Positions 1 through 64,000 of a stretch of 64,000 bases of DNA are shown one piece after another; position 1 is the first letter of the stretch, and each line of letters starts with the position of its first letter. Source of the DNA: Betaproteobacteria bacterium. GTDB taxonomy: Bacteria > Pseudomonadota > Gammaproteobacteria > Burkholderiales > Casimicrobiaceae. Location: contig JAAFIS010000005.1 in NCBI GenBank assembly GCA_013298695.1, positions 1 to 64,000 of the forward strand. Reading direction: 5' to 3'. The notes under the pieces were generated by a model. That model made no database searches. It had not been told where the DNA came from and saw only the letters and a program-made list of their open reading frames with translations. The translations under genes and the position numbers were made by a program.

Positions 1-659
1 GTACGGTGGTCGCAGCCACTAGCGAAGTGGGGCGAGTTGTCACCAACGGGATGAGTCAATATTCGCGCAACGAACGCAACGCAAACGCAGGCATCGTGTG
101 CGGTATCTCACCCGAGGATTTTCCGGGTTATCGCCGCGATGATCCAAGTACGGCGCTTGCGGGCATCGCGTTTCAGAGGCAGTGGGAATCGCGCGCGTTT
201 GAGTTAGGTGAGCGCACCTATAGCGCACCTGCACAACTAGTCGGCGACTTCGTTGCTGAAACGGCAAGCAAAGCCTTGGGCGGTGTTGAACCGAGCTATA
301 AACCGGGCGTGCACCTGACCGATCTTTCCAGCAGTTTGCCTGACTACGCGATCCGTGCGATACGCGAAGCCATTCCCGAATTCGAAAAACAAATCAAAGG
401 GTTCGCGATGCATGATGCGGTGCTCACTGGCGTTGAAACACGAACGAGTTCTCCGATTCGCATCAAACGGCGCGATGATGATTTGCAGAGCATGAACGTG
501 CGCGGCTTGTTTCCTGCAGGCGAAGGCGCGGGCTACGCAGGCGGCATCATGTCGGCGGGCATCGACGGCATCCGCGTTGCTGAAGCGGTTGCGTGGTCGA
601 TGATCGGAAACAAAGCGACGCTACCCGTCGTCGAAAAATCACACAAGGTTGCGGCGTAA
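1..659 (+). CDS. FAD-dependent dehydrogenase (COG2509-like), C-terminal part, 5' truncated
   Basis: The reading frame is open from the left edge, so the N-terminus with the FAD-binding Rossmann fold lies outside the window. The visible 217 or so residues end in a block reading GLFPAGEGAGYAGGIMSAG, followed by IDGIRVAEA. In this flavoprotein family (uncharacterised NAD(FAD)-utilising dehydrogenases) that glycine-rich segment closes the FAD site. Substrate and partner are unknown. The TAA stop lies two bases before the start of rbgA on the same strand, so the two genes are probably co-transcribed. The family call rests only on the C-terminal motif. Confidence 0.75.
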   Translation, partial: TVVAATSEVGRVVTNGMSQYSRNERNANAGIVCGISPEDFPGYRRDDPSTALAGIAFQRQWESRAFELGERTYSAPAQLVGDFVAETASKALGGVEPSYKPGVHLTDLSSSLPDYAIRAIREAIPEFEKQIKGFAMHDAVLTGVETRTSSPIRIKRRDDDLQSMNVRGLFPAGEGAGYAGGIMSAGIDGIRVAEAVAWSMIGNKATLPVVEKSHKVAA

Positions 660-661
660 TC

Positions 662-1570
662 ATGGCAATCAATTGGTTCCCCGGTCACATGCGCACGGCG
701 CGCAAGAAGGCCGAAGAAACGCTCGGTAATGTGGATGTGGTGATCGAGGTGCTCGATGCGCGTTGTCCGGCTGCAAGCGTCAATCCCATGATCGAAGAAA
801 TGCGGCTTGAGCGTGATCGCCCAGCGCTCAAAATCATCAACAAAATTGACATGGCCGACGACGCGATCACCCAAGCCTGGCTCGCCCATTTCAACGCCTT
901 GCCTAACACCAAAGCCATCGCAATTTCTTGCAAGAAAGTGGGCGATTCATCGAAGGTGTTGCCGGCCGCACGAACACTTGCGCCGCATCGCGACGGTCCG
1001 CTCAAGCGGCTTCGGGTGATGATGATGGGCATCCCGAACGTCGGCAAATCCACCCTGATCAACGCGCTGATGAATTCGCGAACGGCTCCTGTCGGCGACG
1101 AACCGGCGGTTACTAAGTTGGTTTCTCGCTATAACTTGCCTGACGGGACATGGCTGTTTGATACTCCCGGGCTCATGTGGCCGAAGATCGAGCTGGAAAG
1201 TGACGGCATGTTGCTGGCGGCTTGCAATTTGATCGGAACGAATTCGTATATCAACGAGGAGGTCGCCACCTATCTCGCAGATGTGTTGCTGGCAAACACC
1301 CCCGACGCACTCGCTAAACGATTCGGATTTGACGTAAGTGAAATGGATGGCCCAGCGGTCATTGAAGCGATCGCAATCAAGCGGGGATTTAAGGCTAAGG
1401 GTGGCGCGATTGATTACGAGAAAGCCTCGGTTGCCTTGCTCAATGATTTCCGAAGCGGAATTCTGGGGCGGATGAGTTTAGAAACGCCGCAATCGCGCGC
1501 GGCGCTCGTGGAAGAAATGCTGTTGGCTCGTGCCGAAGAGGCAGACGAAGCGGAATCGCGTTCGGTGTGA
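662..1570 (+). CDS. rbgA: Ribosome biogenesis GTPase RbgA/YlqF (circularly permuted)
   Basis: This is a 302-residue GTPase of the YlqF/YawG family, which acts in late assembly of the large ribosomal subunit. The GTPase motifs appear in permuted order. G4 (NKID, residues 60-63) comes before the P-loop G1 (GIPNVGKS, 123-130), and G3 (DTPG) is at 167-170. The N-terminus INWFPGHM is typical of the family. I chose the ATG at 662, not an upstream in-frame start at 593, because 593 lies inside the preceding gene and the family begins with this motif. It follows the flavoprotein gene by two bases. Confidence 0.93.
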   Translation: MAINWFPGHMRTARKKAEETLGNVDVVIEVLDARCPAASVNPMIEEMRLERDRPALKIINKIDMADDAITQAWLAHFNALPNTKAIAISCKKVGDSSKVLPAARTLAPHRDGPLKRLRVMMMGIPNVGKSTLINALMNSRTAPVGDEPAVTKLVSRYNLPDGTWLFDTPGLMWPKIELESDGMLLAACNLIGTNSYINEEVATYLADVLLANTPDALAKRFGFDVSEMDGPAVIEAIAIKRGFKAKGGAIDYEKASVALLNDFRSGILGRMSLETPQSRAALVEEMLLARAEEADEAESRSV

Positions 1571-1619
1571 TTCGTGGCTCGGCAAACGCTAGTGACACGG
1601 ATCAGCTAATAAGATTTAA

Positions 1620-1702
1620 GCCCAATTGAATTGGGCGAAAACGTTGGATAGGATGGTTTTCGGTTTGTTGCCTGATACGAAGCTGCGCCCAGTAAAGTAG
1701 GC
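1620..1702. repeat. Two-palindrome intergenic element, copy 1
   Basis: The first palindrome, GCCCAATTGAATTGGGC (1620-1636), is a perfect 8-1-8 inverted repeat. The second, GCCCAGTAAAGTAGGC (1687-1702), is weaker. Their right ends are 66 bp apart. The element lies between rbgA and the GST gene, which converge. The rest of the 207-bp gap shows nothing else. Confidence 0.7.
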
Positions 1703-1777
1703 GAATTAGCAGAATTGCTGTACCTCGTGGATACAGCTGATGCGTTCCTTTCGCTCGCGAATATTTAACGGCAGAGT

Positions 1778-2437
1778 TCAACCCTTTTGCGCAGCGTTCG
1801 GCGCTGCCTCATGCTTTTCTGCTTCGAGCGTTTCCCGAGCGCTAGCGGCTTTGTACGCGGCGCGATCCCGCATGCGTCCGATGTAGGCCAAACATGCATC
1901 GCCCACACCTTCGAGCTTCGCCGACAGCGCCCAGGTGAGGCAATGCGTGGTCACGATGTCTGCGAGTGTGAATGCGTCGCCCGCAATGAATTGGCGCGCT
2001 GCGAGTGTTTTTTCGATGGGTCGAATCGCTCGCGCGACTTGCCACATCGCGGTTGGTTCGAGTTGCGGCACGCGCCTGTCTTCGGGCAGCGCGAAGCGAT
2101 GTTGGGCGATGGCCCAGAGATGCGGCTCGAGTTCTGTCACGGCGTAGAAAACCCATCGATACATCTCGCCGCGCTCCGCCAAACTCTCCGGCAACAATTT
2201 TGATTGCGGAAACTTGTCTGCGACATAGAACACCTGCGCCATCGACTCGGACAACGTGAGTCCGCCGTCAACCAGCACCGGGATTTTTCCCGCAGGATTT
2301 ACCGCTTTAAAGGCGGGCAAATGCCCTTCGCCTTTCATCATCCAGATCCGCTGATACTCATAGCTTGCGCCCGCTTCTTCAAGCGCCCAAGCGACGCGGA
2401 TCGAGCGTGAGTTCTTGCTGCCATAGAGTTTCATCAT
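1778..2437 (-). CDS. Glutathione S-transferase family protein
   Basis: This is a cytosolic GST-type protein of 219 residues. The N-terminal thioredoxin-like half has the pattern LYGSKNSRSIRVAWALEE, with a serine-rich glutathione-binding loop. The segment GKIPVLVDGGLTLSES is the usual cis-proline and glutathione-contacting strand. The C-terminal helical half contains FTLADIVTTH, the conserved N-capping region. I placed the start at the first of two adjacent ATG codons (2437) because it has an AAAGGA ribosome binding site just upstream; a longer in-frame version would overlap the next gene. It lies 46 bases downstream of the EamA transporter on the same strand. The substrate is unknown. Confidence 0.85.
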   Translation of the reverse strand: MMKLYGSKNSRSIRVAWALEEAGASYEYQRIWMMKGEGHLPAFKAVNPAGKIPVLVDGGLTLSESMAQVFYVADKFPQSKLLPESLAERGEMYRWVFYAVTELEPHLWAIAQHRFALPEDRRVPQLEPTAMWQVARAIRPIEKTLAARQFIAGDAFTLADIVTTHCLTWALSAKLEGVGDACLAYIGRMRDRAAYKAASARETLEAEKHEAAPNAAQKG

Positions 2438-2483
2438 TGCATCCTTTCGTTCGATCGCACGCGCCAAACCACCTGTAGCGACT

Positions 2484-3389
2484 CTAGTTTGCCGGAAAGT
2501 CGGCACGAGCAGCGACCGGTTTCTTTTTGGGAACGACTTCATTGATCACCAGCGCGCCGATCACAATCGCTGCGCCAATCAAGGTGTTGGAGGAGGGGGT
2601 TTCCGACGCGAAGAGCCACGTCCACAACGGCCCAATGATGACCTCCAGCATCCCCAAGAGCGCCGTTTCTGGAGCGCTTAGGTGTTTAGCCGCGCGAATC
2701 AACAATACACACGGAATCGCGAGTTGAAAGACACCGAGCACCGCCAATAGCAGTACATCTTTTGCGCTCGCGGCGAACGGCAGGGATAGCGGCAAAGTGA
2801 TGACGCAAGAGAGCAGCGCGCCGATCAAGACCGCGGGCGCGAGATCCACTGCACCGCCGCTTTTTTTAATGTTGATCAAATTTACCGCAGCCGCGATGGG
2901 CACGCCAAACGCGATCATCATGCCAAGCGCCGCGCCGCTGCTGCCTTCGAGTGCGCTGCCAAACATGATTGCCATGCCGATGAAAGCGATGCCAATTGCG
3001 AGCCACGTTCGCCCGAGCACGGGCGACTTCAACACGAGCCACGCTAGCAGCGCGGTGATCAGGGGCGACAATGAATTCACGATCAACGTGTTGGCGGTGG
3101 AAGTGAGCGTTAGCGCAATCATGAAGCAGGTAAACATGACGGCCCAGCAAATGCCGGAGATAAAACCCGCGCGTCCGCTCGCGCGCACATGGGTAACGGT
3201 GCCTCTTATGCCTTCGCTATAGATGAACCAAATAATCATCGCGACGGCGCAGAAAAAGCTACGCCAAAACGTGACTTCAAACGATTTTGCACTGTCGAGA
3301 TGGCGTGTAAACACGCCCGCGATACTCCAGAGCAAACAGCAAATTACGAGCGTGAAAACGGCGCGGCGATGAGAAGATGAATCGGTCAT
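2484..3389 (-). CDS. EamA/DMT-family membrane transporter
   Basis: This 301-residue integral membrane protein has about ten hydrophobic segments in two halves, as in the 10-TM drug/metabolite transporter superfamily (EamA domains). The second half ends with LGMLEVIIGPLWTWLF, followed by a typical EamA C-terminal helix and a basic tail (PKKKP). Such proteins usually export metabolites or amino acids; the substrate cannot be read from sequence. It is probably co-transcribed with the GST gene downstream and lies 43 bases beyond the MFS gene upstream, so all three may form one minus-strand unit. Confidence 0.85.
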   Translation of the reverse strand: MTDSSSHRRAVFTLVICCLLWSIAGVFTRHLDSAKSFEVTFWRSFFCAVAMIIWFIYSEGIRGTVTHVRASGRAGFISGICWAVMFTCFMIALTLTSTANTLIVNSLSPLITALLAWLVLKSPVLGRTWLAIGIAFIGMAIMFGSALEGSSGAALGMMIAFGVPIAAAVNLINIKKSGGAVDLAPAVLIGALLSCVITLPLSLPFAASAKDVLLLAVLGVFQLAIPCVLLIRAAKHLSAPETALLGMLEVIIGPLWTWLFASETPSSNTLIGAAIVIGALVINEVVPKKKPVAARADFPAN

Positions 3390-3432
3390 AGTAGAAGTTT
3401 ATGTTTTCGCCTGTGTACGAAGGAAAGAACCG

Positions 3433-4656
3433 CTAGTGCGCGCCACTTCCATCATTGCGAACTTCCGGAATCGCCAAACATGACAAACCGGCCGCGATAA
3501 ATAGCACGACGCTTGCCAACAGCGAAGCGCGCCATCCGGCAATTCCGCTCGCGCTTTCAATCAGCGCGCCGCCTGCGACGAATCCCGAACCCATGCCGAT
3601 TAAGAAAACGGTCATGCTCCAGGTGAACGCCTCGGTGGAATACTCAACGGGGGTTAACTTCCCGAGCTGGAGCGACAAAGCCGTAATCATTGGCCCAAAC
3701 GCAAGCCCCGCCAGCACGCACATGAGTACGTACGGCGCAAAGGTATCGGTCGCCGCCATCAACGCAGCGCCCGCGGCAAGCCACGCTGCGCAGAAGAGAA
3801 TTTGTCTGTTGAGCGGCATTGTGATGTGCCATGTTCCATAGACGAATCCAGCAATCGCGCTGGGGATCGAGAGCGCCGCGAAGAGCCAGCCGACCAGTGC
3901 TGTATTGCCGACAAACGCAGCAAAAGCAGGCAGCGAAATTTCCAGTAAGCCAATACCCGTGCCAAACATCGTCGATAGCAATAGCGCGCGACGTACTGCA
4001 GACACTTTGAGCGGCCCCAGCCAATGGCGCACGACATCCTCGCCGTTCTCTACCGTGCCCCAGCGCGTCATTGCGCCAGATTGTGAGAAGAGGAAAGTGC
4101 CGATTAGCGCAAGCGCGGCAGAGCCGAGCACGGCCGTTGCTGCGTGCCCGGTGAGCAGAGCCACCGAAACTGCGAGCGGACCTAGGGTGAAGGCGAGTTC
4201 CATCACGATCGCTTCAAGCGCGAATGCCGTTTGCTTTTGCGCATCGCTCATCGAAGATTTGCGATACATCGCGCGAATGGTCATCGACACTGGCGGGAAA
4301 GTCCCGCCGGCAGCAAACGCACCGATCATTATGGCAAGTAACGGCCATTGCAGCTGCACGGCTAGCACCACAAAACAAAGCGCAAGCGCGCAAGCAACGC
4401 CCAGCGGGAACATCACGCGACGCGGTCCATTTTGATCAATGAAGCGCCCCACGATCGGCGCCTGCAATGCTGCAGCAATCATGTACGCCGCGCTCACCGA
4501 CCCCGCTGAAGCAAATGAATTCGTTTGTGATTGCACGAGCATCGTCAGCGCCAAGGCATTCATGCCCGCAGGCAACCGCGGCATGATGGAGGACAACAAA
4601 ATTCGGCGAAGTTCGCGGTCGGCGAAGAAAGATTTGTAGGGGGAGAGGTTAATCAA
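3433..4656 (-). CDS. MFS transporter, 12 TM
   Basis: The protein has 407 residues with about twelve hydrophobic segments and a central basic or charged loop around residues 200-215, as in major facilitator superfamily exporters. The loop after the second helix reads GRFIDQNGPRR, the MFS signature A type (G-x-x-x-D-x-x-G-x-R-R). The substrate is unknown; overall it resembles sugar- or drug-efflux MFS proteins. The only reasonable full-length start is TTG at 4656 and no clear ribosome binding site precedes it, so the start is uncertain. A two-palindrome repeat lies just upstream. Confidence 0.85.
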   Translation of the reverse strand: MINLSPYKSFFADRELRRILLSSIMPRLPAGMNALALTMLVQSQTNSFASAGSVSAAYMIAAALQAPIVGRFIDQNGPRRVMFPLGVACALALCFVVLAVQLQWPLLAIMIGAFAAGGTFPPVSMTIRAMYRKSSMSDAQKQTAFALEAIVMELAFTLGPLAVSVALLTGHAATAVLGSAALALIGTFLFSQSGAMTRWGTVENGEDVVRHWLGPLKVSAVRRALLLSTMFGTGIGLLEISLPAFAAFVGNTALVGWLFAALSIPSAIAGFVYGTWHITMPLNRQILFCAAWLAAGAALMAATDTFAPYVLMCVLAGLAFGPMITALSLQLGKLTPVEYSTEAFTWSMTVFLIGMGSGFVAGGALIESASGIAGWRASLLASVVLFIAAGLSCLAIPEVRNDGSGAH

Positions 4657-4684
4657 AGAGTAAGTGACAGCTTTATATGTGATC

Positions 4685-4769
4685 GCCCAATTAAATTCGG
4701 GCTCGAACCGGGGAAAGCTAATTTATTGAAAAGTATAGAAATTGTGATCATCCACGCATGTTATTGGGC
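4685..4769. repeat. Two-palindrome intergenic element, copy 2
   Basis: The first palindrome is GCCCAATTAAATTCGGGC (4685-4702). The second is degenerate and keeps only TTATTGGGC at its right end (4753-4769). The right ends are 67 bp apart. The element sits just upstream of the MFS gene in a 459-bp gap (4657-5115). The rest of the gap, apart from the palindromic element at 4998-5110, shows no gene. Confidence 0.6.
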
Positions 4770-4997
4770 GACAGCATATTAAGTTGGAATAACACCTTCC
4801 TGCAGGTGCGATGCGCTTGCGGGCAGCACGTACGAGGCACGCAACGCGGGTTCGCGAGCGGCGGGGTGATTATCGTAGATTGCGACGTTGCCAACGCGTT
4901 CGTGGATCGACGGCCCTTGGTCCCGTCCTCGACAGAGGACTACCACTGACGGACTTGATGCGATGCATTAACGAAATCAAGTCGGGCCATTGCTGTT

Positions 4998-5110
4998 CGT
5001 CGTTGCGAGGAGCACAAACTGCGACCCGGCAACCCAGAAAGCTTCCGCCGAGAATCGAGTTCATTGACTCATCGACGTTCCTGTGCTGCCACGCTTCGCT
5101 CGCGATGACG
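4998..5110. repeat. 113-bp palindromic repeat, ends CGTCrTyGCGAG
   Basis: The ends are imperfect inverted repeats: CGTCGTTGCGAG at 4998-5009 and, on the other strand, CGTCATCGCGAG at 5099-5110 (10 of 12 match). Complementarity continues inward (GAGCACA against TGTGCTGCC). Ends of this type (CGTCATTGCGAG) are known from dispersed non-coding repeats in many bacterial genomes. It ends six bases from the stop codon of the HEPN-like gene and could fold into a long hairpin that ends its transcription. Confidence 0.65.
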
Positions 5111-5115
5111 GACTG

Positions 5116-6801
5116 CTAACTCGCGGGTGCGGTTGGAGCTTTTTTGAGCAGCTCAGTTACAGCCCAGGGTACGAAGTAAACGAGCGCGTCAAAGACTGGT
5201 GCCGCCCAAGCGGCGGAAAGAAACGCATGGTTTCTCCCGTAGGCGTGCGCTTTCCCGTTTCTCGCAGCGTGAATAGCCAGTGTGAAATACAAGATCAGCG
5301 TGTCTTTGTTGCCCGCTTTGCGTATGCCTTCAGCCAAATCTTCCAAGTATTTTTCGTGGGAGTTGCCTTGTTCCTGTTTCTTGATTCTGTTGAATTCAGT
5401 CCCCTTTCTGGCCAAACGCTCTGCAACGACGCAAAGCGGCGCAGGATTCTTTACTCCGGGTATTTTCTTTTTTGTTACCTCCGAGTCGGATTTCGATTTC
5501 TCAATTACCTCAAATAGGATTTCACTCAAAACCGCAATGAGTCGATACCAAGATTCGCGGCTGCGCGCTCTGAACGGATCATCCTTGTTTGCGTAGACGG
5601 TGCTTTCTTCAATGAAGCGACCAATAGATTCGATGTAATCATCGAACGCATCTACCCGCCCGCCAATCGCAACTAGCTCATGAGAATCAATAGCGAACTC
5701 GCCCAAAGAACAAAATTTTGCTGCAGGATAGCGCTTGCCGATCTCTGTAACGTATCGAGATAACGTAACCGCGGATTTCCATTGCGAATACGGAAGCACG
5801 TCTTCAAGCTGCGCCCGAACATCTTGACCAAAGTGCGTGTATCGAAACTGGTTCAAATAATCAACACGTGACTTTTCGGTCAACAAGCAAAGCCAGTCGA
5901 CCGCAGATTGAATCTGCGCTTGTAGCGCTCGCCATAGCTGAACGTAGTGATCTGTCTTATCCCATTTTTTCCATCGCCAGTTCTGCGCGAGAGTTAAAAA
6001 TTCTTCTTTCAACGCTGTTTCGAGACGTGTCGAGTCAATTTGCAACCAAGCTACAAGTGCTGAAGCACCTTCTCTCCTCTTTGCGTAGAGATCTTCCAGA
6101 GCCCTATCCTTGTTTGCATTTGCCTGGAAGTTTGCGGATCGCGTTTCCGAGAATTCGTACTGGTCGAACGCTTTCTCGAAAGCGATGTAGTGAGCGAGCC
6201 ATCCAAACGCCTCGCCGCGCTTGTCCCATCGTGTCAGATTTGCGGGGCGGTTGAACGTTTCCGGCGTAACACTCTTTGAATACTCGACAAAGTCGTCGTA
6301 AGAACCAGGAAGCCACGGATGCCATGAATCCCCTCGCGCGTGGCTGACTAAGTCCGCGAGCCGAAAGAGCTGCCACTCGAAAAAGTAATCATAGGCGGGG
6401 ACAACTTTAAATCCTCGCGAGTGGACGAACGCAGTGACGTCAATTGACGTGGGCGATTTCACTGAACGTAAGATGAACTCTGCTCCGGCGCCTGTACTTT
6501 GGACGTAAGGATGGAGAAACCATTCGGCGCCGGAGAAATCTTTCTCAGTGATAAACCACCGAATGTCAAAATTCCATTCCCAGCTGGACTCGTTTGGTCT
6601 GAGGGTAGCGGGGTACAGAGGGAAATTCGCCCAGTTTTCGAACCATTCCCTTTCAATCGGCACATGAAATGCGGGGCGCAACCAGTCGAGCTCGACGAGT
6701 AGTTGATATCGCGACAAAAGCGCTTCGTGCGGGAGGCCAAAGTCTTTCATGCGGCTTGAAAGCTGGCCTGAACTACCGCGATGTTGATGCCTTAGAAACA
6801 T
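5116..6801 (-). CDS. Unrecognised 561-residue protein with C-terminal HEPN-like motif
   Basis: I do not recognise this protein as a whole. It is soluble, rich in aromatic residues (W, F, Y), with no signal peptide or membrane segment. The last 180 or so residues look helical. Near the end, after a hydrophobic helix, is R514-N-G-K-A-H519, which fits the R-N-x3-H (RX4-6H) signature of HEPN ribonuclease-type domains; another helix follows. The first 300 residues contain many tryptophans and match nothing I know. It stands alone between the MFS gene and a tail-less antitoxin, next to a palindromic repeat, and its base use looks less biased than its neighbours', which suggests acquisition. ATG 6801 and ATG 6750 are both possible starts; neither has a good ribosome binding site. 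The HEPN reading is a hypothesis. Confidence 0.6.
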   Translation of the reverse strand: MFLRHQHRGSSGQLSSRMKDFGLPHEALLSRYQLLVELDWLRPAFHVPIEREWFENWANFPLYPATLRPNESSWEWNFDIRWFITEKDFSGAEWFLHPYVQSTGAGAEFILRSVKSPTSIDVTAFVHSRGFKVVPAYDYFFEWQLFRLADLVSHARGDSWHPWLPGSYDDFVEYSKSVTPETFNRPANLTRWDKRGEAFGWLAHYIAFEKAFDQYEFSETRSANFQANANKDRALEDLYAKRREGASALVAWLQIDSTRLETALKEEFLTLAQNWRWKKWDKTDHYVQLWRALQAQIQSAVDWLCLLTEKSRVDYLNQFRYTHFGQDVRAQLEDVLPYSQWKSAVTLSRYVTEIGKRYPAAKFCSLGEFAIDSHELVAIGGRVDAFDDYIESIGRFIEESTVYANKDDPFRARSRESWYRLIAVLSEILFEVIEKSKSDSEVTKKKIPGVKNPAPLCVVAERLARKGTEFNRIKKQEQGNSHEKYLEDLAEGIRKAGNKDTLILYFTLAIHAARNGKAHAYGRNHAFLSAAWAAPVFDALVYFVPWAVTELLKKAPTAPAS

Positions 6802-6989
6802 TTGGAGTGCACCGTTGATATTCGTGACAGGTCGATTTTTTCAAAAATCGGTTCACGCTGTTGCACGGATAGCGGCTGTGAAGGACTACCAAAGCCGTAG
6901 TCAGCGTTCTGTTCCAGGTAAACGCTCTCGAACTACGAAATCGCCCACGGCTTAACCGTCGGCAGTCGCAAGCGGGTTTGAACGCTGCG

Positions 6990-7157
6990 TCAAATGGCTC
7001 GCAACTGGTCGTATTCGATTCGCGATATAACAACAACGCCGGGTGTACCATCGACTTCAATTGCTTGCGCGCCTTCGCTGCTGGAAAGTTCGACGAGTTC
7101 CTCGAAATGTGCTTCCGCGTCTTCGAATCGCCAAATCGGTGCGGTTTTGGTGATCAT
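6990..7157 (-). CDS. Short Phd/YefM-type antitoxin, lacking its C-terminal tail
   Basis: This 55-residue reading frame starts at ATG 7157, four bases after the stop of the aldo/keto reductase gene, and ends at TGA 6990. The translation begins MITKTAPIWRFEDAEAHFEE and continues with EGAQAIEVDGTPGVVV, then SRIEYDQL. This follows the Phd/YefM antitoxin pattern closely: a DNA-binding half with W-x-L-x-D-A-x-x-x-F, then a V-x-x-x-G-x-x-V-V-V strand, then E-Y-x-x-L. Family members usually run to 75-90 residues with a toxin-binding tail, which is missing here. No PIN, RelE or Doc toxin follows. It may be a remnant or a stand-alone repressor. Confidence 0.6.
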   Translation of the reverse strand: MITKTAPIWRFEDAEAHFEELVELSSSEGAQAIEVDGTPGVVVISRIEYDQLRAI

Positions 7158-7161
7158 TGGT

Positions 7162-8124
7162 TTAAGCCCCCGTCGCCATATCGATCGCCTTCATCACTTC
7201 CGGCGTGAGCTTCGCTACGACCTCAAGTGCTTTCATGTTCTCTTGCACTTGGCTTACCCGCGATGCGCCGGTGATCACTGTGCTGACGTTCGGGTTTTTC
7301 ACGCACCATGCGAGCGCGAGTTGCGAGATTGTGCAACCCAAATCGGAGGCGATAGGGCGCAGTTTTTCTACCTTGGCGAGTTTATCGGCGTCGGTAACGC
7401 GCTCGGCGATCCATTCGTAGCCTTTGAGTGCGGCTCGGGAATCGCTCGGGATGCCTTTTGCGTATTTGCCGGTGAGTAGGCCGGACGCGAGCGGGCTCCA
7501 AGTAGTGAGGCCGAGCCCAATATCGCCGTAGAGCCGCGCGTATTCCTTCTCCACGCGATCGCGCGCGAACAGGTTGTATTGCGGTTGCTCCATCACGGGC
7601 TTGTGCAGGTGGTGGCGCTCCGCGATTGCGTAGGCGCCCCGAATCTCTTCGGCACTCCATTCGCTAGTGCCCCAGTACATTGCTTTGCCCTGCGTGATCA
7701 TGTCGCTCATCGCGCGCACAGTTTCTTCGAGCGGCGTGTGGGCGTCGGGGCGATGGCAAAACACAAGATCCACGTAGTCGAGTTGCAAACGCTTCAACGA
7801 TCCATCAATCGCTTGCATCAAATACTTTCGGTTAAGCGTGTTCTTCTCATTAGGGCCGTCATTGATGCCCCAGAAAAACTTGGTCGACACGACCACTTGC
7901 GCGCGACGCCATCCGAGCTGCTTTAACGCTTCGCCCATAATGGTTTCGCTCATGCCGCGCGCGTAGACCTCGGCGTTGTCGAAAAAGTTAACGCCGGCAT
8001 CCCAAGCCGCGGCCATACATTCGACGGCCGCTTTGGTGTCGACTTGTGAACCATAGGTGACCCATGATCCGAATGAGAGTTCAGAGACTTTGAGGCCAGA
8101 GCGGCCGAGACGACGGTATTGCAT
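7162..8124 (-). CDS. Aldo/keto reductase, Kv-beta-like (AKR6 type)
   Basis: This is an NADPH-dependent oxidoreductase of 320 residues with the full TIM-barrel length. The catalytic tetrad is visible: D49, Y54, K82 and H124. The segments [15 protein letters not shown] and [10 protein letters not shown], and the C-terminal cofactor-binding stretch [13 protein letters not shown], are typical of voltage-gated potassium channel beta-subunit-like and YghZ-like AKRs. The natural substrate is unknown; relatives reduce aldehydes or methylglyoxal. It is followed after four bases by the short antitoxin-like gene, so the two are probably transcribed together. Confidence 0.9.
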
Positions 8125-8300
8125 GAGTTCCTTCAGAACAGGACGACGCGCTTATGCGCTAGGACGGTGGTGTTCCGCAGCTTAGACGACGCGGCTTTTA
8201 ACACTAAGACGCAAAGCATAGCCAACTGCGGCTATCACAACGCACCTACGTTTCGTGCACGCTTTCTGCGGCGCGACTGCTGAGCCGCGGAAGCGTTGAA

Positions 8301-9773
8301 TTACGCGCCTTGCGTTGCGCTCTTCCTGGCGCGCAGATCAATTCGGTTGTCACCGCGCACTAGGTTGAACACGACAAATCGATTGGCGTCTCGGATCGCG
8401 TTGCGCACATCTTGCGGCGAATTCACATAGCGGCCATTAACGCCCAACAACACGTCGTTTTCGCGAAGCCCGATCTGAAACGCTTCGCTGTCTTTTTCGA
8501 CATCGAGAACGTAGACCCCGCGGCCATTGAGCTCTTTTGGAATGCTTGCGAGCTGAGTGCCGGGCAGCTCATTTACTTTTTCGGGCCGCAATCCTTGTGC
8601 CCGCGCAGGTGTTTCCACGTTCACGCGAACATTTCGCGAGCGGCCTTCGCGGGTAACCGCAAGATCGAGCGCCTGCCCGATCGGCGTCAGTGCTTGCTGA
8701 TTGCGCAGATCGTAACCAGTCCGGACTGGGCGACCATTTACCGCCGTAACAACGTCGCCTTTTTTGAGTCCTGCTTTATCGGCTGGGCTGCCGCCGATTA
8801 CCGTATTGATAACCGCGCCCTCAATGCTCGCGAGCTTGTTTTCTTTCGCGATGTCTTGGTTCACTTCGCCTACTGCCGCGATGCCGATGCCGCCGCGTTT
8901 GACCTCGCCAAACCGGGAGAGTTGATCCATGACGCGCATCGCCATGTTGGTGGGCACCGCGAAGCCGATCCCAACGTTGCCTCCCGCTGGGCCAATGATC
9001 GCGGTGTTGATACCGATCAATTCGCCGCGAAGATTGATGAGTGCGCCGCCTGAGTTTCCGGGGTTGATCGAAGCATCGGTTTGGATAAAGTCTTCATAAC
9101 CCTCGATGTTTAAGCCAGCGCGTCCCAGTGCAGAGACGATGCCGCTCGTAACCGTCTGCCCCACACCGAAGGGGTTGCCAATCGCGAGCACGTAGTCTCC
9201 GACCTGGAGAGCGTCAGATTCGCCGATTTTTACTGCGGTGAGCCGCTCGGTCGGTATCTGCAGCAGCGCGATATCGGTAGCGGGATCAGAGCCCACAAGT
9301 TTTGCCGTGAACTCGCGCCGATCTCGCAGCGTAACCACAATTTTGGTCGCGCCTTTGATCACGTGATGATTGGTGAGGATGTAGCCCTTTGCCGAATCAA
9401 CAATCACCCCGGATCCCGAAGCTTGTGCCTCGCGCTGCTGCGGCCGCGATTGTGACTCCGGTACGCCGAAGAAACGGCGGAAAAATGGGTCGACAAACAT
9501 CGGGTTGTCGTTTTCAGCAGCGCGCGTGAGCGTAGAAATGTTGACCACGCCGGCGGCGGTTTGGCTCACCACAGGCGCGAGCGAAGGCATGTTGCCGTTG
9601 ATCAGCGGCGTTGATTGACGCGGGGCGGCCAATTGCGCCGCTGCCGCCGGTTGCGCTGGGGTGGGCGGCAAGGTGTTGTTGGCTTGGATGGGCGGTTGAG
9701 CGTCGCTGCAGGAAGCGATTCCAAGCGCCGCCAGTATGAGCGTGAGCGATTTGGAAATACGTGCGATTGACAT
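8301..9773 (-). CDS. Deg/HtrA-family serine protease, predicted lipoprotein
   Basis: This is a periplasmic Do-like protease of 490 residues for envelope quality control. The N-terminal signal ends in the lipobox I-A-S-C, with lipidated Cys22. A proline/alanine-rich linker follows (residues 25-60). The trypsin-like domain shows H137 (TNHHVI), D167 (TDIALL) and S241 (GNSGG). Two PDZ domains follow (about 280-370 and 395-480). The order protease-PDZ-PDZ matches DegP/DegQ/MucD. A lipid anchor is less usual in this family and would hold it at a membrane. It stands alone, 120 bases downstream of proB. Confidence 0.9.
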   Translation of the reverse strand: MSIARISKSLTLILAALGIASCSDAQPPIQANNTLPPTPAQPAAAAQLAAPRQSTPLINGNMPSLAPVVSQTAAGVVNISTLTRAAENDNPMFVDPFFRRFFGVPESQSRPQQREAQASGSGVIVDSAKGYILTNHHVIKGATKIVVTLRDRREFTAKLVGSDPATDIALLQIPTERLTAVKIGESDALQVGDYVLAIGNPFGVGQTVTSGIVSALGRAGLNIEGYEDFIQTDASINPGNSGGALINLRGELIGINTAIIGPAGGNVGIGFAVPTNMAMRVMDQLSRFGEVKRGGIGIAAVGEVNQDIAKENKLASIEGAVINTVIGGSPADKAGLKKGDVVTAVNGRPVRTGYDLRNQQALTPIGQALDLAVTREGRSRNVRVNVETPARAQGLRPEKVNELPGTQLASIPKELNGRGVYVLDVEKDSEAFQIGLRENDVLLGVNGRYVNSPQDVRNAIRDANRFVVFNLVRGDNRIDLRARKSATQGA

Positions 9774-9893
9774 AGCTCTTCGATCCCTTATTCAGGTGCA
9801 ATGACGTGGCTGTAAGAGTAGGGGCGTCGCGCAAAGTTTCAAGTGCGCGCGGTACAGCGTAGCTTCTAGGCACCGAGGCAGGCGGCGCATCGG

Positions 9894-13716
<3,823 letters not shown>

Positions 13717-13826
13717 GGAATCGTTTTCGCTAAGCGCCAAGCGCGTCGCGTAAAGCATAGCGAGCGCTGAGCAAACACAGTCGCGGCAGTACGAAACAGC
13801 AAATGCGGTTTGCGCTCGCCATAAAC

Positions 13827-13853
13827 AAAAAAAGGCAGCGGGTGCTGCCTTTT
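13827..13853 (-). terminator. Rho-independent terminator of rpmE2
   Basis: Read on the minus strand, the stem GGCAGC pairs with GCTGCC around an ACCC loop (stem arms 13844-13849 and 13834-13839) and is followed by seven T residues. It lies 20 bases after the rpmE2 stop. Confidence 0.9.
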
Positions 13854-13872
13854 CTCGTTTGCGCAGGAAGGC

Positions 13873-14127
13873 TTAGGCCGCCTTCTTCGCGTATTTCTTG
13901 TTGAAGCGTTCAACGCGACCTGCAGTGTCCAGGATACGCTGTTGTTTGCCCGTGTAGAACGGATGCGACGCTGACGAAATCTCAAGCACCACGAGTGGAT
14001 ACTCCTTGCCGTCGTCCATTTTGATCGTGCGGCTGGTGTTCAAGGAAGAACGCGTGATCCATTTGACGTTCGCTGCGGTGTCGTGAAAAACGACGTCGCG
14101 GTAGTTGGGGTGAATGCCTTCTTTCAT
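13873..14127 (-). CDS. rpmE2: 50S ribosomal protein bL31, type B (zinc-free)
   Basis: The 84 residues begin [16 protein letters not shown] and contain [12 protein letters not shown] and RVERFNKKY, the type B L31 pattern. The CxxC zinc motif of type A L31 is absent; this C- form can replace the zinc form when zinc is scarce. It is a single gene with its own terminator. The upstream 100 bases hold no Zur-like box that I can be sure of. Confidence 0.95.
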
Positions 14128-14387
14128 AGCCTATCCTTTTCGTGGTGAGCGCTGCACGGGGCCCCGTAGTCGATTCAAGTAAAAAATCGGCACTCTCGCG
14201 GGATACGTGAAGCTGTTGGTCAACTGCGCCGCGATGATTTCGCGAGATGTGCAGCTGCTTGCGGTAACCCTTAATTATGCCCTAAAACACAACTCAATAC
14301 GCCGGTCAGGCTGCTCGAATTACGTAGAGCCAGCGCTCAAGGCGGCAGCAACAAGCCCTTTCACGATATTTAGCATCCTCGGTAAAA

Positions 14388-14471
14388 CGACTATTTCATT
14401 GGGCGATTACGGGATATTGTATATTTTTCGGCTACTGAAGTAAATCCAGTTGTAGCCCAATTAAATCGTTT
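14388..14471. repeat. Two-palindrome intergenic element, copy 3
   Basis: The first unit is degenerate and ends in CATTGGGC (14388-14404). The second is GCCCAATTAAATCGTTT (14455-14471). The right ends are 67 bp apart. It lies in the 596-bp gap between the divergent rpmE2 and htpX genes (14128-14723). The gap is AT-rich around the element and otherwise shows no clear gene. Confidence 0.5.
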
Positions 14472-14723
14472 CTAAATCAAGATAGCTGTTGAACAACTTT
14501 ACGCGTTTTTTAGTGTTTTCGGGTTTCCGCCGCTAATCAATATTTGAAACTCGCGGTATCGTTCATACATTAGATGAACTCGGCCAGATTGCAATCGGCT
14601 GGAATGGACCATGTTCTGGAAGAAACTTCCTTCCCAGGGTCACCGAACCAAACCGACGGTCAACTAATCGAACGCGTTGCTCACAATCACAACAGTTTTG
14701 ACGTCACGGAGACAGTCACACTT

Positions 14724-15590
14724 ATGAAACGAATAGTCCTCTTCCTCGCTACCAACTTAGCGGTCGTGCTGGTGCTCGGCATCGTCGCAAATATCCTCGG
14801 ACTCAACCGATTCCTCACCGCTAACGGGCTCAACCTAACCGCTTTGCTTGGCTTCGCGCTGGTGATGGGTTTTGGCGGTGCGATTATTTCGCTGCTAATG
14901 AGTAAGCCCATCGCTAAATGGAGCTCAGGTGTTCAGGTGATTAACGACTCAACCGACCCGACGCACGCATGGATCGTCAATACGGTGAAGCGTTTTGCTG
15001 ATAAAGCACAAATTGGAATGCCTGAGGTCGGTCTCTACGAAGGCGAACCGAACGCGTTTGCTACGGGTGCGTTCAAAAACTCAGCCCTCGTTGCTGTGTC
15101 GACGGGATTGCTGCAATCGATGACCCGAGAAGAAGTCGAAGCGGTAATTGGGCACGAAGTTGCCCACGTCGCCAACGGTGATATGGTGACGATGACTTTG
15201 ATCCAAGGCGTGATGAACACGTTCGTGATTTTCATTTCACGCATCGTGGGCTACTTCGTTGATAAAGTTGTTTTGCGCAACCAAAGCGACGGTCCGGGTA
15301 TTGGCTATTACGCAACGACCATCATCATGGATTTGCTGCTCGGCGTGCTTGCTGCGATTATCGTGGCTTGGTTTTCGCGGCAGCGAGAATTCCGTGCGGA
15401 TGCGGGCGCGGCTGAACTCATGGGCAATAAACAGCCGATGATCAACGCGCTGGCTCGGCTGGGCGGTTTAACCCCTGGCGAGCTTCCCCAGAGCGTAAAA
15501 GCAATGGGTATCGGCGGCAAAATGGGTTCGTTGTTTTCTACGCACCCACCCATGGAGCAGCGGATTCAGGCGCTTCGCGACGCCGCCTAG
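14724..15590 (+). CDS. htpX: Membrane zinc metalloprotease HtpX
   Basis: HtpX is an inner-membrane M48 protease that degrades damaged membrane proteins together with FtsH. The 288 residues have two N-terminal membrane helices (4-26 and 38-58), the zinc motif HEVAH (144-148) followed by NGD, two more hydrophobic segments, and the third-ligand region [14 protein letters not shown]. The C-terminus [14 protein letters not shown] is the family hallmark. I placed the start at ATG 14724, with GGAG just upstream, because the usual N-terminus is MKRIVLF; the longer frame from 14574 is not supported. A strong terminator follows. Confidence 0.95.
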
Positions 15591-15608
15591 GTCTCCGCCC
15601 TCTGGCTT

Positions 15609-15636
15609 AAAAAAGGGAGCTTGTGCTCCCTTTTTT
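15609..15636 (+). terminator. Rho-independent terminator of htpX
   Basis: The stem GGGAGC/GCTCCC (15615-15620 and 15625-15630) has a TTGT loop and is flanked by an A tract and a T tract of six. Confidence 0.9.
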
Positions 15637-15739
15637 GTTTTGAAGATGATGGACCCCGCCGCGGGTTCGCGCGTTTGCTCGCGCGCCGCGCTCGCTAATC
15701 GCCTGCGATAATCGCGGTACTTTATTCGTTGCTTTCGTT

Positions 15740-17773
15740 ATGCATTTCTACGCGGTTGTCGCGCTCTCAGCGTTCTTATTGTTTCTGGTTCAACCGCTCA
15801 TCGCAAAGCAAATCCTGCCGTGGTTTGGCGGCTCCTCCGCAGTTTGGACAACGTGCATGTTGTTCTTCCAGGCTGCGCTGCTGCTCGGGTACGCATATGC
15901 CGACGCAACGCCGCGCGCGCTCGGGCCGAAGCGACAGCCGATCGCACATATCGTGCTCGCGCTTCTCTGTTTGCTCGTGCTGCCCATCCTCGCGCCCGAG
16001 TCGCTCAAACCGTTTGGCACCGAAGAGCCCATCTCGCGTATTTTGATGCTGCTTGCGGTCACCATTGGTTTGCCGTATTTGTTGCTTTCGACGACGAGCC
16101 CGCTGATTCAAAGCTATTTCGCGCGGCTTAAACCTGGGCGAGATCCGTATCGCTTGTTTGCGCTTTCAAACGCGGCGTCTCTACTTGCACTCGTTGCTTA
16201 TCCGCTGGTCATCGAGCCATTTGTGGGGACGCGGCAACAGGCGATCGGCTGGTCGATTGCCTTCGCGCTTTACGTGTTGTTGCTCGTTACGCTCGCATGG
16301 CGAGTTTCACGCTCAGATGGTTCTAAGCCCAATGAAATTGGCGTTAGCGACGAAGTGCTGAGTAAGCCTACGGCATCGCTGCAATGGCGCTGGATTGCGC
16401 TTTCTGCTACTGGCTCGATGCTGCTGCTTTCGGTGTCGAACCACATCACGCAAAACGTCGCGTCGGTGCCGCTGCTATGGGTGTTGCCGCTGGTGCTCTA
16501 TTTGTTGACCTTCATTCTGACGTTTGATGGCAGCGGTTGGTACAAACCGCAATACTACGTTGGCCCGTTTTTCATCGCAGTGATTGCGATGAGTTTCTTG
16601 CTGGTGGACAAAACCTATCAGTTCGACTTGGTGGTGCAAACCTCGGTGTTCTGCGTGGGTTTATTCGTCGTGTGCATGGTGTGCCATGGTGAATTGGTTT
16701 TGGCCAAACCTGCGCCCGCGCTGCTGACGCGGTTTTATTTGTTAATTTCAGTGGGCGGCGCACTGGGTGCGCTAGTGGTCAGCGTTGTCGCGCCGCTTGC
16801 GTTTCCCACTTTCCTTGAAACGCCGATTGCGTTGTTCGTTGCAGCGGCTCTGTTTGTTCCCGTTGCAGCGGGCACTCAACCGGTTTTGAAGTGGGTGGCG
16901 GTCGCTTTGGCGATCGGGGTTGCCGCGACCGGGGCCTATTTCTGGAAACTTGAACACAACAATTCGTTGGAAGTTTCCCGTAATTTTTATGGTGTGATGA
17001 AAATCAAATCCTACGATGATCCGGGCACCGAGAATCACCTCGTGCGCATGGTGCACGGTGCGATTCTTCACGGCGAACAATATACGTTTCCAACCTGGCG
17101 AAAAGAGCCCACAACGTATTACACGCCGACCTCTGGATTTGGACGCGCGGTAAATCAAAAACGCATCGAAGCGCCGCGAACGGCTGCAGGCATTCGCATC
17201 GGCATGATTGGGCTCGGTGTGGGTACCGTCGCCGCGTATTGCCGCGATGTTGATACGTGTCGCATCTATGAAATCAACGCCGAAGTGGAGCGGCTTGCCC
17301 GCACACATTTCACCTATCTCAGCGACAGCAAATCCAAGCTAGATGTAATCATCGGCGACGCACGTCTCTCGCTCGAGCGTGAAGCGAGCAATCAGTTCAA
17401 CGTGCTCGCCGTTGATGCGTTTTCCGGCGACTCCATACCGATGCATCTGATTACGGACGACGCAGTTCGAGTGTTCATGGCACAGCTCGCAGGCAACGGC
17501 ATCCTCGCCTATCACGTGTCGAATCGATTCTTGAACTTGCCGCCCGTGCTCGCCGAGATTTCCGCGAAATTAGGCTTGGCTGGCGTCGTTGTCGAGGACC
17601 CTTCGCAGGCAAACAATGCGCTGCATTCAACGAGCACCTGGGTATTGCTAGCAAAAGATGCCGAGGCGCTGAAAGGGATTGAAGCGTCGAAGCCGCTGGA
17701 GCGAATTTCCGGGACTCCGCTATGGTCCGATGACTTCAACAATCTGCTGTCTGTTATCAAGTGGCAGCATTAG
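15740..17773 (+). CDS. Fused multi-TM/spermidine synthase-like protein
   Basis: The protein has 677 residues. The first 415 or so hold ten or more hydrophobic segments, beginning FYAVVALSAFLLFLVQPLIA, with SSAVWTTCMLFFQA and LLSTTSPLIQSYFA typical of this class. The last 250 form a soluble spermidine synthase-like Rossmann fold, with IGMIGLGVGTVAAY (SAM-binding glycine loop), YEINAEV (acidic residue after strand 2) and DVIIGDARLSLE, then VLAVDAFSGDSIP. Such fusions are widespread, but few have been tested; some relatives make polyamines or act in membrane processes. The function here is unknown. It stands alone. Confidence 0.85.
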   Translation: MHFYAVVALSAFLLFLVQPLIAKQILPWFGGSSAVWTTCMLFFQAALLLGYAYADATPRALGPKRQPIAHIVLALLCLLVLPILAPESLKPFGTEEPISRILMLLAVTIGLPYLLLSTTSPLIQSYFARLKPGRDPYRLFALSNAASLLALVAYPLVIEPFVGTRQQAIGWSIAFALYVLLLVTLAWRVSRSDGSKPNEIGVSDEVLSKPTASLQWRWIALSATGSMLLLSVSNHITQNVASVPLLWVLPLVLYLLTFILTFDGSGWYKPQYYVGPFFIAVIAMSFLLVDKTYQFDLVVQTSVFCVGLFVVCMVCHGELVLAKPAPALLTRFYLLISVGGALGALVVSVVAPLAFPTFLETPIALFVAAALFVPVAAGTQPVLKWVAVALAIGVAATGAYFWKLEHNNSLEVSRNFYGVMKIKSYDDPGTENHLVRMVHGAILHGEQYTFPTWRKEPTTYYTPTSGFGRAVNQKRIEAPRTAAGIRIGMIGLGVGTVAAYCRDVDTCRIYEINAEVERLARTHFTYLSDSKSKLDVIIGDARLSLEREASNQFNVLAVDAFSGDSIPMHLITDDAVRVFMAQLAGNGILAYHVSNRFLNLPPVLAEISAKLGLAGVVVEDPSQANNALHSTSTWVLLAKDAEALKGIEASKPLERISGTPLWSDDFNNLLSVIKWQH

Positions 17774-17836
17774 CTAAGCGACTTTTCTGAGTCTTAGCTA
17801 CACTCACAATTGTTAAATTTTTGGAGATTGACGATC

Positions 17837-18079
17837 ATGAAATTTGCTCTAGCTATTTCTTCACTAACTATCGCTGTCGCGCTCGGAGGATGTGCTGCCG
17901 CGCCGCAGACAGCGACCGCTGACGCCCAGCGCACAGCAGCCAACAACGAACGCTGCAACGTAACCGGAAGCAATCTGCCGCGCAAAGATTGTCGCGGTGA
18001 TGTCAGTGTGTTGCCACCATCTGCGACCGAAAAGTTGCTCGTTCAGCCACCGGGTCAGATTGACGGCGTACGTCGGTAG
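17837..18079 (+). CDS. Small predicted lipoprotein
   Basis: This 80-residue protein begins MKFALAISSLTIAVALGGC, a lipoprotein signal with lipobox L-G-G-C and lipidated Cys19. The mature part is short, hydrophilic and has two more cysteines (ERCNVTGSNLPRKDC), possibly a disulfide. GGAG lies ten bases before ATG 17837. I do not recognise a family beyond 'small lipoprotein'. It is in a single-gene setting between the spermidine synthase-like gene and trhO. Confidence 0.75.
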   Translation: MKFALAISSLTIAVALGGCAAAPQTATADAQRTAANNERCNVTGSNLPRKDCRGDVSVLPPSATEKLLVQPPGQIDGVRR

Positions 18080-18199
18080 TCAAAAAGCGCTAGTCCCGCG
18101 CGTGATCCGTCACTTCAAGGCCTGTATGCGCGCGGCTTTTCTGAACGTCCCGCCAGCGCCGTTTGCGCAGCAGCCTGGCGTGCTGTCCTTAGCGTCCGC

Positions 18200-18922
18200 C
18201 TAGCGCGCGGTCGGCGCGAGCCCTGGATCAACGGCTGCGCGTTCGTCAAATACAAAACAATCACCGTCGAAATGATCACGTCCAACTTGCTCGAAATAGC
18301 GCAGGATGCCGCCTTCGAGTTGATAGACGTTTTCAACGCCTAATGAGTGCAAGTACGGCGCCGCTTTTTCGCAGCGAATGCCGCCCGTGCAGAAACTCAC
18401 CACGGTCTTGTTCTTGATTTCATCGACACGCTGTTTAGCAACTTCACCAAACTCGGTGAAGTTTTTGTTTCCCCAAAAAAGCGCACCCTGAAATGTTCCG
18501 GTGTCCACTTCGACATCGTTTCGGGTATCGAGCAATACGACGTCATCGCCTCGATCAAGCCGCGCCTTGAGTTCAGCAGCGGATATGAACGGCGCAGGCG
18601 TTTGCGCGGGGTTCACCTGCGGCTGGCGGAAGGTGACGATCTCGTCTTTCAACTTGATCTTCATCTTGTGGAACGGCCAGTCGTCGCTCCAGCTTTCCTT
18701 GATGTCGAGTTCGGCAAAACGTGAGTCATCATCAAGGATGGCGAGGAACGTGCGGACCGTTGTCTCGGGGCCCGCCAAAAACAAATTGATGCCTTCATGT
18801 GCGAGCAAAATCGTGCCTCTCACACCGAGCGCAAGCGCGTGGGGGAGCAGGCGATCGCGAATCGCAGCAGGATCGTTCAAATGAACAAATCGGTAAGCGG
18901 CAATATTTAGAATCTTCGACAT
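18200..18922 (-). CDS. trhO: tRNA uridine(34) hydroxylase TrhO (rhodanese domain)
   Basis: TrhO (YceA) makes 5-hydroxyuridine at tRNA position 34 using oxygen. The 240 residues have the N-terminal UPF0176 domain (ILNIAAYRFVHL, then GTILLAHEGINLFLAG) and a rhodanese domain with LLDTRNDVEVDTGTF and the cysteine loop FCTGGIRCEKA, followed by LEGGILRYFE. The usual proteobacterial protein is longer (about 250-350 residues); this one lacks the cysteine-rich C-terminal extension seen in E. coli. It is a single gene, divergent from the membrane-anchored protein at 18991. Confidence 0.93.
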   Translation of the reverse strand: MSKILNIAAYRFVHLNDPAAIRDRLLPHALALGVRGTILLAHEGINLFLAGPETTVRTFLAILDDDSRFAELDIKESWSDDWPFHKMKIKLKDEIVTFRQPQVNPAQTPAPFISAAELKARLDRGDDVVLLDTRNDVEVDTGTFQGALFWGNKNFTEFGEVAKQRVDEIKNKTVVSFCTGGIRCEKAAPYLHSLGVENVYQLEGGILRYFEQVGRDHFDGDCFVFDERAAVDPGLAPTAR

Positions 18923-18990
18923 ATCGCAATTTTAACGGCGCGGTACACTCCTCCGCCGTTGTCGATGCGACCACCCATCTTGGAATTGCG

Positions 18991-19668
18991 ATGCGCCCGA
19001 ACTTTACCTTTGGACCTCTCGACTCCGTCAGCCAGTACCTTTTGTATTTGTCGATCGTGGTGCTTGGCGTTATCCTGCCGTTCCTGCTTCAGAAGTGGCA
19101 TGAGCGACGCCGCAACGCGGAGCTAGCCGCACAAACGTGCGCCGCTTTGCGCAGCGAAATAGAAGCAAATCGCAAGCGCGCAAATAAATCTCTGACAATG
19201 CTGCGTGGTTTCAAGGAGTTACTCGTTGAAGAAAAGTTGTTTCTTGACGAGCACTGGAGACGGGTTATTGCCGATGACGCTGCAGGTTTATCGACTTCGT
19301 CGCCGAACATCGTGCATCGAGAAACCACTGCGATGGTGAGCTATCCGGTGATGCAAACGACCGCATGGGAAGTTGCGCGCCACGCCGACGCGCTACGACT
19401 GTTGCCTCGTGAAACGCTCACCGCGTTGACGCTACTCTATCGCGGGCATACCGCGTATGACGAGGCGCGCAGTATGGCGCTCGCGATAAGCGTGCGCTCA
19501 AACGCAATGGATCTACCTATAGATTTGTCGGCCCGTTGTGCGCTTGAGTCGCGTATGGAACTGATCGCGCATCTTCTATCCTCGAACGAGTTCCTTTGCA
19601 ATTCACTGGAGCAACTCGATCAGCTTTTCGAGGAAGGCCTTAAATCGCTTGCGCCTGCACGCACGTGA
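18991..19668 (+). CDS. Uncharacterised protein with one N-terminal TM helix
   Basis: I do not recognise the family. The 225 residues have one membrane helix near the N-terminus (about 14-34, SQYLLYLSIVVLGVILPFLL), followed by a basic stop-transfer stretch KWHERRRN and a helical cytoplasmic part. The layout (short head, helix, charged helices) resembles small membrane-anchored proteins found as singletons in many proteobacteria. I used ATG 18991; upstream in-frame codons would run into the trhO promoter region. It is divergent from trhO and just upstream of the KAS III-like gene. Confidence 0.6.
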   Translation: MRPNFTFGPLDSVSQYLLYLSIVVLGVILPFLLQKWHERRRNAELAAQTCAALRSEIEANRKRANKSLTMLRGFKELLVEEKLFLDEHWRRVIADDAAGLSTSSPNIVHRETTAMVSYPVMQTTAWEVARHADALRLLPRETLTALTLLYRGHTAYDEARSMALAISVRSNAMDLPIDLSARCALESRMELIAHLLSSNEFLCNSLEQLDQLFEEGLKSLAPART

Positions 19669-19735
19669 TCGGAAACCGCTTGGAGTAGATAATCTCGCCC
19701 TTTGCTACAGATAACGAAAACAAGGAGGATCGACT

Positions 19736-20872
19736 ATGACCTATGCGGCCATTACTGGGTGGGGAAAATGTATGCCGCCAGCGGTGCTTACAAACGCTGA
19801 CTTGGCTACGTTCCTAGAGACCGACGACGATTGGATTACCACGCGCACCGGGATGAAAGAGCGGCGCATTTCTCACGTGCATGCGGTCGAGATGGCATAC
19901 GTCGCATCAATGCACGCGCTTGCCTGTGCGGGGCTCAAGGCAACGGACATTGACCTTATCGTTTATGGCAGTTGCAGCTTCGATGAGATGGTGCCAAATA
20001 CGGCTTCTGCGCTGCAGTACAAGCTCGGCGCAGACGGCGCCGCCGCGATGGATGTGAACACGGCGTGCACCAGTTTTCTGTATGGTTACTCGACCGCAAA
20101 CGCGATGGTTCGCACCGGTGTCGTAAAGCGCGCCCTGGTCGTTGGTGTTGAACTTATTTCGCGCTATATGGATTGGGATAATCGCGGTTGCGCGGTGCTA
20201 TTCGGCGATGGTTGTGCCGCGATTGTGATTGAAGCGACGGAAGAGAAAACCGGTTTGCTCGCAGAAACTCTGGGCTGCTACGCCGACGCGCGCAGCATTC
20301 TTCGAGTTCGCGGATATGGCGCGACTTATGCGAATGCAAACGTGACCTTCGGCGATATGCTGTGGGATTTTGACGGACCGCAAATTTTCAAAAAAGCGGT
20401 GCAAGGAATGACCGATGCAAGCGCAAAAACGCTGGCGAAGGCCGGTGTAGCCGCCGAGCAGATTGATTTGGTCGTGCCGCATCAAGCGAACTCGCGGATC
20501 ATCGAAGCAGTAGCGAAATATGCGGGGCTTCCGATGGAAAAAGTTCACCTCACCGTGCAGAAATACGGGAATATGAGTGCCGCGACGGTTCCGGTGGCGC
20601 TAGTAGAGGCGCTGGAAGAGGGGCGCATCAAAGCGAACGCAAAACTCTTGATGCCGGCGTTTGGCGCGGGGCTCACGCTGTGTTCGCATTACGTTGAATG
20701 GGGCGAGCGGTTGACGCCGAAAGATGTGAGTAATGTTGAGCTGCCGCCGTGTGAGAAAACCGCGCTCGAACTCGTCGACGAAATTCGCGCAAAGAAAGAT
20801 GTGCGCGGTCGCTCGCTGGCAGGCATTGAGAGCGCGTACTACGTGGATCGCAAACCTTACGCGACGCGATAA
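19736..20872 (+). CDS. 3-oxoacyl-ACP synthase III (FabH)-like enzyme
   Basis: This 378-residue thiolase-fold condensing enzyme has the catalytic triad C111 (DVNTACTSF), H249 (VPHQANSRI) and N279 (YGNMSAAT), as in KAS III. It carries about 45 residues beyond the normal FabH end, after HYVEWGERL. It therefore resembles KAS III-like enzymes that condense or transfer acyl groups outside the main fatty acid pathway. No fatty-acid synthesis genes are adjacent; a P450 converges on it, so a lipid-modification role is possible but not shown. A strong AAGGAGG site precedes ATG 19736. Confidence 0.85.
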   Translation: MTYAAITGWGKCMPPAVLTNADLATFLETDDDWITTRTGMKERRISHVHAVEMAYVASMHALACAGLKATDIDLIVYGSCSFDEMVPNTASALQYKLGADGAAAMDVNTACTSFLYGYSTANAMVRTGVVKRALVVGVELISRYMDWDNRGCAVLFGDGCAAIVIEATEEKTGLLAETLGCYADARSILRVRGYGATYANANVTFGDMLWDFDGPQIFKKAVQGMTDASAKTLAKAGVAAEQIDLVVPHQANSRIIEAVAKYAGLPMEKVHLTVQKYGNMSAATVPVALVEALEEGRIKANAKLLMPAFGAGLTLCSHYVEWGERLTPKDVSNVELPPCEKTALELVDEIRAKKDVRGRSLAGIESAYYVDRKPYATR

Positions 20873-20896
20873 CGCATCACAGCTTCACACTTGATC

Positions 20897-20979
20897 GCCC
20901 AATAAATACGGGCGATTGGATGTTTTCACCTATCTTTCGAAAATAGACATAACCGTTCCATTGCCCAAAATAAATGGGC
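20897..20979. repeat. Two-palindrome intergenic element, copy 4
   Basis: The palindromes are GCCCAATAAATACGGGC (20897-20913) and GCCCAAAATAAATGGGC (20963-20979), exactly 66 bp apart at both ends. Between them is a TTTCGAAAA centre. It lies between the convergent KAS III-like and P450 genes. Confidence 0.75.
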
Positions 20980-21000
20980 GATGCATGATGAAGCTAATGC

Positions 21001-22227
21001 TCAAATTGTGAAAGGTATTTGCAGAAAACCGCGAAACCTCGCGCGACCGCCGCGCGCGGCGTTCGCGTGATCAATCTCATAGCGCGGAAACCGCGCAAGA
21101 AAGCGCGATATCGCAACGGCACCTTCGAGTCGCGCGACGGCAAGCCCTGCGCATTGGTGCGGCCCAGAACCAAACGCGAGATGACGATTGTGTTCCCGCG
21201 TGATGTCGAGCGAATCCGGGTCTTCGAACTGAGCGGGATCACGATTGGCCGCCCCGATGCAAAGCGTAATCCTAGTCCTCGCGGGCAGCGAAACACCGCC
21301 GATGACGCTCTGCGCCGTGCTCATTCGATTGCCAAGCTGATTGCTCGATTCAAAGCGTAAGAACTCTTCGATAGCGCTTTTGATGAGCGCAGGATTTGCT
21401 ACCAACACGGCGCGCTGCTCCGGCCACAACGTGAGTGCGTGCAGCGCGTTGCCAATTAAGTTTGTGGTTGTTTCATGCCCCGCGTTCAGGATGAAAATGC
21501 AGTTTTGCAATAGCTCAGTGTCACTCAATTGCTCGCTTGCAGACTCGCCTTGAATAAGCCGCGTGAGTACGTCAGTTGCGGGATCGCCGGGTTTGGCGCG
21601 ACGTCGCGCGACGAGCGTCTTCAAATAATCAGTGAACGCGCTCACTGCCGCATTCCCGCGCTGCATTTGTTCTCTGGATAACGTCGGCTCTAGAGCGCCC
21701 AGAATCGCGAGTGACCAGTCGCGAAGCGGCGCGCGTTCATCATTTGGCACACCGAGCAAATTGCCGATGATTTCCACAGGAATCGCTGCGGCGAAATGTT
21801 CGATCAACTCGAGTGCGTCACCACTTTTCTTGCGCGCGACGATGTCATCAAGCAAACGATCAACGAGCGCAACGAGCGAGGCTTCCATCGCGTCTACCGC
21901 ACGCTGCGATAGCGCGCCGATGATGAGTTTTCTCACCCGCGTATGCAGCGGCGGGTCGTTGAACACAAGGCTCGTTGTGTGATGCTCAAAGAGCGGCGAA
22001 TCGCCGTATTTTGGAAAAAACTCCGCTTTCTTGTCGGATGAAAACGTGACCGGATCTTTGTACACCTGCAAGCAATCTGCATAGCGCGTGAGCAGGATAG
22101 AGTCATCTGGCATACGACGGATAGGTGCTTGTTCACGCAGCGCGCGGTAGTAACGATAGGGATCGTTGTGAAAATCCAGCGGCAGCGCGCGCAGGTCAAA
22201 ATCCGAGACGTTGGGTAAAGGCTGCAT
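21001..22227 (-). CDS. Cytochrome P450 (bacterial class I type)
   Basis: This heme monooxygenase of 408 residues shows the I-helix oxygen-activating motif AGHETT (249-254), the K-helix pair E288/R291, and the heme loop FGSGPHQCAG with Cys359 as axial ligand. The size and the NAGHETTTN motif fit soluble bacterial P450s served by ferredoxin and reductase; no redox partner gene is nearby. The substrate is unknown. I used ATG 22227; an in-frame TTG nine bases upstream is an alternative. Transcription is toward the KAS III-like gene. Confidence 0.92.
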   Translation of the reverse strand: MQPLPNVSDFDLRALPLDFHNDPYRYYRALREQAPIRRMPDDSILLTRYADCLQVYKDPVTFSSDKKAEFFPKYGDSPLFEHHTTSLVFNDPPLHTRVRKLIIGALSQRAVDAMEASLVALVDRLLDDIVARKKSGDALELIEHFAAAIPVEIIGNLLGVPNDERAPLRDWSLAILGALEPTLSREQMQRGNAAVSAFTDYLKTLVARRRAKPGDPATDVLTRLIQGESASEQLSDTELLQNCIFILNAGHETTTNLIGNALHALTLWPEQRAVLVANPALIKSAIEEFLRFESSNQLGNRMSTAQSVIGGVSLPARTRITLCIGAANRDPAQFEDPDSLDITREHNRHLAFGSGPHQCAGLAVARLEGAVAISRFLARFPRYEIDHANAARGGRARFRGFLQIPFTI

Positions 22228-22407
22228 AGCGCGCAATTTTGACCGCTAAACACGAATTCTTGTATCGAATCGTTTCAAACGCAAGTTATGATTAGGTAAA
22301 TGCGTTTGTAATGAGCAAATCCTAGGTTGTCAGCAAACATTACCTATGATTGCAGTCGTTGCGCGTTAGTTTCGATCTACGCAGCGCAGAAAAAAACGGA
22401 GGACGTC

Positions 22408-22896
22408 GTGAAGTTTTTAGAAACCCTGGCGCGCATGTGCGCAGTGCTAGCGGGTGTCATTTTGGTTGCGATCACGCTGATGACCGTATACAGCGTGATC
22501 GGACGCGACTTCTTCGGCAAAGCGCTACTCGGTGATTTCGAGTTAACGGCGGTGATGACGGGCGCCGCGGTGTCGCTCTTTTTGCCTTGGTGCCAAGTCA
22601 AACGCGGCAACATCATCGTTGATTTTTTTACTGCGAAAACTAGCGACAAAACGCGAGGTGCTTTGGATCGTATCGGCGCGCTGTTCATCGCTGGCATGCT
22701 CGGCCTGTGCGCATGGCGCGCAACGCTTGGCGGACTCTCTGCCTTCAAAAGTAACTCGGGCACAATGATGCTCGGATTTCCCGAGTGGATTGTGTATTGC
22801 TTCATTGCCCCTGCCCTCGCGCTCACTGCCTTGATCGCACTCTTGCAGGCGGTCCGCGGATTTTCTGAGATCGAAGAAGAGGGCTTACCGCAATGA
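22408..22896 (+). CDS. dctQ: TRAP transporter small permease DctQ
   Basis: The 162 residues have four hydrophobic segments and the family motif GRDFFGKALLGDFELT, with PWCQVKRGNIIVDFF. It is the small membrane subunit linking the binding protein to DctM in a TRAP dicarboxylate-type uptake system driven by a sodium gradient. I chose GTG 22408 because GGAGGA lies five bases upstream and the resulting length is normal; the longer frame from 22327 is not needed. Its stop overlaps the dctM start (ATGA). Confidence 0.92.
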   Translation: MKFLETLARMCAVLAGVILVAITLMTVYSVIGRDFFGKALLGDFELTAVMTGAAVSLFLPWCQVKRGNIIVDFFTAKTSDKTRGALDRIGALFIAGMLGLCAWRATLGGLSAFKSNSGTMMLGFPEWIVYCFIAPALALTALIALLQAVRGFSEIEEEGLPQ

Positions 22897-24215
22897 CCGG
22901 TATCACTCTCACAGTCGTCATCTTCGGCATCATGTTGACGCTGATGGCGATTCGCATTCCCATCGCCGCAACGATGTTTGTCGCAGGCGCTGTAGGCTAT
23001 GTTGCGCAAACTGGGTGGTTGCCACTTGCGAATTTCCTGAATTCACAGGCATACGCGCGGTTCGCAAGTTATGACCTTTCTGTGATTCCACTCTTCATTT
23101 TGATGGGGCATTTCGCTACGCAAGGCGGTTTGTCGAGAGCGCTCTTTCAGTTCGCAGCGGGCGCGATGGGGCGCTTTAAAGGCGGGCTTGCGATGGCTTC
23201 GGTGTTTGCCTGTGCGGCGTTTGGTGCGATCTGCGGATCCTCAGTTGCGACCGCTGCCACCGTAACCTCTGTCGCGTTACCCGAAATGAAACGTCACGGG
23301 TACTCAGGTCGGCTTGCCACCGCAACCCTCGCTGCAGGTGGCACGCTCGGGATCTTGATTCCGCCCTCTGTGGTGCTCGTGATCTACGCGATCCTCACCG
23401 AACAAAACATTGCAAAACTCTTCGCCGCCGCGATGATTCCCGGCATCATCGCGATGCTCGGCTACATGATCGCGATTGCGATTTACGTGCGCCTCGTGCC
23501 CGGTCACGCGCCTGAGCATGATGAAGTAGCAAAGACGAATATGAAAGAAGCGCTGATCGGCGTCGGGCCGATTGCCGTTGTGTTTCTTATTGTGTTCGGC
23601 GGTATTTACGGTGGATTGTTTACGCCAACCGAAGGTGCTGCAGTCGGTGCGTTTAGCACGTTCATCGCGGCGCTCGTAAAGCGCGAAATGACGTGGCAGA
23701 AATTCAAGACGTGTTTTTACGCGACGGCGGAAAGCTCCGCGATGATCTTCATGATTTTTTTGGGTGCGGATATGATGAACTCTGCGCTCGCGCTTACGCA
23801 AGTGCCGAATCAACTCGCTGCGGCGGTCGGTGGCATGGGTTTGCCGCCGCTCGCCGTGATCGGTGGCATTTTGATTTTCTACGTCGTACTCGGCTGCGTA
23901 ATGGACGAGCTTTCGATGATTTTGCTCACCATTCCGATTTTCTTTCCAATGGTGATGGGTTTGAAGCTCGGGTTAACGCCAGAGCACCAAGCCATTTGGT
24001 TTGGCATCTTGGTCCTGATGGTTGTAGGCGTGGGGATGCTCGCGCCGCCTGTTGGGTTGAATGTGTACGTTGTCAACAGCATGGCGAAAGACGTGCCGAT
24101 TGCGGAGAGTTATCGTGGTGTTGTCCCATTTTTGGTCAGCGATTTTCTGCGCACCGCGTTAGTTCTGTTCTTCCCGTCGGTTTCGCTCTGGATTTTGCAG
24201 TTTGTCGGAAAGTAG
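22893..24215 (+). CDS. dctM: TRAP transporter large permease DctM
   Basis: The 440 residues have 11-12 hydrophobic segments. Typical DctM stretches include GAICGSSVATAATVTSVALP, AAGGTLGILIPPS and APPVGLNVYV. It forms the ion-coupled transport core with DctQ. Start ATG 22893 overlaps the dctQ stop. A REP-type repeat follows its stop and then dctP, so the usual P-Q-M order is changed to Q-M-P. Confidence 0.95.
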   Translation: MTGITLTVVIFGIMLTLMAIRIPIAATMFVAGAVGYVAQTGWLPLANFLNSQAYARFASYDLSVIPLFILMGHFATQGGLSRALFQFAAGAMGRFKGGLAMASVFACAAFGAICGSSVATAATVTSVALPEMKRHGYSGRLATATLAAGGTLGILIPPSVVLVIYAILTEQNIAKLFAAAMIPGIIAMLGYMIAIAIYVRLVPGHAPEHDEVAKTNMKEALIGVGPIAVVFLIVFGGIYGGLFTPTEGAAVGAFSTFIAALVKREMTWQKFKTCFYATAESSAMIFMIFLGADMMNSALALTQVPNQLAAAVGGMGLPPLAVIGGILIFYVVLGCVMDELSMILLTIPIFFPMVMGLKLGLTPEHQAIWFGILVLMVVGVGMLAPPVGLNVYVVNSMAKDVPIAESYRGVVPFLVSDFLRTALVLFFPSVSLWILQFVGK

Positions 24216-24222
24216 GGAGGTT

Positions 24223-24259
24223 CCCTCTCCCGCAGCGCGGGAGAGGGCTAGGGTGAGGG
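24223..24259. repeat. REP-like palindrome between dctM and dctP
   Basis: An 11-bp perfect stem (CCCTCTCCCGC with GCGGGAGAGGG, 24223-24233 and 24237-24247) encloses an AGC loop, followed by CTAGGGTGAGGG. This sequence class is common as a dispersed repeat in proteobacterial genomes. It may stabilise or end the dctQM message. Confidence 0.7.
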
Positions 24260-24410
24260 CAGCCGGCTAGGGCAGTTCATTCCAAAATGGCGGATCTTCC
24301 ATCAGAGCCTCTCACACTAGCGAAAACCCGATGCTGCGAAGTTAACGTTGGCATCAAAATAGAAATTAAACATAGCTAAATTCGTTTGTTCTTATTTAAG
24401 GAGGCATTTC

Positions 24411-25466
24411 ATGGATCGTCGTACCGTACTCAAAGCCGCTGGCGCAACAGCAGCCGTGTCGATTGGCGCGCCTGCGCTGGTGGGTTTCGCACAAGCGCCC
24501 GTTGTCACGCTCAAATTCCACACCTTCATGGCACCCACGTCCAACGTGTGGGTCACGATGCACAAGGCGTGGATGGACAAAGTCGAAAAAGATTCGGGTG
24601 GCCGCATCAAATTCGAAGGCTATCCAGCAATGCAATTGGGTGGCACCCCGCCGCAGCTCTACGATCAAGCGCGTGACGGCGTAGCTGATATTACGTGGAC
24701 GTTGCCTGGGAATACTGCGGGTCGTTTTCCAAGGGTTGAAGTGTTCGAGCTTCCGTTCATGATGAACAACGCCGACGCGACATCGCGGGCCTATTGGGAA
24801 TACGTGCAAACCGTGGCTCCCGATGAGTTCAAAGAAAACCAACTCATTGCCGTGCAAGTGCATGGCCCTGGTATGTTCCACATGAAAGAGAAACTTATCA
24901 AATCGGCAGCTGATTTGAAAGGGCTCAAAGTGCGCGGCCCAACCCGACAAATCACCAAGATGCTGGGCTTGCTTGGCGCAACGCCCGTTGGTATGCCGCT
25001 ACCGCAAATTCCTGACGCGTTGTCGAAGGGCGTGATCGATGGTTGCGTGATTCCGTGGGAGGTGGTGCCGTCGGTCAAGGTGAACGAACTCACGAAATTC
25101 CACAGCGAATTTGCGCCCGATGCAGGTTCGCTTTACACGACGACCTTCGTGATGAGTATGAACAAGGCGAAGTACGCGTCACTTCCGCCTGATCTCAAAG
25201 CGGTGATCGATCGCAATTCGGGTATCGAGGCCAGCGCATTTCTTGGTCGCACGCAGCAAAGCAACGATCCAAACGGTCGCAAGAGCGCGTCGGATCGCGG
25301 CAATACGATTCACACGATTGGTAAAGCCGAGGCGGACGAGTTCAAGAAAATTTGCGCGCCGATTTATCAAGAATGGATTGACGACATGAACAAGAAGGGA
25401 TTCGACGGCAAGAAATTGTTCGACACCGCGAAGTCGCTCATCGAAAAGCACGGCAAGAAGGCGTAA
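24411..25466 (+). CDS. dctP: TRAP transporter substrate-binding protein DctP
   Basis: This periplasmic binding protein of 351 residues has a twin-arginine-like signal (MDRRTVLKAAGATAAVS, cleavage near FAQA at 27-30). The mature part begins VVTLKFHTFMAPTS and has RGPTRQITKMLGLLGA, the conserved arginine region that holds the carboxylate of the ligand. It acts with DctQM. The ligand is probably an organic acid; it cannot be named from sequence. An AAGGAGG site precedes the ATG. The 195-base gap after dctM suggests it may also have its own promoter. Confidence 0.93.
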   Translation: MDRRTVLKAAGATAAVSIGAPALVGFAQAPVVTLKFHTFMAPTSNVWVTMHKAWMDKVEKDSGGRIKFEGYPAMQLGGTPPQLYDQARDGVADITWTLPGNTAGRFPRVEVFELPFMMNNADATSRAYWEYVQTVAPDEFKENQLIAVQVHGPGMFHMKEKLIKSAADLKGLKVRGPTRQITKMLGLLGATPVGMPLPQIPDALSKGVIDGCVIPWEVVPSVKVNELTKFHSEFAPDAGSLYTTTFVMSMNKAKYASLPPDLKAVIDRNSGIEASAFLGRTQQSNDPNGRKSASDRGNTIHTIGKAEADEFKKICAPIYQEWIDDMNKKGFDGKKLFDTAKSLIEKHGKKA

Positions 25467-25485
25467 GCGCGCATTGCCAGTGAAG

Positions 25486-25510
25486 AGCCCGCCTTGTGCG
25501 GGCTTTTTTT
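25486..25510 (+). terminator. Rho-independent terminator of dctP
   Basis: A perfect 7-bp stem AGCCCGC/GCGGGCT with a CTTGT loop is followed by six T residues. Confidence 0.92.
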
Positions 25511-25559
25511 CGCCTAGTAACGCCTAGATTTCCTTCGCGATCGAATCGCGTGCGTCAGT

Positions 25560-26528
25560 TCATCTCTCATTTTCTCCGAGCAACTGCCTTGCATGGCGAC
25601 GCCAAACGTTCGCTTGGTACAGCGCGCCGACAACCGCAAGCAAGCCGCAAACAAGACCAATCCACAGCACGGAGTTGAGAGCGCGAAGCACCTGAGCGTC
25701 CAGTGATTCTGTTGGTGCCCCAACTGCAACATGCCATTGGGTTCCCGCTATCGGTAAAACGCTCGCGGTTACCGCCATCCCGTCTTTCGTTACCGAGTCA
25801 AACACGCCCTTAGCCTTGCTGCGAATCGCCTCCTGAATTTCGTCTGACGCCGCCTGACCAACGTAGCGTTTCGGCGTTCGTGAGCGCGCGATGATCGACA
25901 TATTCTGATCGATGACAGCTGCGGTCCAAGTTATCGGCCATTGTTGCTCGTGGATCAACTCTTCAACGGATTCCGACCACAACGTTAAGCGCAAGGCCAT
26001 GCTGGTTTTGCTCTGCGACTTTACCGGCACGTAGAGCGCGACCACCTGCCGACCGCTCACCGAGCCTGATACCAGCGGCGATACGAAGTTCTCACCGCTT
26101 TCGAGCACCAGCTTGTCAAACTTCCCAAGGTTACTCGCCGGCAATTTTGCACCGAACGGTGCGAGCGTGGTGAAGCGTCGCTCGCCCGTTAGATCAACTG
26201 CGCTAATAGATCCGATGCGGGGAAACGACTCTGCGACTCGCCGGGAATGTGCGTATAACGCCTCGTAATCACCACGCAGAGCAGCGTCGCTTAGCGCTAA
26301 GGTTTCGAGCGCTGAGTACATCATGCGCACTTCGCGACTAACTTCGCGCGCGGCCACCTCCGCACGGTGCTCAAGTTGAGCGTTTGCAGTTTCGTGTTGT
26401 TGCTTAAGCAGGGCTCGCCCCGCCAGAAGTGAGAAGCTTAGCAATGGGAGCGCTGCAACGATTCCGGTAACGAGCAACCAACTCTTAAATGAGGGCGGCG
26501 AGGGCACCGCAGATTCTGAACGACCCAT
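25560..26528 (-). CDS. Periplasmic sensor domain with two TM helices and no output domain
   Basis: The 322 residues consist of a first membrane helix (about 16-38, SWLLVTGIVAALPLLSFSLL), a large periplasmic part with Cache-like features (residues 40-285), and a second helix (about 286-308, NSVLWIGLVCGLLAVVGALY). The protein ends 15 residues later. This is the usual sensory half of histidine kinases or GGDEF proteins, but no HAMP, kinase, GGDEF or methyl-accepting domain follows in any frame. It could be a truncated kinase or a stand-alone sensor. It converges on the TRAP operon and may sense a similar ligand, which is a guess. Confidence 0.7.
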   Translation of the reverse strand: MGRSESAVPSPPSFKSWLLVTGIVAALPLLSFSLLAGRALLKQQHETANAQLEHRAEVAAREVSREVRMMYSALETLALSDAALRGDYEALYAHSRRVAESFPRIGSISAVDLTGERRFTTLAPFGAKLPASNLGKFDKLVLESGENFVSPLVSGSVSGRQVVALYVPVKSQSKTSMALRLTLWSESVEELIHEQQWPITWTAAVIDQNMSIIARSRTPKRYVGQAASDEIQEAIRSKAKGVFDSVTKDGMAVTASVLPIAGTQWHVAVGAPTESLDAQVLRALNSVLWIGLVCGLLAVVGALYQANVWRRHARQLLGENER

Positions 26529-26656
26529 TCCTGAAACTCCGGGCTACGCTTAAATCGAAAAGGCTACAACATTAACCTGAGATGACGAATAGGTCGCGAA
26601 AATTCGGCTAACGCTTCACGTTGTCTGCGACCATGCAGTCACTTTGTTGGGTCCAA

Positions 26657-27676
26657 TTATTCCCACGGATAACGCACTCCGACGTCCGCGCGAATGCGAT
26701 CCATGATTTCTAGCGTCGCAATCGTTTCTGCGTGTGAAATGCGAGCTGATTGAATTGCCCCGCTGGCGACGCATCGCATGACTTCCTCTATTTCGTACTC
26801 AAACCCATTCACTCGAAATGCTCGTTCAGCTGAAACGGGGTCGCGCCCAGCTCGAATCAATTTCGCGGAGGTCGCCTCCCAGAAACGCGACGGCAGCACG
26901 ATCGAACCGGTGCTGCCGTTGATCTGAAAGGCGTTGTCGGCTTGCCGGTCAAACCCGCATGTAAATTGTGAGCTCACGCCGCAATCGAAACTAAGCGTTG
27001 CTTCGATGCGTTGATCGACTCCAGTGGCTGCGATGACCGCGCGGCTGTGCATCTCTTTAACGCTCAATGGCTTGTCATCGATGTGCGCGAGTATCCACCT
27101 CGACATCGTGATGTTGTAGATACCAATATCGAGCAAACTGCCGCCACCGAGTGCCGGATTAAACGTCCTGTGGTTCGGGTCGAAGGGAATGTTTAAGCAG
27201 AAACTGGAATCAATTGTGCGCAATTGGCCAATTTCACGAGCCTGAAGCCATTCACTTACGACGTCGTAGATCGGCAGAAAGCGCGTCCACACTGCCTCCA
27301 TAAGAAAGGTGCTCTGTGCGCGCGCGAGCTGGCATAACTCGATCGCTTGTTTGGCATCAGTAACTAGAGGTTTCTCGCAAAGCACAGGTTTGCGCGCGAG
27401 CAACGCAGTGCGCACTGCATCCGTGTGGAACGGATGCGGGGTGGCTATGTAGACAGCATCGACCGCAGCGTTTGCTAGTAACGAATCGATTGAATCGGTA
27501 GCGTCGATTCGCGGACCTATTCCACACTGCCACTTGTCGGCAAAAGCTCGTGCGCGCTCAACGTTTCGGCTCTGTACCGCTACCAGTTTTGTTCCATCAA
27601 CGCCGCTCACAGCCTCCGAGAATCGATGCGCGATGGCACCTGGACCGATAACGCCCCAGCCAAAATTCTTTCTCAT
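26657..27676 (-). CDS. Gfo/Idh/MocA-family oxidoreductase
   Basis: This NAD(P)-dependent dehydrogenase of 339 residues has the N-terminal Rossmann motif GVIGPGAIAHRF, then VDAVYIATPHPFH and the conserved KPVLCEKPLVTDAKQAIEL segment, whose EKP holds the catalytic lysine. The C-terminal half starts around GSLLDIGIYN. Family members oxidise or reduce sugars, inositols or trans-dihydrodiols. The substrate here is unknown, as no sugar genes adjoin. The start ATG 27676 lies 248 bases from the divergent LysR gene, with a two-palindrome repeat between. Confidence 0.9.
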   Translation of the reverse strand: MRKNFGWGVIGPGAIAHRFSEAVSGVDGTKLVAVQSRNVERARAFADKWQCGIGPRIDATDSIDSLLANAAVDAVYIATPHPFHTDAVRTALLARKPVLCEKPLVTDAKQAIELCQLARAQSTFLMEAVWTRFLPIYDVVSEWLQAREIGQLRTIDSSFCLNIPFDPNHRTFNPALGGGSLLDIGIYNITMSRWILAHIDDKPLSVKEMHSRAVIAATGVDQRIEATLSFDCGVSSQFTCGFDRQADNAFQINGSTGSIVLPSRFWEATSAKLIRAGRDPVSAERAFRVNGFEYEIEEVMRCVASGAIQSARISHAETIATLEIMDRIRADVGVRYPWE

Positions 27677-27797
27677 CCGCGCAGTCTAGCGACCGGCACG
27701 TCGGTCGGATTCACCCGCTAGCGGTCGCCCCAACGTGAGTACATTAGGTGGAACATAGCGATACTGCGTGCGCAGACTATTAAAAAAATACTGAAAC

Positions 27798-27879
27798 GCC
27801 TATTTATATGGGCGCGGTGCGGTAAATATGTAATTTTCGATAAGTAATAAAAAACTGCTATATGCCCAATTAAATAGGC
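27798..27879. repeat. Two-palindrome intergenic element, copy 5
   Basis: The units are GCCTATTTATATGGGC (27798-27813) and GCCCAATTAAATAGGC (27864-27879), with a 66-bp offset at both ends. The spacer holds TTTTCGATAA near its middle. It lies in an AT-rich divergent gap between the Gfo/Idh and LysR genes. Confidence 0.75.
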
Positions 27880-27924
27880 GCTGCACGATCATTTTAAATA
27901 ACTCACAATGATAGGTCTGGTCTG

Positions 27925-28833
27925 ATGCAACGAAACGATAACCGCTTCCCGTCGATCGAATCGCTGCGTGCCTTTGAAGCGATTACACGGCTCGGAACAT
28001 ATGAAAAGGTGGCGCAAGAGCTTGCCATTACAACGAGTGCGGTGAGCAAACGAATTTCCACGCTAGAGCTGCTCTTGGGCGTTGCGTTGTTTGACCGCTC
28101 GGCGCGCGTCCTCACGCTGTCGGCAGCCGGCAAAGAGTATGTTGAGCAGATTCGATCGATCCTCGCGCAGCTCGCGGGCGTAGCGCTGCATCAGCGTGCC
28201 GCCCAAGCGCAGCCGCGCCTGCGCGTGCTAGCGACGCCGACCTTTGCGCGCGAAATACTCGTTCCGCAGTTGAAGCGCTTCACTGATCGCCACACCGGCT
28301 GTGAAATAGAGATTGTGGTCGCTATTCCGTATCTCGATATGGCGGTTCCCGAATCGGACGTATCAGTTGAGTTTGGCCCGCGCTTCGTGGGTGCTCGCGG
28401 CGCGCAGCGCGCGCAGGAACCACTTTTGTTTGAATCGGTGTTCGCGGTGGCGGCACCGGCCTTCGTGAAACGTCATCGAGTACGCGTGCCTGCCGATGTG
28501 CTCCGAGCGCCGCTCGTGCGCTGCCCGATCGAGCCGTGGCGCGCGTGGTTCGAAGCGAATGAAATCACGAGTGATGAACCGATCGGCGGCGTGAAACTGG
28601 TGGATCTTGGCCTGTCGCTGGAGGCCGCCGCCAGCGGACAGGGCATTGCGCTCGCACGCGCGAGCATCGCAAAGCGCTGGCTGGAACGGGGCGACTTAGT
28701 GGATCTCTGGCCCGTGCGCGCCAATCCGCAAACGGGCTACAGCCTCACCGTTCACCGCGCGGATGACGTGGCGCTGGATTTTGCGACGTGGCTTCGAAAG
28801 CTCTGTGGAACGTTGGAATCGACATCTCAGTAA
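27925..28833 (+). CDS. LysR-family transcriptional regulator, GcvA-like
   Basis: The 302 residues have an N-terminal winged helix-turn-helix (about 7-65: SLRAFEAITRLGTYEKVAQE, then TTSAVSKRISTLE) and a periplasmic-binding-like effector domain that begins near LRVLATPTFAREILVPQL. The closing segment NPQTGYSLTVHRADD resembles GcvA-type regulators of amino-acid or beta-lactamase genes. The target is unknown. Divergence from the Gfo/Idh gene fits the usual LysR layout. Its last 40 codons have a close second copy at 31662-31782. Confidence 0.92.
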   Translation: MQRNDNRFPSIESLRAFEAITRLGTYEKVAQELAITTSAVSKRISTLELLLGVALFDRSARVLTLSAAGKEYVEQIRSILAQLAGVALHQRAAQAQPRLRVLATPTFAREILVPQLKRFTDRHTGCEIEIVVAIPYLDMAVPESDVSVEFGPRFVGARGAQRAQEPLLFESVFAVAAPAFVKRHRVRVPADVLRAPLVRCPIEPWRAWFEANEITSDEPIGGVKLVDLGLSLEAAASGQGIALARASIAKRWLERGDLVDLWPVRANPQTGYSLTVHRADDVALDFATWLRKLCGTLESTSQ

Positions 28834-29091
28834 TCCGGAACACTCCCCCGCACTCAATCTGCGAACGTCGCCCCTAGATTGAGCGGCGCATGCTGATCAT
28901 GCATGATCGTCGCTGGCTTGTGATCGGGGCCGCTCGAACTCTTACGAGCTGCGGCTCGCTGCTCAAGGAAAGTGCACCCGCGGCATCGCTACGTCCGGCA
29001 TGTCTCGATCTCAGGCTCGATTGGATCCGAGCTGCACCCTTAGCGAGATTTAGTGGACATTGCCCAGATGTTCATTGCGGCTGATGTTTAG
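28834..29091. other. Non-coding gap upstream of TetR
   Basis: No convincing gene, RNA or repeat is visible here. It is the left flank of the TetR-P450 cassette, next to the LysR stop codon. Confidence 0.5.
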
Positions 29092-29129
29092 TAACTATAC
29101 GACGTATAATATTGAGCGTTGTATAGTTA
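29092..29129 (+). promoter_or_regulatory. Probable TetR operator with embedded promoter
   Basis: The arms TAACTATACGACG (29092-29104) and CGTTGTATAGTTA (29117-29129) are inverted repeats matching at 12 of 13 bases, separated by 12 bp. The spacer starts with TATAAT (29105-29110), a perfect -10 box. A second TATAAT lies at 29128-29133, eight bases before the GTG start. The position directly before a TetR gene fits self-repression. Confidence 0.75.
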
Positions 29130-29140
29130 TAATTGGTTTT

Positions 29141-29779
29141 GTGTCGTCTCTCTCTCCAAAAAGCACGCGTCGCCAGCGCAAACAAGATCAAACCGCCGAT
29201 CACTTGTCGGCCACTGCTTATCGTCTGTTCGAAGCGCATGGATACGACGAGGTCTCCATGGAGCAAGTCGCGGAGGTTGCCGATGTTGCGAAAGCGACGC
29301 TATACAAGTATTTCCCGGTCAAAGAAGCGCTGATCGCCCACCGCTTTCGCCTAGATATCGCCACTGGTATGGCTGCACGTGCGCAAGCACTATTCGCACA
29401 TAAGACCTTTGATTCGCGAATGCGCTACCTGCTGAGCGAGTCCGCCGCTTGGCATAGCGAGCGCCGAACCTACCTACGCCACTACATCCGCTATCTGACT
29501 AGCGTACGACGATGTGACGAGCGAAAACCGGAATCGGTGAATGCCGACAGTGATAGCCGCCAGATATTGGCGGCGATGTTCAGAACTGCTCAGCAGTCAG
29601 GCGAAATCAAAGCGTCAGTCGAGGTAGAGCAACTTGCGATGAGCTTTGAATACCTTTTGTATGCCGCGATCACTTCATGGCTGGCGGAACCAGCGCCGAA
29701 TCTCACGGAGCGCTTTTTGAGTGCTTTTGAACTGGTCATGTATGGCGTCGCAAGCGCGCGCGACGCAGCGGCGAAATGA
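29141..29779 (+). CDS. TetR-family transcriptional regulator
   Basis: The 212 residues have an N-terminal HTH with RLFEAHGYDEVSMEQVAEVA, then ATLYKYFPVKEAL, the TetR signature. The C-terminal part is the variable ligand-binding and dimerisation domain. I placed the start at GTG 29141; there is no ribosome binding site, and a TATAAT sits only eight bases upstream, so the message may be leaderless. A 13-bp inverted repeat immediately upstream is the likely operator. It is 28 bases before the P450 gene, so it probably controls itself and the P450 and membrane protein genes. Confidence 0.9.
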   Translation: MSSLSPKSTRRQRKQDQTADHLSATAYRLFEAHGYDEVSMEQVAEVADVAKATLYKYFPVKEALIAHRFRLDIATGMAARAQALFAHKTFDSRMRYLLSESAAWHSERRTYLRHYIRYLTSVRRCDERKPESVNADSDSRQILAAMFRTAQQSGEIKASVEVEQLAMSFEYLLYAAITSWLAEPAPNLTERFLSAFELVMYGVASARDAAAK

Positions 29780-29807
29780 CTCCCCAAGCCCTCAACGGAT
29801 CATCGAA

Positions 29808-31190
29808 ATGTCAAACACGCAAAGCGTCGTCAACGCACCTTATCTCGGCTTTCCCCTACTCAAAGAGATTCAAACCGATCCTCTGGCAGCGGCTTCCCGA
29901 TTGCACCATCAGTACGGTGAGGTGGTTGAATTCGATATCCTGTTTCGCCGGATCGTTTACTTCTTCGGCCCCGAGGCCGTTCGAAAAATCCTCGTGGATC
30001 ATCACGACGACTTTGAGCGCGAAGCGCGCCTGTTGCGCATCTTCGAGTCTATTCACGGCCAGAACGTACTGACGACCGAAGGCGCCGAATGGGAGAGGCA
30101 ACGGCGCCTGCTGACGCCAGCGTTTTCGCCGAAGCGCATGAGTAGCTACATGGCGTTGATGCAGGCCGCAATCGAGCGCTGCGTGAGCGAGGAGTTACCC
30201 ATCGTTCCTGGGCAAAGCGCCAGCATCGATGTCGACGCGTTCACCACCCGCATCACAATGGACATCATTCTCCGTACCTTGTTTTCGCACGCGAGTTCAC
30301 GCGGCGAAGCACACCAAGTCTCGGTGGCGATTCGAGCTCTCTCTCGCCAGAGCATGCGTGAAGTTTATTGGGCGCTGATTCCGCCCAACTGGCTTCCGTA
30401 CCCAGGTCGCGCTGAAAAATTGAGGCATCTGCGGACGTTGCGTAGTTTGATTGGGGCTCAGGTCGATGATCGGTTACGGCGTCGTAGCGAGAGCGAGACG
30501 CAAACGGACCCCGCTACGGGAGATGTGCTGGACATGATGTTGGCTGCGCATGACAACGATGGCAGTCTCAGTACGCAGGAAGTCCTCGACAACTGCATGC
30601 TGCTGTTCAGCGCTGGCTTTGATACGTCCGCATCCGCTTTGACTTGGTGGATTGGCTTGATGGCGAAGCACCCAGCGGTGATGGGTCAGCTGCGCGAGGA
30701 ACTTGACGCCGCCTATACCAACCATCTGGAATTGGCTGCAATGGCGCGGCTTCCTTTGCTGAACGCGACCATCAAGGAGGCCATGCGCATGTATCCGCCT
30801 TCCACAGCGCTGTTCACTCGCGTTGCCAAGCGGGATCTTGTGGTCGAGGGCGTCGAGGTGCGCAAACGAACACTGGTGGCCGTGCCGATCTGGCAGATGC
30901 ATCGTAACGAACGCTACTTTCCCAATCCCGAATCATTTTCGCCAAAGCGCTTCCTGCCTGATGCTCCGGCGATTCCGCGCGGCGCATTCATGCCGTTCGG
31001 TGCTGGCCCCCGCGTCTGTCTGGGTCAACAGTTCGCGAGCGTGGAAATGGCGTTGGTTGCGGCCCACATCGTGCGCCATTTCGAGCTTGATCTTGAATCG
31101 GGTGATGAACTTCCTGAGCCCTTTGTTGATTTGGCGCTCAAACCGAAGACGCCGATGAAAGTCCGCTTCCTGCGGCGTAATCACGAGTGA
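29808..31190 (+). CDS. Cytochrome P450 (CYP4/CYP102-like type)
   Basis: This 460-residue P450 is unlike the one at 21001. It has a C-helix W95/R99 pair, I-helix AGFDTS (269-274), the K-helix pair E324/R327, and a heme loop PFGAGPRVCLGQQFA with Cys404. The F-G-A-G-P-R-x-C-x-G form and overall length are closest to fatty-acid or terpene-hydroxylating P450s of the CYP4/CYP102-like clan. No reductase domain is fused and none is adjacent. It follows the TetR gene by 28 bases. The frame opens earlier (29721), but ATG 29808 with a GGAT-type site gives a normal N-terminus. Confidence 0.92.
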   Translation: MSNTQSVVNAPYLGFPLLKEIQTDPLAAASRLHHQYGEVVEFDILFRRIVYFFGPEAVRKILVDHHDDFEREARLLRIFESIHGQNVLTTEGAEWERQRRLLTPAFSPKRMSSYMALMQAAIERCVSEELPIVPGQSASIDVDAFTTRITMDIILRTLFSHASSRGEAHQVSVAIRALSRQSMREVYWALIPPNWLPYPGRAEKLRHLRTLRSLIGAQVDDRLRRRSESETQTDPATGDVLDMMLAAHDNDGSLSTQEVLDNCMLLFSAGFDTSASALTWWIGLMAKHPAVMGQLREELDAAYTNHLELAAMARLPLLNATIKEAMRMYPPSTALFTRVAKRDLVVEGVEVRKRTLVAVPIWQMHRNERYFPNPESFSPKRFLPDAPAIPRGAFMPFGAGPRVCLGQQFASVEMALVAAHIVRHFELDLESGDELPEPFVDLALKPKTPMKVRFLRRNHE

Positions 31191-31267
31191 ATCTCGACCG
31201 TGTATGCAATGCGCGCTAGCGTTTGCGTTCGTGGCGCGCGCTACGACTGAGATTTTGAGAGTTATTT

Positions 31268-31651
31268 ATGGATATCGCACTGACCCTTGCCGCCGTACTC
31301 TTGATTGCAACCGGAGTTGTCCATTCCGTGCTCGGTGAATGGCTCATCTTCCGGCACCTGCGTCGAGGCACGCTGGTGCCGCAGCTCAGCGCGCCGCCCT
31401 TACGGGGGCGCAACATTCGAATCCTGTGGGCGACCTGGCACCTTGCTTCTTTGCTGGGCTGGGGTTTCGCGGCGATCCTCTTTGGCATGGCTGCCGCGCC
31501 CGAAGCACCTCTACAAAGCCTAGTACTTCACGCATTGATCGGCAGCAGTGGCGTCGGTGCCACTCTCGTACTTGTGGGGACGAACGGGCGGCATCCTGGT
31601 TGGATCGCATTGGGTGCTGTGGCCGCGCTCTCGTGGGGCGCATTGGCCTGA
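31268..31651 (+). CDS. Small integral membrane protein, 4 TM
   Basis: The 127 residues have four hydrophobic segments (about 3-25, 52-72, 82-102 and 108-126) with RNIRILWATWHLASLLGWG in the middle. I do not recognise a named family with certainty; it resembles small DoxX-sized membrane proteins of unknown function. It lies 77 bases after the P450 on the same strand, so it is the likely third gene of the TetR cassette. Eleven bases after its stop comes a LysR gene fragment. Confidence 0.7.
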   Translation: MDIALTLAAVLLIATGVVHSVLGEWLIFRHLRRGTLVPQLSAPPLRGRNIRILWATWHLASLLGWGFAAILFGMAAAPEAPLQSLVLHALIGSSGVGATLVLVGTNGRHPGWIALGAVAALSWGALA

Positions 31652-31661
31652 AAAACGGAAA

Positions 31662-31782
31662 GCGCGCCGATCCGCAAACGGGCTACAGCCTTACCGTTCA
31701 CCGCGCAGACGATCTCTCGTTGGATTTTGCTACGTGGCTTCGAGACTATTGCGCTAGCTTGGAGCGCAGTTCATCAAAATGA
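31662..31782 (+). pseudogene. LysR-family gene fragment (3' end only)
   Basis: The reading frame encodes DPQTGYSLTVHRADDLSLDF followed by ATWLRD, almost the same as the last part of the intact LysR protein ending at 28833 (NPQTGYSLTVHRADDVALDF, then ATWLRK). The DNA is also close, best over the first 50 bases, but clearly diverged beyond, and it has its own stop at 31782. There is no helix-turn-helix part before it. It is the stump of a second LysR gene, cut by the TetR-P450-membrane cassette at about 31652-31661. Confidence 0.8.
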
Positions 31783-31815
31783 TGAAATATTTTCCGTAGA
31801 AATTTTCACGTTTCT

Positions 31816-31848
31816 ACTGGCGTGATTGATAGCATTCCGTACGCCAGT
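31816..31848. promoter_or_regulatory. Inverted repeat upstream of the hydroxyacid dehydrogenase gene
   Basis: ACTGGCGT (31816-31823) and ACGCCAGT (31841-31848) are perfect 8-bp inverted arms 17 bp apart. They could be an operator or a hairpin in the leader, about 150 bases before the lldD-like start. The rest of the gap shows nothing. Confidence 0.3.
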
Positions 31849-31990
31849 GCCAACCGTCGCTTGTCGTGAGACGAAACCGCATCAACCCCGCATGTTCGAA
31901 GTCGCATTCAATCAATAATTTGCCCATAATCTCAGTGGAACGTACTGCGTTACTGTAGACGCGGGAACGATCGCAAGAGAGAAAACAACA

Positions 31991-33145
31991 ATGTCCATCA
32001 TCACCAACATCGAAGATCTCCGAGTGCTCGCGCAAAAGCGAGTGCCGAGAATGTTCTACGACTACGCCGATTCCGGCAGTTGGACCGAGAGCACCTATCG
32101 AGGTAACGAAACCGATTTTCAGTCGATCAAGTTTCGCCAGCGCGTTGCGGTCAACATGGAAAATCGCACGACAAAAACTCAGATGATCGGGCAAGAAGTG
32201 TCGATGCCCGTCGCGATTGCGCCGACGGGTTTGACCGGCATGCAACACGCCGACGGCGAGATACTCGGTGCCCGTGCGGCCAAGAAGTTTGGCATTCCGT
32301 TTACCCTTTCAACGATGAGCATTTGCTCGATTGAAGACGTATCGAAAGCAACCGACGGACATCCATTCTGGTTTCAGCTCTACGTAATGAAAGATCGGGA
32401 TTTCATCAACAATCTAATTGATCGCGCGAGGGCGGCGAATTGTTCTGCGCTGGTGCTCACACTCGATTTGCAAATCCTCGGGCAGCGCCATAAGGATTTA
32501 AAAAACGGACTCTCCGCGCCACCAAAGCTCACGATCCCGAACATCATCAACATGATGACCAAACCGCGTTGGTGCATGGGCATGCTCGGTGCAACACGTC
32601 GCGAATTCGGAAATATCGTCGGCCATGTGAAGGGCGTTGAAAACATGGGTTCGTTGGCTGCGTGGACAGCACAGCAGTTCGATCCCGCGCTCAACTGGGG
32701 CGATGTTGAGTGGATCAAAAAGCGTTGGGGTGGGAAACTTATTCTCAAAGGCATTCAAGATGTGGAGGACGCACAGCTCGCTGTTGAATCAGGTGCTGAC
32801 GCGCTAATCGTTTCTAATCACGGCGGACGCCAACTCGATGGTGCAGAAACTTCGATTCGCGCGCTTCCAAAAATCGTCGATGCAGTTGGAAGTAAGATTG
32901 AAGTTCATATGGACGGTGGTATTCGTAGCGGCCAAGACGTGCTGCGCGCCACCGCGCTCGGCGCGAAGGGTACCTACATCGGCCGAGCTTGGCTCTACGC
33001 GCTTGGCGCGATGGGCGAAGAGGGCGTTAGCAAATGCCTAGAACTCATTCAAAAAGAACTCGAACTATCGATGGCGTTTTGCGGCAGAACGGATATCAAC
33101 AAAGTAGATAAGTCGATATTGCTCGCGGGAACGTATCCGACGTAA
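31991..33145 (+). CDS. lldD: FMN-dependent alpha-hydroxyacid (L-lactate) dehydrogenase, LldD-like
   Basis: This flavoprotein of 384 residues belongs to the family that oxidises L-lactate, mandelate or glycolate. Active-site residues are in place: the tyrosine region FYDYADSGS (22-30), K253, H277 and R280 in SNHGGRQLDGA, and the FMN phosphate loop MDGGIRSGQDV. Length and N-terminus fit LldD, which passes electrons to the quinone pool. L-lactate is the likeliest substrate but is not proven. An AAGAGAG site precedes the ATG. The gene may have lost its own LysR regulator, whose stump lies just upstream. Confidence 0.9.
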   Translation: MSIITNIEDLRVLAQKRVPRMFYDYADSGSWTESTYRGNETDFQSIKFRQRVAVNMENRTTKTQMIGQEVSMPVAIAPTGLTGMQHADGEILGARAAKKFGIPFTLSTMSICSIEDVSKATDGHPFWFQLYVMKDRDFINNLIDRARAANCSALVLTLDLQILGQRHKDLKNGLSAPPKLTIPNIINMMTKPRWCMGMLGATRREFGNIVGHVKGVENMGSLAAWTAQQFDPALNWGDVEWIKKRWGGKLILKGIQDVEDAQLAVESGADALIVSNHGGRQLDGAETSIRALPKIVDAVGSKIEVHMDGGIRSGQDVLRATALGAKGTYIGRAWLYALGAMGEEGVSKCLELIQKELELSMAFCGRTDINKVDKSILLAGTYPT

Positions 33146-33231
33146 CCCTGATGCTCGGATCCGGGTTACTGTAGGTTAGTCCGCCGTGTGTATCAACCCA
33201 GCCAACGGGCGACGCTCACAAGCGGATACGG

Positions 33232-33855
33232 CTATTGCTCTTTGGAAGACCGTTGCATTTGTTCGAGCCAAGGTTTCCAATCGATTGGGCCACCGGTGAA
33301 CCGCTTCTGCAGGTTGGCGAGCACGTTGGGCCAAGCGCGCGAGAGGTAGCTATACGCTTTGTCCCATTCGCCGCCGTCGCCCCAACCCACGTGGTGCAAG
33401 CGAACCTCGGTTTCGTTCGCGCCGCGCTCGATAAAGCGAATAATGACGACGGTTCGTTGCTTTCGCGCTTCGGGCAACGATGGCGGCGCATTCCACGTAA
33501 ACGACACCATCTTGTTGGGATCTAGCGCAAGGAATCGCATGCCATCAGCCCCTTTCATTCCTGGCTCGGCAAACGGATTCATGTGTACTTCGAACAAACC
33601 GTCGACGCGAGCCTCGACCACTGCGTCAGGCGCGAAAAACGACTTTATTCCGTCGGCGGTCGTGAAAACTCTGTAGACCTCGGACGGGCTTGCTTTGACT
33701 ACCACGGAGGCATTGATTGAACGTTCAGTGACCGAATTTTGTTTCGAATCCGGCGCGCTCACTGGAGCCGCTGCGGGCTGCGCAGTGGCGGCCATTGCGC
33801 TGCACGCGAGCACAACGCCGATGAACAAGACTGCAGAAAATGGCTTGGGCTTCAT
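33232..33855 (-). CDS. Exported SRPBCC (START-like, AHSA1-type) domain protein
   Basis: The 207 residues start with a signal peptide (MKPKPFSAVLFIGVVLACSA, likely cleavage after MAATAQP). The mature part has the SRPBCC pattern: INASVVVKASPSEVYRVFTT, then a central DPNKMVSFTW strand and the closing helix KAYSYLSRAWPNVLANLQKR. The family binds hydrophobic ligands in a deep cavity. An exported form is unusual but not rare. I chose ATG 33855 with GGAAA upstream; a GTG at 33867 is in frame. It converges on lldD. Confidence 0.8.
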   Translation of the reverse strand: MKPKPFSAVLFIGVVLACSAMAATAQPAAAPVSAPDSKQNSVTERSINASVVVKASPSEVYRVFTTADGIKSFFAPDAVVEARVDGLFEVHMNPFAEPGMKGADGMRFLALDPNKMVSFTWNAPPSLPEARKQRTVVIIRFIERGANETEVRLHHVGWGDGGEWDKAYSYLSRAWPNVLANLQKRFTGGPIDWKPWLEQMQRSSKEQ

Positions 33856-34004
33856 GGATGTTTCCACTCCGAAAGCGTGCTGCGAGCGCGAATACTACCT
33901 TCGAATCGCAGCATGCGCGCGTCAATACCAGGTGGTGCCGCGCCTTGCGATTGCACAAAGCTTGGTTCACAATCGTTTTCTGCGATTCGAACGTGAGAGC
34001 AATC

Positions 34005-34424
34005 ATGGCTGCAGAAGCGAAAACAAAGCCAACTTCAATGTCGTTCGATGAGTTTCTTCAGACATCGGTGGAAGAGGATCGACATGTAGATTGTCGAATA
34101 TTGGCGGCGATCATGACAAAAGCGACCGGCGAAAACGCCACCGTGTGGGGCACAAGCATTGTTGGTTTTTCTCGTTACAAACCGGCGTACGCCGATGGAC
34201 GTGAAGCTGAATGGCCCATCGTCGGTTTCTCGCCACGCAAGCGAGAACTCGTGCTCTACATCATGCCCGGATTCTCGCGTTACACCGCATTGCTTGAGAA
34301 ACTTGGAAAGCACAGAGCGGGGAAGTCCTGTCTCTACGTCAAAGCGTTAGCAGGCTTGGATATGGGCGTGTTATCGAGTCTTATTCATGAAAGCGTCGAG
34401 GCGATGAAGGCAACTCATCAATGA
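34005..34424 (+). CDS. DUF1801 (YdhG-like) domain protein
   Basis: The 139 residues contain the DUF1801 pattern: WGTSIVGFSRYKPAYADGRE, then WPIVGFSPRKRELVLYIMPG, then KLGKHRAGKSCLYVK. Members are small cytosolic proteins of the YdhG/FrataxinL-like fold, of unknown function, often near stress or iron genes. ATG 34005 is used, as it gives the usual length; an upstream frame from 33840 is not supported. It is divergent from the SRPBCC gene, with about 150 bases between them. Confidence 0.8.
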   Translation: MAAEAKTKPTSMSFDEFLQTSVEEDRHVDCRILAAIMTKATGENATVWGTSIVGFSRYKPAYADGREAEWPIVGFSPRKRELVLYIMPGFSRYTALLEKLGKHRAGKSCLYVKALAGLDMGVLSSLIHESVEAMKATHQ

Positions 34425-34545
34425 TATCGATGTGTCGCAAGCGCTAAATCAGCGTGCACGGATTTTTACACCGCGTTTGAAGGCGCAAGATTTTGGGGTG
34501 CGATTAACGATCAGCCCGGTAATTGCTGGAGCCGGTAATCCGTGC

Positions 34546-35277
34546 TCAACGTGCACGTCGGTTAGCAATTCCATCGGAATGCCGTCGACAATTGAGAAAC
34601 GCGCTAAACGTGAGTCTGCCAGTGCGTGGATCGTTGGTGAGCAGTTCCGGGCGCAAGATTTGTTCGCCATGAAACATCGCGCCGTCGAAGACGACGAGCC
34701 GGTTGTAGCGTGGCGGTACGACTTTGGCGAGCTGAAAAAAACCGTTAGATCGCGTGCAATAACCCGACTCAATTCGATAGCGCTTAGTGAACTCTTCGTC
34801 GCTCAGAACACGGCTGTCGCGCAACATCGTTGCGGTGTCGCGTATCGACTTGCGAGGTAGATAAAAACCAGTTCCGCCATGAGCTTCGTTTTCGAAGAGG
34901 TATAACACGCAGGAAATCGATGATTGCTCGCGCGGAAGCGTGATGCCGATGCGCTGTGGCATCCACTGTGCGGCTCGAAGTTCGTTCGCGGTTTTGGTCT
35001 GCATCGCTAAACGTGCGACGCACTCAATGCTGCGGCGCGCATCGAAGTATCGACGCAGGTGCAGGCGAAAAAACTCCTCGTATTTCACCGCGACCGATTC
35101 AGCTAGTCGCAATTCGACACCCGGAAAAAGAAGTGGCGCAGCCGGTTTAAATGCGCTTTGCGTCCGCACCGCGAATTGCACTAATGCATCGGGATCAGCG
35201 AGCGCATTGTCGACAACCAATGCATGCACGCCTGGCACAAGCTCCGCAGACATCACCTTCGGATTTTCTGAAAACAC
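34546..35277 (-). CDS. DUF6445-like protein, possible 2OG-Fe(II) oxygenase fold
   Basis: The 243 residues begin near MSAELVPGVHALVVDNALAD and contain ISCVLYLFENEAHGGTGFYL, then YNRLVVFDGAMFHGEQI and RLTFSAFLNC. The order of a H/G strand, DG-x-x-x-H and a later R-x-T strand is that of jelly-roll 2-oxoglutarate/iron oxygenases, and the whole matches my memory of DUF6445 proteins seen near tryptophan halogenases. Activity is not shown. Start GTG 35277 has GGGGGAG seven bases upstream; ATG 35253 is the alternative. The gene is downstream of IclR. Confidence 0.65.
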   Translation of the reverse strand: MFSENPKVMSAELVPGVHALVVDNALADPDALVQFAVRTQSAFKPAAPLLFPGVELRLAESVAVKYEEFFRLHLRRYFDARRSIECVARLAMQTKTANELRAAQWMPQRIGITLPREQSSISCVLYLFENEAHGGTGFYLPRKSIRDTATMLRDSRVLSDEEFTKRYRIESGYCTRSNGFFQLAKVVPPRYNRLVVFDGAMFHGEQILRPELLTNDPRTGRLTFSAFLNCRRHSDGIANRRAR

Positions 35278-35325
35278 CCTTCGTCTCCCCCGGTGACCTG
35301 TTAAGCAGCCACTTTTATTTTTCTT

Positions 35326-36180
35326 CTAGATCGAGACGGGCACTACGCCGCCCAGTTTTTCGGTAATCTCGCGTGCGGTGTGAGCGACGAGCGGACCGAG
35401 CTTCAAGATCCGCTCGTCGGACAAGCGCGCGATCGGTCCCGCGAGCGAGATTGCACCGAGCGGTTCCGAATACTCGTCGTAGATTGGTGCGGCAACGCAG
35501 CGCAAACCGAGCGCATTTTCTTCATCGTCATAGCTGTAGCCGCGTGCGCGGATAGCGCCAAACTGAAGCCGAAGTTGATCCACGTCAGTCGTTGTTTTTG
35601 CAGTGAGTTTTTGCAATTTGGATTCGCGGAAAAAAATTGCGAGTTCGTCTTCGGGCAACGCGGACAGAATGGCTTTTCCGGAGCCGGAAGCGTGCGCCGG
35701 CAGGCGTGAACCGAGCCGCACCAGCATACGCATCACTTCATGACATTGCACTTGAGCGATGAAGCACACGTGGGTGCCGTCAATGATTGATAAATTCGCA
35801 GTTTCGCCGGATTGCTCCATGAGTTTGCGCAAATACGCGTGCGATTCACCAACGAAATCGCGGTTAGAAACGAACGCACAGCCGACGCGGTAAGTTTTCA
35901 GACCGATGTACCAAAGACCGGAATCGGGCGCTTGGAAAACGAAACCCATATCGGCGAGTGTGTTCAACAAGCGATGCGCGGTTGACGGCGCAAGTCCAGC
36001 AAGTTGCGATATTTCAGTGAGAGAAATGCCGCCCTCAGATTCCGCGAGTTGCTCTAGCAGCGTGAGTCCACGCGTTAAGCTCTGGACGCCGCCGCTCGCG
36101 TCCTTAGGTGCGCGCGCGACGGGTCTTTTGAGACCGCGAGTTACGCTGGAGCTTGTAGACAAAGTGGTGCGTGGCGGCAT
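35326..36180 (-). CDS. IclR-family transcriptional regulator
   Basis: The 284 residues have a low-complexity N-terminal extension (1-30), a winged helix-turn-helix (about 31-95: SLTRGLTLLEQLAE, SLTEISQLAGLAPSTAHRLL) and the GAF-like effector domain with LPAHASGSGKAILSALPEDE and ALGLRCVAAPIYDE. Members control uptake and breakdown of aromatic acids, glycerol or sugars. A perfect palindrome, AATTCCACA-a-TGTGGAATT, lies 127-145 bases upstream and is the probable operator. It lies downstream of, and co-directional with, the orphan sugar-type binding protein, so the two may be linked. Confidence 0.92.
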   Translation of the reverse strand: MPPRTTLSTSSSVTRGLKRPVARAPKDASGGVQSLTRGLTLLEQLAESEGGISLTEISQLAGLAPSTAHRLLNTLADMGFVFQAPDSGLWYIGLKTYRVGCAFVSNRDFVGESHAYLRKLMEQSGETANLSIIDGTHVCFIAQVQCHEVMRMLVRLGSRLPAHASGSGKAILSALPEDELAIFFRESKLQKLTAKTTTDVDQLRLQFGAIRARGYSYDDEENALGLRCVAAPIYDEYSEPLGAISLAGPIARLSDERILKLGPLVAHTAREITEKLGGVVPVSI

Positions 36181-36306
36181 GGGTTTCCCGTCGATTGTTG
36201 TAAAAACTGCGGGGTGTTTTGGTAACGCCTTGTGCGGTGCACAAGACTGTATTTACGCTTAAAACAGGTCCGTCAACGCAGTCTAGCGAAGCCCGTGTTG
36301 CGTGGC

Positions 36307-36325
36307 AATTCCACAATGTGGAATT
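36307..36325 (-). promoter_or_regulatory. Candidate IclR-type operator
   Basis: AATTCCACA (36307-36315), one base, TGTGGAATT (36317-36325): a perfect 9-1-9 palindrome. TTCC...GGAA half-sites facing each other over a short centre are typical IclR-family boxes. It lies upstream of the IclR gene, fitting autoregulation. Confidence 0.6.
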
Positions 36326-36396
36326 TGAAATGGTTGCTCTACTGCAGCGTGTCTTTGCATGGTGTGTTCGACTATAAAGCAGCTTTACATAGAAAA

Positions 36397-36479
36397 GCCC
36401 AATTTAATTGGGCTAAAGAGCTAAAAAAGTGTCGTATCGTTAATGCAGCTATAACTTACTCAAGCCCAGTAAAAAAGGC
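36397..36479. repeat. Two-palindrome intergenic element, copy 6
   Basis: The first palindrome, GCCCAATTTAATTGGGC (36397-36413), is perfect and extends by one base on each side. The second is GCCCAGTAAAAAAGGC (36464-36479). The right ends are 66 bp apart. It lies between the binding-protein stop and IclR; the 399-bp gap (36181-36579) holds only this and the operator. Confidence 0.75.
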
Positions 36480-36579
36480 CGTCTATCGATGGCGCTGTTA
36501 TCACAGCAAACAGCGGCAGGTTCTTTGTCCGTCAACGCACGCGGAGTTTCCCAGCGTGCGACTGACTGACGTTCGAGCA

Positions 36580-37836
36580 CTACTGCAACATCGGCTTTAA
36601 CTTCGCGCTTAATTCCGCGACACCCTGTTGTGGCGACACTTTGCGCGCGAGCATTGCACTCGTGGCGGTGCGAATGGCATCGGAGACGTCGCCATATCGC
36701 GCTGAAACCGGGCGGTTGCGACCAAACGTGGCGATCACACCTGCCCCCGAAGCCCACGGCACTTTTGCAAGGTAGGCCGGATCGGTAAACGTCGCTGAAA
36801 AAACAGGCAGTAACGAGCCTTCGACCGCGAGGAATTTGGCCACGTCTGGTGTCGACATATAGCGAACCAGTTTCGCTGCAATCGGTTTGTTTCTTGAGTA
36901 CGCGCTGACTGCCCACTGCCAACCACCGATACAGGTGGCCGATTTGCTTGTTTCACCGACGCGCGCCATCGGCATCACGTCGACCATGCCTTTGACTTTA
37001 CTGTCGGCATCGTTTTGAAAACGATCCCACGCAAAGCCCCAGTTGATCGCGAAAATGACGTTGCCCGCTTTGAAATCGTTCACCGTATCAATGGTTTTGA
37101 TTTCGCTTGCGTTCTTTGCGATCACGCCGTCGTCGATAAGTTTGAGCCACTGCTCTACGCCTGCCTGAGCGACCGCCGGATCGAGCTTAAATTTCCCGCC
37201 GCCATCGGCAACGTCGCCACCTTTGCTCCAAATCGGCAACAGGAACGTGCACACGGTGCCTTCAATTGGCGCGCCTTGGATCGAGAGTCCTTGCAGATTC
37301 GGATTGGTCTTCTCGCCTGCTTTGATTTTTTTTACGACTGTGGCGAGTTGCTCCCAAGTGCGTGGCTCGCGAACGTTGTACTTCTGCAAAAGATCTTTGC
37401 GAAAGTAAATGAACATCGCGTCGGCAAATGCCGGCATCGCATAGATCTCGCCGTTGATCACGTTCGTCGTTCGGTACACCGGCAGATGATCGGCAAGCAC
37501 CGTCTCAGGTCGACCTAGATATTGGTTGAGCGGTTCGATCCAACCCTTGCTTTGGTACAGCCGCGGATTGGTAATGTCGATCATAAAAACGTCGAGCGCA
37601 GCGTCTTTCGCGTTCAACACTTTACCGAGATACTCGCGCTGCAACTCAGCGGTTTGCCCACCGGTTTCGATCTCGATTTTTACGCCAGGATTGGCTTTCT
37701 CAAACGCGTCAAACATTTTGCGCATGAGATCGGGGCGCTGGCTCTGCCCGCCCGAAAAAACGCGAATGGTCTCTGCGCTAGCGTACGCAGAAAACAAAGC
37801 GCTTGCGAGGAGTGCGGTGACGAGTATTTTTTTCAT
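36580..37836 (-). CDS. Extracellular solute-binding protein, sugar ABC type (orphan)
   Basis: The 418 residues have a signal peptide (MKKILVTALLASALFSAYAS, cleavage near ASA) and a mature part typical of family 1 (maltose/MalE-like) binding proteins: FEKANPGVKIEIETG, DVFMIDITNPRLYQSKGWIEP, and a closing IAAKLVRYMSTPDVA. It should bind a sugar or oligosaccharide in the periplasm. No ABC permease or ATPase gene lies next to it, which is unusual for this family. The start ATG 37836 has GGGAA close upstream. IclR lies downstream on the same strand. Confidence 0.9.
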   Translation of the reverse strand: MKKILVTALLASALFSAYASAETIRVFSGGQSQRPDLMRKMFDAFEKANPGVKIEIETGGQTAELQREYLGKVLNAKDAALDVFMIDITNPRLYQSKGWIEPLNQYLGRPETVLADHLPVYRTTNVINGEIYAMPAFADAMFIYFRKDLLQKYNVREPRTWEQLATVVKKIKAGEKTNPNLQGLSIQGAPIEGTVCTFLLPIWSKGGDVADGGGKFKLDPAVAQAGVEQWLKLIDDGVIAKNASEIKTIDTVNDFKAGNVIFAINWGFAWDRFQNDADSKVKGMVDVMPMARVGETSKSATCIGGWQWAVSAYSRNKPIAAKLVRYMSTPDVAKFLAVEGSLLPVFSATFTDPAYLAKVPWASGAGVIATFGRNRPVSARYGDVSDAIRTATSAMLARKVSPQQGVAELSAKLKPMLQ

Positions 37837-37970
37837 TTCCCTGACTTTCTGGTGATCACTGAAATACGTGGGGTTTAACTGCGAGGATTGAGCTATTGTT
37901 ATGCTGGTGTCATTCGCGATGCGTGCGCGCCGTGAAGACGTAAGATTCCGTTACAACTAAATTGATAAAA

Positions 37971-38054
37971 CTTCGATTATTGCGGGCGAAGATAGCGGTT
38001 TGTAAAAACCTTGATAATTAGCCCATATGGCATTGTTGCCCAATGAAGTAGGGC
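37971..38054. repeat. Two-palindrome intergenic element, copy 7
   Basis: The first unit is weak (TTATTGCGGGC at its right end, 37971-37987). The second is GCCCAATGAAGTAGGGC (38038-38054). The right ends are 67 bp apart. A further partial unit, TTAGCCCATATGG, lies between them. It is in the divergent 360-bp gap (37837-38196), which is otherwise featureless. Confidence 0.55.
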
Positions 38055-38196
38055 GGTTCGAGCGAAAGTTAAACTCAGATTATGCCTAATGTTCTTGATC
38101 CGTTTGCAACTTTGCAAGTTGCGAGCCATCCGGGATAGCTTCGAGCGAAGGCTCAAGCACCGCACCACCAACTACACACTTGCACGCAGTCAAACC

Positions 38197-40029
38197 ATGG
38201 TAACTAAGTTCCAATTTGCGATCTCTTGCGCCAGCTTTCTCTTGACGCAGACCGCATGGGCAGAGGCTTGCGCAGTTCGCACACAGCCGCTATCGAATGC
38301 GCACACCTTGACGGTTTCGAGTGCGACCTACTTTGGGCGTGGTGCGGCGGATGCGATTTTTGCAACCGAGTTCTCACCGGACTGCACGCTATTGGTCGCC
38401 GGGCGCATCACAAACGCGGCAAACACGTTTACCGATGTGACAAATGTTGGCAATCCGCTAGTTAACGGAACGACCGGAAGCGTCGCTAGATTTTCAACCG
38501 CCGGCACAACGCTCATCGCACGCAGCGTGATTGGTTCACAAATTAATGACATGGCGGTCAGCGACGCTTCCGGCGATGTTGCGCTCGCGAGCGACGTTGC
38601 GCTGGTGGTGCTCGCGTCTGATCTGTCTTCGGTGCGTTGGAGCGTTTCAGGCGGTACCAATCGTGTTGCCATGACCGCTGATGGCCGAGTCGCGGCGTTG
38701 TTTGGCAAAACGCTGCGCGTGTACACCGCGGCTGGCGCTCGCCTGTTCGAGCTCACGCTCGGAGATGCGATGGTCAACGACGTCGCGATCGACGCTGCAA
38801 GCGGCCTGGTGTTCGTAACGGGGATGGCGCAGCGCGACGGCGGCAGCTGCTCCCAATTGCAAGTCGCGTGGATCCGCGCCTACGAACTCAGCTCGAGTGG
38901 CACGCTGCGCTGGCGTGCATACGATTACCCGACGCGCTACGCAGATCAACACGGCGATTGCGCGGATGCGCGCGGGCGATTAGTGGCAATGGGGCGAGAC
39001 GGCAAGCTCTATTTCGGTGGCACCAGCGCGGGTGGCAACTCGATGTTCCGGTGGACGCCACAAACCCGCGCCTCGACGGATCCGCCGCTCGTTGCTACTG
39101 CCATCTGGCCCAGCGCGGCGAACGTACAAACCGGTAACGACTACTACGTTAATCCGTTTAATACGCGATCAAACCACATCACCTATGTCGCGCGCTTCGA
39201 TCCCGCGAGCGGTCGTCATGAAATGGGTTTTTTCTTGTTGTCTCGACTTGGTATCGCTAGCGATTCCAACGGGAACGGCAACACGATTGAGCCGCGGGCA
39301 ATTGCTGCCGACGAAACGGGGCGTGTCTACGTCGGCGGATTCTCAGCGTATCAGTTGAAGAATCGAGAAAACGCAACGATTAACGGAGTTCGGCTCGCTG
39401 CGTATGCCGGAGAAGACGCGTGGCTGCTGATCACCTCCGCCGACTACGCGCAACGCGACACCTGGATTGCGTTTAACAACGGCGGTAAGGGCACGGTGTA
39501 CGGCGTCGCGGCGCGAGGGAACGCGGTGGCGATTGGGGTTGGTGTGACTGTCGCACCCTTGTTCGTCACCGCCAACGCGGTGCAAACTTCGCCACCTTCG
39601 TCAACCACCACGCCTGCTGAAAAAAGCGGATATCTGGCTGCGTTTCCGGTGACCGCTGCGTCGTCGCCGTGCTGGTTTGATTTAGACGGTGACGGTCAAA
39701 TCGCCGCACTACGCGACGGCCTCGCGCTCATACGAACCGCCCAAAGCGTGGCCGCTGGCAACGTGTTTGTACGCACCGGTATTGCAAGTGCTTCGCAGCA
39801 CATCGCGCGCACCCGAGCAACGCTTGCGATCTCAACTCAAACGCTGGATGTCGACGGCAACGGCATCGTTGAGGCGGCAACCGACGGGGTGATTTTGTTG
39901 CGCGGCATGCTGGGATTGAAAGGCGATGCGCTCATCGCAGGCGCGTTGGGAGTCGCTCCGCCGAGCGGCGTTTGGCGCAATACGGGGGCGCTGATCGAGG
40001 CGCATCTTGCGGCGAACTGCGTCCGCTAA
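38197..40029 (+). CDS. Secreted propeller-like protein with C-terminal dockerin-like calcium loops
   Basis: The 610 residues start with a signal peptide (cleavage near AWAEA, about residue 23). Residues 30-480 are strand-rich with repeated patterns such as VAMTADGRVAALFG and AIDAASGLVFVTG, suggesting a beta-propeller. After a proline/threonine linker (SPPSSTTTPAE) come two EF-hand-like loops, D495-L-D-G-D-G and D551-V-D-G-N-G, each followed by a helix (DGLALIR, DGVILLRGMLG), the layout of a type I dockerin. Dockerins bind cohesins in clostridial cellulosomes; similar domains in proteobacteria have unknown partners. No cohesin is seen nearby. ATG 38197 is used. Confidence 0.8.
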   Translation: MVTKFQFAISCASFLLTQTAWAEACAVRTQPLSNAHTLTVSSATYFGRGAADAIFATEFSPDCTLLVAGRITNAANTFTDVTNVGNPLVNGTTGSVARFSTAGTTLIARSVIGSQINDMAVSDASGDVALASDVALVVLASDLSSVRWSVSGGTNRVAMTADGRVAALFGKTLRVYTAAGARLFELTLGDAMVNDVAIDAASGLVFVTGMAQRDGGSCSQLQVAWIRAYELSSSGTLRWRAYDYPTRYADQHGDCADARGRLVAMGRDGKLYFGGTSAGGNSMFRWTPQTRASTDPPLVATAIWPSAANVQTGNDYYVNPFNTRSNHITYVARFDPASGRHEMGFFLLSRLGIASDSNGNGNTIEPRAIAADETGRVYVGGFSAYQLKNRENATINGVRLAAYAGEDAWLLITSADYAQRDTWIAFNNGGKGTVYGVAARGNAVAIGVGVTVAPLFVTANAVQTSPPSSTTTPAEKSGYLAAFPVTAASSPCWFDLDGDGQIAALRDGLALIRTAQSVAAGNVFVRTGIASASQHIARTRATLAISTQTLDVDGNGIVEAATDGVILLRGMLGLKGDALIAGALGVAPPSGVWRNTGALIEAHLAANCVR

Positions 40030-40120
40030 AGTTCATAAAAGTAGCTTTTGACGATACTTGGTGGTCATTTGGGTGCTACTGGGTGTAAATAAGTAGGCCT
40101 CGTGGTTCGTCGTGATTAAC

Positions 40121-40155
40121 GTTCACTCCATCGCAACACGCGATGTTGAATGAAC
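40121..40155 (+). promoter_or_regulatory. Leader hairpin before the YiaA-like gene
   Basis: An imperfect stem (GTTCACTCCATCGC, 40121-40134, against GCGATGTTGAATGAAC, 40140-40155) with an AACAC loop ends just before the AAGGA site of the YiaA-like gene. It could control translation or protect the message. Confidence 0.35.
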
Positions 40156-40168
40156 AAGGAATCACGAA

Positions 40169-40732
40169 ATGAACGCAACTGCTAACACCGCCGCGCCCAG
40201 CGCCGCCCAGCTGCGCGCCGAGCCCAGTGCCCGCGCCGCGTTTTCAGCGCCAGACGCTAACGCCCAAGATTATTGGGTGAAAGAGTCGAAAAAAGAAAAA
40301 GTCGGCATACCGCTTACGATCCGACGAGACACGAATGCGTGGCGCATGCAGGTTTGGATTTCATTTGCGATCGCTACGTTTCTGTGTGCAGTGGGGCTTG
40401 CCTACTTACCCGGCACTGATCTTGACCGCGCGTTTATGGTGATGGGCTATTTTTTCTGCCTATCAACGGCGTTTGTGCTTTCGAAATATGTGCGAGACAA
40501 CGCTGAAAAGAAAAGCGACACGCCAATGTTCGGCGCAGTAGTTTTCGTTGCCTTCGCCGCCGCGCTCGCACTGACCGCCTGGGGCTTGTACCGCATGAAT
40601 ATCGCCGATTCTTACAAGGCGTATTTGCTAGTCGGTTGGCTCTATCTCATCACCACCACCTTCACGCTGGCGAAGGCGCTGCGTGATGGTCACGAGGCCG
40701 ATCTTGCAGAAGCACAGGAATCTAGTCACTAG
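40169..40732 (+). CDS. YiaA/YiaB-type inner-membrane protein
   Basis: The 187 residues have an alanine-rich hydrophilic N-terminus (1-50) and then two copies of the YiaAB two-helix unit: WISFAIATFLCAVGLAYLPG with GYFFCLSTAFVLSKYVRDN, and VFVAFAAALALTAWGLYRM with VGWLYLITTTFTLAKALRD. Four membrane helices result. The E. coli YiaA and YiaB proteins are uncharacterised inner-membrane proteins. AAGGA precedes ATG 40169. It heads a three-gene plus-strand group with an STM0539-like and a DUF2145 gene. Confidence 0.85.
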   Translation: MNATANTAAPSAAQLRAEPSARAAFSAPDANAQDYWVKESKKEKVGIPLTIRRDTNAWRMQVWISFAIATFLCAVGLAYLPGTDLDRAFMVMGYFFCLSTAFVLSKYVRDNAEKKSDTPMFGAVVFVAFAAALALTAWGLYRMNIADSYKAYLLVGWLYLITTTFTLAKALRDGHEADLAEAQESSH

Positions 40733-40793
40733 AGCAATCCCCACGCCCATCAGCGGCAACAGATCTCAGCAAAATTTTTCTAGGAGACACGAA

Positions 40794-41246
40794 ATGAAAC
40801 AAATGATTACGTCGGCCGTCCTGGCCATCGCGCTCGGTATCACCGGCCCTGCGAGCGTCCAAGCCGCGCATGCACACGGCGCATCAGAGGCTAGCGCATT
40901 GTCGGTTGCGCTGCCCATCGCAGTGGTGGTGAGCTCTGGTGCTGCGAGCAGTGTGGCGGTCGCGGCGTTGCCAGTCGCGCTGTCGGTCACCGGCAGCACC
41001 CTAGTCGTGAAGTCGGTGGAAGCGTCTGCGCGCGGCGTGGTGTGCGTGTTTGAGCGCGCAAGCGACGGCGCTCGCGTGAGCGTCGAAATTGTGGGGCGAT
41101 CAGCCGCGAACATCGGCGTTGTAGCTGGCGCGACGGTGAGCGTAACCGTAATTGCTTCCGGCGCATTAATCTCCGCAGCTGGCGAAGCGATTGCATTTTT
41201 TCCGAACGCGCTGGGCCGTGCGCTTTCTCACCATGAACGGATGTAG
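40794..41246 (+). CDS. Exported alanine/valine-rich protein, STM0539-like
   Basis: The 150 residues have a signal peptide (MKQMITSAVLAIALGITGPA, cleavage near VQAAHA). The mature part is almost all small and hydrophobic residues (A, V, S, G) with two glycine/valine-rich stretches and one cysteine region (VVCVFERASDG). This resembles the STM0539 family of periplasmic proteins, usually found next to a DUF2145 gene, as here. The GGAG site before ATG 40794 is strong. Its function is unknown; the DUF2145 gene begins two bases after its stop. Confidence 0.6.
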   Translation: MKQMITSAVLAIALGITGPASVQAAHAHGASEASALSVALPIAVVVSSGAASSVAVAALPVALSVTGSTLVVKSVEASARGVVCVFERASDGARVSVEIVGRSAANIGVVAGATVSVTVIASGALISAAGEAIAFFPNALGRALSHHERM

Positions 41247-41248
41247 CG

Positions 41249-42073
41249 ATGAGCGTTTGCAATTCCCGTCGCGGCCTTCGCACAACGGCGGTTTCGACGC
41301 TGCTTGCCGTGGCGACGTCGATAGTTGCATCTTCGATGCTTGTCACCGCGGCACACGCGGGGCGATCCTGCGAAACGAAACGACTCACCACGCAGACCGT
41401 CGCCAACGGCCTAGCCTTGGCTGAGCGAACGCAACATGCGCTCAACGCAAGCGGCGCCAACGTTGTCCTCATTGCGCGCGCGGGTCAAGATCTGCGCAAG
41501 TATGGCCTTCGGTACTCACATCTTGGCTTCGCGCTTAAAGATGCTGAAGGCCGGTGGCGAGTGATTCACAAACTCAATGAATGTGGCACCGCTACATCAA
41601 ATATCTATCGGCAAGGGCTCGCAGAATTTTTTCTTGATGATCTGTTTCAGAACGAAGGCGCGTACGCAGTGCCGACGCCGGAAGCGCAGACTGCGCTATA
41701 CCGATTCCTCAGCACACAAGACGTTAAAGCGTTGCATCAAGCAAGCTATAGCGTAGTAGCCTACCCCTGGAGCACGCGATATCAACAGAGCAACCAATGG
41801 GTAACCGAAACGATTGCGCTTGCCATGAATCCGCAACTCGCGGGGCGTGAACGCGCGCAGGCGTGGCTCAAGTTTCGGGATTACACGCCAACGGCCTTAA
41901 AACTGCCAGCACTGGCACGGCTGGGCGGGAGGATGAGCGCCGCTAACGTTGCCTTTGATGACCATCCGAACGAGAAGCGATTTGCAGATCGCATCGAGAC
42001 AACGACCGCAGATTCGGTGTTCACGTGGCTTGCGAAAAGCAACCTGGCACATCCCGCGATCACTTTGCGATAG
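41249..42073 (+). CDS. DUF2145 protein, exported
   Basis: The 274 residues have an N-terminal export signal (VATSIVASSMLVTAAHA, cleavage about residue 37). The mature protein contains RAGQDLRKYGLRYSHLGFAL and WRVIHKLNECGTATSNIY, the DUF2145 core. Its H-G-containing strand and later cysteine recall the permuted papain (NlpC/P60-like) fold, but that is an inference. Function unknown. Two bases separate it from the STM0539-like gene, so the pair is translated together. A bidirectional terminator follows. Confidence 0.8.
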   Translation: MSVCNSRRGLRTTAVSTLLAVATSIVASSMLVTAAHAGRSCETKRLTTQTVANGLALAERTQHALNASGANVVLIARAGQDLRKYGLRYSHLGFALKDAEGRWRVIHKLNECGTATSNIYRQGLAEFFLDDLFQNEGAYAVPTPEAQTALYRFLSTQDVKALHQASYSVVAYPWSTRYQQSNQWVTETIALAMNPQLAGRERAQAWLKFRDYTPTALKLPALARLGGRMSAANVAFDDHPNEKRFADRIETTTADSVFTWLAKSNLAHPAITLR

Positions 42074-42083
42074 AAGTGTCCAC

Positions 42084-42113
42084 AAAAAAAGGGCGCCGAA
42101 GCGCCCATTTTTT
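42084..42113. terminator. Bidirectional terminator between DUF2145 and tctA
   Basis: The stem GGGCGC/GCGCCC (42091-42096, 42101-42106) with a CGAA tetraloop has A7 on the left and T6 on the right, so it can stop transcription from both convergent genes. Confidence 0.9.
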
Positions 42114-42148
42114 ACTTTCCACTAAACGTAGACGTACGTTGTGCGTGC

Positions 42149-43657
42149 TCAATCTTCGACAAATGTCTCTTCACGTTTTTTGCGTATCGCGGGCAAAGCA
42201 AGCACGATGAGTAGCAGCACTGAAAGCGCAAGCATCGTCGCACTGATTGGGCGTTGTACAAACACGATTGGATCGCCGCGAGACAACAGCATCGCGCGAC
42301 GTAAATTCTCTTCCATCATCGGCCCGAGAATGAATCCGAGCAACAGCGGCGCAGCTTCGCACTCGAGTTTGGCGAAGACGTAGCCGATTACGCCAAACAA
42401 CGCGATGATCCAGACATCAAAAATTGAATTGTTAACCGTGTAAACGCCGATGCAGCAGAACACCAAGATCATCGGGTAAAGCAAGCGATACGGAATCTTT
42501 AGAAGCTGAACCCACATCCCAATCAAAGGAAGATTCAAGATCACAAGCATTAGATTTCCGACCCACATCGATGCGATCAATCCCCAAAACAGTTGCGGAT
42601 TTGAAGTGATCACCTGCGGACCAGGTTGAATGTTGTGAATCGTCATCGCGCCGACCATGAGCGCCATCACGGCGTTCGGCGGTATGCCGAGCGTGAGCAA
42701 AGGAATAAAGGAGGTTTGCGCGCCAGCATTGTTTGCAGACTCAGGTGCTGCCACGCCGCGAATGTTGCCTTTTCCAAACGGCGGATCCGCGTTCGGACCT
42801 GCAATTTTCTTCTCGAGAGAATACGATGAGAACGATGCTAGAAGCGCGCCTCCGCCCGGCAATATTCCGAGCAACGAGCCGAGACCGGTGCCGCGAGCGA
42901 TCGCTCCCCAAGATTTCTTGAAGTCATCTAGCGTGGGCAATAGTTTGCCGACCTTTGACGTGAATACCTCTCGGGCTTCACCTTTCTCAAGGTTAATTAG
43001 TATCTCGCCAATACCGAAGATACCCATCGCAACGGCAACGAATCCGATGCCATCGGTGAGCTCGGGAGTGTCGAAACTAAACCGCGCGACACCCGAATTG
43101 ACATCGGTACCAACGAGCCCGAGTACGATGCCCAACACGATCATTGCAATCGCTTTGAGCACCGATCCGTGCGCCAGCACGACTGCCGCGATCAATCCCA
43201 GCACCATTAACGAAAAGTAATCGGCCGGACCAAATTTCAGCGCGGCTTCGGACAGCGGGGGCGCGAACGCAGCAACTAAAAGTGTGGAAAACGTGCCTGC
43301 AATGAACGAACCAATGGCCGCCATGCCGAGTGCTGCACCAGCTCGACCCTGACGTGCCATCTGATAGCCATCGAGCGCAGTAACCACGGACGACGATTCG
43401 CCGGGCAGGTTGACCAGAATCGCTGTGGTTGACCCGCCGTATTGCGCACCGTAATAAATGCCGGCGAGCATGATCAACGCCGAAACCGGTGGCAGCGCGT
43501 ATGTCGTGGGAAGCAACATCGCGATGGTCGCGACGGGCCCGATGCCTGGCAGCACACCGATGAGCGTGCCTAACAGGCAACCGATCAGCGCGTAGAGGAT
43601 ATTTTGAAATGTGAGCGCTACGCCGAAGCCGAGCGCGAGGTTGTCAATGAGGTCCAT
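42149..43657 (-). CDS. tctA: Tripartite tricarboxylate transporter, large permease TctA
   Basis: This large membrane subunit of 502 residues has about 12 helices. Hallmarks are GVLPGIGPVATIAMLLP near the start, YYGAQYGGSTTAILVNLPGE, and the second repeat GLGSLLGILPGGGALLASF with TLGIPPNAVMALMVGA. It imports citrate or other carboxylates with TctB and the binding protein TctC. The TctC gene, normally just upstream of tctB, is missing here. It starts three bases after tctB ends. Confidence 0.95.
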   Translation of the reverse strand: MDLIDNLALGFGVALTFQNILYALIGCLLGTLIGVLPGIGPVATIAMLLPTTYALPPVSALIMLAGIYYGAQYGGSTTAILVNLPGESSSVVTALDGYQMARQGRAGAALGMAAIGSFIAGTFSTLLVAAFAPPLSEAALKFGPADYFSLMVLGLIAAVVLAHGSVLKAIAMIVLGIVLGLVGTDVNSGVARFSFDTPELTDGIGFVAVAMGIFGIGEILINLEKGEAREVFTSKVGKLLPTLDDFKKSWGAIARGTGLGSLLGILPGGGALLASFSSYSLEKKIAGPNADPPFGKGNIRGVAAPESANNAGAQTSFIPLLTLGIPPNAVMALMVGAMTIHNIQPGPQVITSNPQLFWGLIASMWVGNLMLVILNLPLIGMWVQLLKIPYRLLYPMILVFCCIGVYTVNNSIFDVWIIALFGVIGYVFAKLECEAAPLLLGFILGPMMEENLRRAMLLSRGDPIVFVQRPISATMLALSVLLLIVLALPAIRKKREETFVED

Positions 43658-43660
43658 CGC

Positions 43661-44122
43661 TTAGCTCCAAGGGAAAAGTTTCATTTGGAGCTTGAGTCCC
43701 CAGACGAAGACGGCGGCGCAGAACACACACATGATCACCGTGATCATTGCCAGCTCACGGTAGTTTTTGTCGTGTGCGGCAATGCCCGAGATCATCGTGA
43801 GCAAAACGATTGATGCGATCATCCCAACGGGCTGCAGAAGCGCACCAAACAGGACAACGGCGACGGTGAGGATAATCACTGGCTTCCAAGTCCAACCAAT
43901 ACCTTCAGTCTTTGCCCAGTCAGCTTGATTTTTGAGTCCCACCGCTGCGATGATGGCACCGAGTGCCGCGAGCACACCTCCCAAGATTCGAGGAAAGTAA
44001 CCTGGGCCCATGCGCGAGGCCGATCCGATCGAATAGTTGTATGCGCCAACGAAAAAGATGACGCCGATTGCGAGGAACATGAGTCCTGCAAGCAAGTCTT
44101 TGTTTTTCAGAAATTGATTCAA
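43661..44122 (-). CDS. tctB: Tripartite tricarboxylate transporter, small permease TctB
   Basis: The 153 residues have four hydrophobic segments and the family's YNYSIGSASRMGPGYFPRIL motif after the first helix. It is the small membrane subunit paired with TctA. The start is TTG 44122, which has a strong GGGGGA site seven bases upstream; no ATG lies in a sensible place. No binding-protein gene precedes it. Confidence 0.92.
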   Translation of the reverse strand: MNQFLKNKDLLAGLMFLAIGVIFFVGAYNYSIGSASRMGPGYFPRILGGVLAALGAIIAAVGLKNQADWAKTEGIGWTWKPVIILTVAVVLFGALLQPVGMIASIVLLTMISGIAAHDKNYRELAMITVIMCVFCAAVFVWGLKLQMKLFPWS

Positions 44123-44293
44123 CTGAGAATCCCCCTGTTCAAGTTATGCCGAGCGCGATGAATTCAAAGCGCGTTGGCATTATTACCGACGTTTCCTGTC
44201 AGCGCCTACGAGTTTGATACTCGTGAATATTTGTAGTGAGCGCATGCGCGTTTCTCACCAATCGGGTGCGAGGTTCCTGACGTGTAACGGTCG

Positions 44294-44323
44294 AAAAAAA
44301 ACCGCCCGAGGGCGGTCTTTTTT
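44294..44323 (-). terminator. Terminator of the parvulin gene
   Basis: The stem ACCGCCC/GGGCGGT (44301-44307 and 44310-44316) has T tracts on both strands. It serves the PPIase gene ending at 44338. Confidence 0.88.
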
Positions 44324-44337
44324 TGGGTAGTGCTAAA

Positions 44338-45159
44338 TTACTTAACGCCAGCCTTGGTGCGCAATTCCATCACGTGATCTTCGAGAATTTTGCCCTGCAA
44401 GCGCTGTGCGAGCTGTGGCTTGACTTCCTCGTAAGGAGGCGCCTTCGCTTCACGAACGTCTTCGAGCTTGATGATGTGGAAACCGAACGGGCTTTGCACC
44501 GGTTGCGGCGTGTATTTACCTTTTTCGAGCGCGATCATTGCGTCAGAAAACGGCTTCACGTAGTTTGAAGGAACGGCCCAGTCCAGGTCGCCGCCGTTTT
44601 CTTTGGAGCCCGGATCTTTCGAACTCGCTTTGGCTAAGTCTTCAAATTTTCCGCCTGACTGCAACTGCTTGATCAGTGCATCGGCTTCTTCTTTCTTTTC
44701 GACCAGGATGTGGCGTGCGCGATATTCTTTGTCGCCCAAACCTGCTTTGATCTGATCGTATTCCTTTTTGAGCACGTCCTCGCTCACCTGCTTCGCGCCC
44801 ATCATGTCGTTGACGTACGCACGGATCAGGATGGTGTCGGAAGCTACTTGCATCTGTGTGCGCAGGGTCGCGTCGCGATCCATGCCTTTAGCTTTTGCCG
44901 CGCGCAGCAATAATTCGCGGTTGGTCAGTTCTTGTTTCAGAAACTCACGCAATTCCGGCGAATCCGGCTGCCCTTGAGCGACGCGCTCCTTGACGATAAG
45001 GTCGAGCTGCGCTTGCGAATAAAGCGCGCCAGCAGCGGGTGCTGATGCAGCGGCAGGCGCCGCAGACGCAGCAGGCTTCTTGGTTTGTGAAAAGGCAGGG
45101 CCTGCGGCGAGAGCCAAGCTCAGCGCGCCTGCAACGGTAACGATCATTGTGTTTTTCAT
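44338..45159 (-). CDS. Periplasmic parvulin-type peptidyl-prolyl isomerase
   Basis: The 273 residues have a signal peptide (MKNTMIVTVAGALSLALAAG, cleavage near AFSQ), an alanine-rich linker, an N-terminal chaperone-like helical part (50-130) and a parvulin domain with ARHILVEKKEEADAL, GGDLDWAVPSNYVKPF and PFGFHIIKLEDV. It should isomerise proline bonds of exported proteins in the periplasm (PrsA/SurA/PpiD class). I used ATG 45159 with GGAT upstream; the TTG at 45171 is less likely. yciB-bolA-PPIase is a conserved order. Confidence 0.92.
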   Translation of the reverse strand: MKNTMIVTVAGALSLALAAGPAFSQTKKPAASAAPAAASAPAAGALYSQAQLDLIVKERVAQGQPDSPELREFLKQELTNRELLLRAAKAKGMDRDATLRTQMQVASDTILIRAYVNDMMGAKQVSEDVLKKEYDQIKAGLGDKEYRARHILVEKKEEADALIKQLQSGGKFEDLAKASSKDPGSKENGGDLDWAVPSNYVKPFSDAMIALEKGKYTPQPVQSPFGFHIIKLEDVREAKAPPYEEVKPQLAQRLQGKILEDHVMELRTKAGVK

Positions 45160-45183
45160 AGTGTCATCCAAATGATGAAGTGG

Positions 45184-45492
45184 TTAAGACTGGGGTTCGC
45201 GCCCTGAGTTCAGCGCGGTCTTGCTTTGCTGATATTCGTGGGGTGTTTGGGTGATGAGCGAAATCGCATGTAATTCGTGTGGCATCAAATCGGCGACTAG
45301 TGAATACACCGTTCGGTGTCGGGAAACCGTGGTTTTGCCCTCAAACGCAGTGGAAACAATAAGCGCTGACAAGTGTCCACCGCCATTGTTGCCGCGGTGT
45401 CCAGCGTGTTCATGGGAATCGTCCGAGATATCCAGATGCACCGGAGCGAGCGGACGCAGGCGTGCGTTAACTGTGTCGACTAGCGGCGTCAC
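45184..45492 (-). CDS. bolA: BolA-family protein
   Basis: The 102 residues contain the BolA fold signature: LDISDDSHEHAGH, then GGGHLSALIVSTAFEGKTTVSRHR and LMPHELHAISLITQTP. It works with monothiol glutaredoxins in iron-sulfur handling and affects cell shape. The start is GTG 45492, which overlaps the stop of yciB (GTGA), so translation is coupled. The PPIase gene follows. Confidence 0.93.
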   Translation of the reverse strand: MTPLVDTVNARLRPLAPVHLDISDDSHEHAGHRGNNGGGHLSALIVSTAFEGKTTVSRHRTVYSLVADLMPHELHAISLITQTPHEYQQSKTALNSGREPQS

Positions 45493-46070
45493 TTCGCGTC
45501 CTTGGCGGCGGCGTCACTGCCCACGTTTTCCGAGGTCGCTGTTTCGCTCATGTATTTCGACAAATAAAAGACGTTCAAAATCGTGAAAACGAAAAAAATT
45601 CCCATCGCCCACCACACTTTGAAATTAACCCAAGTGTCAAGGCTGAAATACGTGGCAACGTAGCCGTTCAGCGCTGCCATACCGAGAAAGAACGCGATCC
45701 ACGTCCAGGTCAGCACGCGCCAAACGTTTTCCGGTGCTTCGATGTTGGCTTTGCTGAAGAGCACTGCGATCCAGTCGCGTTTATAAAAAAGCCGACCAAT
45801 CAACAGTGCTGCGGCGAACACGAGGTAGAGTGCCGACGGCTTCCATTTGATAAACATTTCGTCGTGCAACAGCAGCGTCGCACCGCCAAACACGACGATG
45901 ATCGCAAGGGAAAGCCATTGCATGCCAGATACTTTGCGTTGAACGAAATAGGCGTATCCGATGGCCGCGATCGAAGCAACGATCGCAATTCCCGTCGCAA
46001 AGTAGATGTCTTTCAGCTTGTAGGCAATGAAAAACAGGATGATCGGCGCGTATTCAAGAACAAATTGCAT
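45489..46070 (-). CDS. yciB: Septation protein A family, YciB
   Basis: This inner-membrane protein of 193 residues has about five helices, with the N-terminus FVLEYAPIILFFIAYKLKDI and the conserved KWKPSALYLVFAAALLIGR and WTWIAFFLGMAALNGYVA. YciB (IspA/IspZ) is needed for normal envelope and septum synthesis. It is the first gene of the yciB-bolA-PPIase group. Confidence 0.94.
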   Translation of the reverse strand: MQFVLEYAPIILFFIAYKLKDIYFATGIAIVASIAAIGYAYFVQRKVSGMQWLSLAIIVVFGGATLLLHDEMFIKWKPSALYLVFAAALLIGRLFYKRDWIAVLFSKANIEAPENVWRVLTWTWIAFFLGMAALNGYVATYFSLDTWVNFKVWWAMGIFFVFTILNVFYLSKYMSETATSENVGSDAAAKDAK

Positions 46071-46131
46071 AACCCGCCATTCTAGGTGGAGCGCAGGTTT
46101 GCGTTTGGCGTGCTGCGTCGCTCGTACGGGT

Positions 46132-46677
46132 TTAGAACGAAAACGCCGCTTTAAATGGGCTTAGATCAAATTTGGCGCCGGGATCGATTTTTCTACCAAA
46201 TGCTATTTCTGCGTGTGTAGTCATGGCATTCACTGAAAATGCAGCCTTCACTGAATCGGTGAGCGTGACGACAGATTGATACTGTTCCCGCGTAAACGCG
46301 GTTTCCGAATCGCCTTCAATTTCGATACCAACCGAAAAGTCGTTGCAGCGTTCGCGACCCCGCCAACAGGATACGCCTGCATGCCAGGCGCGCTTTCGCA
46401 GGTCCACGAATTGAACGATTTCGCCGGTCCGGCGCACAAAAAAGTGCGCGGAAACGCGAAGCGCTGATAGCTCAGCCAGCAACGGATCTTGCGCGTCGAT
46501 TTGATTGGTGAACAGTCGCGTTACGCCGTCGCCCGAGAAAACGCCTGCGGGCAAACTGATGTGATGCAGAACCATCAAATCTATTGAGGCGCCGTCCGGT
46601 CGATCGTCGAAATTCGGCGAATCGATGCGCGTTGCGTTTTTCAGCCAACCGCGCTCAAACTGTTGTTCGGTCGTCAT
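46132..46677 (-). CDS. ampD: 1,6-anhydro-N-acetylmuramyl-L-alanine amidase AmpD
   Basis: AmpD is a cytoplasmic zinc amidase of 181 residues that recycles murein fragments and so affects beta-lactamase control. Zinc and catalytic residues lie in LMVLHHISLPAG, WHAGVSCWRGRERCNDFSVG and THAEIAFGRKIDPG. The N-terminal RIDSPNFDDRP is a known AmpD feature. The gene is 16 bases downstream of pilR, a common betaproteobacterial link. Confidence 0.95.
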   Translation of the reverse strand: MTTEQQFERGWLKNATRIDSPNFDDRPDGASIDLMVLHHISLPAGVFSGDGVTRLFTNQIDAQDPLLAELSALRVSAHFFVRRTGEIVQFVDLRKRAWHAGVSCWRGRERCNDFSVGIEIEGDSETAFTREQYQSVVTLTDSVKAAFSVNAMTTHAEIAFGRKIDPGAKFDLSPFKAAFSF

Positions 46678-46693
46678 TCAGGGGTTGATGACG

Positions 46694-48100
46694 TCACTCG
46701 TCTTCGAGTCGCATGCCAAGGCGTTCAAGGCGATAGCGCATTGAGCGAAATGTAATTCCCAGTAATTTCGCCGCTTGCGTGCGATTACCGCGTGTTTGCG
46801 TGAGCGCAAGATCAAGCGTTTCGCGTTCGCACTGGTCGAGGTAGTCCTGCAGCGGAACGCGCCCTGCGAGCGTTCCGGTGCCCGAGCTACCGTCGCTTTG
46901 CGCCGCACGAGTGACTGGGTTGTCGTCAATGGTCAGTCGTAGATCTGCCGCTGTCACTCGGTCGGGCGATTCCGCAAGAGCGACTGCGCGCTCAAGCACG
47001 TTTTCGAGCTCGCGAACGTTGCCCGGGAACGCGTATTTGCACAACGCGGAAACCGCGTCGGGTTGCAACAAATCGGTATCGGTACCCGCTAGGCGGGCAA
47101 GGATCTTTCTCGCAATCACCGGTATGTCGGTAGAAATCTCGCGAAGCGAAGGCATCGAAACTTGCAGCACGTTCAAGCGGTAGAACAGGTCCTGCCGAAA
47201 CTTTCCGCTCGCAACGAGTTCACCCAAGTTCTTGTGGGTCGCGGACACGATTCGAACGTCGACATCTTCTTCAACACTCGCGCCGACTTTTCGAACACGC
47301 TTTTCCTGGATCGCGCGCAGCAGTTTTACCTGCAAGGTGAGAGGAAGATCGGCAACTTCGTCTAGAAACAGCGTGCCACCCGATGCAGATTGAAAAAAGC
47401 CATCGCGGTCAGTGTCGGCACCAGTAAACGCGCCTTTGCGATAGCCAAAAAATTCGCTCTCCATGAGCGTTTCGGGGATAGCGCCGCAGTTCACGGCAAT
47501 GAACGGGCCGCCCGCACGAGGCCCGCTTTGATGCAAGATGCGTGCAGCCAGCTCTTTGCCGGTGCCCGATTCACCATGTATGTGAACCGGAGTAAGCGTT
47601 TTCGCAAGGCGCAGCAGCATCGCTCGCAGATTGGCGATGAGCGCTGATTCACCCATCAGTGGGCTGTCAGCGGTTGCTGCCGGCGCGGCGGCCACGGCAA
47701 CTTTCGCGGCTGCCTTATCGGGCACGCGAATGGCGGACTTCACCAATGTGCGTAGCTGTTCAATGGAGACGGGCTTCGCGAGGTAATCGAAGGCGCCGGC
47801 TTTCAACGCTGCGACTGCGTTGTCCGCGTTACCGAACGCGGTGATTACGGCGCACGGCAGATCGAGTCCTTTTGACTGAATCACGCCAAGCACACCGATG
47901 CCGGTGCCGTCCCCGAGCTGCATATCGGTGAGGCAGAGCGCGTAAGTGCCGCGTTCGAGCGCGGCCACACCCTCAGCGTATGAATCAGCGGTGACCACTT
48001 CAAGCCCCAGCTTCGTGAGCGTTAAGCGCATCAAAGTGAGCAGATCGGGTTCGTCGTCGATTACCAGGACGCGCGGTGTAGCTTCGAGGCGTTTTGCCAT
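46694..48100 (-). CDS. pilR: Sigma-54-dependent response regulator PilR
   Basis: The 468 residues have a receiver domain (phospho-acceptor D59 in LCLTDMQLGDGT), an AAA+ domain with GESGTGKE, GAFTGADTDRDG and the sigma-54 contact GAFTGA, and a Fis-type HTH at the end (LAGRVPLQDYL, then TRGNRTQAAKLLGI). PilR, phosphorylated by PilS, activates pilA and type IV pilus genes through RpoN. It begins three bases after the pilS stop. No pilA is in the window. Confidence 0.95.
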   Translation of the reverse strand: MAKRLEATPRVLVIDDEPDLLTLMRLTLTKLGLEVVTADSYAEGVAALERGTYALCLTDMQLGDGTGIGVLGVIQSKGLDLPCAVITAFGNADNAVAALKAGAFDYLAKPVSIEQLRTLVKSAIRVPDKAAAKVAVAAAPAATADSPLMGESALIANLRAMLLRLAKTLTPVHIHGESGTGKELAARILHQSGPRAGGPFIAVNCGAIPETLMESEFFGYRKGAFTGADTDRDGFFQSASGGTLFLDEVADLPLTLQVKLLRAIQEKRVRKVGASVEEDVDVRIVSATHKNLGELVASGKFRQDLFYRLNVLQVSMPSLREISTDIPVIARKILARLAGTDTDLLQPDAVSALCKYAFPGNVRELENVLERAVALAESPDRVTAADLRLTIDDNPVTRAAQSDGSSGTGTLAGRVPLQDYLDQCERETLDLALTQTRGNRTQAAKLLGITFRSMRYRLERLGMRLEDE

Positions 48101-48103
48101 GAC

Positions 48104-49777
48104 TTAGAGTTTCACTATTGCAAGTGGCAATTCAAGCACGAATCGCGCACCAGTGGTTGATTGCCCGAGGCGCACACTGCCGCCTGCGGCTTGCGCCAAT
48201 TCGCGCACCAGATATAAGCCGAGCCCGGTGCTCCCGCTTCCGCTGAAAAAAGGCTCAAAAATTTTGTCGACCATGTTCTTAGCGACACCGTCGCCGTCGT
48301 CGTGCACAGCGATGATCGCGCGCTGTGTTTCTGCGTTCGAACCAATCGTTACGCGAACGCTGCCTTTGTTTTTTCGTGAATGTCGCCACGCGTTGGACAA
48401 TAGATTGTTGAGCATCTCTTCAAGGTGACTCTTATCAACGCGCACCTTGACATCGCTGCTGGCGGCGAGCTGATAGCCGCCATGCGCGTTAATGTGCGGA
48501 ATCAATTCCTCGATGCATTCTTTGGTCATTGTGGGCAGCGACAGAATTTCCGGGGAGCCACGATCGCGACGCCCCAATAACGACACATCACGCACGATCC
48601 GGTCGATGCGCTCGGTGTTTTTATCAATCATTTTCGAAAGTGAAACCGCTTGCTCCGAAACTTGCACTTCTTCTGCCAAAAGTTGCGCGGCTTGCTTAAT
48701 CGCGGAGAGTGGATTTCTGATTTCATGTGCGATGCTCGCTGACAGGCGACCCAGCGCAGCAAGTTTGATTTGTTGAGCCTCGGCTTGCGCTTGGTCAAGA
48801 TCTTCCAAAAAGATGATCGTGCCTTCGTCTTTTTGCACGTCAATCGGCATAAATCGAGGCGCGAGTACTTTCGACTTCGCGAGCCCCGTTTCATTCTCTC
48901 CCCGGACACCGATGTTGACCGTGATCGGGGACCCATCAACTGTGCTGCCGTGTTGGACGAAACTGCGCCAGCGCTGGGCAAGCGTGGCGGACAGATCGTC
49001 AATTGACTGGTTTGGCCGCATTGCCGCGTCATCGCCGGTTAACCATCGTCTGGCACGCGGATTCGACATGATTACCGCGCCGTCGGCGTTGACTGCGAGC
49101 ACGCCGTCCGAGAGCTCGCTAATCACCATTTGATTGACCTGAGCGAAACGCCGTATGTCTTCGCTGCGCGAAATGGCTAGCCGTTCTGAGTCTGCCGCGC
49201 TGCCCCCCAAAAGCATACCGACGGCTGTGAGCAAGAAATAGCCCGCGCCGACGATGGCGGCCTGGGTGACGCCAGAGACGGACATGTTGCGCACGAACCA
49301 CTCTGCGAGCAGCAAGACGATCGTTGCTAACGCAGCGTGCGCAAAGGCGGTGCGACTGCGAAAAAACCAGCCGTGCGCCGCTGCAATCGGGAAAAGATAC
49401 GCCGCGTACGCAGTAATACGCGTTTGCGTGGAAACCAAAACGAACGCGATCAGCGCGAGGTCAATGCAGAGCTGAACGAGCAGCAAAGACGGCGTACGTC
49501 CCGTGAAAAGCGGCAGCGCGAACAGGCTGGTGAGCGCCCAAGCTGCATACGCAAAGGCGGCCGCGTAGGTCTCGATACTTGCGTCAGTGCCCGCTGCCAA
49601 CACCGCAAGCGCAACGCCCACGACGCCGCGATAAAGCGCCAACAAGCGCAGTAAGCGCAACCCGGTCGCGTCGATGTCGCGTGCGCGGTTGGTGTCGTCG
49701 CGCTTGTTGTCATCTTTTCGTTGCGTGCGCGAAGCGGCTCGCGAAGCCGAGCGGATTTGAGTGCCGGTAAGCGCCAC
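48104..49777 (-). CDS. pilS: Sensor histidine kinase PilS
   Basis: The 557 residues have a basic N-terminus (1-35), six membrane helices (about 40-205), a PAS-like part (about 225-320), then the HisKA motif SIAHEIRNPLSAI and the ATP domain NLLSNAWRH, DDGDGVAKN and GSTGLGLYLV. It is the sensor partner of PilR. I chose GTG 49777: AAGGTG is just upstream and it lies two bases after the stop of the PP0621-like gene. A longer frame to 49828 overlaps that gene. Confidence 0.93.
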   Translation of the reverse strand: MALTGTQIRSASRAASRTQRKDDNKRDDTNRARDIDATGLRLLRLLALYRGVVGVALAVLAAGTDASIETYAAAFAYAAWALTSLFALPLFTGRTPSLLLVQLCIDLALIAFVLVSTQTRITAYAAYLFPIAAAHGWFFRSRTAFAHAALATIVLLLAEWFVRNMSVSGVTQAAIVGAGYFLLTAVGMLLGGSAADSERLAISRSEDIRRFAQVNQMVISELSDGVLAVNADGAVIMSNPRARRWLTGDDAAMRPNQSIDDLSATLAQRWRSFVQHGSTVDGSPITVNIGVRGENETGLAKSKVLAPRFMPIDVQKDEGTIIFLEDLDQAQAEAQQIKLAALGRLSASIAHEIRNPLSAIKQAAQLLAEEVQVSEQAVSLSKMIDKNTERIDRIVRDVSLLGRRDRGSPEILSLPTMTKECIEELIPHINAHGGYQLAASSDVKVRVDKSHLEEMLNNLLSNAWRHSRKNKGSVRVTIGSNAETQRAIIAVHDDGDGVAKNMVDKIFEPFFSGSGSTGLGLYLVRELAQAAGGSVRLGQSTTGARFVLELPLAIVKL

Positions 49778-49778
49778 G

Positions 49779-50051
49779 CTACACCTTATTGAGCTGGTTG
49801 CAGTCGGCGCGACCGCAACTGGCACCATTTTTCGTGAGCACCGAATTTTTCTTTGGGATAAACACGCCGCAGCTCGTGCATTTCACCATCGCATCATCGA
49901 CTGGCGTGGTGTCTCGCCCGCTCTTCGCGTCGCGCTCGGCGCGCTCGTCTTTTTCCTCGCGCGCCTCGCGGCGAGATTTGTGGACTGAGATCATCCGCAA
50001 TGCCAGCAGCACCAAAAAGAAAACGACGATCCAAAAGATTATTTTTCCCAC
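49779..50051 (-). CDS. PP0621-family small membrane protein
   Basis: The 90 residues have one membrane helix (about 3-20, IIFWIVVFFLVLLALRM), a charged linker and a C-terminal cysteine motif (KCTSCGVFIP, then CGRADC) that could bind zinc. The family is of unknown function and is usually found before pilS, as here. The start is GTG 50051; no ribosome binding site is seen. Confidence 0.85.
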   Translation of the reverse strand: MGKIIFWIVVFFLVLLALRMISVHKSRREAREEKDERAERDAKSGRDTTPVDDAMVKCTSCGVFIPKKNSVLTKNGASCGRADCNQLNKV

Positions 50052-50113
50052 GGGGCAAAAAGGGCATTACGTGATATTTTTTGAGTCTAGCGCAACTCTA
50101 AGGATCGAAGCGT

Positions 50114-50521
50114 ATGAAGGACACTCCACACGAACCATGGGCCGCTTGGGCCGAGCAAATGCAAAAGTGGATGACTAACCCCGCAGCGGTCAATCCGTTT
50201 GCGGCGTCTCCGATGAGCATGTTTACCAACCCATTCGGCGCAGCTGGCGCGTCAAGCATGGACGCTGAATCGATCATGAAGTCGATTGATCCGCAAACGC
50301 TTGACCGACGAATTACCGATATGCGCGCCGTGGAATCATGGCTGAAACTTTCGCTAACGACGCTCGATATGTCAATTAAGACGATGGAAATGCAGCGCGA
50401 TGCGTATGCATCGTTCGCCAAAATGAGAGAAGCGGCGGGCGCGAATGTCGAGGCGATGTCGCAGAGCGTGAAGCGCTCGGCGAAGCGAGCGAGTCGAGCG
50501 ACTACGAAAACACGTCGCTGA
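50114..50521 (+). CDS. PhaM-like polyhydroxyalkanoate granule regulator
   Basis: The 135 residues have the central motif DPQTLDRRITDMRAVESWLK, then LTTLDMSIKTMEMQRDAYAS, as in PhaM, and a basic C-terminal tail rich in K, R and A (KRSAKRASRATTKTRR) suited to DNA binding. In Ralstonia, PhaM activates PHB synthase and ties granules to the nucleoid. The proposed role here is inferred; no PHB genes lie near. AAGGAT precedes ATG 50114. It is divergent from the PP0621 gene. Confidence 0.8.
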   Translation: MKDTPHEPWAAWAEQMQKWMTNPAAVNPFAASPMSMFTNPFGAAGASSMDAESIMKSIDPQTLDRRITDMRAVESWLKLSLTTLDMSIKTMEMQRDAYASFAKMREAAGANVEAMSQSVKRSAKRASRATTKTRR

Positions 50522-50571
50522 AATCAGCGAGTGACTTACTCGGCCGGGTTAAACGGGACTCTGTATAAAGT

Positions 50572-50654
50572 GCTGTTGTAGTTGGGGCAAAGGTCGTATT
50601 CGTCTTGTTGTTGACAAGTGATATTTTCAGCGGATGAGCCCAATTAAATAGACC
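50572..50654. repeat. Two-palindrome intergenic element, copy 8
   Basis: The first unit is weak (GTAGTTGGGGC at its right end, 50572-50588). The second is GCCCAATTAAATAGACC (50638-50654). The right ends are 66 bp apart. It lies between the convergent PhaM-like and ccmH genes. Confidence 0.55.
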
Positions 50655-50687
50655 GGACGGCTGAAGTGCAGCACGAGAATTACGCAG

Positions 50688-51167
50688 CTAGTCTGCGAGC
50701 AACTGGCGGGCTTTTTCGCGTTCTGATTCACTGAGCTCGGTTGTGGGCGACGCCAGCTCGCGGCGCTGGCGAAGGTTTCGCAGCATCAACCAACCGCCCG
50801 CAAGCAACGCCAGAAACGGGCCAATCCACAGCAGCACTGTCCCGACGCGAAGCGGGGGTCGGTACAACACAAAGTCACCGAATCGCTCAGTCATGTAAGT
50901 CTTGACTTCTGCCTCTGATTTTCCGGCCGCGAGCTGCGCGCGCACTTGATCTCGCATGTCGCGTGCAACCGGCGCATCACTATCGGCAACGGTTTGATTC
51001 TGGCAAACCAGACAGCGCAGCTCAGCGGAGAGCGCCTTCACGCGCTCTTCGAGTTTGGTGTCGCTTACCTGCGCAAACGCGATCGAGGCGCACATGAACA
51101 ACGAGCAGAACAAAACATACGGTGCGTATGCGTCCCGACGGGGGACCGAAAAAATAGTTCGACTCAC
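50688..51167 (-). CDS. ccmH: Cytochrome c maturation protein CcmH/CycL
   Basis: This thiol protein of 159 residues has a signal peptide (cleavage near SIAFAQV), the redox motif LRCLVCQNQ, then DMRDQVRAQLAAGKSEAEVK and a C-terminal membrane helix (VGTVLLWIGPFLALLAGGW). It presents apocytochrome c to CcmF. Length matches the short CcmH type. The start is GTG 51167, overlapping the ccmF stop (GTGA). The usual ccmG (DsbE) between ccmF and ccmH is missing. Confidence 0.94.
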   Translation of the reverse strand: MSRTIFSVPRRDAYAPYVLFCSLFMCASIAFAQVSDTKLEERVKALSAELRCLVCQNQTVADSDAPVARDMRDQVRAQLAAGKSEAEVKTYMTERFGDFVLYRPPLRVGTVLLWIGPFLALLAGGWLMLRNLRQRRELASPTTELSESEREKARQLLAD

Positions 51168-53164
51168 GCGAGCGCTTTCGACGCGCTCGACGCATCGCTA
51201 ACGGCGCTTTGTGTTGCGCGAGCACGGCGATAGCGAGGATCCAGCGCACCGAGCAAACCGCCGAGCGCCATGATCACGCAGCCGATCCAAATCCAGTTTA
51301 CAAACGGCTTGTAGTGAACGCGAACGACCCAACCGCCGCCGTCTTTCGCCGCAATTTCCTCGCCTAGCGACACGTACAAATCGCGGTCGAATTCACGATC
51401 AATCGCCGCTTCCGTCATTGGCATTGAGCGCTGCGATGCATAGAAGCGACGCTCAGGTCGAAGCACTTTATCGAGTTTTCCATTCTTGCTGAGCTCAAAG
51501 CGACCTTGCTTCGCGTTGTAGTTGGGACCCACAACATCGGTGACGCCCACGAACTTCACCTCGTAGCCCGCAATCGGTTTGATTTGGCCTTGCGTCATCG
51601 CCACGTCATGTTCTTTTTCAAACGCTTTCACTGCGGTGACGCCTAAGATAAACGCCGCGACGCCGAGATGGGCGACTTGCATGCCGTGATACGCAATCGG
51701 AATCTGTCGCCATTTGCTTGCCGTGTTCGCAAGCCCCGAAGCGTGGCGAACGCGGTCGCGGTAGCCTTCAACGATCCCTGCAAGCAGCCAGGCCGCGAAG
51801 GCGACGCCGAGACACGCGAGCACCGAGAAGCGAGGTGGAAACACTGCGCATAGTACAAACGCGATCGCCGCTACGATGGCGGGCCAGAGCATTCGTTTTT
51901 TCACCGCGCCGGCGTCATCTTCTTTCCAACGCGCGAGCGGCCCCACGCCCATCATCGCGATCAGCGGCAACATCAGCGGCACAAACACGATTTCGAAATA
52001 GGGCGCGCCTACGCTCACTTTGCCCAAACCGAATGCATCTGCAAACAACGGATACAAGGTGCCAAGCAGCACCGCGCCCGCAGCGACTACTAGAAAGACA
52101 TTGTTGCCTAGTAAGAAGGACTCGCGCGAGAGCAGACCAAAACGACCCCCATCACTCACCTTCGGCGCGCGCAGAGCATAGAGCGTGAGCGAACCTCCGA
52201 TGATCGCCACCAGGAAAGCCAGGATGAATACGCCGCGCTTGGGGTCCGTTGCGAACGCATGAACGCTGGTGAGCACACCCGAGCGCACGAGAAACGTGCC
52301 AAGCAATGACAACGAAAACGCGGCGATCGCCAGCAACACTGTCCACGCCTTGAATGCGCCGCGCTTTTCGGTTACCGCAAGCGAATGAATTAGCGCGGTG
52401 CCGACCAGCCAAGGCATGAACGACGCGTTTTCTACCGGATCCCAAAACCACCAGCCGCCCCAGCCGAGTTCGTAGTACGCCCAAAAACTTCCCAGGGCGA
52501 TCCCAAGCGTTAGAAAAATCCACGCCGCGATGGTCCAGGGCCGCGACCAGCGCGCCCACGTGGAATCTAGCCGTCCGCCCCAAAGCGCTGCAATGGCGAA
52601 CGCGAAAGTGACTGCCATGCCAACATAGCCCATGTAGAGCAACGGCGGATGGAAAATCATGCCGGGATCTTGCAGCAGCGGGTTCAAATCGCGCCCTTCG
52701 TTCGCCGCCGGGATGATGCGCTCGAACGGATTCGACGTGGCCAGCGTGAACGCAACAAATACGCCTGTAATCGCAGCAAGAACAACGAGGACGCGCGTGG
52801 TCAACACATCAGGAAGCTGTTTTGAATACAGCGCGACCGCAGCGCTCCAGCCAGTCAACATCAGCACCCACAACAACATCGAACCCTCATGAGAGCCCCA
52901 GGTCGCAGAGATTCGATATTGCATCGGCAGCAATGAATTTGAGTTTTGTGCGACGTTGGCCACGCTGAAATCGGCGTTGGCAAATGAAAGCATCAAGCAG
53001 GCAAATGAAACGGCCACCAGCGCGAAGCTAGTGAACGTTGATTGCCGCGCAAAACTCAACAATACCCGCCCGTTGCGTAAATTGGCGTAGGCGACGATGA
53101 CCGAGCTTGCCACGCAAATGAGCAAAGCGAGGACCAGTGCAAAATGACCTAGTTCAGCAAGCAT
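51164..53164 (-). CDS. ccmF: Heme lyase CcmF
   Basis: CcmF is the 666-residue heme lyase subunit with about 15 membrane helices. The heme-handling tryptophan motif GWGGWWFWDPVENASFMPWL is present, as are the N-terminal ATWGSHEGSMLLW and PGMIFHPPLLYMGYVG. It attaches heme to apocytochrome c in the periplasm. Only ccmF and ccmH are here; ccmABCDE and ccmG must be elsewhere. It is divergent from the COG3904-like gene, with 12 bases between start codons. Confidence 0.96.
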   Translation of the reverse strand: MLAELGHFALVLALLICVASSVIVAYANLRNGRVLLSFARQSTFTSFALVAVSFACLMLSFANADFSVANVAQNSNSLLPMQYRISATWGSHEGSMLLWVLMLTGWSAAVALYSKQLPDVLTTRVLVVLAAITGVFVAFTLATSNPFERIIPAANEGRDLNPLLQDPGMIFHPPLLYMGYVGMAVTFAFAIAALWGGRLDSTWARWSRPWTIAAWIFLTLGIALGSFWAYYELGWGGWWFWDPVENASFMPWLVGTALIHSLAVTEKRGAFKAWTVLLAIAAFSLSLLGTFLVRSGVLTSVHAFATDPKRGVFILAFLVAIIGGSLTLYALRAPKVSDGGRFGLLSRESFLLGNNVFLVVAAGAVLLGTLYPLFADAFGLGKVSVGAPYFEIVFVPLMLPLIAMMGVGPLARWKEDDAGAVKKRMLWPAIVAAIAFVLCAVFPPRFSVLACLGVAFAAWLLAGIVEGYRDRVRHASGLANTASKWRQIPIAYHGMQVAHLGVAAFILGVTAVKAFEKEHDVAMTQGQIKPIAGYEVKFVGVTDVVGPNYNAKQGRFELSKNGKLDKVLRPERRFYASQRSMPMTEAAIDREFDRDLYVSLGEEIAAKDGGGWVVRVHYKPFVNWIWIGCVIMALGGLLGALDPRYRRARATQSAVSDASSASKALA

Positions 53165-53176
53165 GAAGGGAGCGCG

Positions 53177-54190
53177 GTGATCGCGGATAAAACAAGAGCA
53201 CTAATTTTAGGCGCTTCGGTGGTTGTGAAGGCCTCGGTATTGGCTGCGTCTTTAGCTGCGTTCGGAGCACACGCGATGACGCATAGCGTGGCAGGGAACA
53301 CGCTCATTCTGAGCGGCGAAGTCGTGCATGCCGATTTAGAACGAGTGACCAGAACCCTTGAAAGCCGGAAAGACATCTCGAATGTAGTGCTTAGAAATTC
53401 GATGGGCGGCAATTCGTGGACGGGCTATCGACTCGGCGAGTTATTTCGAGCGCGCGCCATAAAAACTGCGGTTTCAGGCTATTGTGTGTCAGCGTGTTCA
53501 CGGCTCTTTTTAGGCGGGATTGAACGCCAATTTTCCGACGACTTTCCAGCGTCGATGACTTACGTCGGTTTTCATGGACACTACGATTTCGGAAAACTCA
53601 ATCCGGCAGCGGTCGAAAAAAATGATCAGATCGGCTGGACGCTGCGGTTTACCGATCAGCGCGTAAACCCAGCGCTGGTGAAACGATGGGCGGCGATTCC
53701 CATTCGTGCAGGCGATGTTCGCTTCTATCCTAGCGGCGCAAACGCCGCGCTCGGCGCAGAGACGTTTTACTGCGCGGGTACTGAATCGCGACGTCCGCAC
53801 ACGTGTGAGCGGCTGGCCACGGACGCGGTTCGCGAGGGCATCGTCACCAGCCGCGTGCTGTTCGCAAGTCCTGATGCCAGCAGCTTGGCGTTTAAGCAGC
53901 GCGAGCGCGAGTTCGCTACGTCTGGCTATGCTGCGTTCGGCGATCGCAAGGCGCAGGCGTTGCGATCGGCAAGCGTTGCGCGTGAGTACGCCGCATTTGT
54001 AAAAGCCGATTTACCAAAAGCGTTTGCGATTTCGTCTGATCTGCGAGTGAGCGCGTGGCGAGCGAAAAACAAATCAAGCGCTGTCGACGCACTTGCTGCG
54101 TGCCGCGCCATTGCAAAGCGCGCTTGCACACTCTACGCGGTGGACGAGCGCGTCGTCTACCGAGCCGACGCGGCTACACTCGCGCGCTAG
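53177..54190 (+). CDS. Exported ClpP/crotonase-like protein (COG3904 type)
   Basis: The 337 residues start with a signal-like segment (about 8-33). The core has NSMGGNSWTGYRLGELFRAR and the cysteine motif GYCVSACSRLFLGG. The C-x-S-A-C pattern with a later histidine (GFHGHYD, H133) recalls predicted periplasmic serine-peptidase-fold proteins, where S105 and H133 would be the catalytic pair; whether this one cuts peptide bonds is unknown. GTG 53177 has AAGGGAG upstream. An M14-type peptidase follows on the same strand. Confidence 0.7.
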   Translation: MIADKTRALILGASVVVKASVLAASLAAFGAHAMTHSVAGNTLILSGEVVHADLERVTRTLESRKDISNVVLRNSMGGNSWTGYRLGELFRARAIKTAVSGYCVSACSRLFLGGIERQFSDDFPASMTYVGFHGHYDFGKLNPAAVEKNDQIGWTLRFTDQRVNPALVKRWAAIPIRAGDVRFYPSGANAALGAETFYCAGTESRRPHTCERLATDAVREGIVTSRVLFASPDASSLAFKQREREFATSGYAAFGDRKAQALRSASVAREYAAFVKADLPKAFAISSDLRVSAWRAKNKSSAVDALAACRAIAKRACTLYAVDERVVYRADAATLAR

Positions 54191-54230
54191 AAATTAACAT
54201 CGCGTGGGCGGCGCGGAAGAGGTATTCACG

Positions 54231-55115
54231 TTGATAGTTAGGGCTTATCGCGTCACGGCGCTCTTTTTTTCTGTGTTAACTGGAATTGCATACGCCGCGA
54301 ATGCGGCTCCTGGGCAAACAACGGCGGCGAACTCGCTGACGCAGCAATGTCAACAGCTCGGGAAGCTGCTCAAACTCCGCACCGACTCCGTTTGCGCGCC
54401 CGCTGCAAACGGCGCGATTTCAGTGGCGTCCAGCCATCAACAGCGCTCGATTTTTGCGGTGCGCCGCGGCGCAAAACTGTCGGAGCCGAGCGCCACGCGC
54501 GTCTTAATTTTGGGGGCGGTTCACGGCGACGAGTTGACGGCGGGCTGGCTTGCCTTGCAGTGGGCCGGCTTCGACGTGCCGCGCTCGCCGAAGCGTGATT
54601 ACGCTGTGCTGCATGTGCCGATTACCAATCCTGACGGGGTTTTCGAGACGAAGCCGAGCCGCGTGAACGGTCGCGGTGTCGACTTAAATCGAAATTTCCC
54701 CACGCCGAATTGGAAAGCGGAATCCGCAAAATGGTGGAACGAGAAAACCAAACGCGACCCGCGACGTTTTCCAGGCAACACTGCGGCCTCAGAGCACGAA
54801 ACTCGATACGTGATGCGGGTGATCGAAACGTTTCAACCGACGGTGGTCGTCTCGATCCATGCGCCACTCGGCGTGCTCGACTACGACGGCGGCGGTTTGC
54901 CACCCCAGCGCATTGGTTCGATCTGGCTCGACATGCTCGGCATCTATCCTGGAAGCCTCGGTCACTACGCGAGTCGAATCCGCGGCGTTCCCGTGCTGAC
55001 GGTTGAGTTGCCGCACGCGATTAACGCTGTCAACGATACAGAATCGAGAAAAATGTGGCGGGATTTGTTCGTCTGGATCGACAAATACTCAAATCTTGAT
55101 AGTCAGTCGAAATAA
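54231..55115 (+). CDS. Exported M14-family zinc carboxypeptidase/amidase (MpaA-like)
   Basis: The 294 residues start with a signal peptide (ending near AYAANA). The zinc site is H98/E101 (GAVHGDEL) and H210 (SIHAPLG), with E259 (TVELPHA) as catalytic base; DLNRNFP (151-157) binds substrate. The arrangement is like murein peptide amidase MpaA, which cuts the gamma-D-Glu-diaminopimelate bond, but MpaA is cytoplasmic while this protein is exported. I chose TTG 54231 with GGAAGAGG eight bases upstream; a GTG at 54204 is in frame. Confidence 0.85.
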   Translation: MIVRAYRVTALFFSVLTGIAYAANAAPGQTTAANSLTQQCQQLGKLLKLRTDSVCAPAANGAISVASSHQQRSIFAVRRGAKLSEPSATRVLILGAVHGDELTAGWLALQWAGFDVPRSPKRDYAVLHVPITNPDGVFETKPSRVNGRGVDLNRNFPTPNWKAESAKWWNEKTKRDPRRFPGNTAASEHETRYVMRVIETFQPTVVVSIHAPLGVLDYDGGGLPPQRIGSIWLDMLGIYPGSLGHYASRIRGVPVLTVELPHAINAVNDTESRKMWRDLFVWIDKYSNLDSQSK

Positions 55116-55120
55116 AGGAT

Positions 55121-55142
55121 TAGCCCAATTAAAATTGGGCTA
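55121..55142. repeat. Single palindrome overlapping a stop codon
   Basis: TAGCCCAATT (55121-55130) and AATTGGGCTA (55133-55142) form a perfect 10-2-10 palindrome. Its right arm contains the TAG stop of the methyltransferase on the minus strand. No second unit lies 66 bp away on either side. It is between two convergent genes. Confidence 0.85.
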
Positions 55143-56018
55143 CACGTTTTGAGCTGAAGATGTGTTCTGGCTTAAAAACCGACCAGCAAGCGCGCCGAGT
55201 CCGAATGTGTCGATCACGTCGTTGAGTTTCGCTTGCCCCTTTGCGCGCGGCAAATTCTTGAACTCGGCGATGATGAGTTCGTTTTTCATCGAATGTTCCC
55301 AACCCACAAGTTCGGTCACTGTGACCTTGTAGCCGCTTGCTTCAAGCCGTAAGCCGCGCAACACGTTGGTGATCTGCGCGCCAAACTCACGCGCTTGAAT
55401 CGGATGTTTCCAAAGTTCGGTGAGTGAATTTTTCGCCAGCGCGGTGCCCTTATCGTCCCGGAAAAACGCGGCGACTTCGGCTTGGCAGCATGGAACGAGC
55501 ACAACGTATTTGGCGCGTTTCGCAATCGCAAACGAAATCGCATCGTCAGTGGCGGTGTCGCACGCGTGAAGTGCGGTCACTACATCCACGGCGTCTGGAA
55601 TTTCGCTTGCATCAAGCGCGTTTGCCGCGCTCACATTCAAAAACGTCATGCCTTCAAATTTCGCTTCGCGCGCAAGCTCGCGTGCACGGGTGACCAGTTC
55701 GTCTCGCGTTTCAATGCCGTAGACCGCATGCGGTTTATCGAGCGATTTCAAAAAGCGGTCGTACAACATGAAACCAAGATACGACTTTCCCGAGCCGTGG
55801 TCGACGACAGAAATTTTCCCGCGCTCCGCCAATGTCGCTTCAATCAAGGGCTGCATGAATTGCAGCAAATGATTCACTTGCTTTAACTTGCGACGTGAAT
55901 CCTGATTGATCTTGTCGTCACGGGTGACGATGTGCAAGGCTTTGAGCAGTTCGATGGATTGGTCAGCGCGCAGGTTGAGCTGCTCGTGCAACGTCGGGAC
56001 GTTTTTATTCGTTTTCAC
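55140..56018 (-). CDS. Class I SAM-dependent methyltransferase (Methyltransf_32-like)
   Basis: The 292 residues contain ISVVDHGSGKSYLGFMLYD (SAM-binding loop), YGIETRDELV (acidic residue after strand 2), TALHACDTATDDAI, and VVLVPCCQAEV. The HACDTATD and PCCQ elements point to the Methyltransf_32 group, some of which modify RNA. The substrate is unknown. The GTG at 56018 is used; no ribosome binding site is clear. The ddl gene is divergent. Confidence 0.8.
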   Translation of the reverse strand: MKTNKNVPTLHEQLNLRADQSIELLKALHIVTRDDKINQDSRRKLKQVNHLLQFMQPLIEATLAERGKISVVDHGSGKSYLGFMLYDRFLKSLDKPHAVYGIETRDELVTRARELAREAKFEGMTFLNVSAANALDASEIPDAVDVVTALHACDTATDDAISFAIAKRAKYVVLVPCCQAEVAAFFRDDKGTALAKNSLTELWKHPIQAREFGAQITNVLRGLRLEASGYKVTVTELVGWEHSMKNELIIAEFKNLPRAKGQAKLNDVIDTFGLGALAGRFLSQNTSSAQNV

Positions 56019-56052
56019 TGACGAAGCATAGCGTGCCCATACAATTCAACTC

Positions 56053-57075
56053 ATGAAAAAAACACGTGTTCTCGTTCTTGCTGGCGGTCAATCAGAAGAG
56101 CATGAAGTCTCGATTCGCTCTGCGCGCAGCATCCTCGAAGCGCTGCCAAAAGATCGGTTTGAAGTGAGCTCTACCGTGATCTCGCGCGAGGGTCGCTGGT
56201 TGCCAGCGCCGGAATCTGCCCGGGCACTTGCCAATGGTTCCGCCGCGAGCGGTGGCGCGCTCGTGCTGCATGAGGCGGCGACTGCCGAAGGCTACGACGT
56301 GGTGTTTCCCGTATTGCACGGCCCGAACGGCGAAGACGGCACGGTGCAAGGCATGCTGAAACTCGCGGGCATTCCTTGCGTCGGTTCGGGTGTGCTCGGC
56401 AGCGCCGTGTGCATGGATAAAGTGATGACGAAATCGGTGCTCGCCGCGCACGGCATTCCGCAAGTTGCGTATCGACTTGTGACGCGCGCGGACTTTTCTG
56501 CGAAGCCGGAAGAGGCAATCGAAAGACTTACTGAGCTTGGTTTTCCGGTGTTTGTGAAGCCCGCGAATCTAGGGTCAAGCGTGGGCATCTCGAAAGCGCG
56601 CAATGATGTTGAACTGCGTGTTGCGCTGCGTCTCGCGTTCGAGCTTGATCGTCGGGTGATCGTAGAGGCGGCGACGAAATCGAAGCCACGCGAGATTGAA
56701 GTCGGAGTTCTCGGCAATGATGCACCCATCGCATCCCCCGTCGGCGAACTCACGTTTGACAGCGAGTTCTACGATTACGACACCAAATACACCGACGGGA
56801 AAGCGCAAATGCACATCCCCGCGAACATTCCGGCAGAGGTCGCCGAGCGCGCTCGCGCGATGGCGGTTGACGCTTTTAAGGCGCTCGATTGTGCGGGGCT
56901 TGCACGCGTCGACTTTTTCTATCTCGACGAATCCGGTGAGCTTTTTTTGAACGAGCTCAATACGATGCCGGGTTTCACTAAAACTTCGATGTATCCCGAG
57001 TTACTGCGTGCGGCGGGAATGAATTATTCGGCGCTCGTGACGAAGCTTGTCGAGCTAGCGCTAGAGCGACGATGA
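56053..57075 (+). CDS. ddl: D-alanine--D-alanine ligase
   Basis: Ddl makes the D-Ala-D-Ala end of the peptidoglycan stem. The 340 residues have the start [19 protein letters not shown], the [14 protein letters not shown] loop, ATP-grasp elements [16 protein letters not shown] and the metal site [20 protein letters not shown]. The form is the longer, Staphylococcus/E. coli DdlA-like type. It is not in a dcw cluster here; ddl of that cluster, if any, is elsewhere. Confidence 0.96.
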
Positions 57076-57118
57076 AAAACGGACGCGCGGGAATGTCGCA
57101 ATAGCCATAGCGCGCTTC

Positions 57119-57201
57119 GTCCAAATTAATTGGGCGTGTCTTTGGTAAATGGAAATCCTCGATAAACTAGAAGATTCCATAGCAACCCCAGTAATAAGTG
57201 C
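57119..57201. repeat. Two-palindrome intergenic element, copy 9
   Basis: The first unit, GTCCAAATTAATTGGGC (57119-57135), has one weak arm. The second is CCCCAGTAATAAGTGC (57186-57201). The right ends are 66 bp apart, and CTCGATAAAC lies midway. It is between the convergent ddl and DUF6886 genes. Confidence 0.6.
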
Positions 57202-57219
57202 GTTCACCGCGAATAGTAG

Positions 57220-57717
57220 CTACGCTTCAGGCATCGCATTTCTCATTCGAATGCATGAAAACTCGAGCGCGGAGTTTTCAACTGCACGATGAATTGGCCA
57301 CAGCGATTCCACTGCGATTAGCTCCACACCGCAGTGCGAAAGCTCGGATTCGAGGTTCGTCGTACGTGTGATCGAAATCGGTTGCAAGGTCGCCGTCGAA
57401 TGAAAATATCCCGCGTTGATGTCAACGCATCTGAAGCTGCTCGACTCAAATTCGTACACATAAAGCGTGGTAACGGCGAGTCTCGCGCGCCAAGCGTTGC
57501 GATGGGTTGATGCTCCGAGCAGCTGTGAAACCAGTTCGCCGTCAGAATGCGTCCCGCGTCGCACGCACACCCGCGGACACTCGCGTGGCAGAAAATAATT
57601 GGGAAGATGGGCAGCGTCAATCGCCCACACCACGCGCTGTCCAGCGTCGGTAGGGCGCGGCGTGAAGTGTTCAATATTCGGCACTTCGCTGACGTGGAAA
57701 AGGGTTCTGCTTGCCAT
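57220..57717 (-). CDS. DUF6886-like protein
   Basis: The 165 residues begin MASRTLFHVSEVPNIEHF and contain VVWAIDAAHLPNYFLPRECP and RVCVRR, the start pattern of DUF6886 proteins, of unknown function. The rest is a compact fold with FHSTATLQPI near the C-terminus. ATG 57717 is used; ATG 57729 is four codons upstream and the frame is open further. It is divergent from the CopD-like gene, with about 107 bases between. Confidence 0.7.
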   Translation of the reverse strand: MASRTLFHVSEVPNIEHFTPRPTDAGQRVVWAIDAAHLPNYFLPRECPRVCVRRGTHSDGELVSQLLGASTHRNAWRARLAVTTLYVYEFESSSFRCVDINAGYFHSTATLQPISITRTTNLESELSHCGVELIAVESLWPIHRAVENSALEFSCIRMRNAMPEA

Positions 57718-57823
57718 GCGGATGGGCATATTTTCGTTAATGTCGGCGGCGCGGGCAACCGCGTATAGTGATTCTGAAGATAGCGCAGAGAATACGGAAC
57801 TTAACTTTTTGGCAGCGCCGCTC

Positions 57824-58294
57824 ATGATTTACAGCGTTCTTAAACTCGTGCATGTGTTCTCAATCACCGTCTGGATTGGCGGAATGATTTACGCGCTCTT
57901 CTTTTTGCGGCCATCGCTTGGCGTGTTGGAGCCGCCGCAGCGTGTGAAGCTAATGCACGAAACGCTGGGCCGATTCTTTAAAGCCGTGCTCATTTTTTCA
58001 ACGCTCGCCGTCCTTAGCGGCTTGTGGATGATCGGGCGCGTTGCAAAGGAAACGGTGCAAGCGGGCGGAAACTTCACGTGGCCCACTGCGTGGTGGGTGA
58101 TGGCCGGGCTCGGCATGTTGATGTATTTCATTTTTATGCACATTCGTTTTGCGCTGTACAAACGACTTCAACGTGCGGTCGTGGCGAGTGATTGGGCCGC
58201 GGGCGGCAAAGCGCTCGAGCAGATTCGTGTTTGGGTAACGGTCAACATCGTAATCGGCATTTTGATCATGGCTGTGGCTTATCTGTTGCGCTAA
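57824..58294 (+). CDS. CopD-domain membrane protein, 4 TM
   Basis: The 156 residues have four hydrophobic segments and start MIYSVLKLVHVFSITVWIGG, with conserved H in the first helix and again in MHIRFALYKR. This is the CopD/HemJ-like four-helix fold. Copper resistance CopD is longer; this short type is of unknown role and could bind copper or heme. The upstream frame is open to 57599, but ATG 57824 gives the natural N-terminus. Confidence 0.8.
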   Translation: MIYSVLKLVHVFSITVWIGGMIYALFFLRPSLGVLEPPQRVKLMHETLGRFFKAVLIFSTLAVLSGLWMIGRVAKETVQAGGNFTWPTAWWVMAGLGMLMYFIFMHIRFALYKRLQRAVVASDWAAGGKALEQIRVWVTVNIVIGILIMAVAYLLR

Positions 58295-58359
58295 CGGGTA
58301 ACTTCCACCTGCGCGCTCTACTGTAGGAAAATAGCGAGTTAGCGTTATTAAGCATTGCC

Positions 58360-60492
58360 ATGAGTTTGCCGCGTCACCATCTTGAATTGCTCGCCCCTGC
58401 ACGTGATGTCACTATTGGGCGCGAAGCGGTGTTGCATGGCGCCGACGCGGTGTACATCGGTGGCCCTGCGTTTGGCGCACGCACCAAAGCCGACAATTCG
58501 GTGGCTGATATCGCCGAGCTCTGCAAGTTCGCACACCGATTCAATTCAAGAATCTTTGTTACTGTCAACACCATTCTTCACGACAGTGAATTAGAGCCGG
58601 CACGCAAACTGATTCATCAGCTCTACGACGCAGGTGTTGATGCGCTCATCGTGCAGGACATGGGCATTCTCGAACTCGACATTCCGCCGATTGCGCTACA
58701 CGCGTCGACCCAGTGCGATATTCGAACGCTGGAAAAAGCAGAGTTTTTGAGTCATGCGGGTTTCTCGCAGTTGGTGCTTGCGCGCGAACTTACGCTCACT
58801 CAAATCGCCAAAATGCGCGCGGCGATTCGTGACGACGTTGCGCTTGAATTCTTCGTTCATGGCGCGCTCTGCGTCGCGTTTTCGGGCAACTGCTACATCA
58901 GCGAAGCGCACACCGGACGCAGCGCGAATCGCGGCTCTTGCTCGCAGGAGTGTCGATTGCCATACACCCTGGTCGATCAAAACGGCGCAGTAGTCGCTTT
59001 TGATAAACATCTGCTTTCGATGAAAGACAACGATCAAAGCGCGAACCTTCGTTTATTGATCGACGCGGGCATTCGTAGCTTCAAAATCGAAGGTCGCTAT
59101 AAAGATCTGTCATATGTGAAAAACGTCACGGCGCACTATCGGCAACTGCTCGACGAAATTCTCGAAGAACGCCCAGAGTTGCAGGCCGCGTCGACCGGAC
59201 GCTGCGCCTTCACGTTCACACCCGACCCAGCGCGCGCATTCAACCGCAGCAGCACGGATTATTTCGTGAACGGCCGGCAGGGCGACATCGGCGCGTTTGA
59301 TACGCCCGTGCATGCGGGGCTCGCAGTGGCTCGTGTGAAACGTATCTCTACAGGCGCGATCGAGGTCGACACGCTCGACGAACATGATGAGCTCGATGCG
59401 GCAACAGCGGAAGTAGCGTTATCTGCGGTGAGTAAAAACGCGGATGACCGCCACGAAGTGCGCACTCATAAAGTCAGCAACACCCATTCGACCAAAGAAA
59501 TTCACGCGACGTTTGCCAACGGCGACGGACTCACGTACTTCAACGGTCGCGAGCTGCAGGGCTTGCAGATCAACGTCGCGAAACGCGTCGGCAATCAAGA
59601 TTCTGTATGGCGCTTAGAGCCGAACGCGAAGTTAAACGAATTGCCCGGTCTGAAAACGGGCGTTATGCTGCACCGCAATCGCGATCACGCTTGGGAGCAA
59701 ACGCTTGCGCGCGCGTCTAGCGAGCGAAAAATTCGGGTGACGATGGTGTTTTCTGAATCCGAAGACGGATACGCGCTGGTCGTCAGCGATGGCAGCGGTA
59801 ACGTGGCGCGCGCGACAGCAATCCACAAAAGAGAAGCGGCAAACGACGTCCCCAAAGCGGAAACCACGCTGCGTGAAAATTTGCGGAAGCTGGGCACGAC
59901 GATTTACGCTGTGAAAGAAAGTGATATCCGTTTGCATTGGTCGCAGGTGTCATTTGTGCCCGCGTCGGTCGCAAACTCGCTGCGGCGCGACGCGATTGCA
60001 GAGCTGGATGCCGCGCGCGCGGAAACGTTTGTGCGGTGGTCGCGGTTCGAGCCAACTCAACCACTGAGGCCCTATCCCAGCGAATCGCTAAGTTTTCTTG
60101 CGAACGTTTACAACCAAGCCGCACGCGCCTTTTATGCAAAGCACGGTGTGACGATGATCGACGCCGCTTACGAAATGCATCAAGAGGCGGGCGAGGTGCC
60201 GCTCATGATCACCAAGCACTGTTTGCGCTTTGCGTTCAACCTGTGTCCAAAACAAGCCAAGGGCGTTCAAGGCGTGCAAGGCCAGATCCGCGCCGAACCC
60301 ATGACACTGATTTCTAGCGGCGAAAAATTGACGCTCAAGTTCGATTGCAAACCCTGTGAAATGCACGTCGTCGGCAAGATACGCCCGCAGATTTTGAAGT
60401 CACCGCCGCCGTCAGTGGCGCTGAGTCCGAACGAGATAAAACCCGTTGCGTTTCATCCGCGCGGTTCTTTTGAAAAGCAGAAGCATCTTTAG
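58360..60492 (+). CDS. rlhA: U32 family protein, RlhA-like (23S rRNA C2501 hydroxylation)
   Basis: The 710 residues have the U32 core (residues 5-340) with LLAPARDVTIGREAVLHGAD and FVHGALCVAFSGNCYISEAH, then GRSANRGSCSQECRLPY, whose cysteines hold the iron-sulfur centre proposed for this family. A C-terminal domain (400-690) ends in TKHCLRFAFNLCPKQA. Size and layout match RlhA (YdcP) of E. coli, which makes 5-hydroxycytidine in 23S rRNA. Old 'peptidase U32/collagenase' labels are not well founded. RlhA is the best match among U32 types but is unproven. Confidence 0.85.
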   Translation: MSLPRHHLELLAPARDVTIGREAVLHGADAVYIGGPAFGARTKADNSVADIAELCKFAHRFNSRIFVTVNTILHDSELEPARKLIHQLYDAGVDALIVQDMGILELDIPPIALHASTQCDIRTLEKAEFLSHAGFSQLVLARELTLTQIAKMRAAIRDDVALEFFVHGALCVAFSGNCYISEAHTGRSANRGSCSQECRLPYTLVDQNGAVVAFDKHLLSMKDNDQSANLRLLIDAGIRSFKIEGRYKDLSYVKNVTAHYRQLLDEILEERPELQAASTGRCAFTFTPDPARAFNRSSTDYFVNGRQGDIGAFDTPVHAGLAVARVKRISTGAIEVDTLDEHDELDAATAEVALSAVSKNADDRHEVRTHKVSNTHSTKEIHATFANGDGLTYFNGRELQGLQINVAKRVGNQDSVWRLEPNAKLNELPGLKTGVMLHRNRDHAWEQTLARASSERKIRVTMVFSESEDGYALVVSDGSGNVARATAIHKREAANDVPKAETTLRENLRKLGTTIYAVKESDIRLHWSQVSFVPASVANSLRRDAIAELDAARAETFVRWSRFEPTQPLRPYPSESLSFLANVYNQAARAFYAKHGVTMIDAAYEMHQEAGEVPLMITKHCLRFAFNLCPKQAKGVQGVQGQIRAEPMTLISSGEKLTLKFDCKPCEMHVVGKIRPQILKSPPPSVALSPNEIKPVAFHPRGSFEKQKHL

Positions 60493-60500
60493 CTCGTATA

Positions 60501-60583
60501 GCCCGTTTTTACTGGGCAAGCGTCGACAACGGATGTGTTTACGAGTTAACGTGTTTTTTGCCTATTAGCCCAATGCAATTGGC
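60501..60583. repeat. Two-palindrome intergenic element, copy 10 (reverse orientation)
   Basis: The units are GCCCGTTTTTACTGGGC (60501-60517) and GCCCAATGCAATTGGC (60568-60583), with right ends 66 bp apart. Read on the other strand, the first unit is GCCCAGTAAAAACGGGC, like the weak unit of copies 1 and 6. It sits in a 344-bp gap (60493-60836) with nothing else visible. Confidence 0.7.
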
Positions 60584-60836
60584 GTTGTGTAACATAAGCT
60601 TTAATGCGATCAAATCCCCACCTGAGCAATCGTCATCGCTGCGCATCGGCGGCGCGTTACTGTTGCGCGGTGTGCACTTATCAAAAGTTGAAGATCGATG
60701 TCGCGCTTCCGGCACCGTCTACGTCTTTCTCGCTGCGTGCATCGCGGCGCTTTGATTGAAGTGCTCACTCAATGAACCCAAATCAAAATATGCACGACTC
60801 ACTCCACTTCATAACTCTCCGTCACGAGGCTTCTCC

Positions 60837-61289
60837 ATGAAATTCACCGTTGTTCGTCCTTTGCTGCTGAGCGCTACGGTTTGCGCCGCGTTTGTGTCGT
60901 CTGCGTTTGCGCAGTTGCCTAAACTTGACACGCAACCGGGCAAATGGAGCTACAGCACGCGCACTGAAATTCCCGGCATGGGCAGCATTCCCATGAGCTT
61001 CGACCAGTGCGTCACACAAAAAGACGTTGACGAAGGCCGCAACTTAAGCGCGCAAAAAGACGCCGGCATGGATTGCAAGTATTCGAACGTCAAAGTCAGC
61101 GGTAATCGCTATCAGTTCACGGCGACCTGCAAGATGAAGGACGTTCCTGAACCGATGGTGATGAACTACGACATGACGGCAACGCCAACCTCCATGGACT
61201 CGAAAATGACCATGACGGGCGGAACGGCAGCTGCGATGGGCGGGAAGATGAACATGTCGATGACGGCAAAGCGCCTCGGAAACTGCTAG
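60837..61289 (+). CDS. DUF3617 exported protein (first of two)
   Basis: The 150 residues have a signal peptide (cleavage after SSAFAQ) and a DUF3617 core: QPGKWSYSTRTEIPGMGSIP, SFDQCVTQKDVDEGRN, and MDCKYSNVKVSGNRYQFTAT. Two to four cysteines are likely paired. Function is unknown; such proteins are periplasmic and often multi-copy. The upstream frame to 60756 is not used, as GAGG precedes ATG 60837. A terminator follows. Confidence 0.85.
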   Translation: MKFTVVRPLLLSATVCAAFVSSAFAQLPKLDTQPGKWSYSTRTEIPGMGSIPMSFDQCVTQKDVDEGRNLSAQKDAGMDCKYSNVKVSGNRYQFTATCKMKDVPEPMVMNYDMTATPTSMDSKMTMTGGTAAAMGGKMNMSMTAKRLGNC

Positions 61290-61314
61290 CCAAACGCGGT
61301 AGTCCGCAGATAAA

Positions 61315-61338
61315 AACGCGGCGCGGGCCGCGTTTTTT
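61315..61338 (+). terminator. Rho-independent terminator after the first DUF3617 gene
   Basis: The stem AACGCGGC/GCCGCGTT (61315-61322 and 61327-61334) has a GCGG loop and then a T tract. Confidence 0.88.
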
Positions 61339-61394
61339 ATTGGCTAGTCGAAGGCGGCTGGTTGACTCCGCCCAAGGTCGCAGATAATCGTTTG

Positions 61395-61889
61395 ATGAAC
61401 TCAAGAAAAACTCTTGCCGCGTTTGTTTTTTTAGCGCTTGCCCAGATGCTCGCGCAGGCGAGCGCACAAACCCCAGGCGAGTGGAAATACACGATCACCA
61501 CCCTTCGTGACGGCATCCCCGAAGACATGCGCGTCAATTTCCCGACGGTTTCGTTCTCTGCCTGCCGAACCGGCGAGGATTTCGTCACCGGGCGCGCGTT
61601 CGCGCTGCAAACGTTGGCCTCAAGCGAGTCGCGATGCCAGAGCGCAAACTACCAACGCACGAAATCAATTCGCGGAGATGACGTCGCGTTTGAATTTAGT
61701 TGCGATGAGGCTAAATCTTTAGTGGGCCGTGCGAGCGGGAAGGTGAACGCAACCGGATTCGAATTTGCGCTCACAACAATCTATCCGCAACCTATATCGG
61801 GCGTTTCACAAGTCAAGCAATCGATGCGCGGCGAGCGAAAAGGCGATTGCAAGGTGAAGCCGGATTCCGATGAGCTGAAGACGCAGTGA
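61395..61889 (+). CDS. DUF3617-like exported protein (second of two)
   Basis: The 164 residues have a signal peptide (cleavage near ASAQT) and then TPGEWKYTITTLRDGIPED, FSACRTGEDFVTGRA and SRCQSANYQRTKSIRGDDVA. This follows the same layout as the first DUF3617 protein: W-x-Y start, cysteine pairs, and a final cysteine (GDCKVKP). The two are tandem paralogues, distant in sequence, with a terminator between. The role is unknown. Confidence 0.75.
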   Translation: MNSRKTLAAFVFLALAQMLAQASAQTPGEWKYTITTLRDGIPEDMRVNFPTVSFSACRTGEDFVTGRAFALQTLASSESRCQSANYQRTKSIRGDDVAFEFSCDEAKSLVGRASGKVNATGFEFALTTIYPQPISGVSQVKQSMRGERKGDCKVKPDSDELKTQ

Positions 61890-61894
61890 CACTG

Positions 61895-62392
61895 TCACCC
61901 GCAAAAGGTCGCAGTCGCGAACTGTCCCGGAAAAAACCACAACAGTGCTGCAGTCATCACGACGTATCGGCAAAGTTTGCCCAGTGCGCCCCATAGAAAA
62001 CACGGCCAAAACGGAAGTTTCAGCCAGCCAGCGACCGACGTGAGCGGATCACCCACTACCGGTAGAAACGCAAAGAAACATGCCTTTGGCCCAAGTCGCT
62101 GTAGCCATGCAAGCGCTTTGGCCTGCACCGCTGAATGTTTGTAGGTTTCGTAGGCGCGTTTCGCACCGTAGCCGATCCACCAGTTAACAGCGCCACCGAT
62201 AGCGTTGCCGGCCGTCGCTACAAAAACCGCCTGCCAAAAGACGTCTGGATTGAGTTTTACTAAGCCAAACACAGCGGGCTCAGAGCCCATCGGTAGCAGC
62301 GTCGCTGAAACTAGCGCCACTACGAAAACGGTAGAAAGCCCAAAGCGTGGTAGCGCCATTGCCGCGATGATTGAACAGAGCCAAGCTTCCAT
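61895..62392 (-). CDS. YqaA-family inner-membrane protein
   Basis: The 165 residues have about four hydrophobic segments and the motifs LLPMGSEPAVFGLV, GNAIGGAVNWWIGYGAK, and FFAFLPVVGDPLTSVAGWLK. This is the YqaA/DedA-like (SNARE-associated) fold. Members are membrane proteins of mostly unknown function; DedA relatives flip undecaprenyl phosphate. It lies just downstream of the NadR-like gene on the same strand. Confidence 0.88.
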   Translation of the reverse strand: MEAWLCSIIAAMALPRFGLSTVFVVALVSATLLPMGSEPAVFGLVKLNPDVFWQAVFVATAGNAIGGAVNWWIGYGAKRAYETYKHSAVQAKALAWLQRLGPKACFFAFLPVVGDPLTSVAGWLKLPFWPCFLWGALGKLCRYVVMTAALLWFFPGQFATATFCG

Positions 62393-62419
62393 GGGCGAGG
62401 TTCTACCATGCGCCGTGAA

Positions 62420-62971
62420 TCACGGCTCTTTCCGAAATGTCGCCAAGGCATCAATTGCGTAGCGCGCCGTTGCTACGCGAGCTTCACCGAACCCGCGCAC
62501 CCATTCCCACGGCAGCTGGTGACGCGCAAGCTGATCCTGGATCATCGCGGTGACCGGTGCGCGAACGTGCGCGCCATCGCGCTGTATTCCATCGGCTTCC
62601 CAAGCAAGATCGGGCGCGAGAAGCAAAGTAAGTGAATAGTCGCGATGCAATTTGATCGCGTCTGGGAACAACGACGAATCCGCGAAAACGTATTCGCTGT
62701 AAACCGCTGTGAGCAAAGGCGCGGTGTCGCAGATCAAATAGCGTGCGCCACTTGATTGAGCAACGACGAGCGCGTTTTCTTCGCGCAGTTTTTGCTCAAG
62801 AAGAATGCCTCGCTGTTCATCGAGCCGCGGCGGTCGTTGATGCTCAATGCAAAATTCACGCAAGTATTCTGGAACCCACGGGCACTTAAGCGACTCTGCG
62901 AGGGCTTGCGCAAGCGTAGTTTTCCCCGTGCTTTCCGCACCGATGAGGCAGATCCGAGCGACCGAGTTCAT
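62420..62971 (-). CDS. NadR-like ATPase/ribosylnicotinamide kinase domain
   Basis: The 183 residues have a P-loop GAESTGKT (11-18), then LREFCIEHQRPPRLDEQR and YLICDTAPLLTAVYSEY, typical of the kinase half of NadR (AAA_28). The NMN adenylyltransferase half is absent. In an operon with PnuC it probably phosphorylates the incoming vitamin and traps it, nicotinamide riboside being the first guess. ATG 62971 overlaps the pnuC stop (ATGA). Confidence 0.85.
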   Translation of the reverse strand: MNSVARICLIGAESTGKTTLAQALAESLKCPWVPEYLREFCIEHQRPPRLDEQRGILLEQKLREENALVVAQSSGARYLICDTAPLLTAVYSEYVFADSSLFPDAIKLHRDYSLTLLLAPDLAWEADGIQRDGAHVRAPVTAMIQDQLARHQLPWEWVRGFGEARVATARYAIDALATFRKEP

Positions 62972-63570
62972 GGCAGGCGCAACTTCGTTCTCCATTGCCG
63001 CCAACCCCATATCACCATCACGAAGAGGATTGCGTAAAGAATTGCTGTCAGCCAGAGTTGTTTGTAGATGAAAAGCGCAACACTTGCCGCGTTTACCACG
63101 AGCCAGACAGGCCAATTTTCAATGTGTTTTCGCGCGAGCAAAATCGTACCGGCAAAACTTCCCGCAGTAACGAACGCGTCTGCCCAAGGCACATCGCTAT
63201 CGGTGTAGCGCCATAGGTACAGCGACAGCGCAATCCAGCCTGCCTTCCATCCAGCGAGGGTCCAGCCCAAGCCCTTCGGAGACAAGGAATCAACTGCGAG
63301 AGGCGCGTTGGACTCGCCGCGCTTGCTAAACAGCCATTGCCTCCAGCCCCAGAGTCCGGCGATCACGAAAAAAACATTAACGAGCGTTTCGCCATAGAGC
63401 TTCGATGTGTAGAAAAGCCAGACGTAGAGTGCGGACGAAATGATGGCCAACGGCCACGTCGCACTCTTTTCATACACAGAGCAAACGACCATCGCTACCG
63501 CAAGGACAAAAGCGATAAGTTCAAGCCAGCTCACCGGTGCAGAAAATAGTGTGAACGCGGCGTCAAGCAT
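62968..63570 (-). CDS. pnuC: PnuC-family vitamin transporter
   Basis: The 200 residues have about seven hydrophobic segments and the family signatures YVWLFYTSKLYGETLVNVFF, GLWGWRQWLF, and a second WGWRQW close to the C-terminus. PnuC proteins move nicotinamide riboside by facilitated diffusion; PnuT and PnuX relatives move thiamine or riboflavin. The partner kinase downstream resembles NadR, which favours nicotinamide riboside. It is 69 bases after the TonB receptor stop. Confidence 0.9.
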   Translation of the reverse strand: MLDAAFTLFSAPVSWLELIAFVLAVAMVVCSVYEKSATWPLAIISSALYVWLFYTSKLYGETLVNVFFVIAGLWGWRQWLFSKRGESNAPLAVDSLSPKGLGWTLAGWKAGWIALSLYLWRYTDSDVPWADAFVTAGSFAGTILLARKHIENWPVWLVVNAASVALFIYKQLWLTAILYAILFVMVIWGWRQWRTKLRLP

Positions 63571-63639
63571 CTTGGGCCTCCAAGCGCTGAGCGCGGGCCA
63601 CAGGGTTTGCCGCGTGCGCCGATTGCGTCATACATTGCG

Positions 63640-64000
63640 TCATAGCTCTGCGCTCAAACTGAGTTTGACGGTTCGCGGCGTGGATGCGAACAGATAGGTC
63701 CCGCCCCACGAGGTCGTCGGCGCCTCACGCCAGTAGGCGCGGTTGGCCACGTTTTCTATGTTGAGCCGCGCAGTGACAACATGATTCGCGAACCGCCATT
63801 CGTGGCTTGCACCCAGATCAAGCTGTGTCGCGCGCGGCAGCACGACGCTGCCGTATGGGTCTGCACGTTTGCCCGAATGCATCCAGAGCAGGGCGTTAAT
63901 CGAGAAACCCGGGATAGCAGCAACTTTATAGTTAGCAAACACAGAAGCGGCGAGCGTTGGTACGTTTACCACGCGCTGCTCAACGAGCGCGGGGTTGAGT
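63640..64000 (-). CDS. TonB-dependent outer-membrane receptor, C-terminal part, 5' outside window
   Basis: The frame is open to the right edge. About 120 residues of the beta-barrel end are visible, with VNVPTLAASVFANYKVAAIP, RATQLDLGASHEWRF, NIENVANRAYWRE, and the terminal RTVKLSLSAEL, an aromatic-free but normal barrel end. N-V-x-N-x-x-Y near the end is typical of TonB receptors. With pnuC and the NadR-like kinase it forms a vitamin-uptake operon reaching from outer to inner membrane. Confidence 0.88.
   Translation of the reverse strand, partial: LNPALVEQRVVNVPTLAASVFANYKVAAIPGFSINALLWMHSGKRADPYGSVVLPRATQLDLGASHEWRFANHVVTARLNIENVANRAYWREAPTTSWGGTYLFASTPRTVKLSLSAEL

What the first reader, a model, noticed from the sequence alone, without database searches (positions are those of the whole stretch)
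1620..60583. Ten intergenic elements made of two palindromes at a fixed 66-67 bp offset
Ten intergenic sites (starts near 1620, 4685, 14388, 20897, 27798, 36397, 37971, 50572, 57119 and 60501) carry two 16-18 bp palindromes or remnants, built from GCCC, an AT-rich centre and GGGC. The right ends of the two units are 66 or 67 bp apart in all ten, while the DNA between is little conserved. All are intergenic, in convergent, divergent and co-directional gaps. A fixed distance with drifting sequence suggests selection or a transposition unit of defined size. I do not recognise the family; it may be REP/MITE-like, or a distributed binding site for a looping or nucleoid protein.
Basis: seen in the sequence. 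Interest (0 to 1): 0.72.

Follow-up and report, generated by a model that had tools for sequence, protein, structure and literature searches.

The report
Chromosome-wide symmetric DNA-wrapping protein sites
The ten paired palindromes are real and belong to hundreds of copies of a symmetric, roughly 118-base DNA site that stays in place over long evolutionary times and looks built to be wrapped around a protein, perhaps DNA gyrase, rather than being a jumping element.

Summary
In detail: all ten sites match a profile, and palindrome partners 67 bp apart stand out. The palindromes are part of a ~118-bp dyad: CAGCT end, palindrome, central TCGA, palindrome, AGCTG end. Finds: 154 in 864 kb, 50 in a held-out 400 kb, 75 in 481 kb of relative G002; 0 in reversed sequence at the same cut-off. 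16 of 17 genus genomes match a sequence-only model; outside the genus 1 of 63, weakly.

It is not a recent mobile repeat. Of 95 comparable gaps, 37 carry it in both G000 and G002, 5 in one, 53 in neither. No two of 154 copies exceed 59% identity. Genic copies show no element-sized insertion. Pairing covariation is weak. Letters shift genome-wide between species while AT tracts about 10 bp apart keep their place: a DNA-wrapping signature. Copies lie just after stop codons and are under-dispersed in four segments (medians 4.7-5.8 kb), but not in the raw held-out one.

Best reading: maintained protein-wrapping sites (0.75). Gyrase is one leading candidate (0.3), unproven.

The parts
1603..1720 (.). 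element 1, convergent gap
   Evidence: profile E 1.2e-14
4668..4786 (.). element 2, tandem gap (1 bp longer)
   Evidence: profile E 3.1e-9
14371..14488 (.). element 3, divergent gap
   Evidence: profile E 2.1e-13
20880..20996 (.). element 4, convergent gap (1 bp shorter); element also in G002's orthologous gap
   Evidence: profile E 1.0e-13
27780..27897 (.). element 5, divergent gap
   Evidence: profile E 3.2e-12
36380..36497 (.). element 6, tandem gap; element also in G002's orthologous gap
   Evidence: profile E 3.7e-16
37954..38071 (.). element 7, divergent gap; element also in G002's orthologous gap
   Evidence: profile E 2.0e-11
50554..50671 (.). element 8, convergent gap; element also in G002's orthologous gap
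   Evidence: profile E 1.2e-6
57102..57219 (.). element 9, tandem gap
   Evidence: profile E 1.6e-8
60484..60601 (.). element 10, tandem gap; element also at this gap in G002 and G010
   Evidence: profile E 1.1e-11
55039..55156 (.). additional weaker element across the ends of two convergent genes
   Evidence: profile E 2.0e-4
16243..16360 (.). additional weak match inside a predicted gene (15740-17773)
   Evidence: profile E 1.7e-3; could be chance
40245..40362 (.). additional weak match inside a predicted gene (40169-40732)
   Evidence: profile E 6.1e-4; could be chance
46127..46244 (.). additional weak match at the 3' end of a predicted gene (46132-46677)
   Evidence: profile E 1.6e-3; could be chance
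36397..36413 (.). example left palindrome, GCCCAATTTAATTGGGC
   Evidence: seen directly
36464..36480 (.). example right palindrome (degenerate), 67 bp on
   Evidence: seen directly

Best explanation
Each element is a double-stranded DNA recognition site about 118 bp long, symmetric about a central 4 bp (TCGA), on which the DNA is wrapped round a two-fold symmetric protein. SHOWN here by computation: the anatomy; the sharing of positions with G002; the species-wide shift of the letters while AT tracts (about 3, 13, 23, 33, 44 and 53 bp from the dyad) keep their place; the placement just after stop codons; genic copies without an element-sized insertion where a homologue could be compared. INFERRED: that selection keeps the sites because a protein binds and wraps them, and that the binding organises DNA topology or the nucleoid at intervals of about 5-6 kb. 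One leading candidate for the protein is DNA gyrase, which wraps ~130 bp symmetrically about a 4-bp staggered cut with phased G/C variation and is enriched downstream of transcribed operons in E. coli.
For: Dyad anatomy, with information near 0 outside the ends and in most spacer columns. AT minima at similar distances in six species, best arm period between 9 and 11.5 bp 9.6-10.1, permutation p 0 to 0.004 of 500. Orthologous gaps of at least 100 bp in G000/G002: 37 both, 4 G000 only, 1 G002 only, 53 neither, Fisher 1.1e-20 (with a laxer G002 cut-off 37/4/3/51, p 2.5e-18). Best identity between any two of 154 copies 0.59, column-shuffled null up to 0.56. Little pairing constraint; 59 G-T v 59 A-C mismatches in 53 tandem-gap elements. 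Element edge a median 31 bp from a stop codon and 115 bp from a start in G000, 20 and 147.5 in G002. Spacing CV 0.45-0.58 in four segments against null means of 0.77-0.98. Gyrase: E. coli motif 130 bp, symmetric, 10.75-bp GC phasing, cleavage enriched downstream of highly transcribed operons (PMC6379681, passages); at the gyrase cut annotated in phage Mu the element's flank profile (18-60 bp) correlates 0.60, top 0.8% of Mu positions, the best of several scores tried.
Against: The raw held-out segment is not regular (CV 1.10, p 0.83 and 0.95 against two nulls) because of six element-free stretches of 15.9-55 kb; only the remaining 43 of 49 spacings are under-dispersed (p 0.002), with a cut-off chosen after seeing them. 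No binding protein is identified. Copies in G005, G010, G011 and G015 were found with a G000+G002 profile, which favours the same register. With the whole-element transform G010's strongest period is 7.5 bp. Some pairing statistics are mildly positive (P2 hairpin z 2.4 and 2.7). Against gyrase: other scores of the Mu cut are weaker (whole GC profile rank 685 of 36,584; single-species GC profiles rank 253 to 3,410; flanks by log-odds rank 1,681; letter profile rank 9,274), and within 18 bp of the dyad the Mu site disagrees (r -0.56). GyrA's C-terminal part is 91% identical in G000 and G002 and not accelerated. The GyrA repeat is found in 27 of 30 genomes searched, but the element essentially in one genus.
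Confidence: 0.75

Rival explanations
1. The reader of the site is an unknown, fast-evolving nucleoid protein of this genus that binds the palindromes directly and bends or bridges DNA; gyrase is not involved. (A sub-case of the wrapping-site reading.)
For: Letters of the palindromes differ between species across the sampled copies (G000 gcCCaATTtaATTGGGC, G002 tAgcCC...tTtaat.gGGGCtA, G010 GCC.Tat.AAATAtGGc) while the architecture stays. Essentially confined to the genus and not found in G016. GyrA shows no matching change.
Against: No candidate gene found. HU/IHF genes number 2-3 in the 15 genus genomes examined, no extra paralogue; other DNA-binding families were not surveyed. Length and 4-bp dyad are also what gyrase would give.
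Confidence: 0.4
2. A mobile repeat (REP/REPIN, MITE or ERIC-like) that spread by transposition and is now fixed.
For: Hundreds of mostly intergenic, palindromic copies with inverted ends; one Y1 transposase match in the genome.
Against: 37 of 41 comparable G000 sites shared with G002, 1-3 G002-only; no copies over 59% identical; of 39 genic copies 23 could be compared with a homologue, none shows an insertion of about 39 residues in the aligned part and 15 have no gap (three loci, six of the 23, carry the element in both species and so do not test insertion; of the other 17, 11 have no gap); conservation is confined to motif columns, unlike a decaying master copy.
Confidence: 0.06
3. An RNA-level element: transcription terminator or mRNA 3' hairpin.
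For: Lies just after stop codons and is denser in convergent gaps; RNA folding energy of 80 elements lower than simple shuffles (-29.6 v -22.0), as a dyad must give; in G002 terminator-like hairpins are slightly commoner with the element (16 of 72 v 25 of 141).
Against: Pairing close to independence; G-T mismatches equal A-C on the sense strand, and in G000 terminator-like hairpins occur at 21 of 128 stop-side ends with an element and 45 of 235 without; copies inside genes and in divergent gaps; no Rfam match in the window.
Confidence: 0.05
4. A self-recognition or DNA-uptake mark spread by molecular drive, as uptake-sequence dialects are.
For: Species-specific 'dialects', genic and intergenic copies and partly even spacing recall uptake sequences (dialects paper PMC3630211 seen as a listing with the start of its abstract only).
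Against: Uptake sequences are short, asymmetric and denser (recalled); a 118-bp dyad with 10-bp phasing is not explained; little turnover between G000 and G002.
Confidence: 0.06

Closest known systems
Strong gyrase sites (phage Mu SGS) and the E. coli 130-bp gyrase motif (PMC6379681, passages read)
   Same: Length, dyad about a 4-bp centre, ~10-bp phased GC/AT variation in the flanks, preference for the region after genes; flank profile correlates with the Mu site (top 0.8%).
   Different: The E. coli motif is called degenerate; here letters are strongly constrained in hundreds of copies and differ between species. Period about 10.0 against 10.75; the centre does not fit the Mu site and other scores of that site are weaker.
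REP / BIME / REPIN elements with RAYT transposases
   Same: Intergenic, palindromic, paired, hundreds of copies; some BIME-2 are bound by gyrase (PMC6379681, passages).
   Different: No sign of recent copying, few empty sites against G002, little stem covariation, much longer dyad, also inside genes.
ERIC and other long palindromic MITEs (recalled)
   Same: About 120-130 bp, overall inverted repeat, intergenic.
   Different: Those are sequence-conserved mobile repeats; here only motif columns are conserved and compared genic copies carry no element-sized insertion.
DNA uptake sequence dialects (PMC3630211, listing and start of abstract only)
   Same: Genome-wide motif with species dialects.
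   Different: Short asymmetric motif read by a pilin (recalled), no wrapping architecture.

Membership tests
REP/REPIN | near-identical copies showing recent spread | tested here: not met
   best pair 0.59 identity among 154 copies
REP/REPIN | stem kept by compensatory changes | tested here: not met
   z between -2.4 and 2.7 over the helices tested in two species, no consistent excess
REP/REPIN | cognate RAYT (Y1) transposase, nearby or correlated | tested here: inconclusive
   1 weak match in G000; 19 of 24 genomes have some, also genomes without the element
MITE | insertion into pre-existing sequence / empty sites | tested here: not met
   no ~39-residue insertion in the aligned part of 23 of 39 genic copies; 37 of 41 sites shared with G002; 4 G000-only gaps were not examined further
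MITE | target-site duplication | not tested
   flanking columns carry ~0 information; no explicit search
Strong gyrase site | ~130 bp, two-fold symmetric about a 4-bp cut | tested here: inconclusive
   118-bp dyad about a 4-bp TCGA is there; whether it is cut is unknown
Strong gyrase site | flanks with ~10-11 bp phased GC content | tested here: met
   arm period 9.6-10.1 in six species; the paper gives 10.75
Strong gyrase site | profile recognises a known site | tested here: inconclusive
   Mu SGS: flank correlation top 0.8%, flank log-odds top 4.6%, whole GC profile top 2-3%, letters rank 9,274 of 36,584, centre disagrees
Strong gyrase site | gyrase binding/cleavage | not testable with these tools
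   needs an experiment
Intrinsic terminator | stable hairpin plus T tract on the sense strand | tested here: not met
   21 of 128 v 45 of 235 in G000, 16 of 72 v 25 of 141 in G002
Known Rfam RNA | match at gathering score | tested here: not met
   0 in the window
DNA uptake sequence | short motif read by a competence pilin | not tested
   length differs (118 bp); no uptake genes were sought

The most novel reading that the evidence does not exclude
This genus has a bacterial chromosome-organising system of its own: some 600 spaced wrapping sites per genome, kept at fixed places, whose recognition code is rewritten genome-wide in each species together with a fast-evolving protein that reads it.
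Probability: 0.35. Interest if true: 0.92.

Novelty: new variant of a known kind. Interest (0 to 1): 0.78.

Why it matters
If right, it is a natural array of hundreds of pre-positioned, strongly specified DNA-wrapping sites with a built-in evolutionary experiment: the letters change between species while the bending pattern does not. That would let one separate direct readout from shape readout for a wrapping protein, and ask whether spacing of such sites sets the size of supercoiling domains in a bacterial chromosome. It also warns that paired palindromes with a fixed offset need not be REP or MITE repeats.

Tried and rejected
REP/RAYT: the Y1 transposase search gave one weak match here and others in genomes without the element. 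RNA: Rfam found nothing in the window; covariation and wobble tests gave no consistent support. Extra HU/IHF paralogue: none in the 15 genus genomes searched. Extra gyrase wrapping repeats in G000: none beyond the six of one gene; accelerated GyrA C-terminal part: none. Spread outside the genus: an 18-base paired pattern gave 3 matches in the genome-contig collection, about the chance number (3.7 by my arithmetic), where the own genome may be left out; a plasmid search with one element gave nothing. The 80-genome search used stricter filters that lose weak matches and scored at most 42 candidates per genome. Position sharing with G005, G010, G011, G015 and G016 could not be tested well: 1-5 comparable gaps each; G010 agrees at one site, G011 shares one site with G000 but has one that G000 lacks and two that G002 lacks, and G016 lacks one site each of G000 and G002. 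Profiles for G005, G010, G011 and G015 rest on 15-21 copies, so their information content is inflated. Bit score does not depend on distance to the nearest neighbour. Genic copies in C12 do not sit in longer host intervals than random points (p 0.22; C1 p 0.01).
Full report
CHECK OF THE OBSERVATION. In 864 kb of this genome the palindrome GCCCAATTNAATTGGGC occurs far above one Markov shuffle per segment, and among sites with at most 4 mismatches the distance to a neighbour within 200 bp is 67 bp in 26 cases and 66 bp in 4; six other distances occur once each and two are 1-bp self-shifts. Over the whole 4.08-Mb genome there are 164 forward matches to GCCCAATTNAATNGGGC with at most one mismatch and none for the reversed pattern. 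Of 58 pairs chosen with offsets of 65-68 bp, 42 are at 67, 8 at 66, 6 at 68 and 2 at 65 (this selection allowed only those offsets).

ANATOMY. Iterated profiles show a larger dyad: CAGCT, about 12 bp, palindrome one (17 bp), GA, 21 bp, TCGA, 21 bp, TC, palindrome two, about 12 bp, AGCTG. Information is near zero outside the ends and in most spacer columns. A symmetric 134-column profile finds 154 copies at E<=0.01 in the 864 kb and 0 in the reversed sequence. In a further 400 kb not used for training it finds 50, again with 0 in the reversed control. Scaled up, that is about 650 copies per genome (my arithmetic from 204 in 1.264 Mb). The ten sites of the finding are among them, with four weaker ones in the window.

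DISTRIBUTION AMONG GENOMES. A sequence-only model built from G000 and G002 copies was run on 80 genomes with strict filters. 16 of 17 in the genus match: 12, the own genome included, gave the full 42 matches that the tool would score (both strands counted), G007 29, G003 23, G008 10, G012 8 and G016 none. Of 31 genomes from other genera of the family one has two weak matches (G065, best E 0.002), and none of 32 from the rest of the order matches. An exact 18-base paired pattern in the genome-contig collection gave 3 hits, about chance.

POSITION IS INHERITED, SEQUENCE IS HARDLY. G002 is about 80% identical in protein (median of 310 reciprocal best hits). Of 95 orthologous gaps of at least 100 bp in both, 37 carry the element in both, 4 only in G000, 1 only in G002 and 53 in neither, using species-specific profiles (with a laxer G002 threshold 37/4/3/51). 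Five of the ten window elements could be compared in this way, and all five have an element in G002's gap. Yet orthologous copies are only slightly more alike than unrelated ones: spacers 29% v 26.5% (z 1.9), motif columns 58.6% v 53.2% (z 4.7), from 27 ungapped pairs. Within G000 the best identity of any two of 154 copies is 59% (median best 51.5%; column-shuffled null median 48.9%, maximum 56%). The consensus has shifted across copies: G002 has tAgcCC...tTtaat.gGGGCtA where G000 has gcCCaATTtaATTGGGCgA, about the same centre, and G010, G005, G011 and G015 have other letters again. Those four sets were found with a G000+G002 profile, which favours a common register. Window element 60484 is also at the same gap in G002 and G010. 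Other comparisons with more distant species had too few shared gaps to be informative.

COPIES INSIDE GENES. 29 of 154 (G000), 8 of 50 (held-out) and 10 of 75 (G002) lie inside predicted genes. Of the 39 in the first and last sets, 23 could be compared with a homologue in the sampled species; none shows an insertion of the element's size in the aligned part and 15 have no gap. Six of the 23 belong to three loci where both species carry the element at the same place (C12:289980/B12:57828, C12:312278/B12:33634, C1:197175/B16:48792); these show conservation but do not test insertion; of the other 17, 11 have no gap. One copy lies in a stretch 93% identical to G002's protein without a gap (C1:84201). 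Several genic matches are weak (E up to 5e-3) and may be chance. Genes were predicted with a simple codon-usage finder written here.

NOT EVIDENTLY AN RNA STRUCTURE. Watson-Crick pairs between arms are close to the number expected from independent columns. Local palindrome z-scores are 1.2 and 2.4 (G000), -1.35 and 2.7 (G002); long-range palindrome pairing 1.7 and -0.55; inner spacers 1.6 and -2.4. In 53 tandem-gap elements read on the sense strand, G-T and A-C mismatches are equal (59 each). Terminator-like hairpins occur at 21 of 128 stop-side ends with the element and 45 of 235 without in G000, and 16 of 72 v 25 of 141 in G002.

WRAPPING SIGNATURE. In six species the AT-rich minima lie about 2.5-4.5, 12.5-13.5, 22.5-23.5, 30.5-37.5, 43.5-44.5 and 52.5-53.5 bp from the dyad, with a best arm period (9-11.5 bp range) of 9.6-10.1 bp (500 permutations each, p 0 to 0.004; in G011 a 7.9-bp period is marginally stronger), although letters differ. 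With the whole element transformed, five species peak at 9.3-9.6 bp and G010 at 7.5. This resembles the E. coli gyrase motif: 130 bp, symmetric about a 4-bp cut, with 10.75-bp phased flanks, and cleavage enriched downstream of highly transcribed operons (PMC6379681, passages read; PMC12393610, a preprint, passages). As an outside test I scanned phage Mu, whose record marks a gyrase cut at 17879-17880. The flank profile (18-60 bp) there correlates 0.60, in the top 0.8% of positions, but this is the best of several scores: whole-profile correlation top 3.2%, whole GC log-odds rank 685 of 36,584, single-species profiles rank 253 to 3,410, flank log-odds rank 1,681, centre log-odds rank 4,276, letter profile rank 9,274, and the central 18 bp either side disagree (r -0.56). 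GyrA in G000 is an ordinary six-repeat protein and its C-terminal part is not accelerated. I therefore hold gyrase as a leading but unproven reader.

PLACE ON THE CHROMOSOME. Intergenic copies have an edge a median 31 bp (G000) or 20 bp (G002) from a stop codon, and 115 or 147.5 bp from start codons; in tandem gaps 48 of 68 and 28 of 36 are nearer the stop. Convergent gaps of at least 90 bp are the densest in G000: C1 and C12 together have 30 elements in 60 convergent, 60 in 212 tandem and 20 in 79 divergent gaps; held-out 10 of 22, 28 of 134 and 3 of 32 gaps are occupied. In the small G002 segment B16 this is not so (3 in 11, 11 in 29, 3 in 11). Spacing is under-dispersed in four segments (CV 0.51, 0.58, 0.50, 0.45 against null means of 0.77-0.98; medians 4.7-5.8 kb; intergenic copies alone with gap classes preserved p 0 to 0.004). 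The raw held-out segment failed this test (CV 1.10, p 0.83 and 0.95): it contains six element-free stretches of 15.9-55 kb. Several of these have low coding scores and carry TonB-receptor, leucine-rich-repeat or PilY1 genes; another carries a usher gene and one holds lepA (ten proteins looked at). Its other 43 of 49 spacings are under-dispersed (CV 0.52 v 0.71, p 0.002), but with a 14-kb cut-off chosen after seeing the data; with the same cut-off C1, C12 and B12 give p 0 to 0.005 and the short segments W, B16 and B21 p 0.06-0.10. Genic copies lie farther from intergenic neighbours than random points (p 0.005 and 0.0095), though their host intervals are longer only in C1 (p 0.01; C12 p 0.22).

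CONCLUSION. The finding is real and larger than reported. It is best read as a genus-wide array of maintained, symmetric, protein-wrapping DNA sites. The literature searches made (listings) showed nothing that describes such an array; that is a statement about those searches only.

Noticed in passing
L151 (G000:C18:238200-241300): gyrA itself is followed directly after its stop codon by an element with a perfect palindrome. It fits the general placement rule; any feedback meaning is speculation.
   Followed up: no
G000:C12:386843-386994: Three palindromes in a row, each 67 bp apart, inside a predicted gene, the outermost degenerate.
   Followed up: no
G000:C12:211580 and 211889: Two elements only 309 bp apart in one convergent gap, where G002 has one.
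   Followed up: no
G000:C1:574381-629427: A 55-kb stretch without the element and with a below-average mean coding score (51.5 v 60.2 per kb); possibly acquired DNA.
   Followed up: partly
G016 and G008 (same genus, 2.5-2.6 Mb): The two smallest genomes of the genus lack or nearly lack the element and their GyrA is less like G000's than that of the other genus members compared; loss or late origin not resolved.
   Followed up: partly
G000:C1:100270-100635: Single weak Y1 transposase family match (E 2.6e-6).
   Followed up: no
864 kb of G000, GGGC-N53-GCCC: A secondary excess at a 53-bp inner gap (29 against 12 in the control), perhaps degenerate or variant copies.
   Followed up: no
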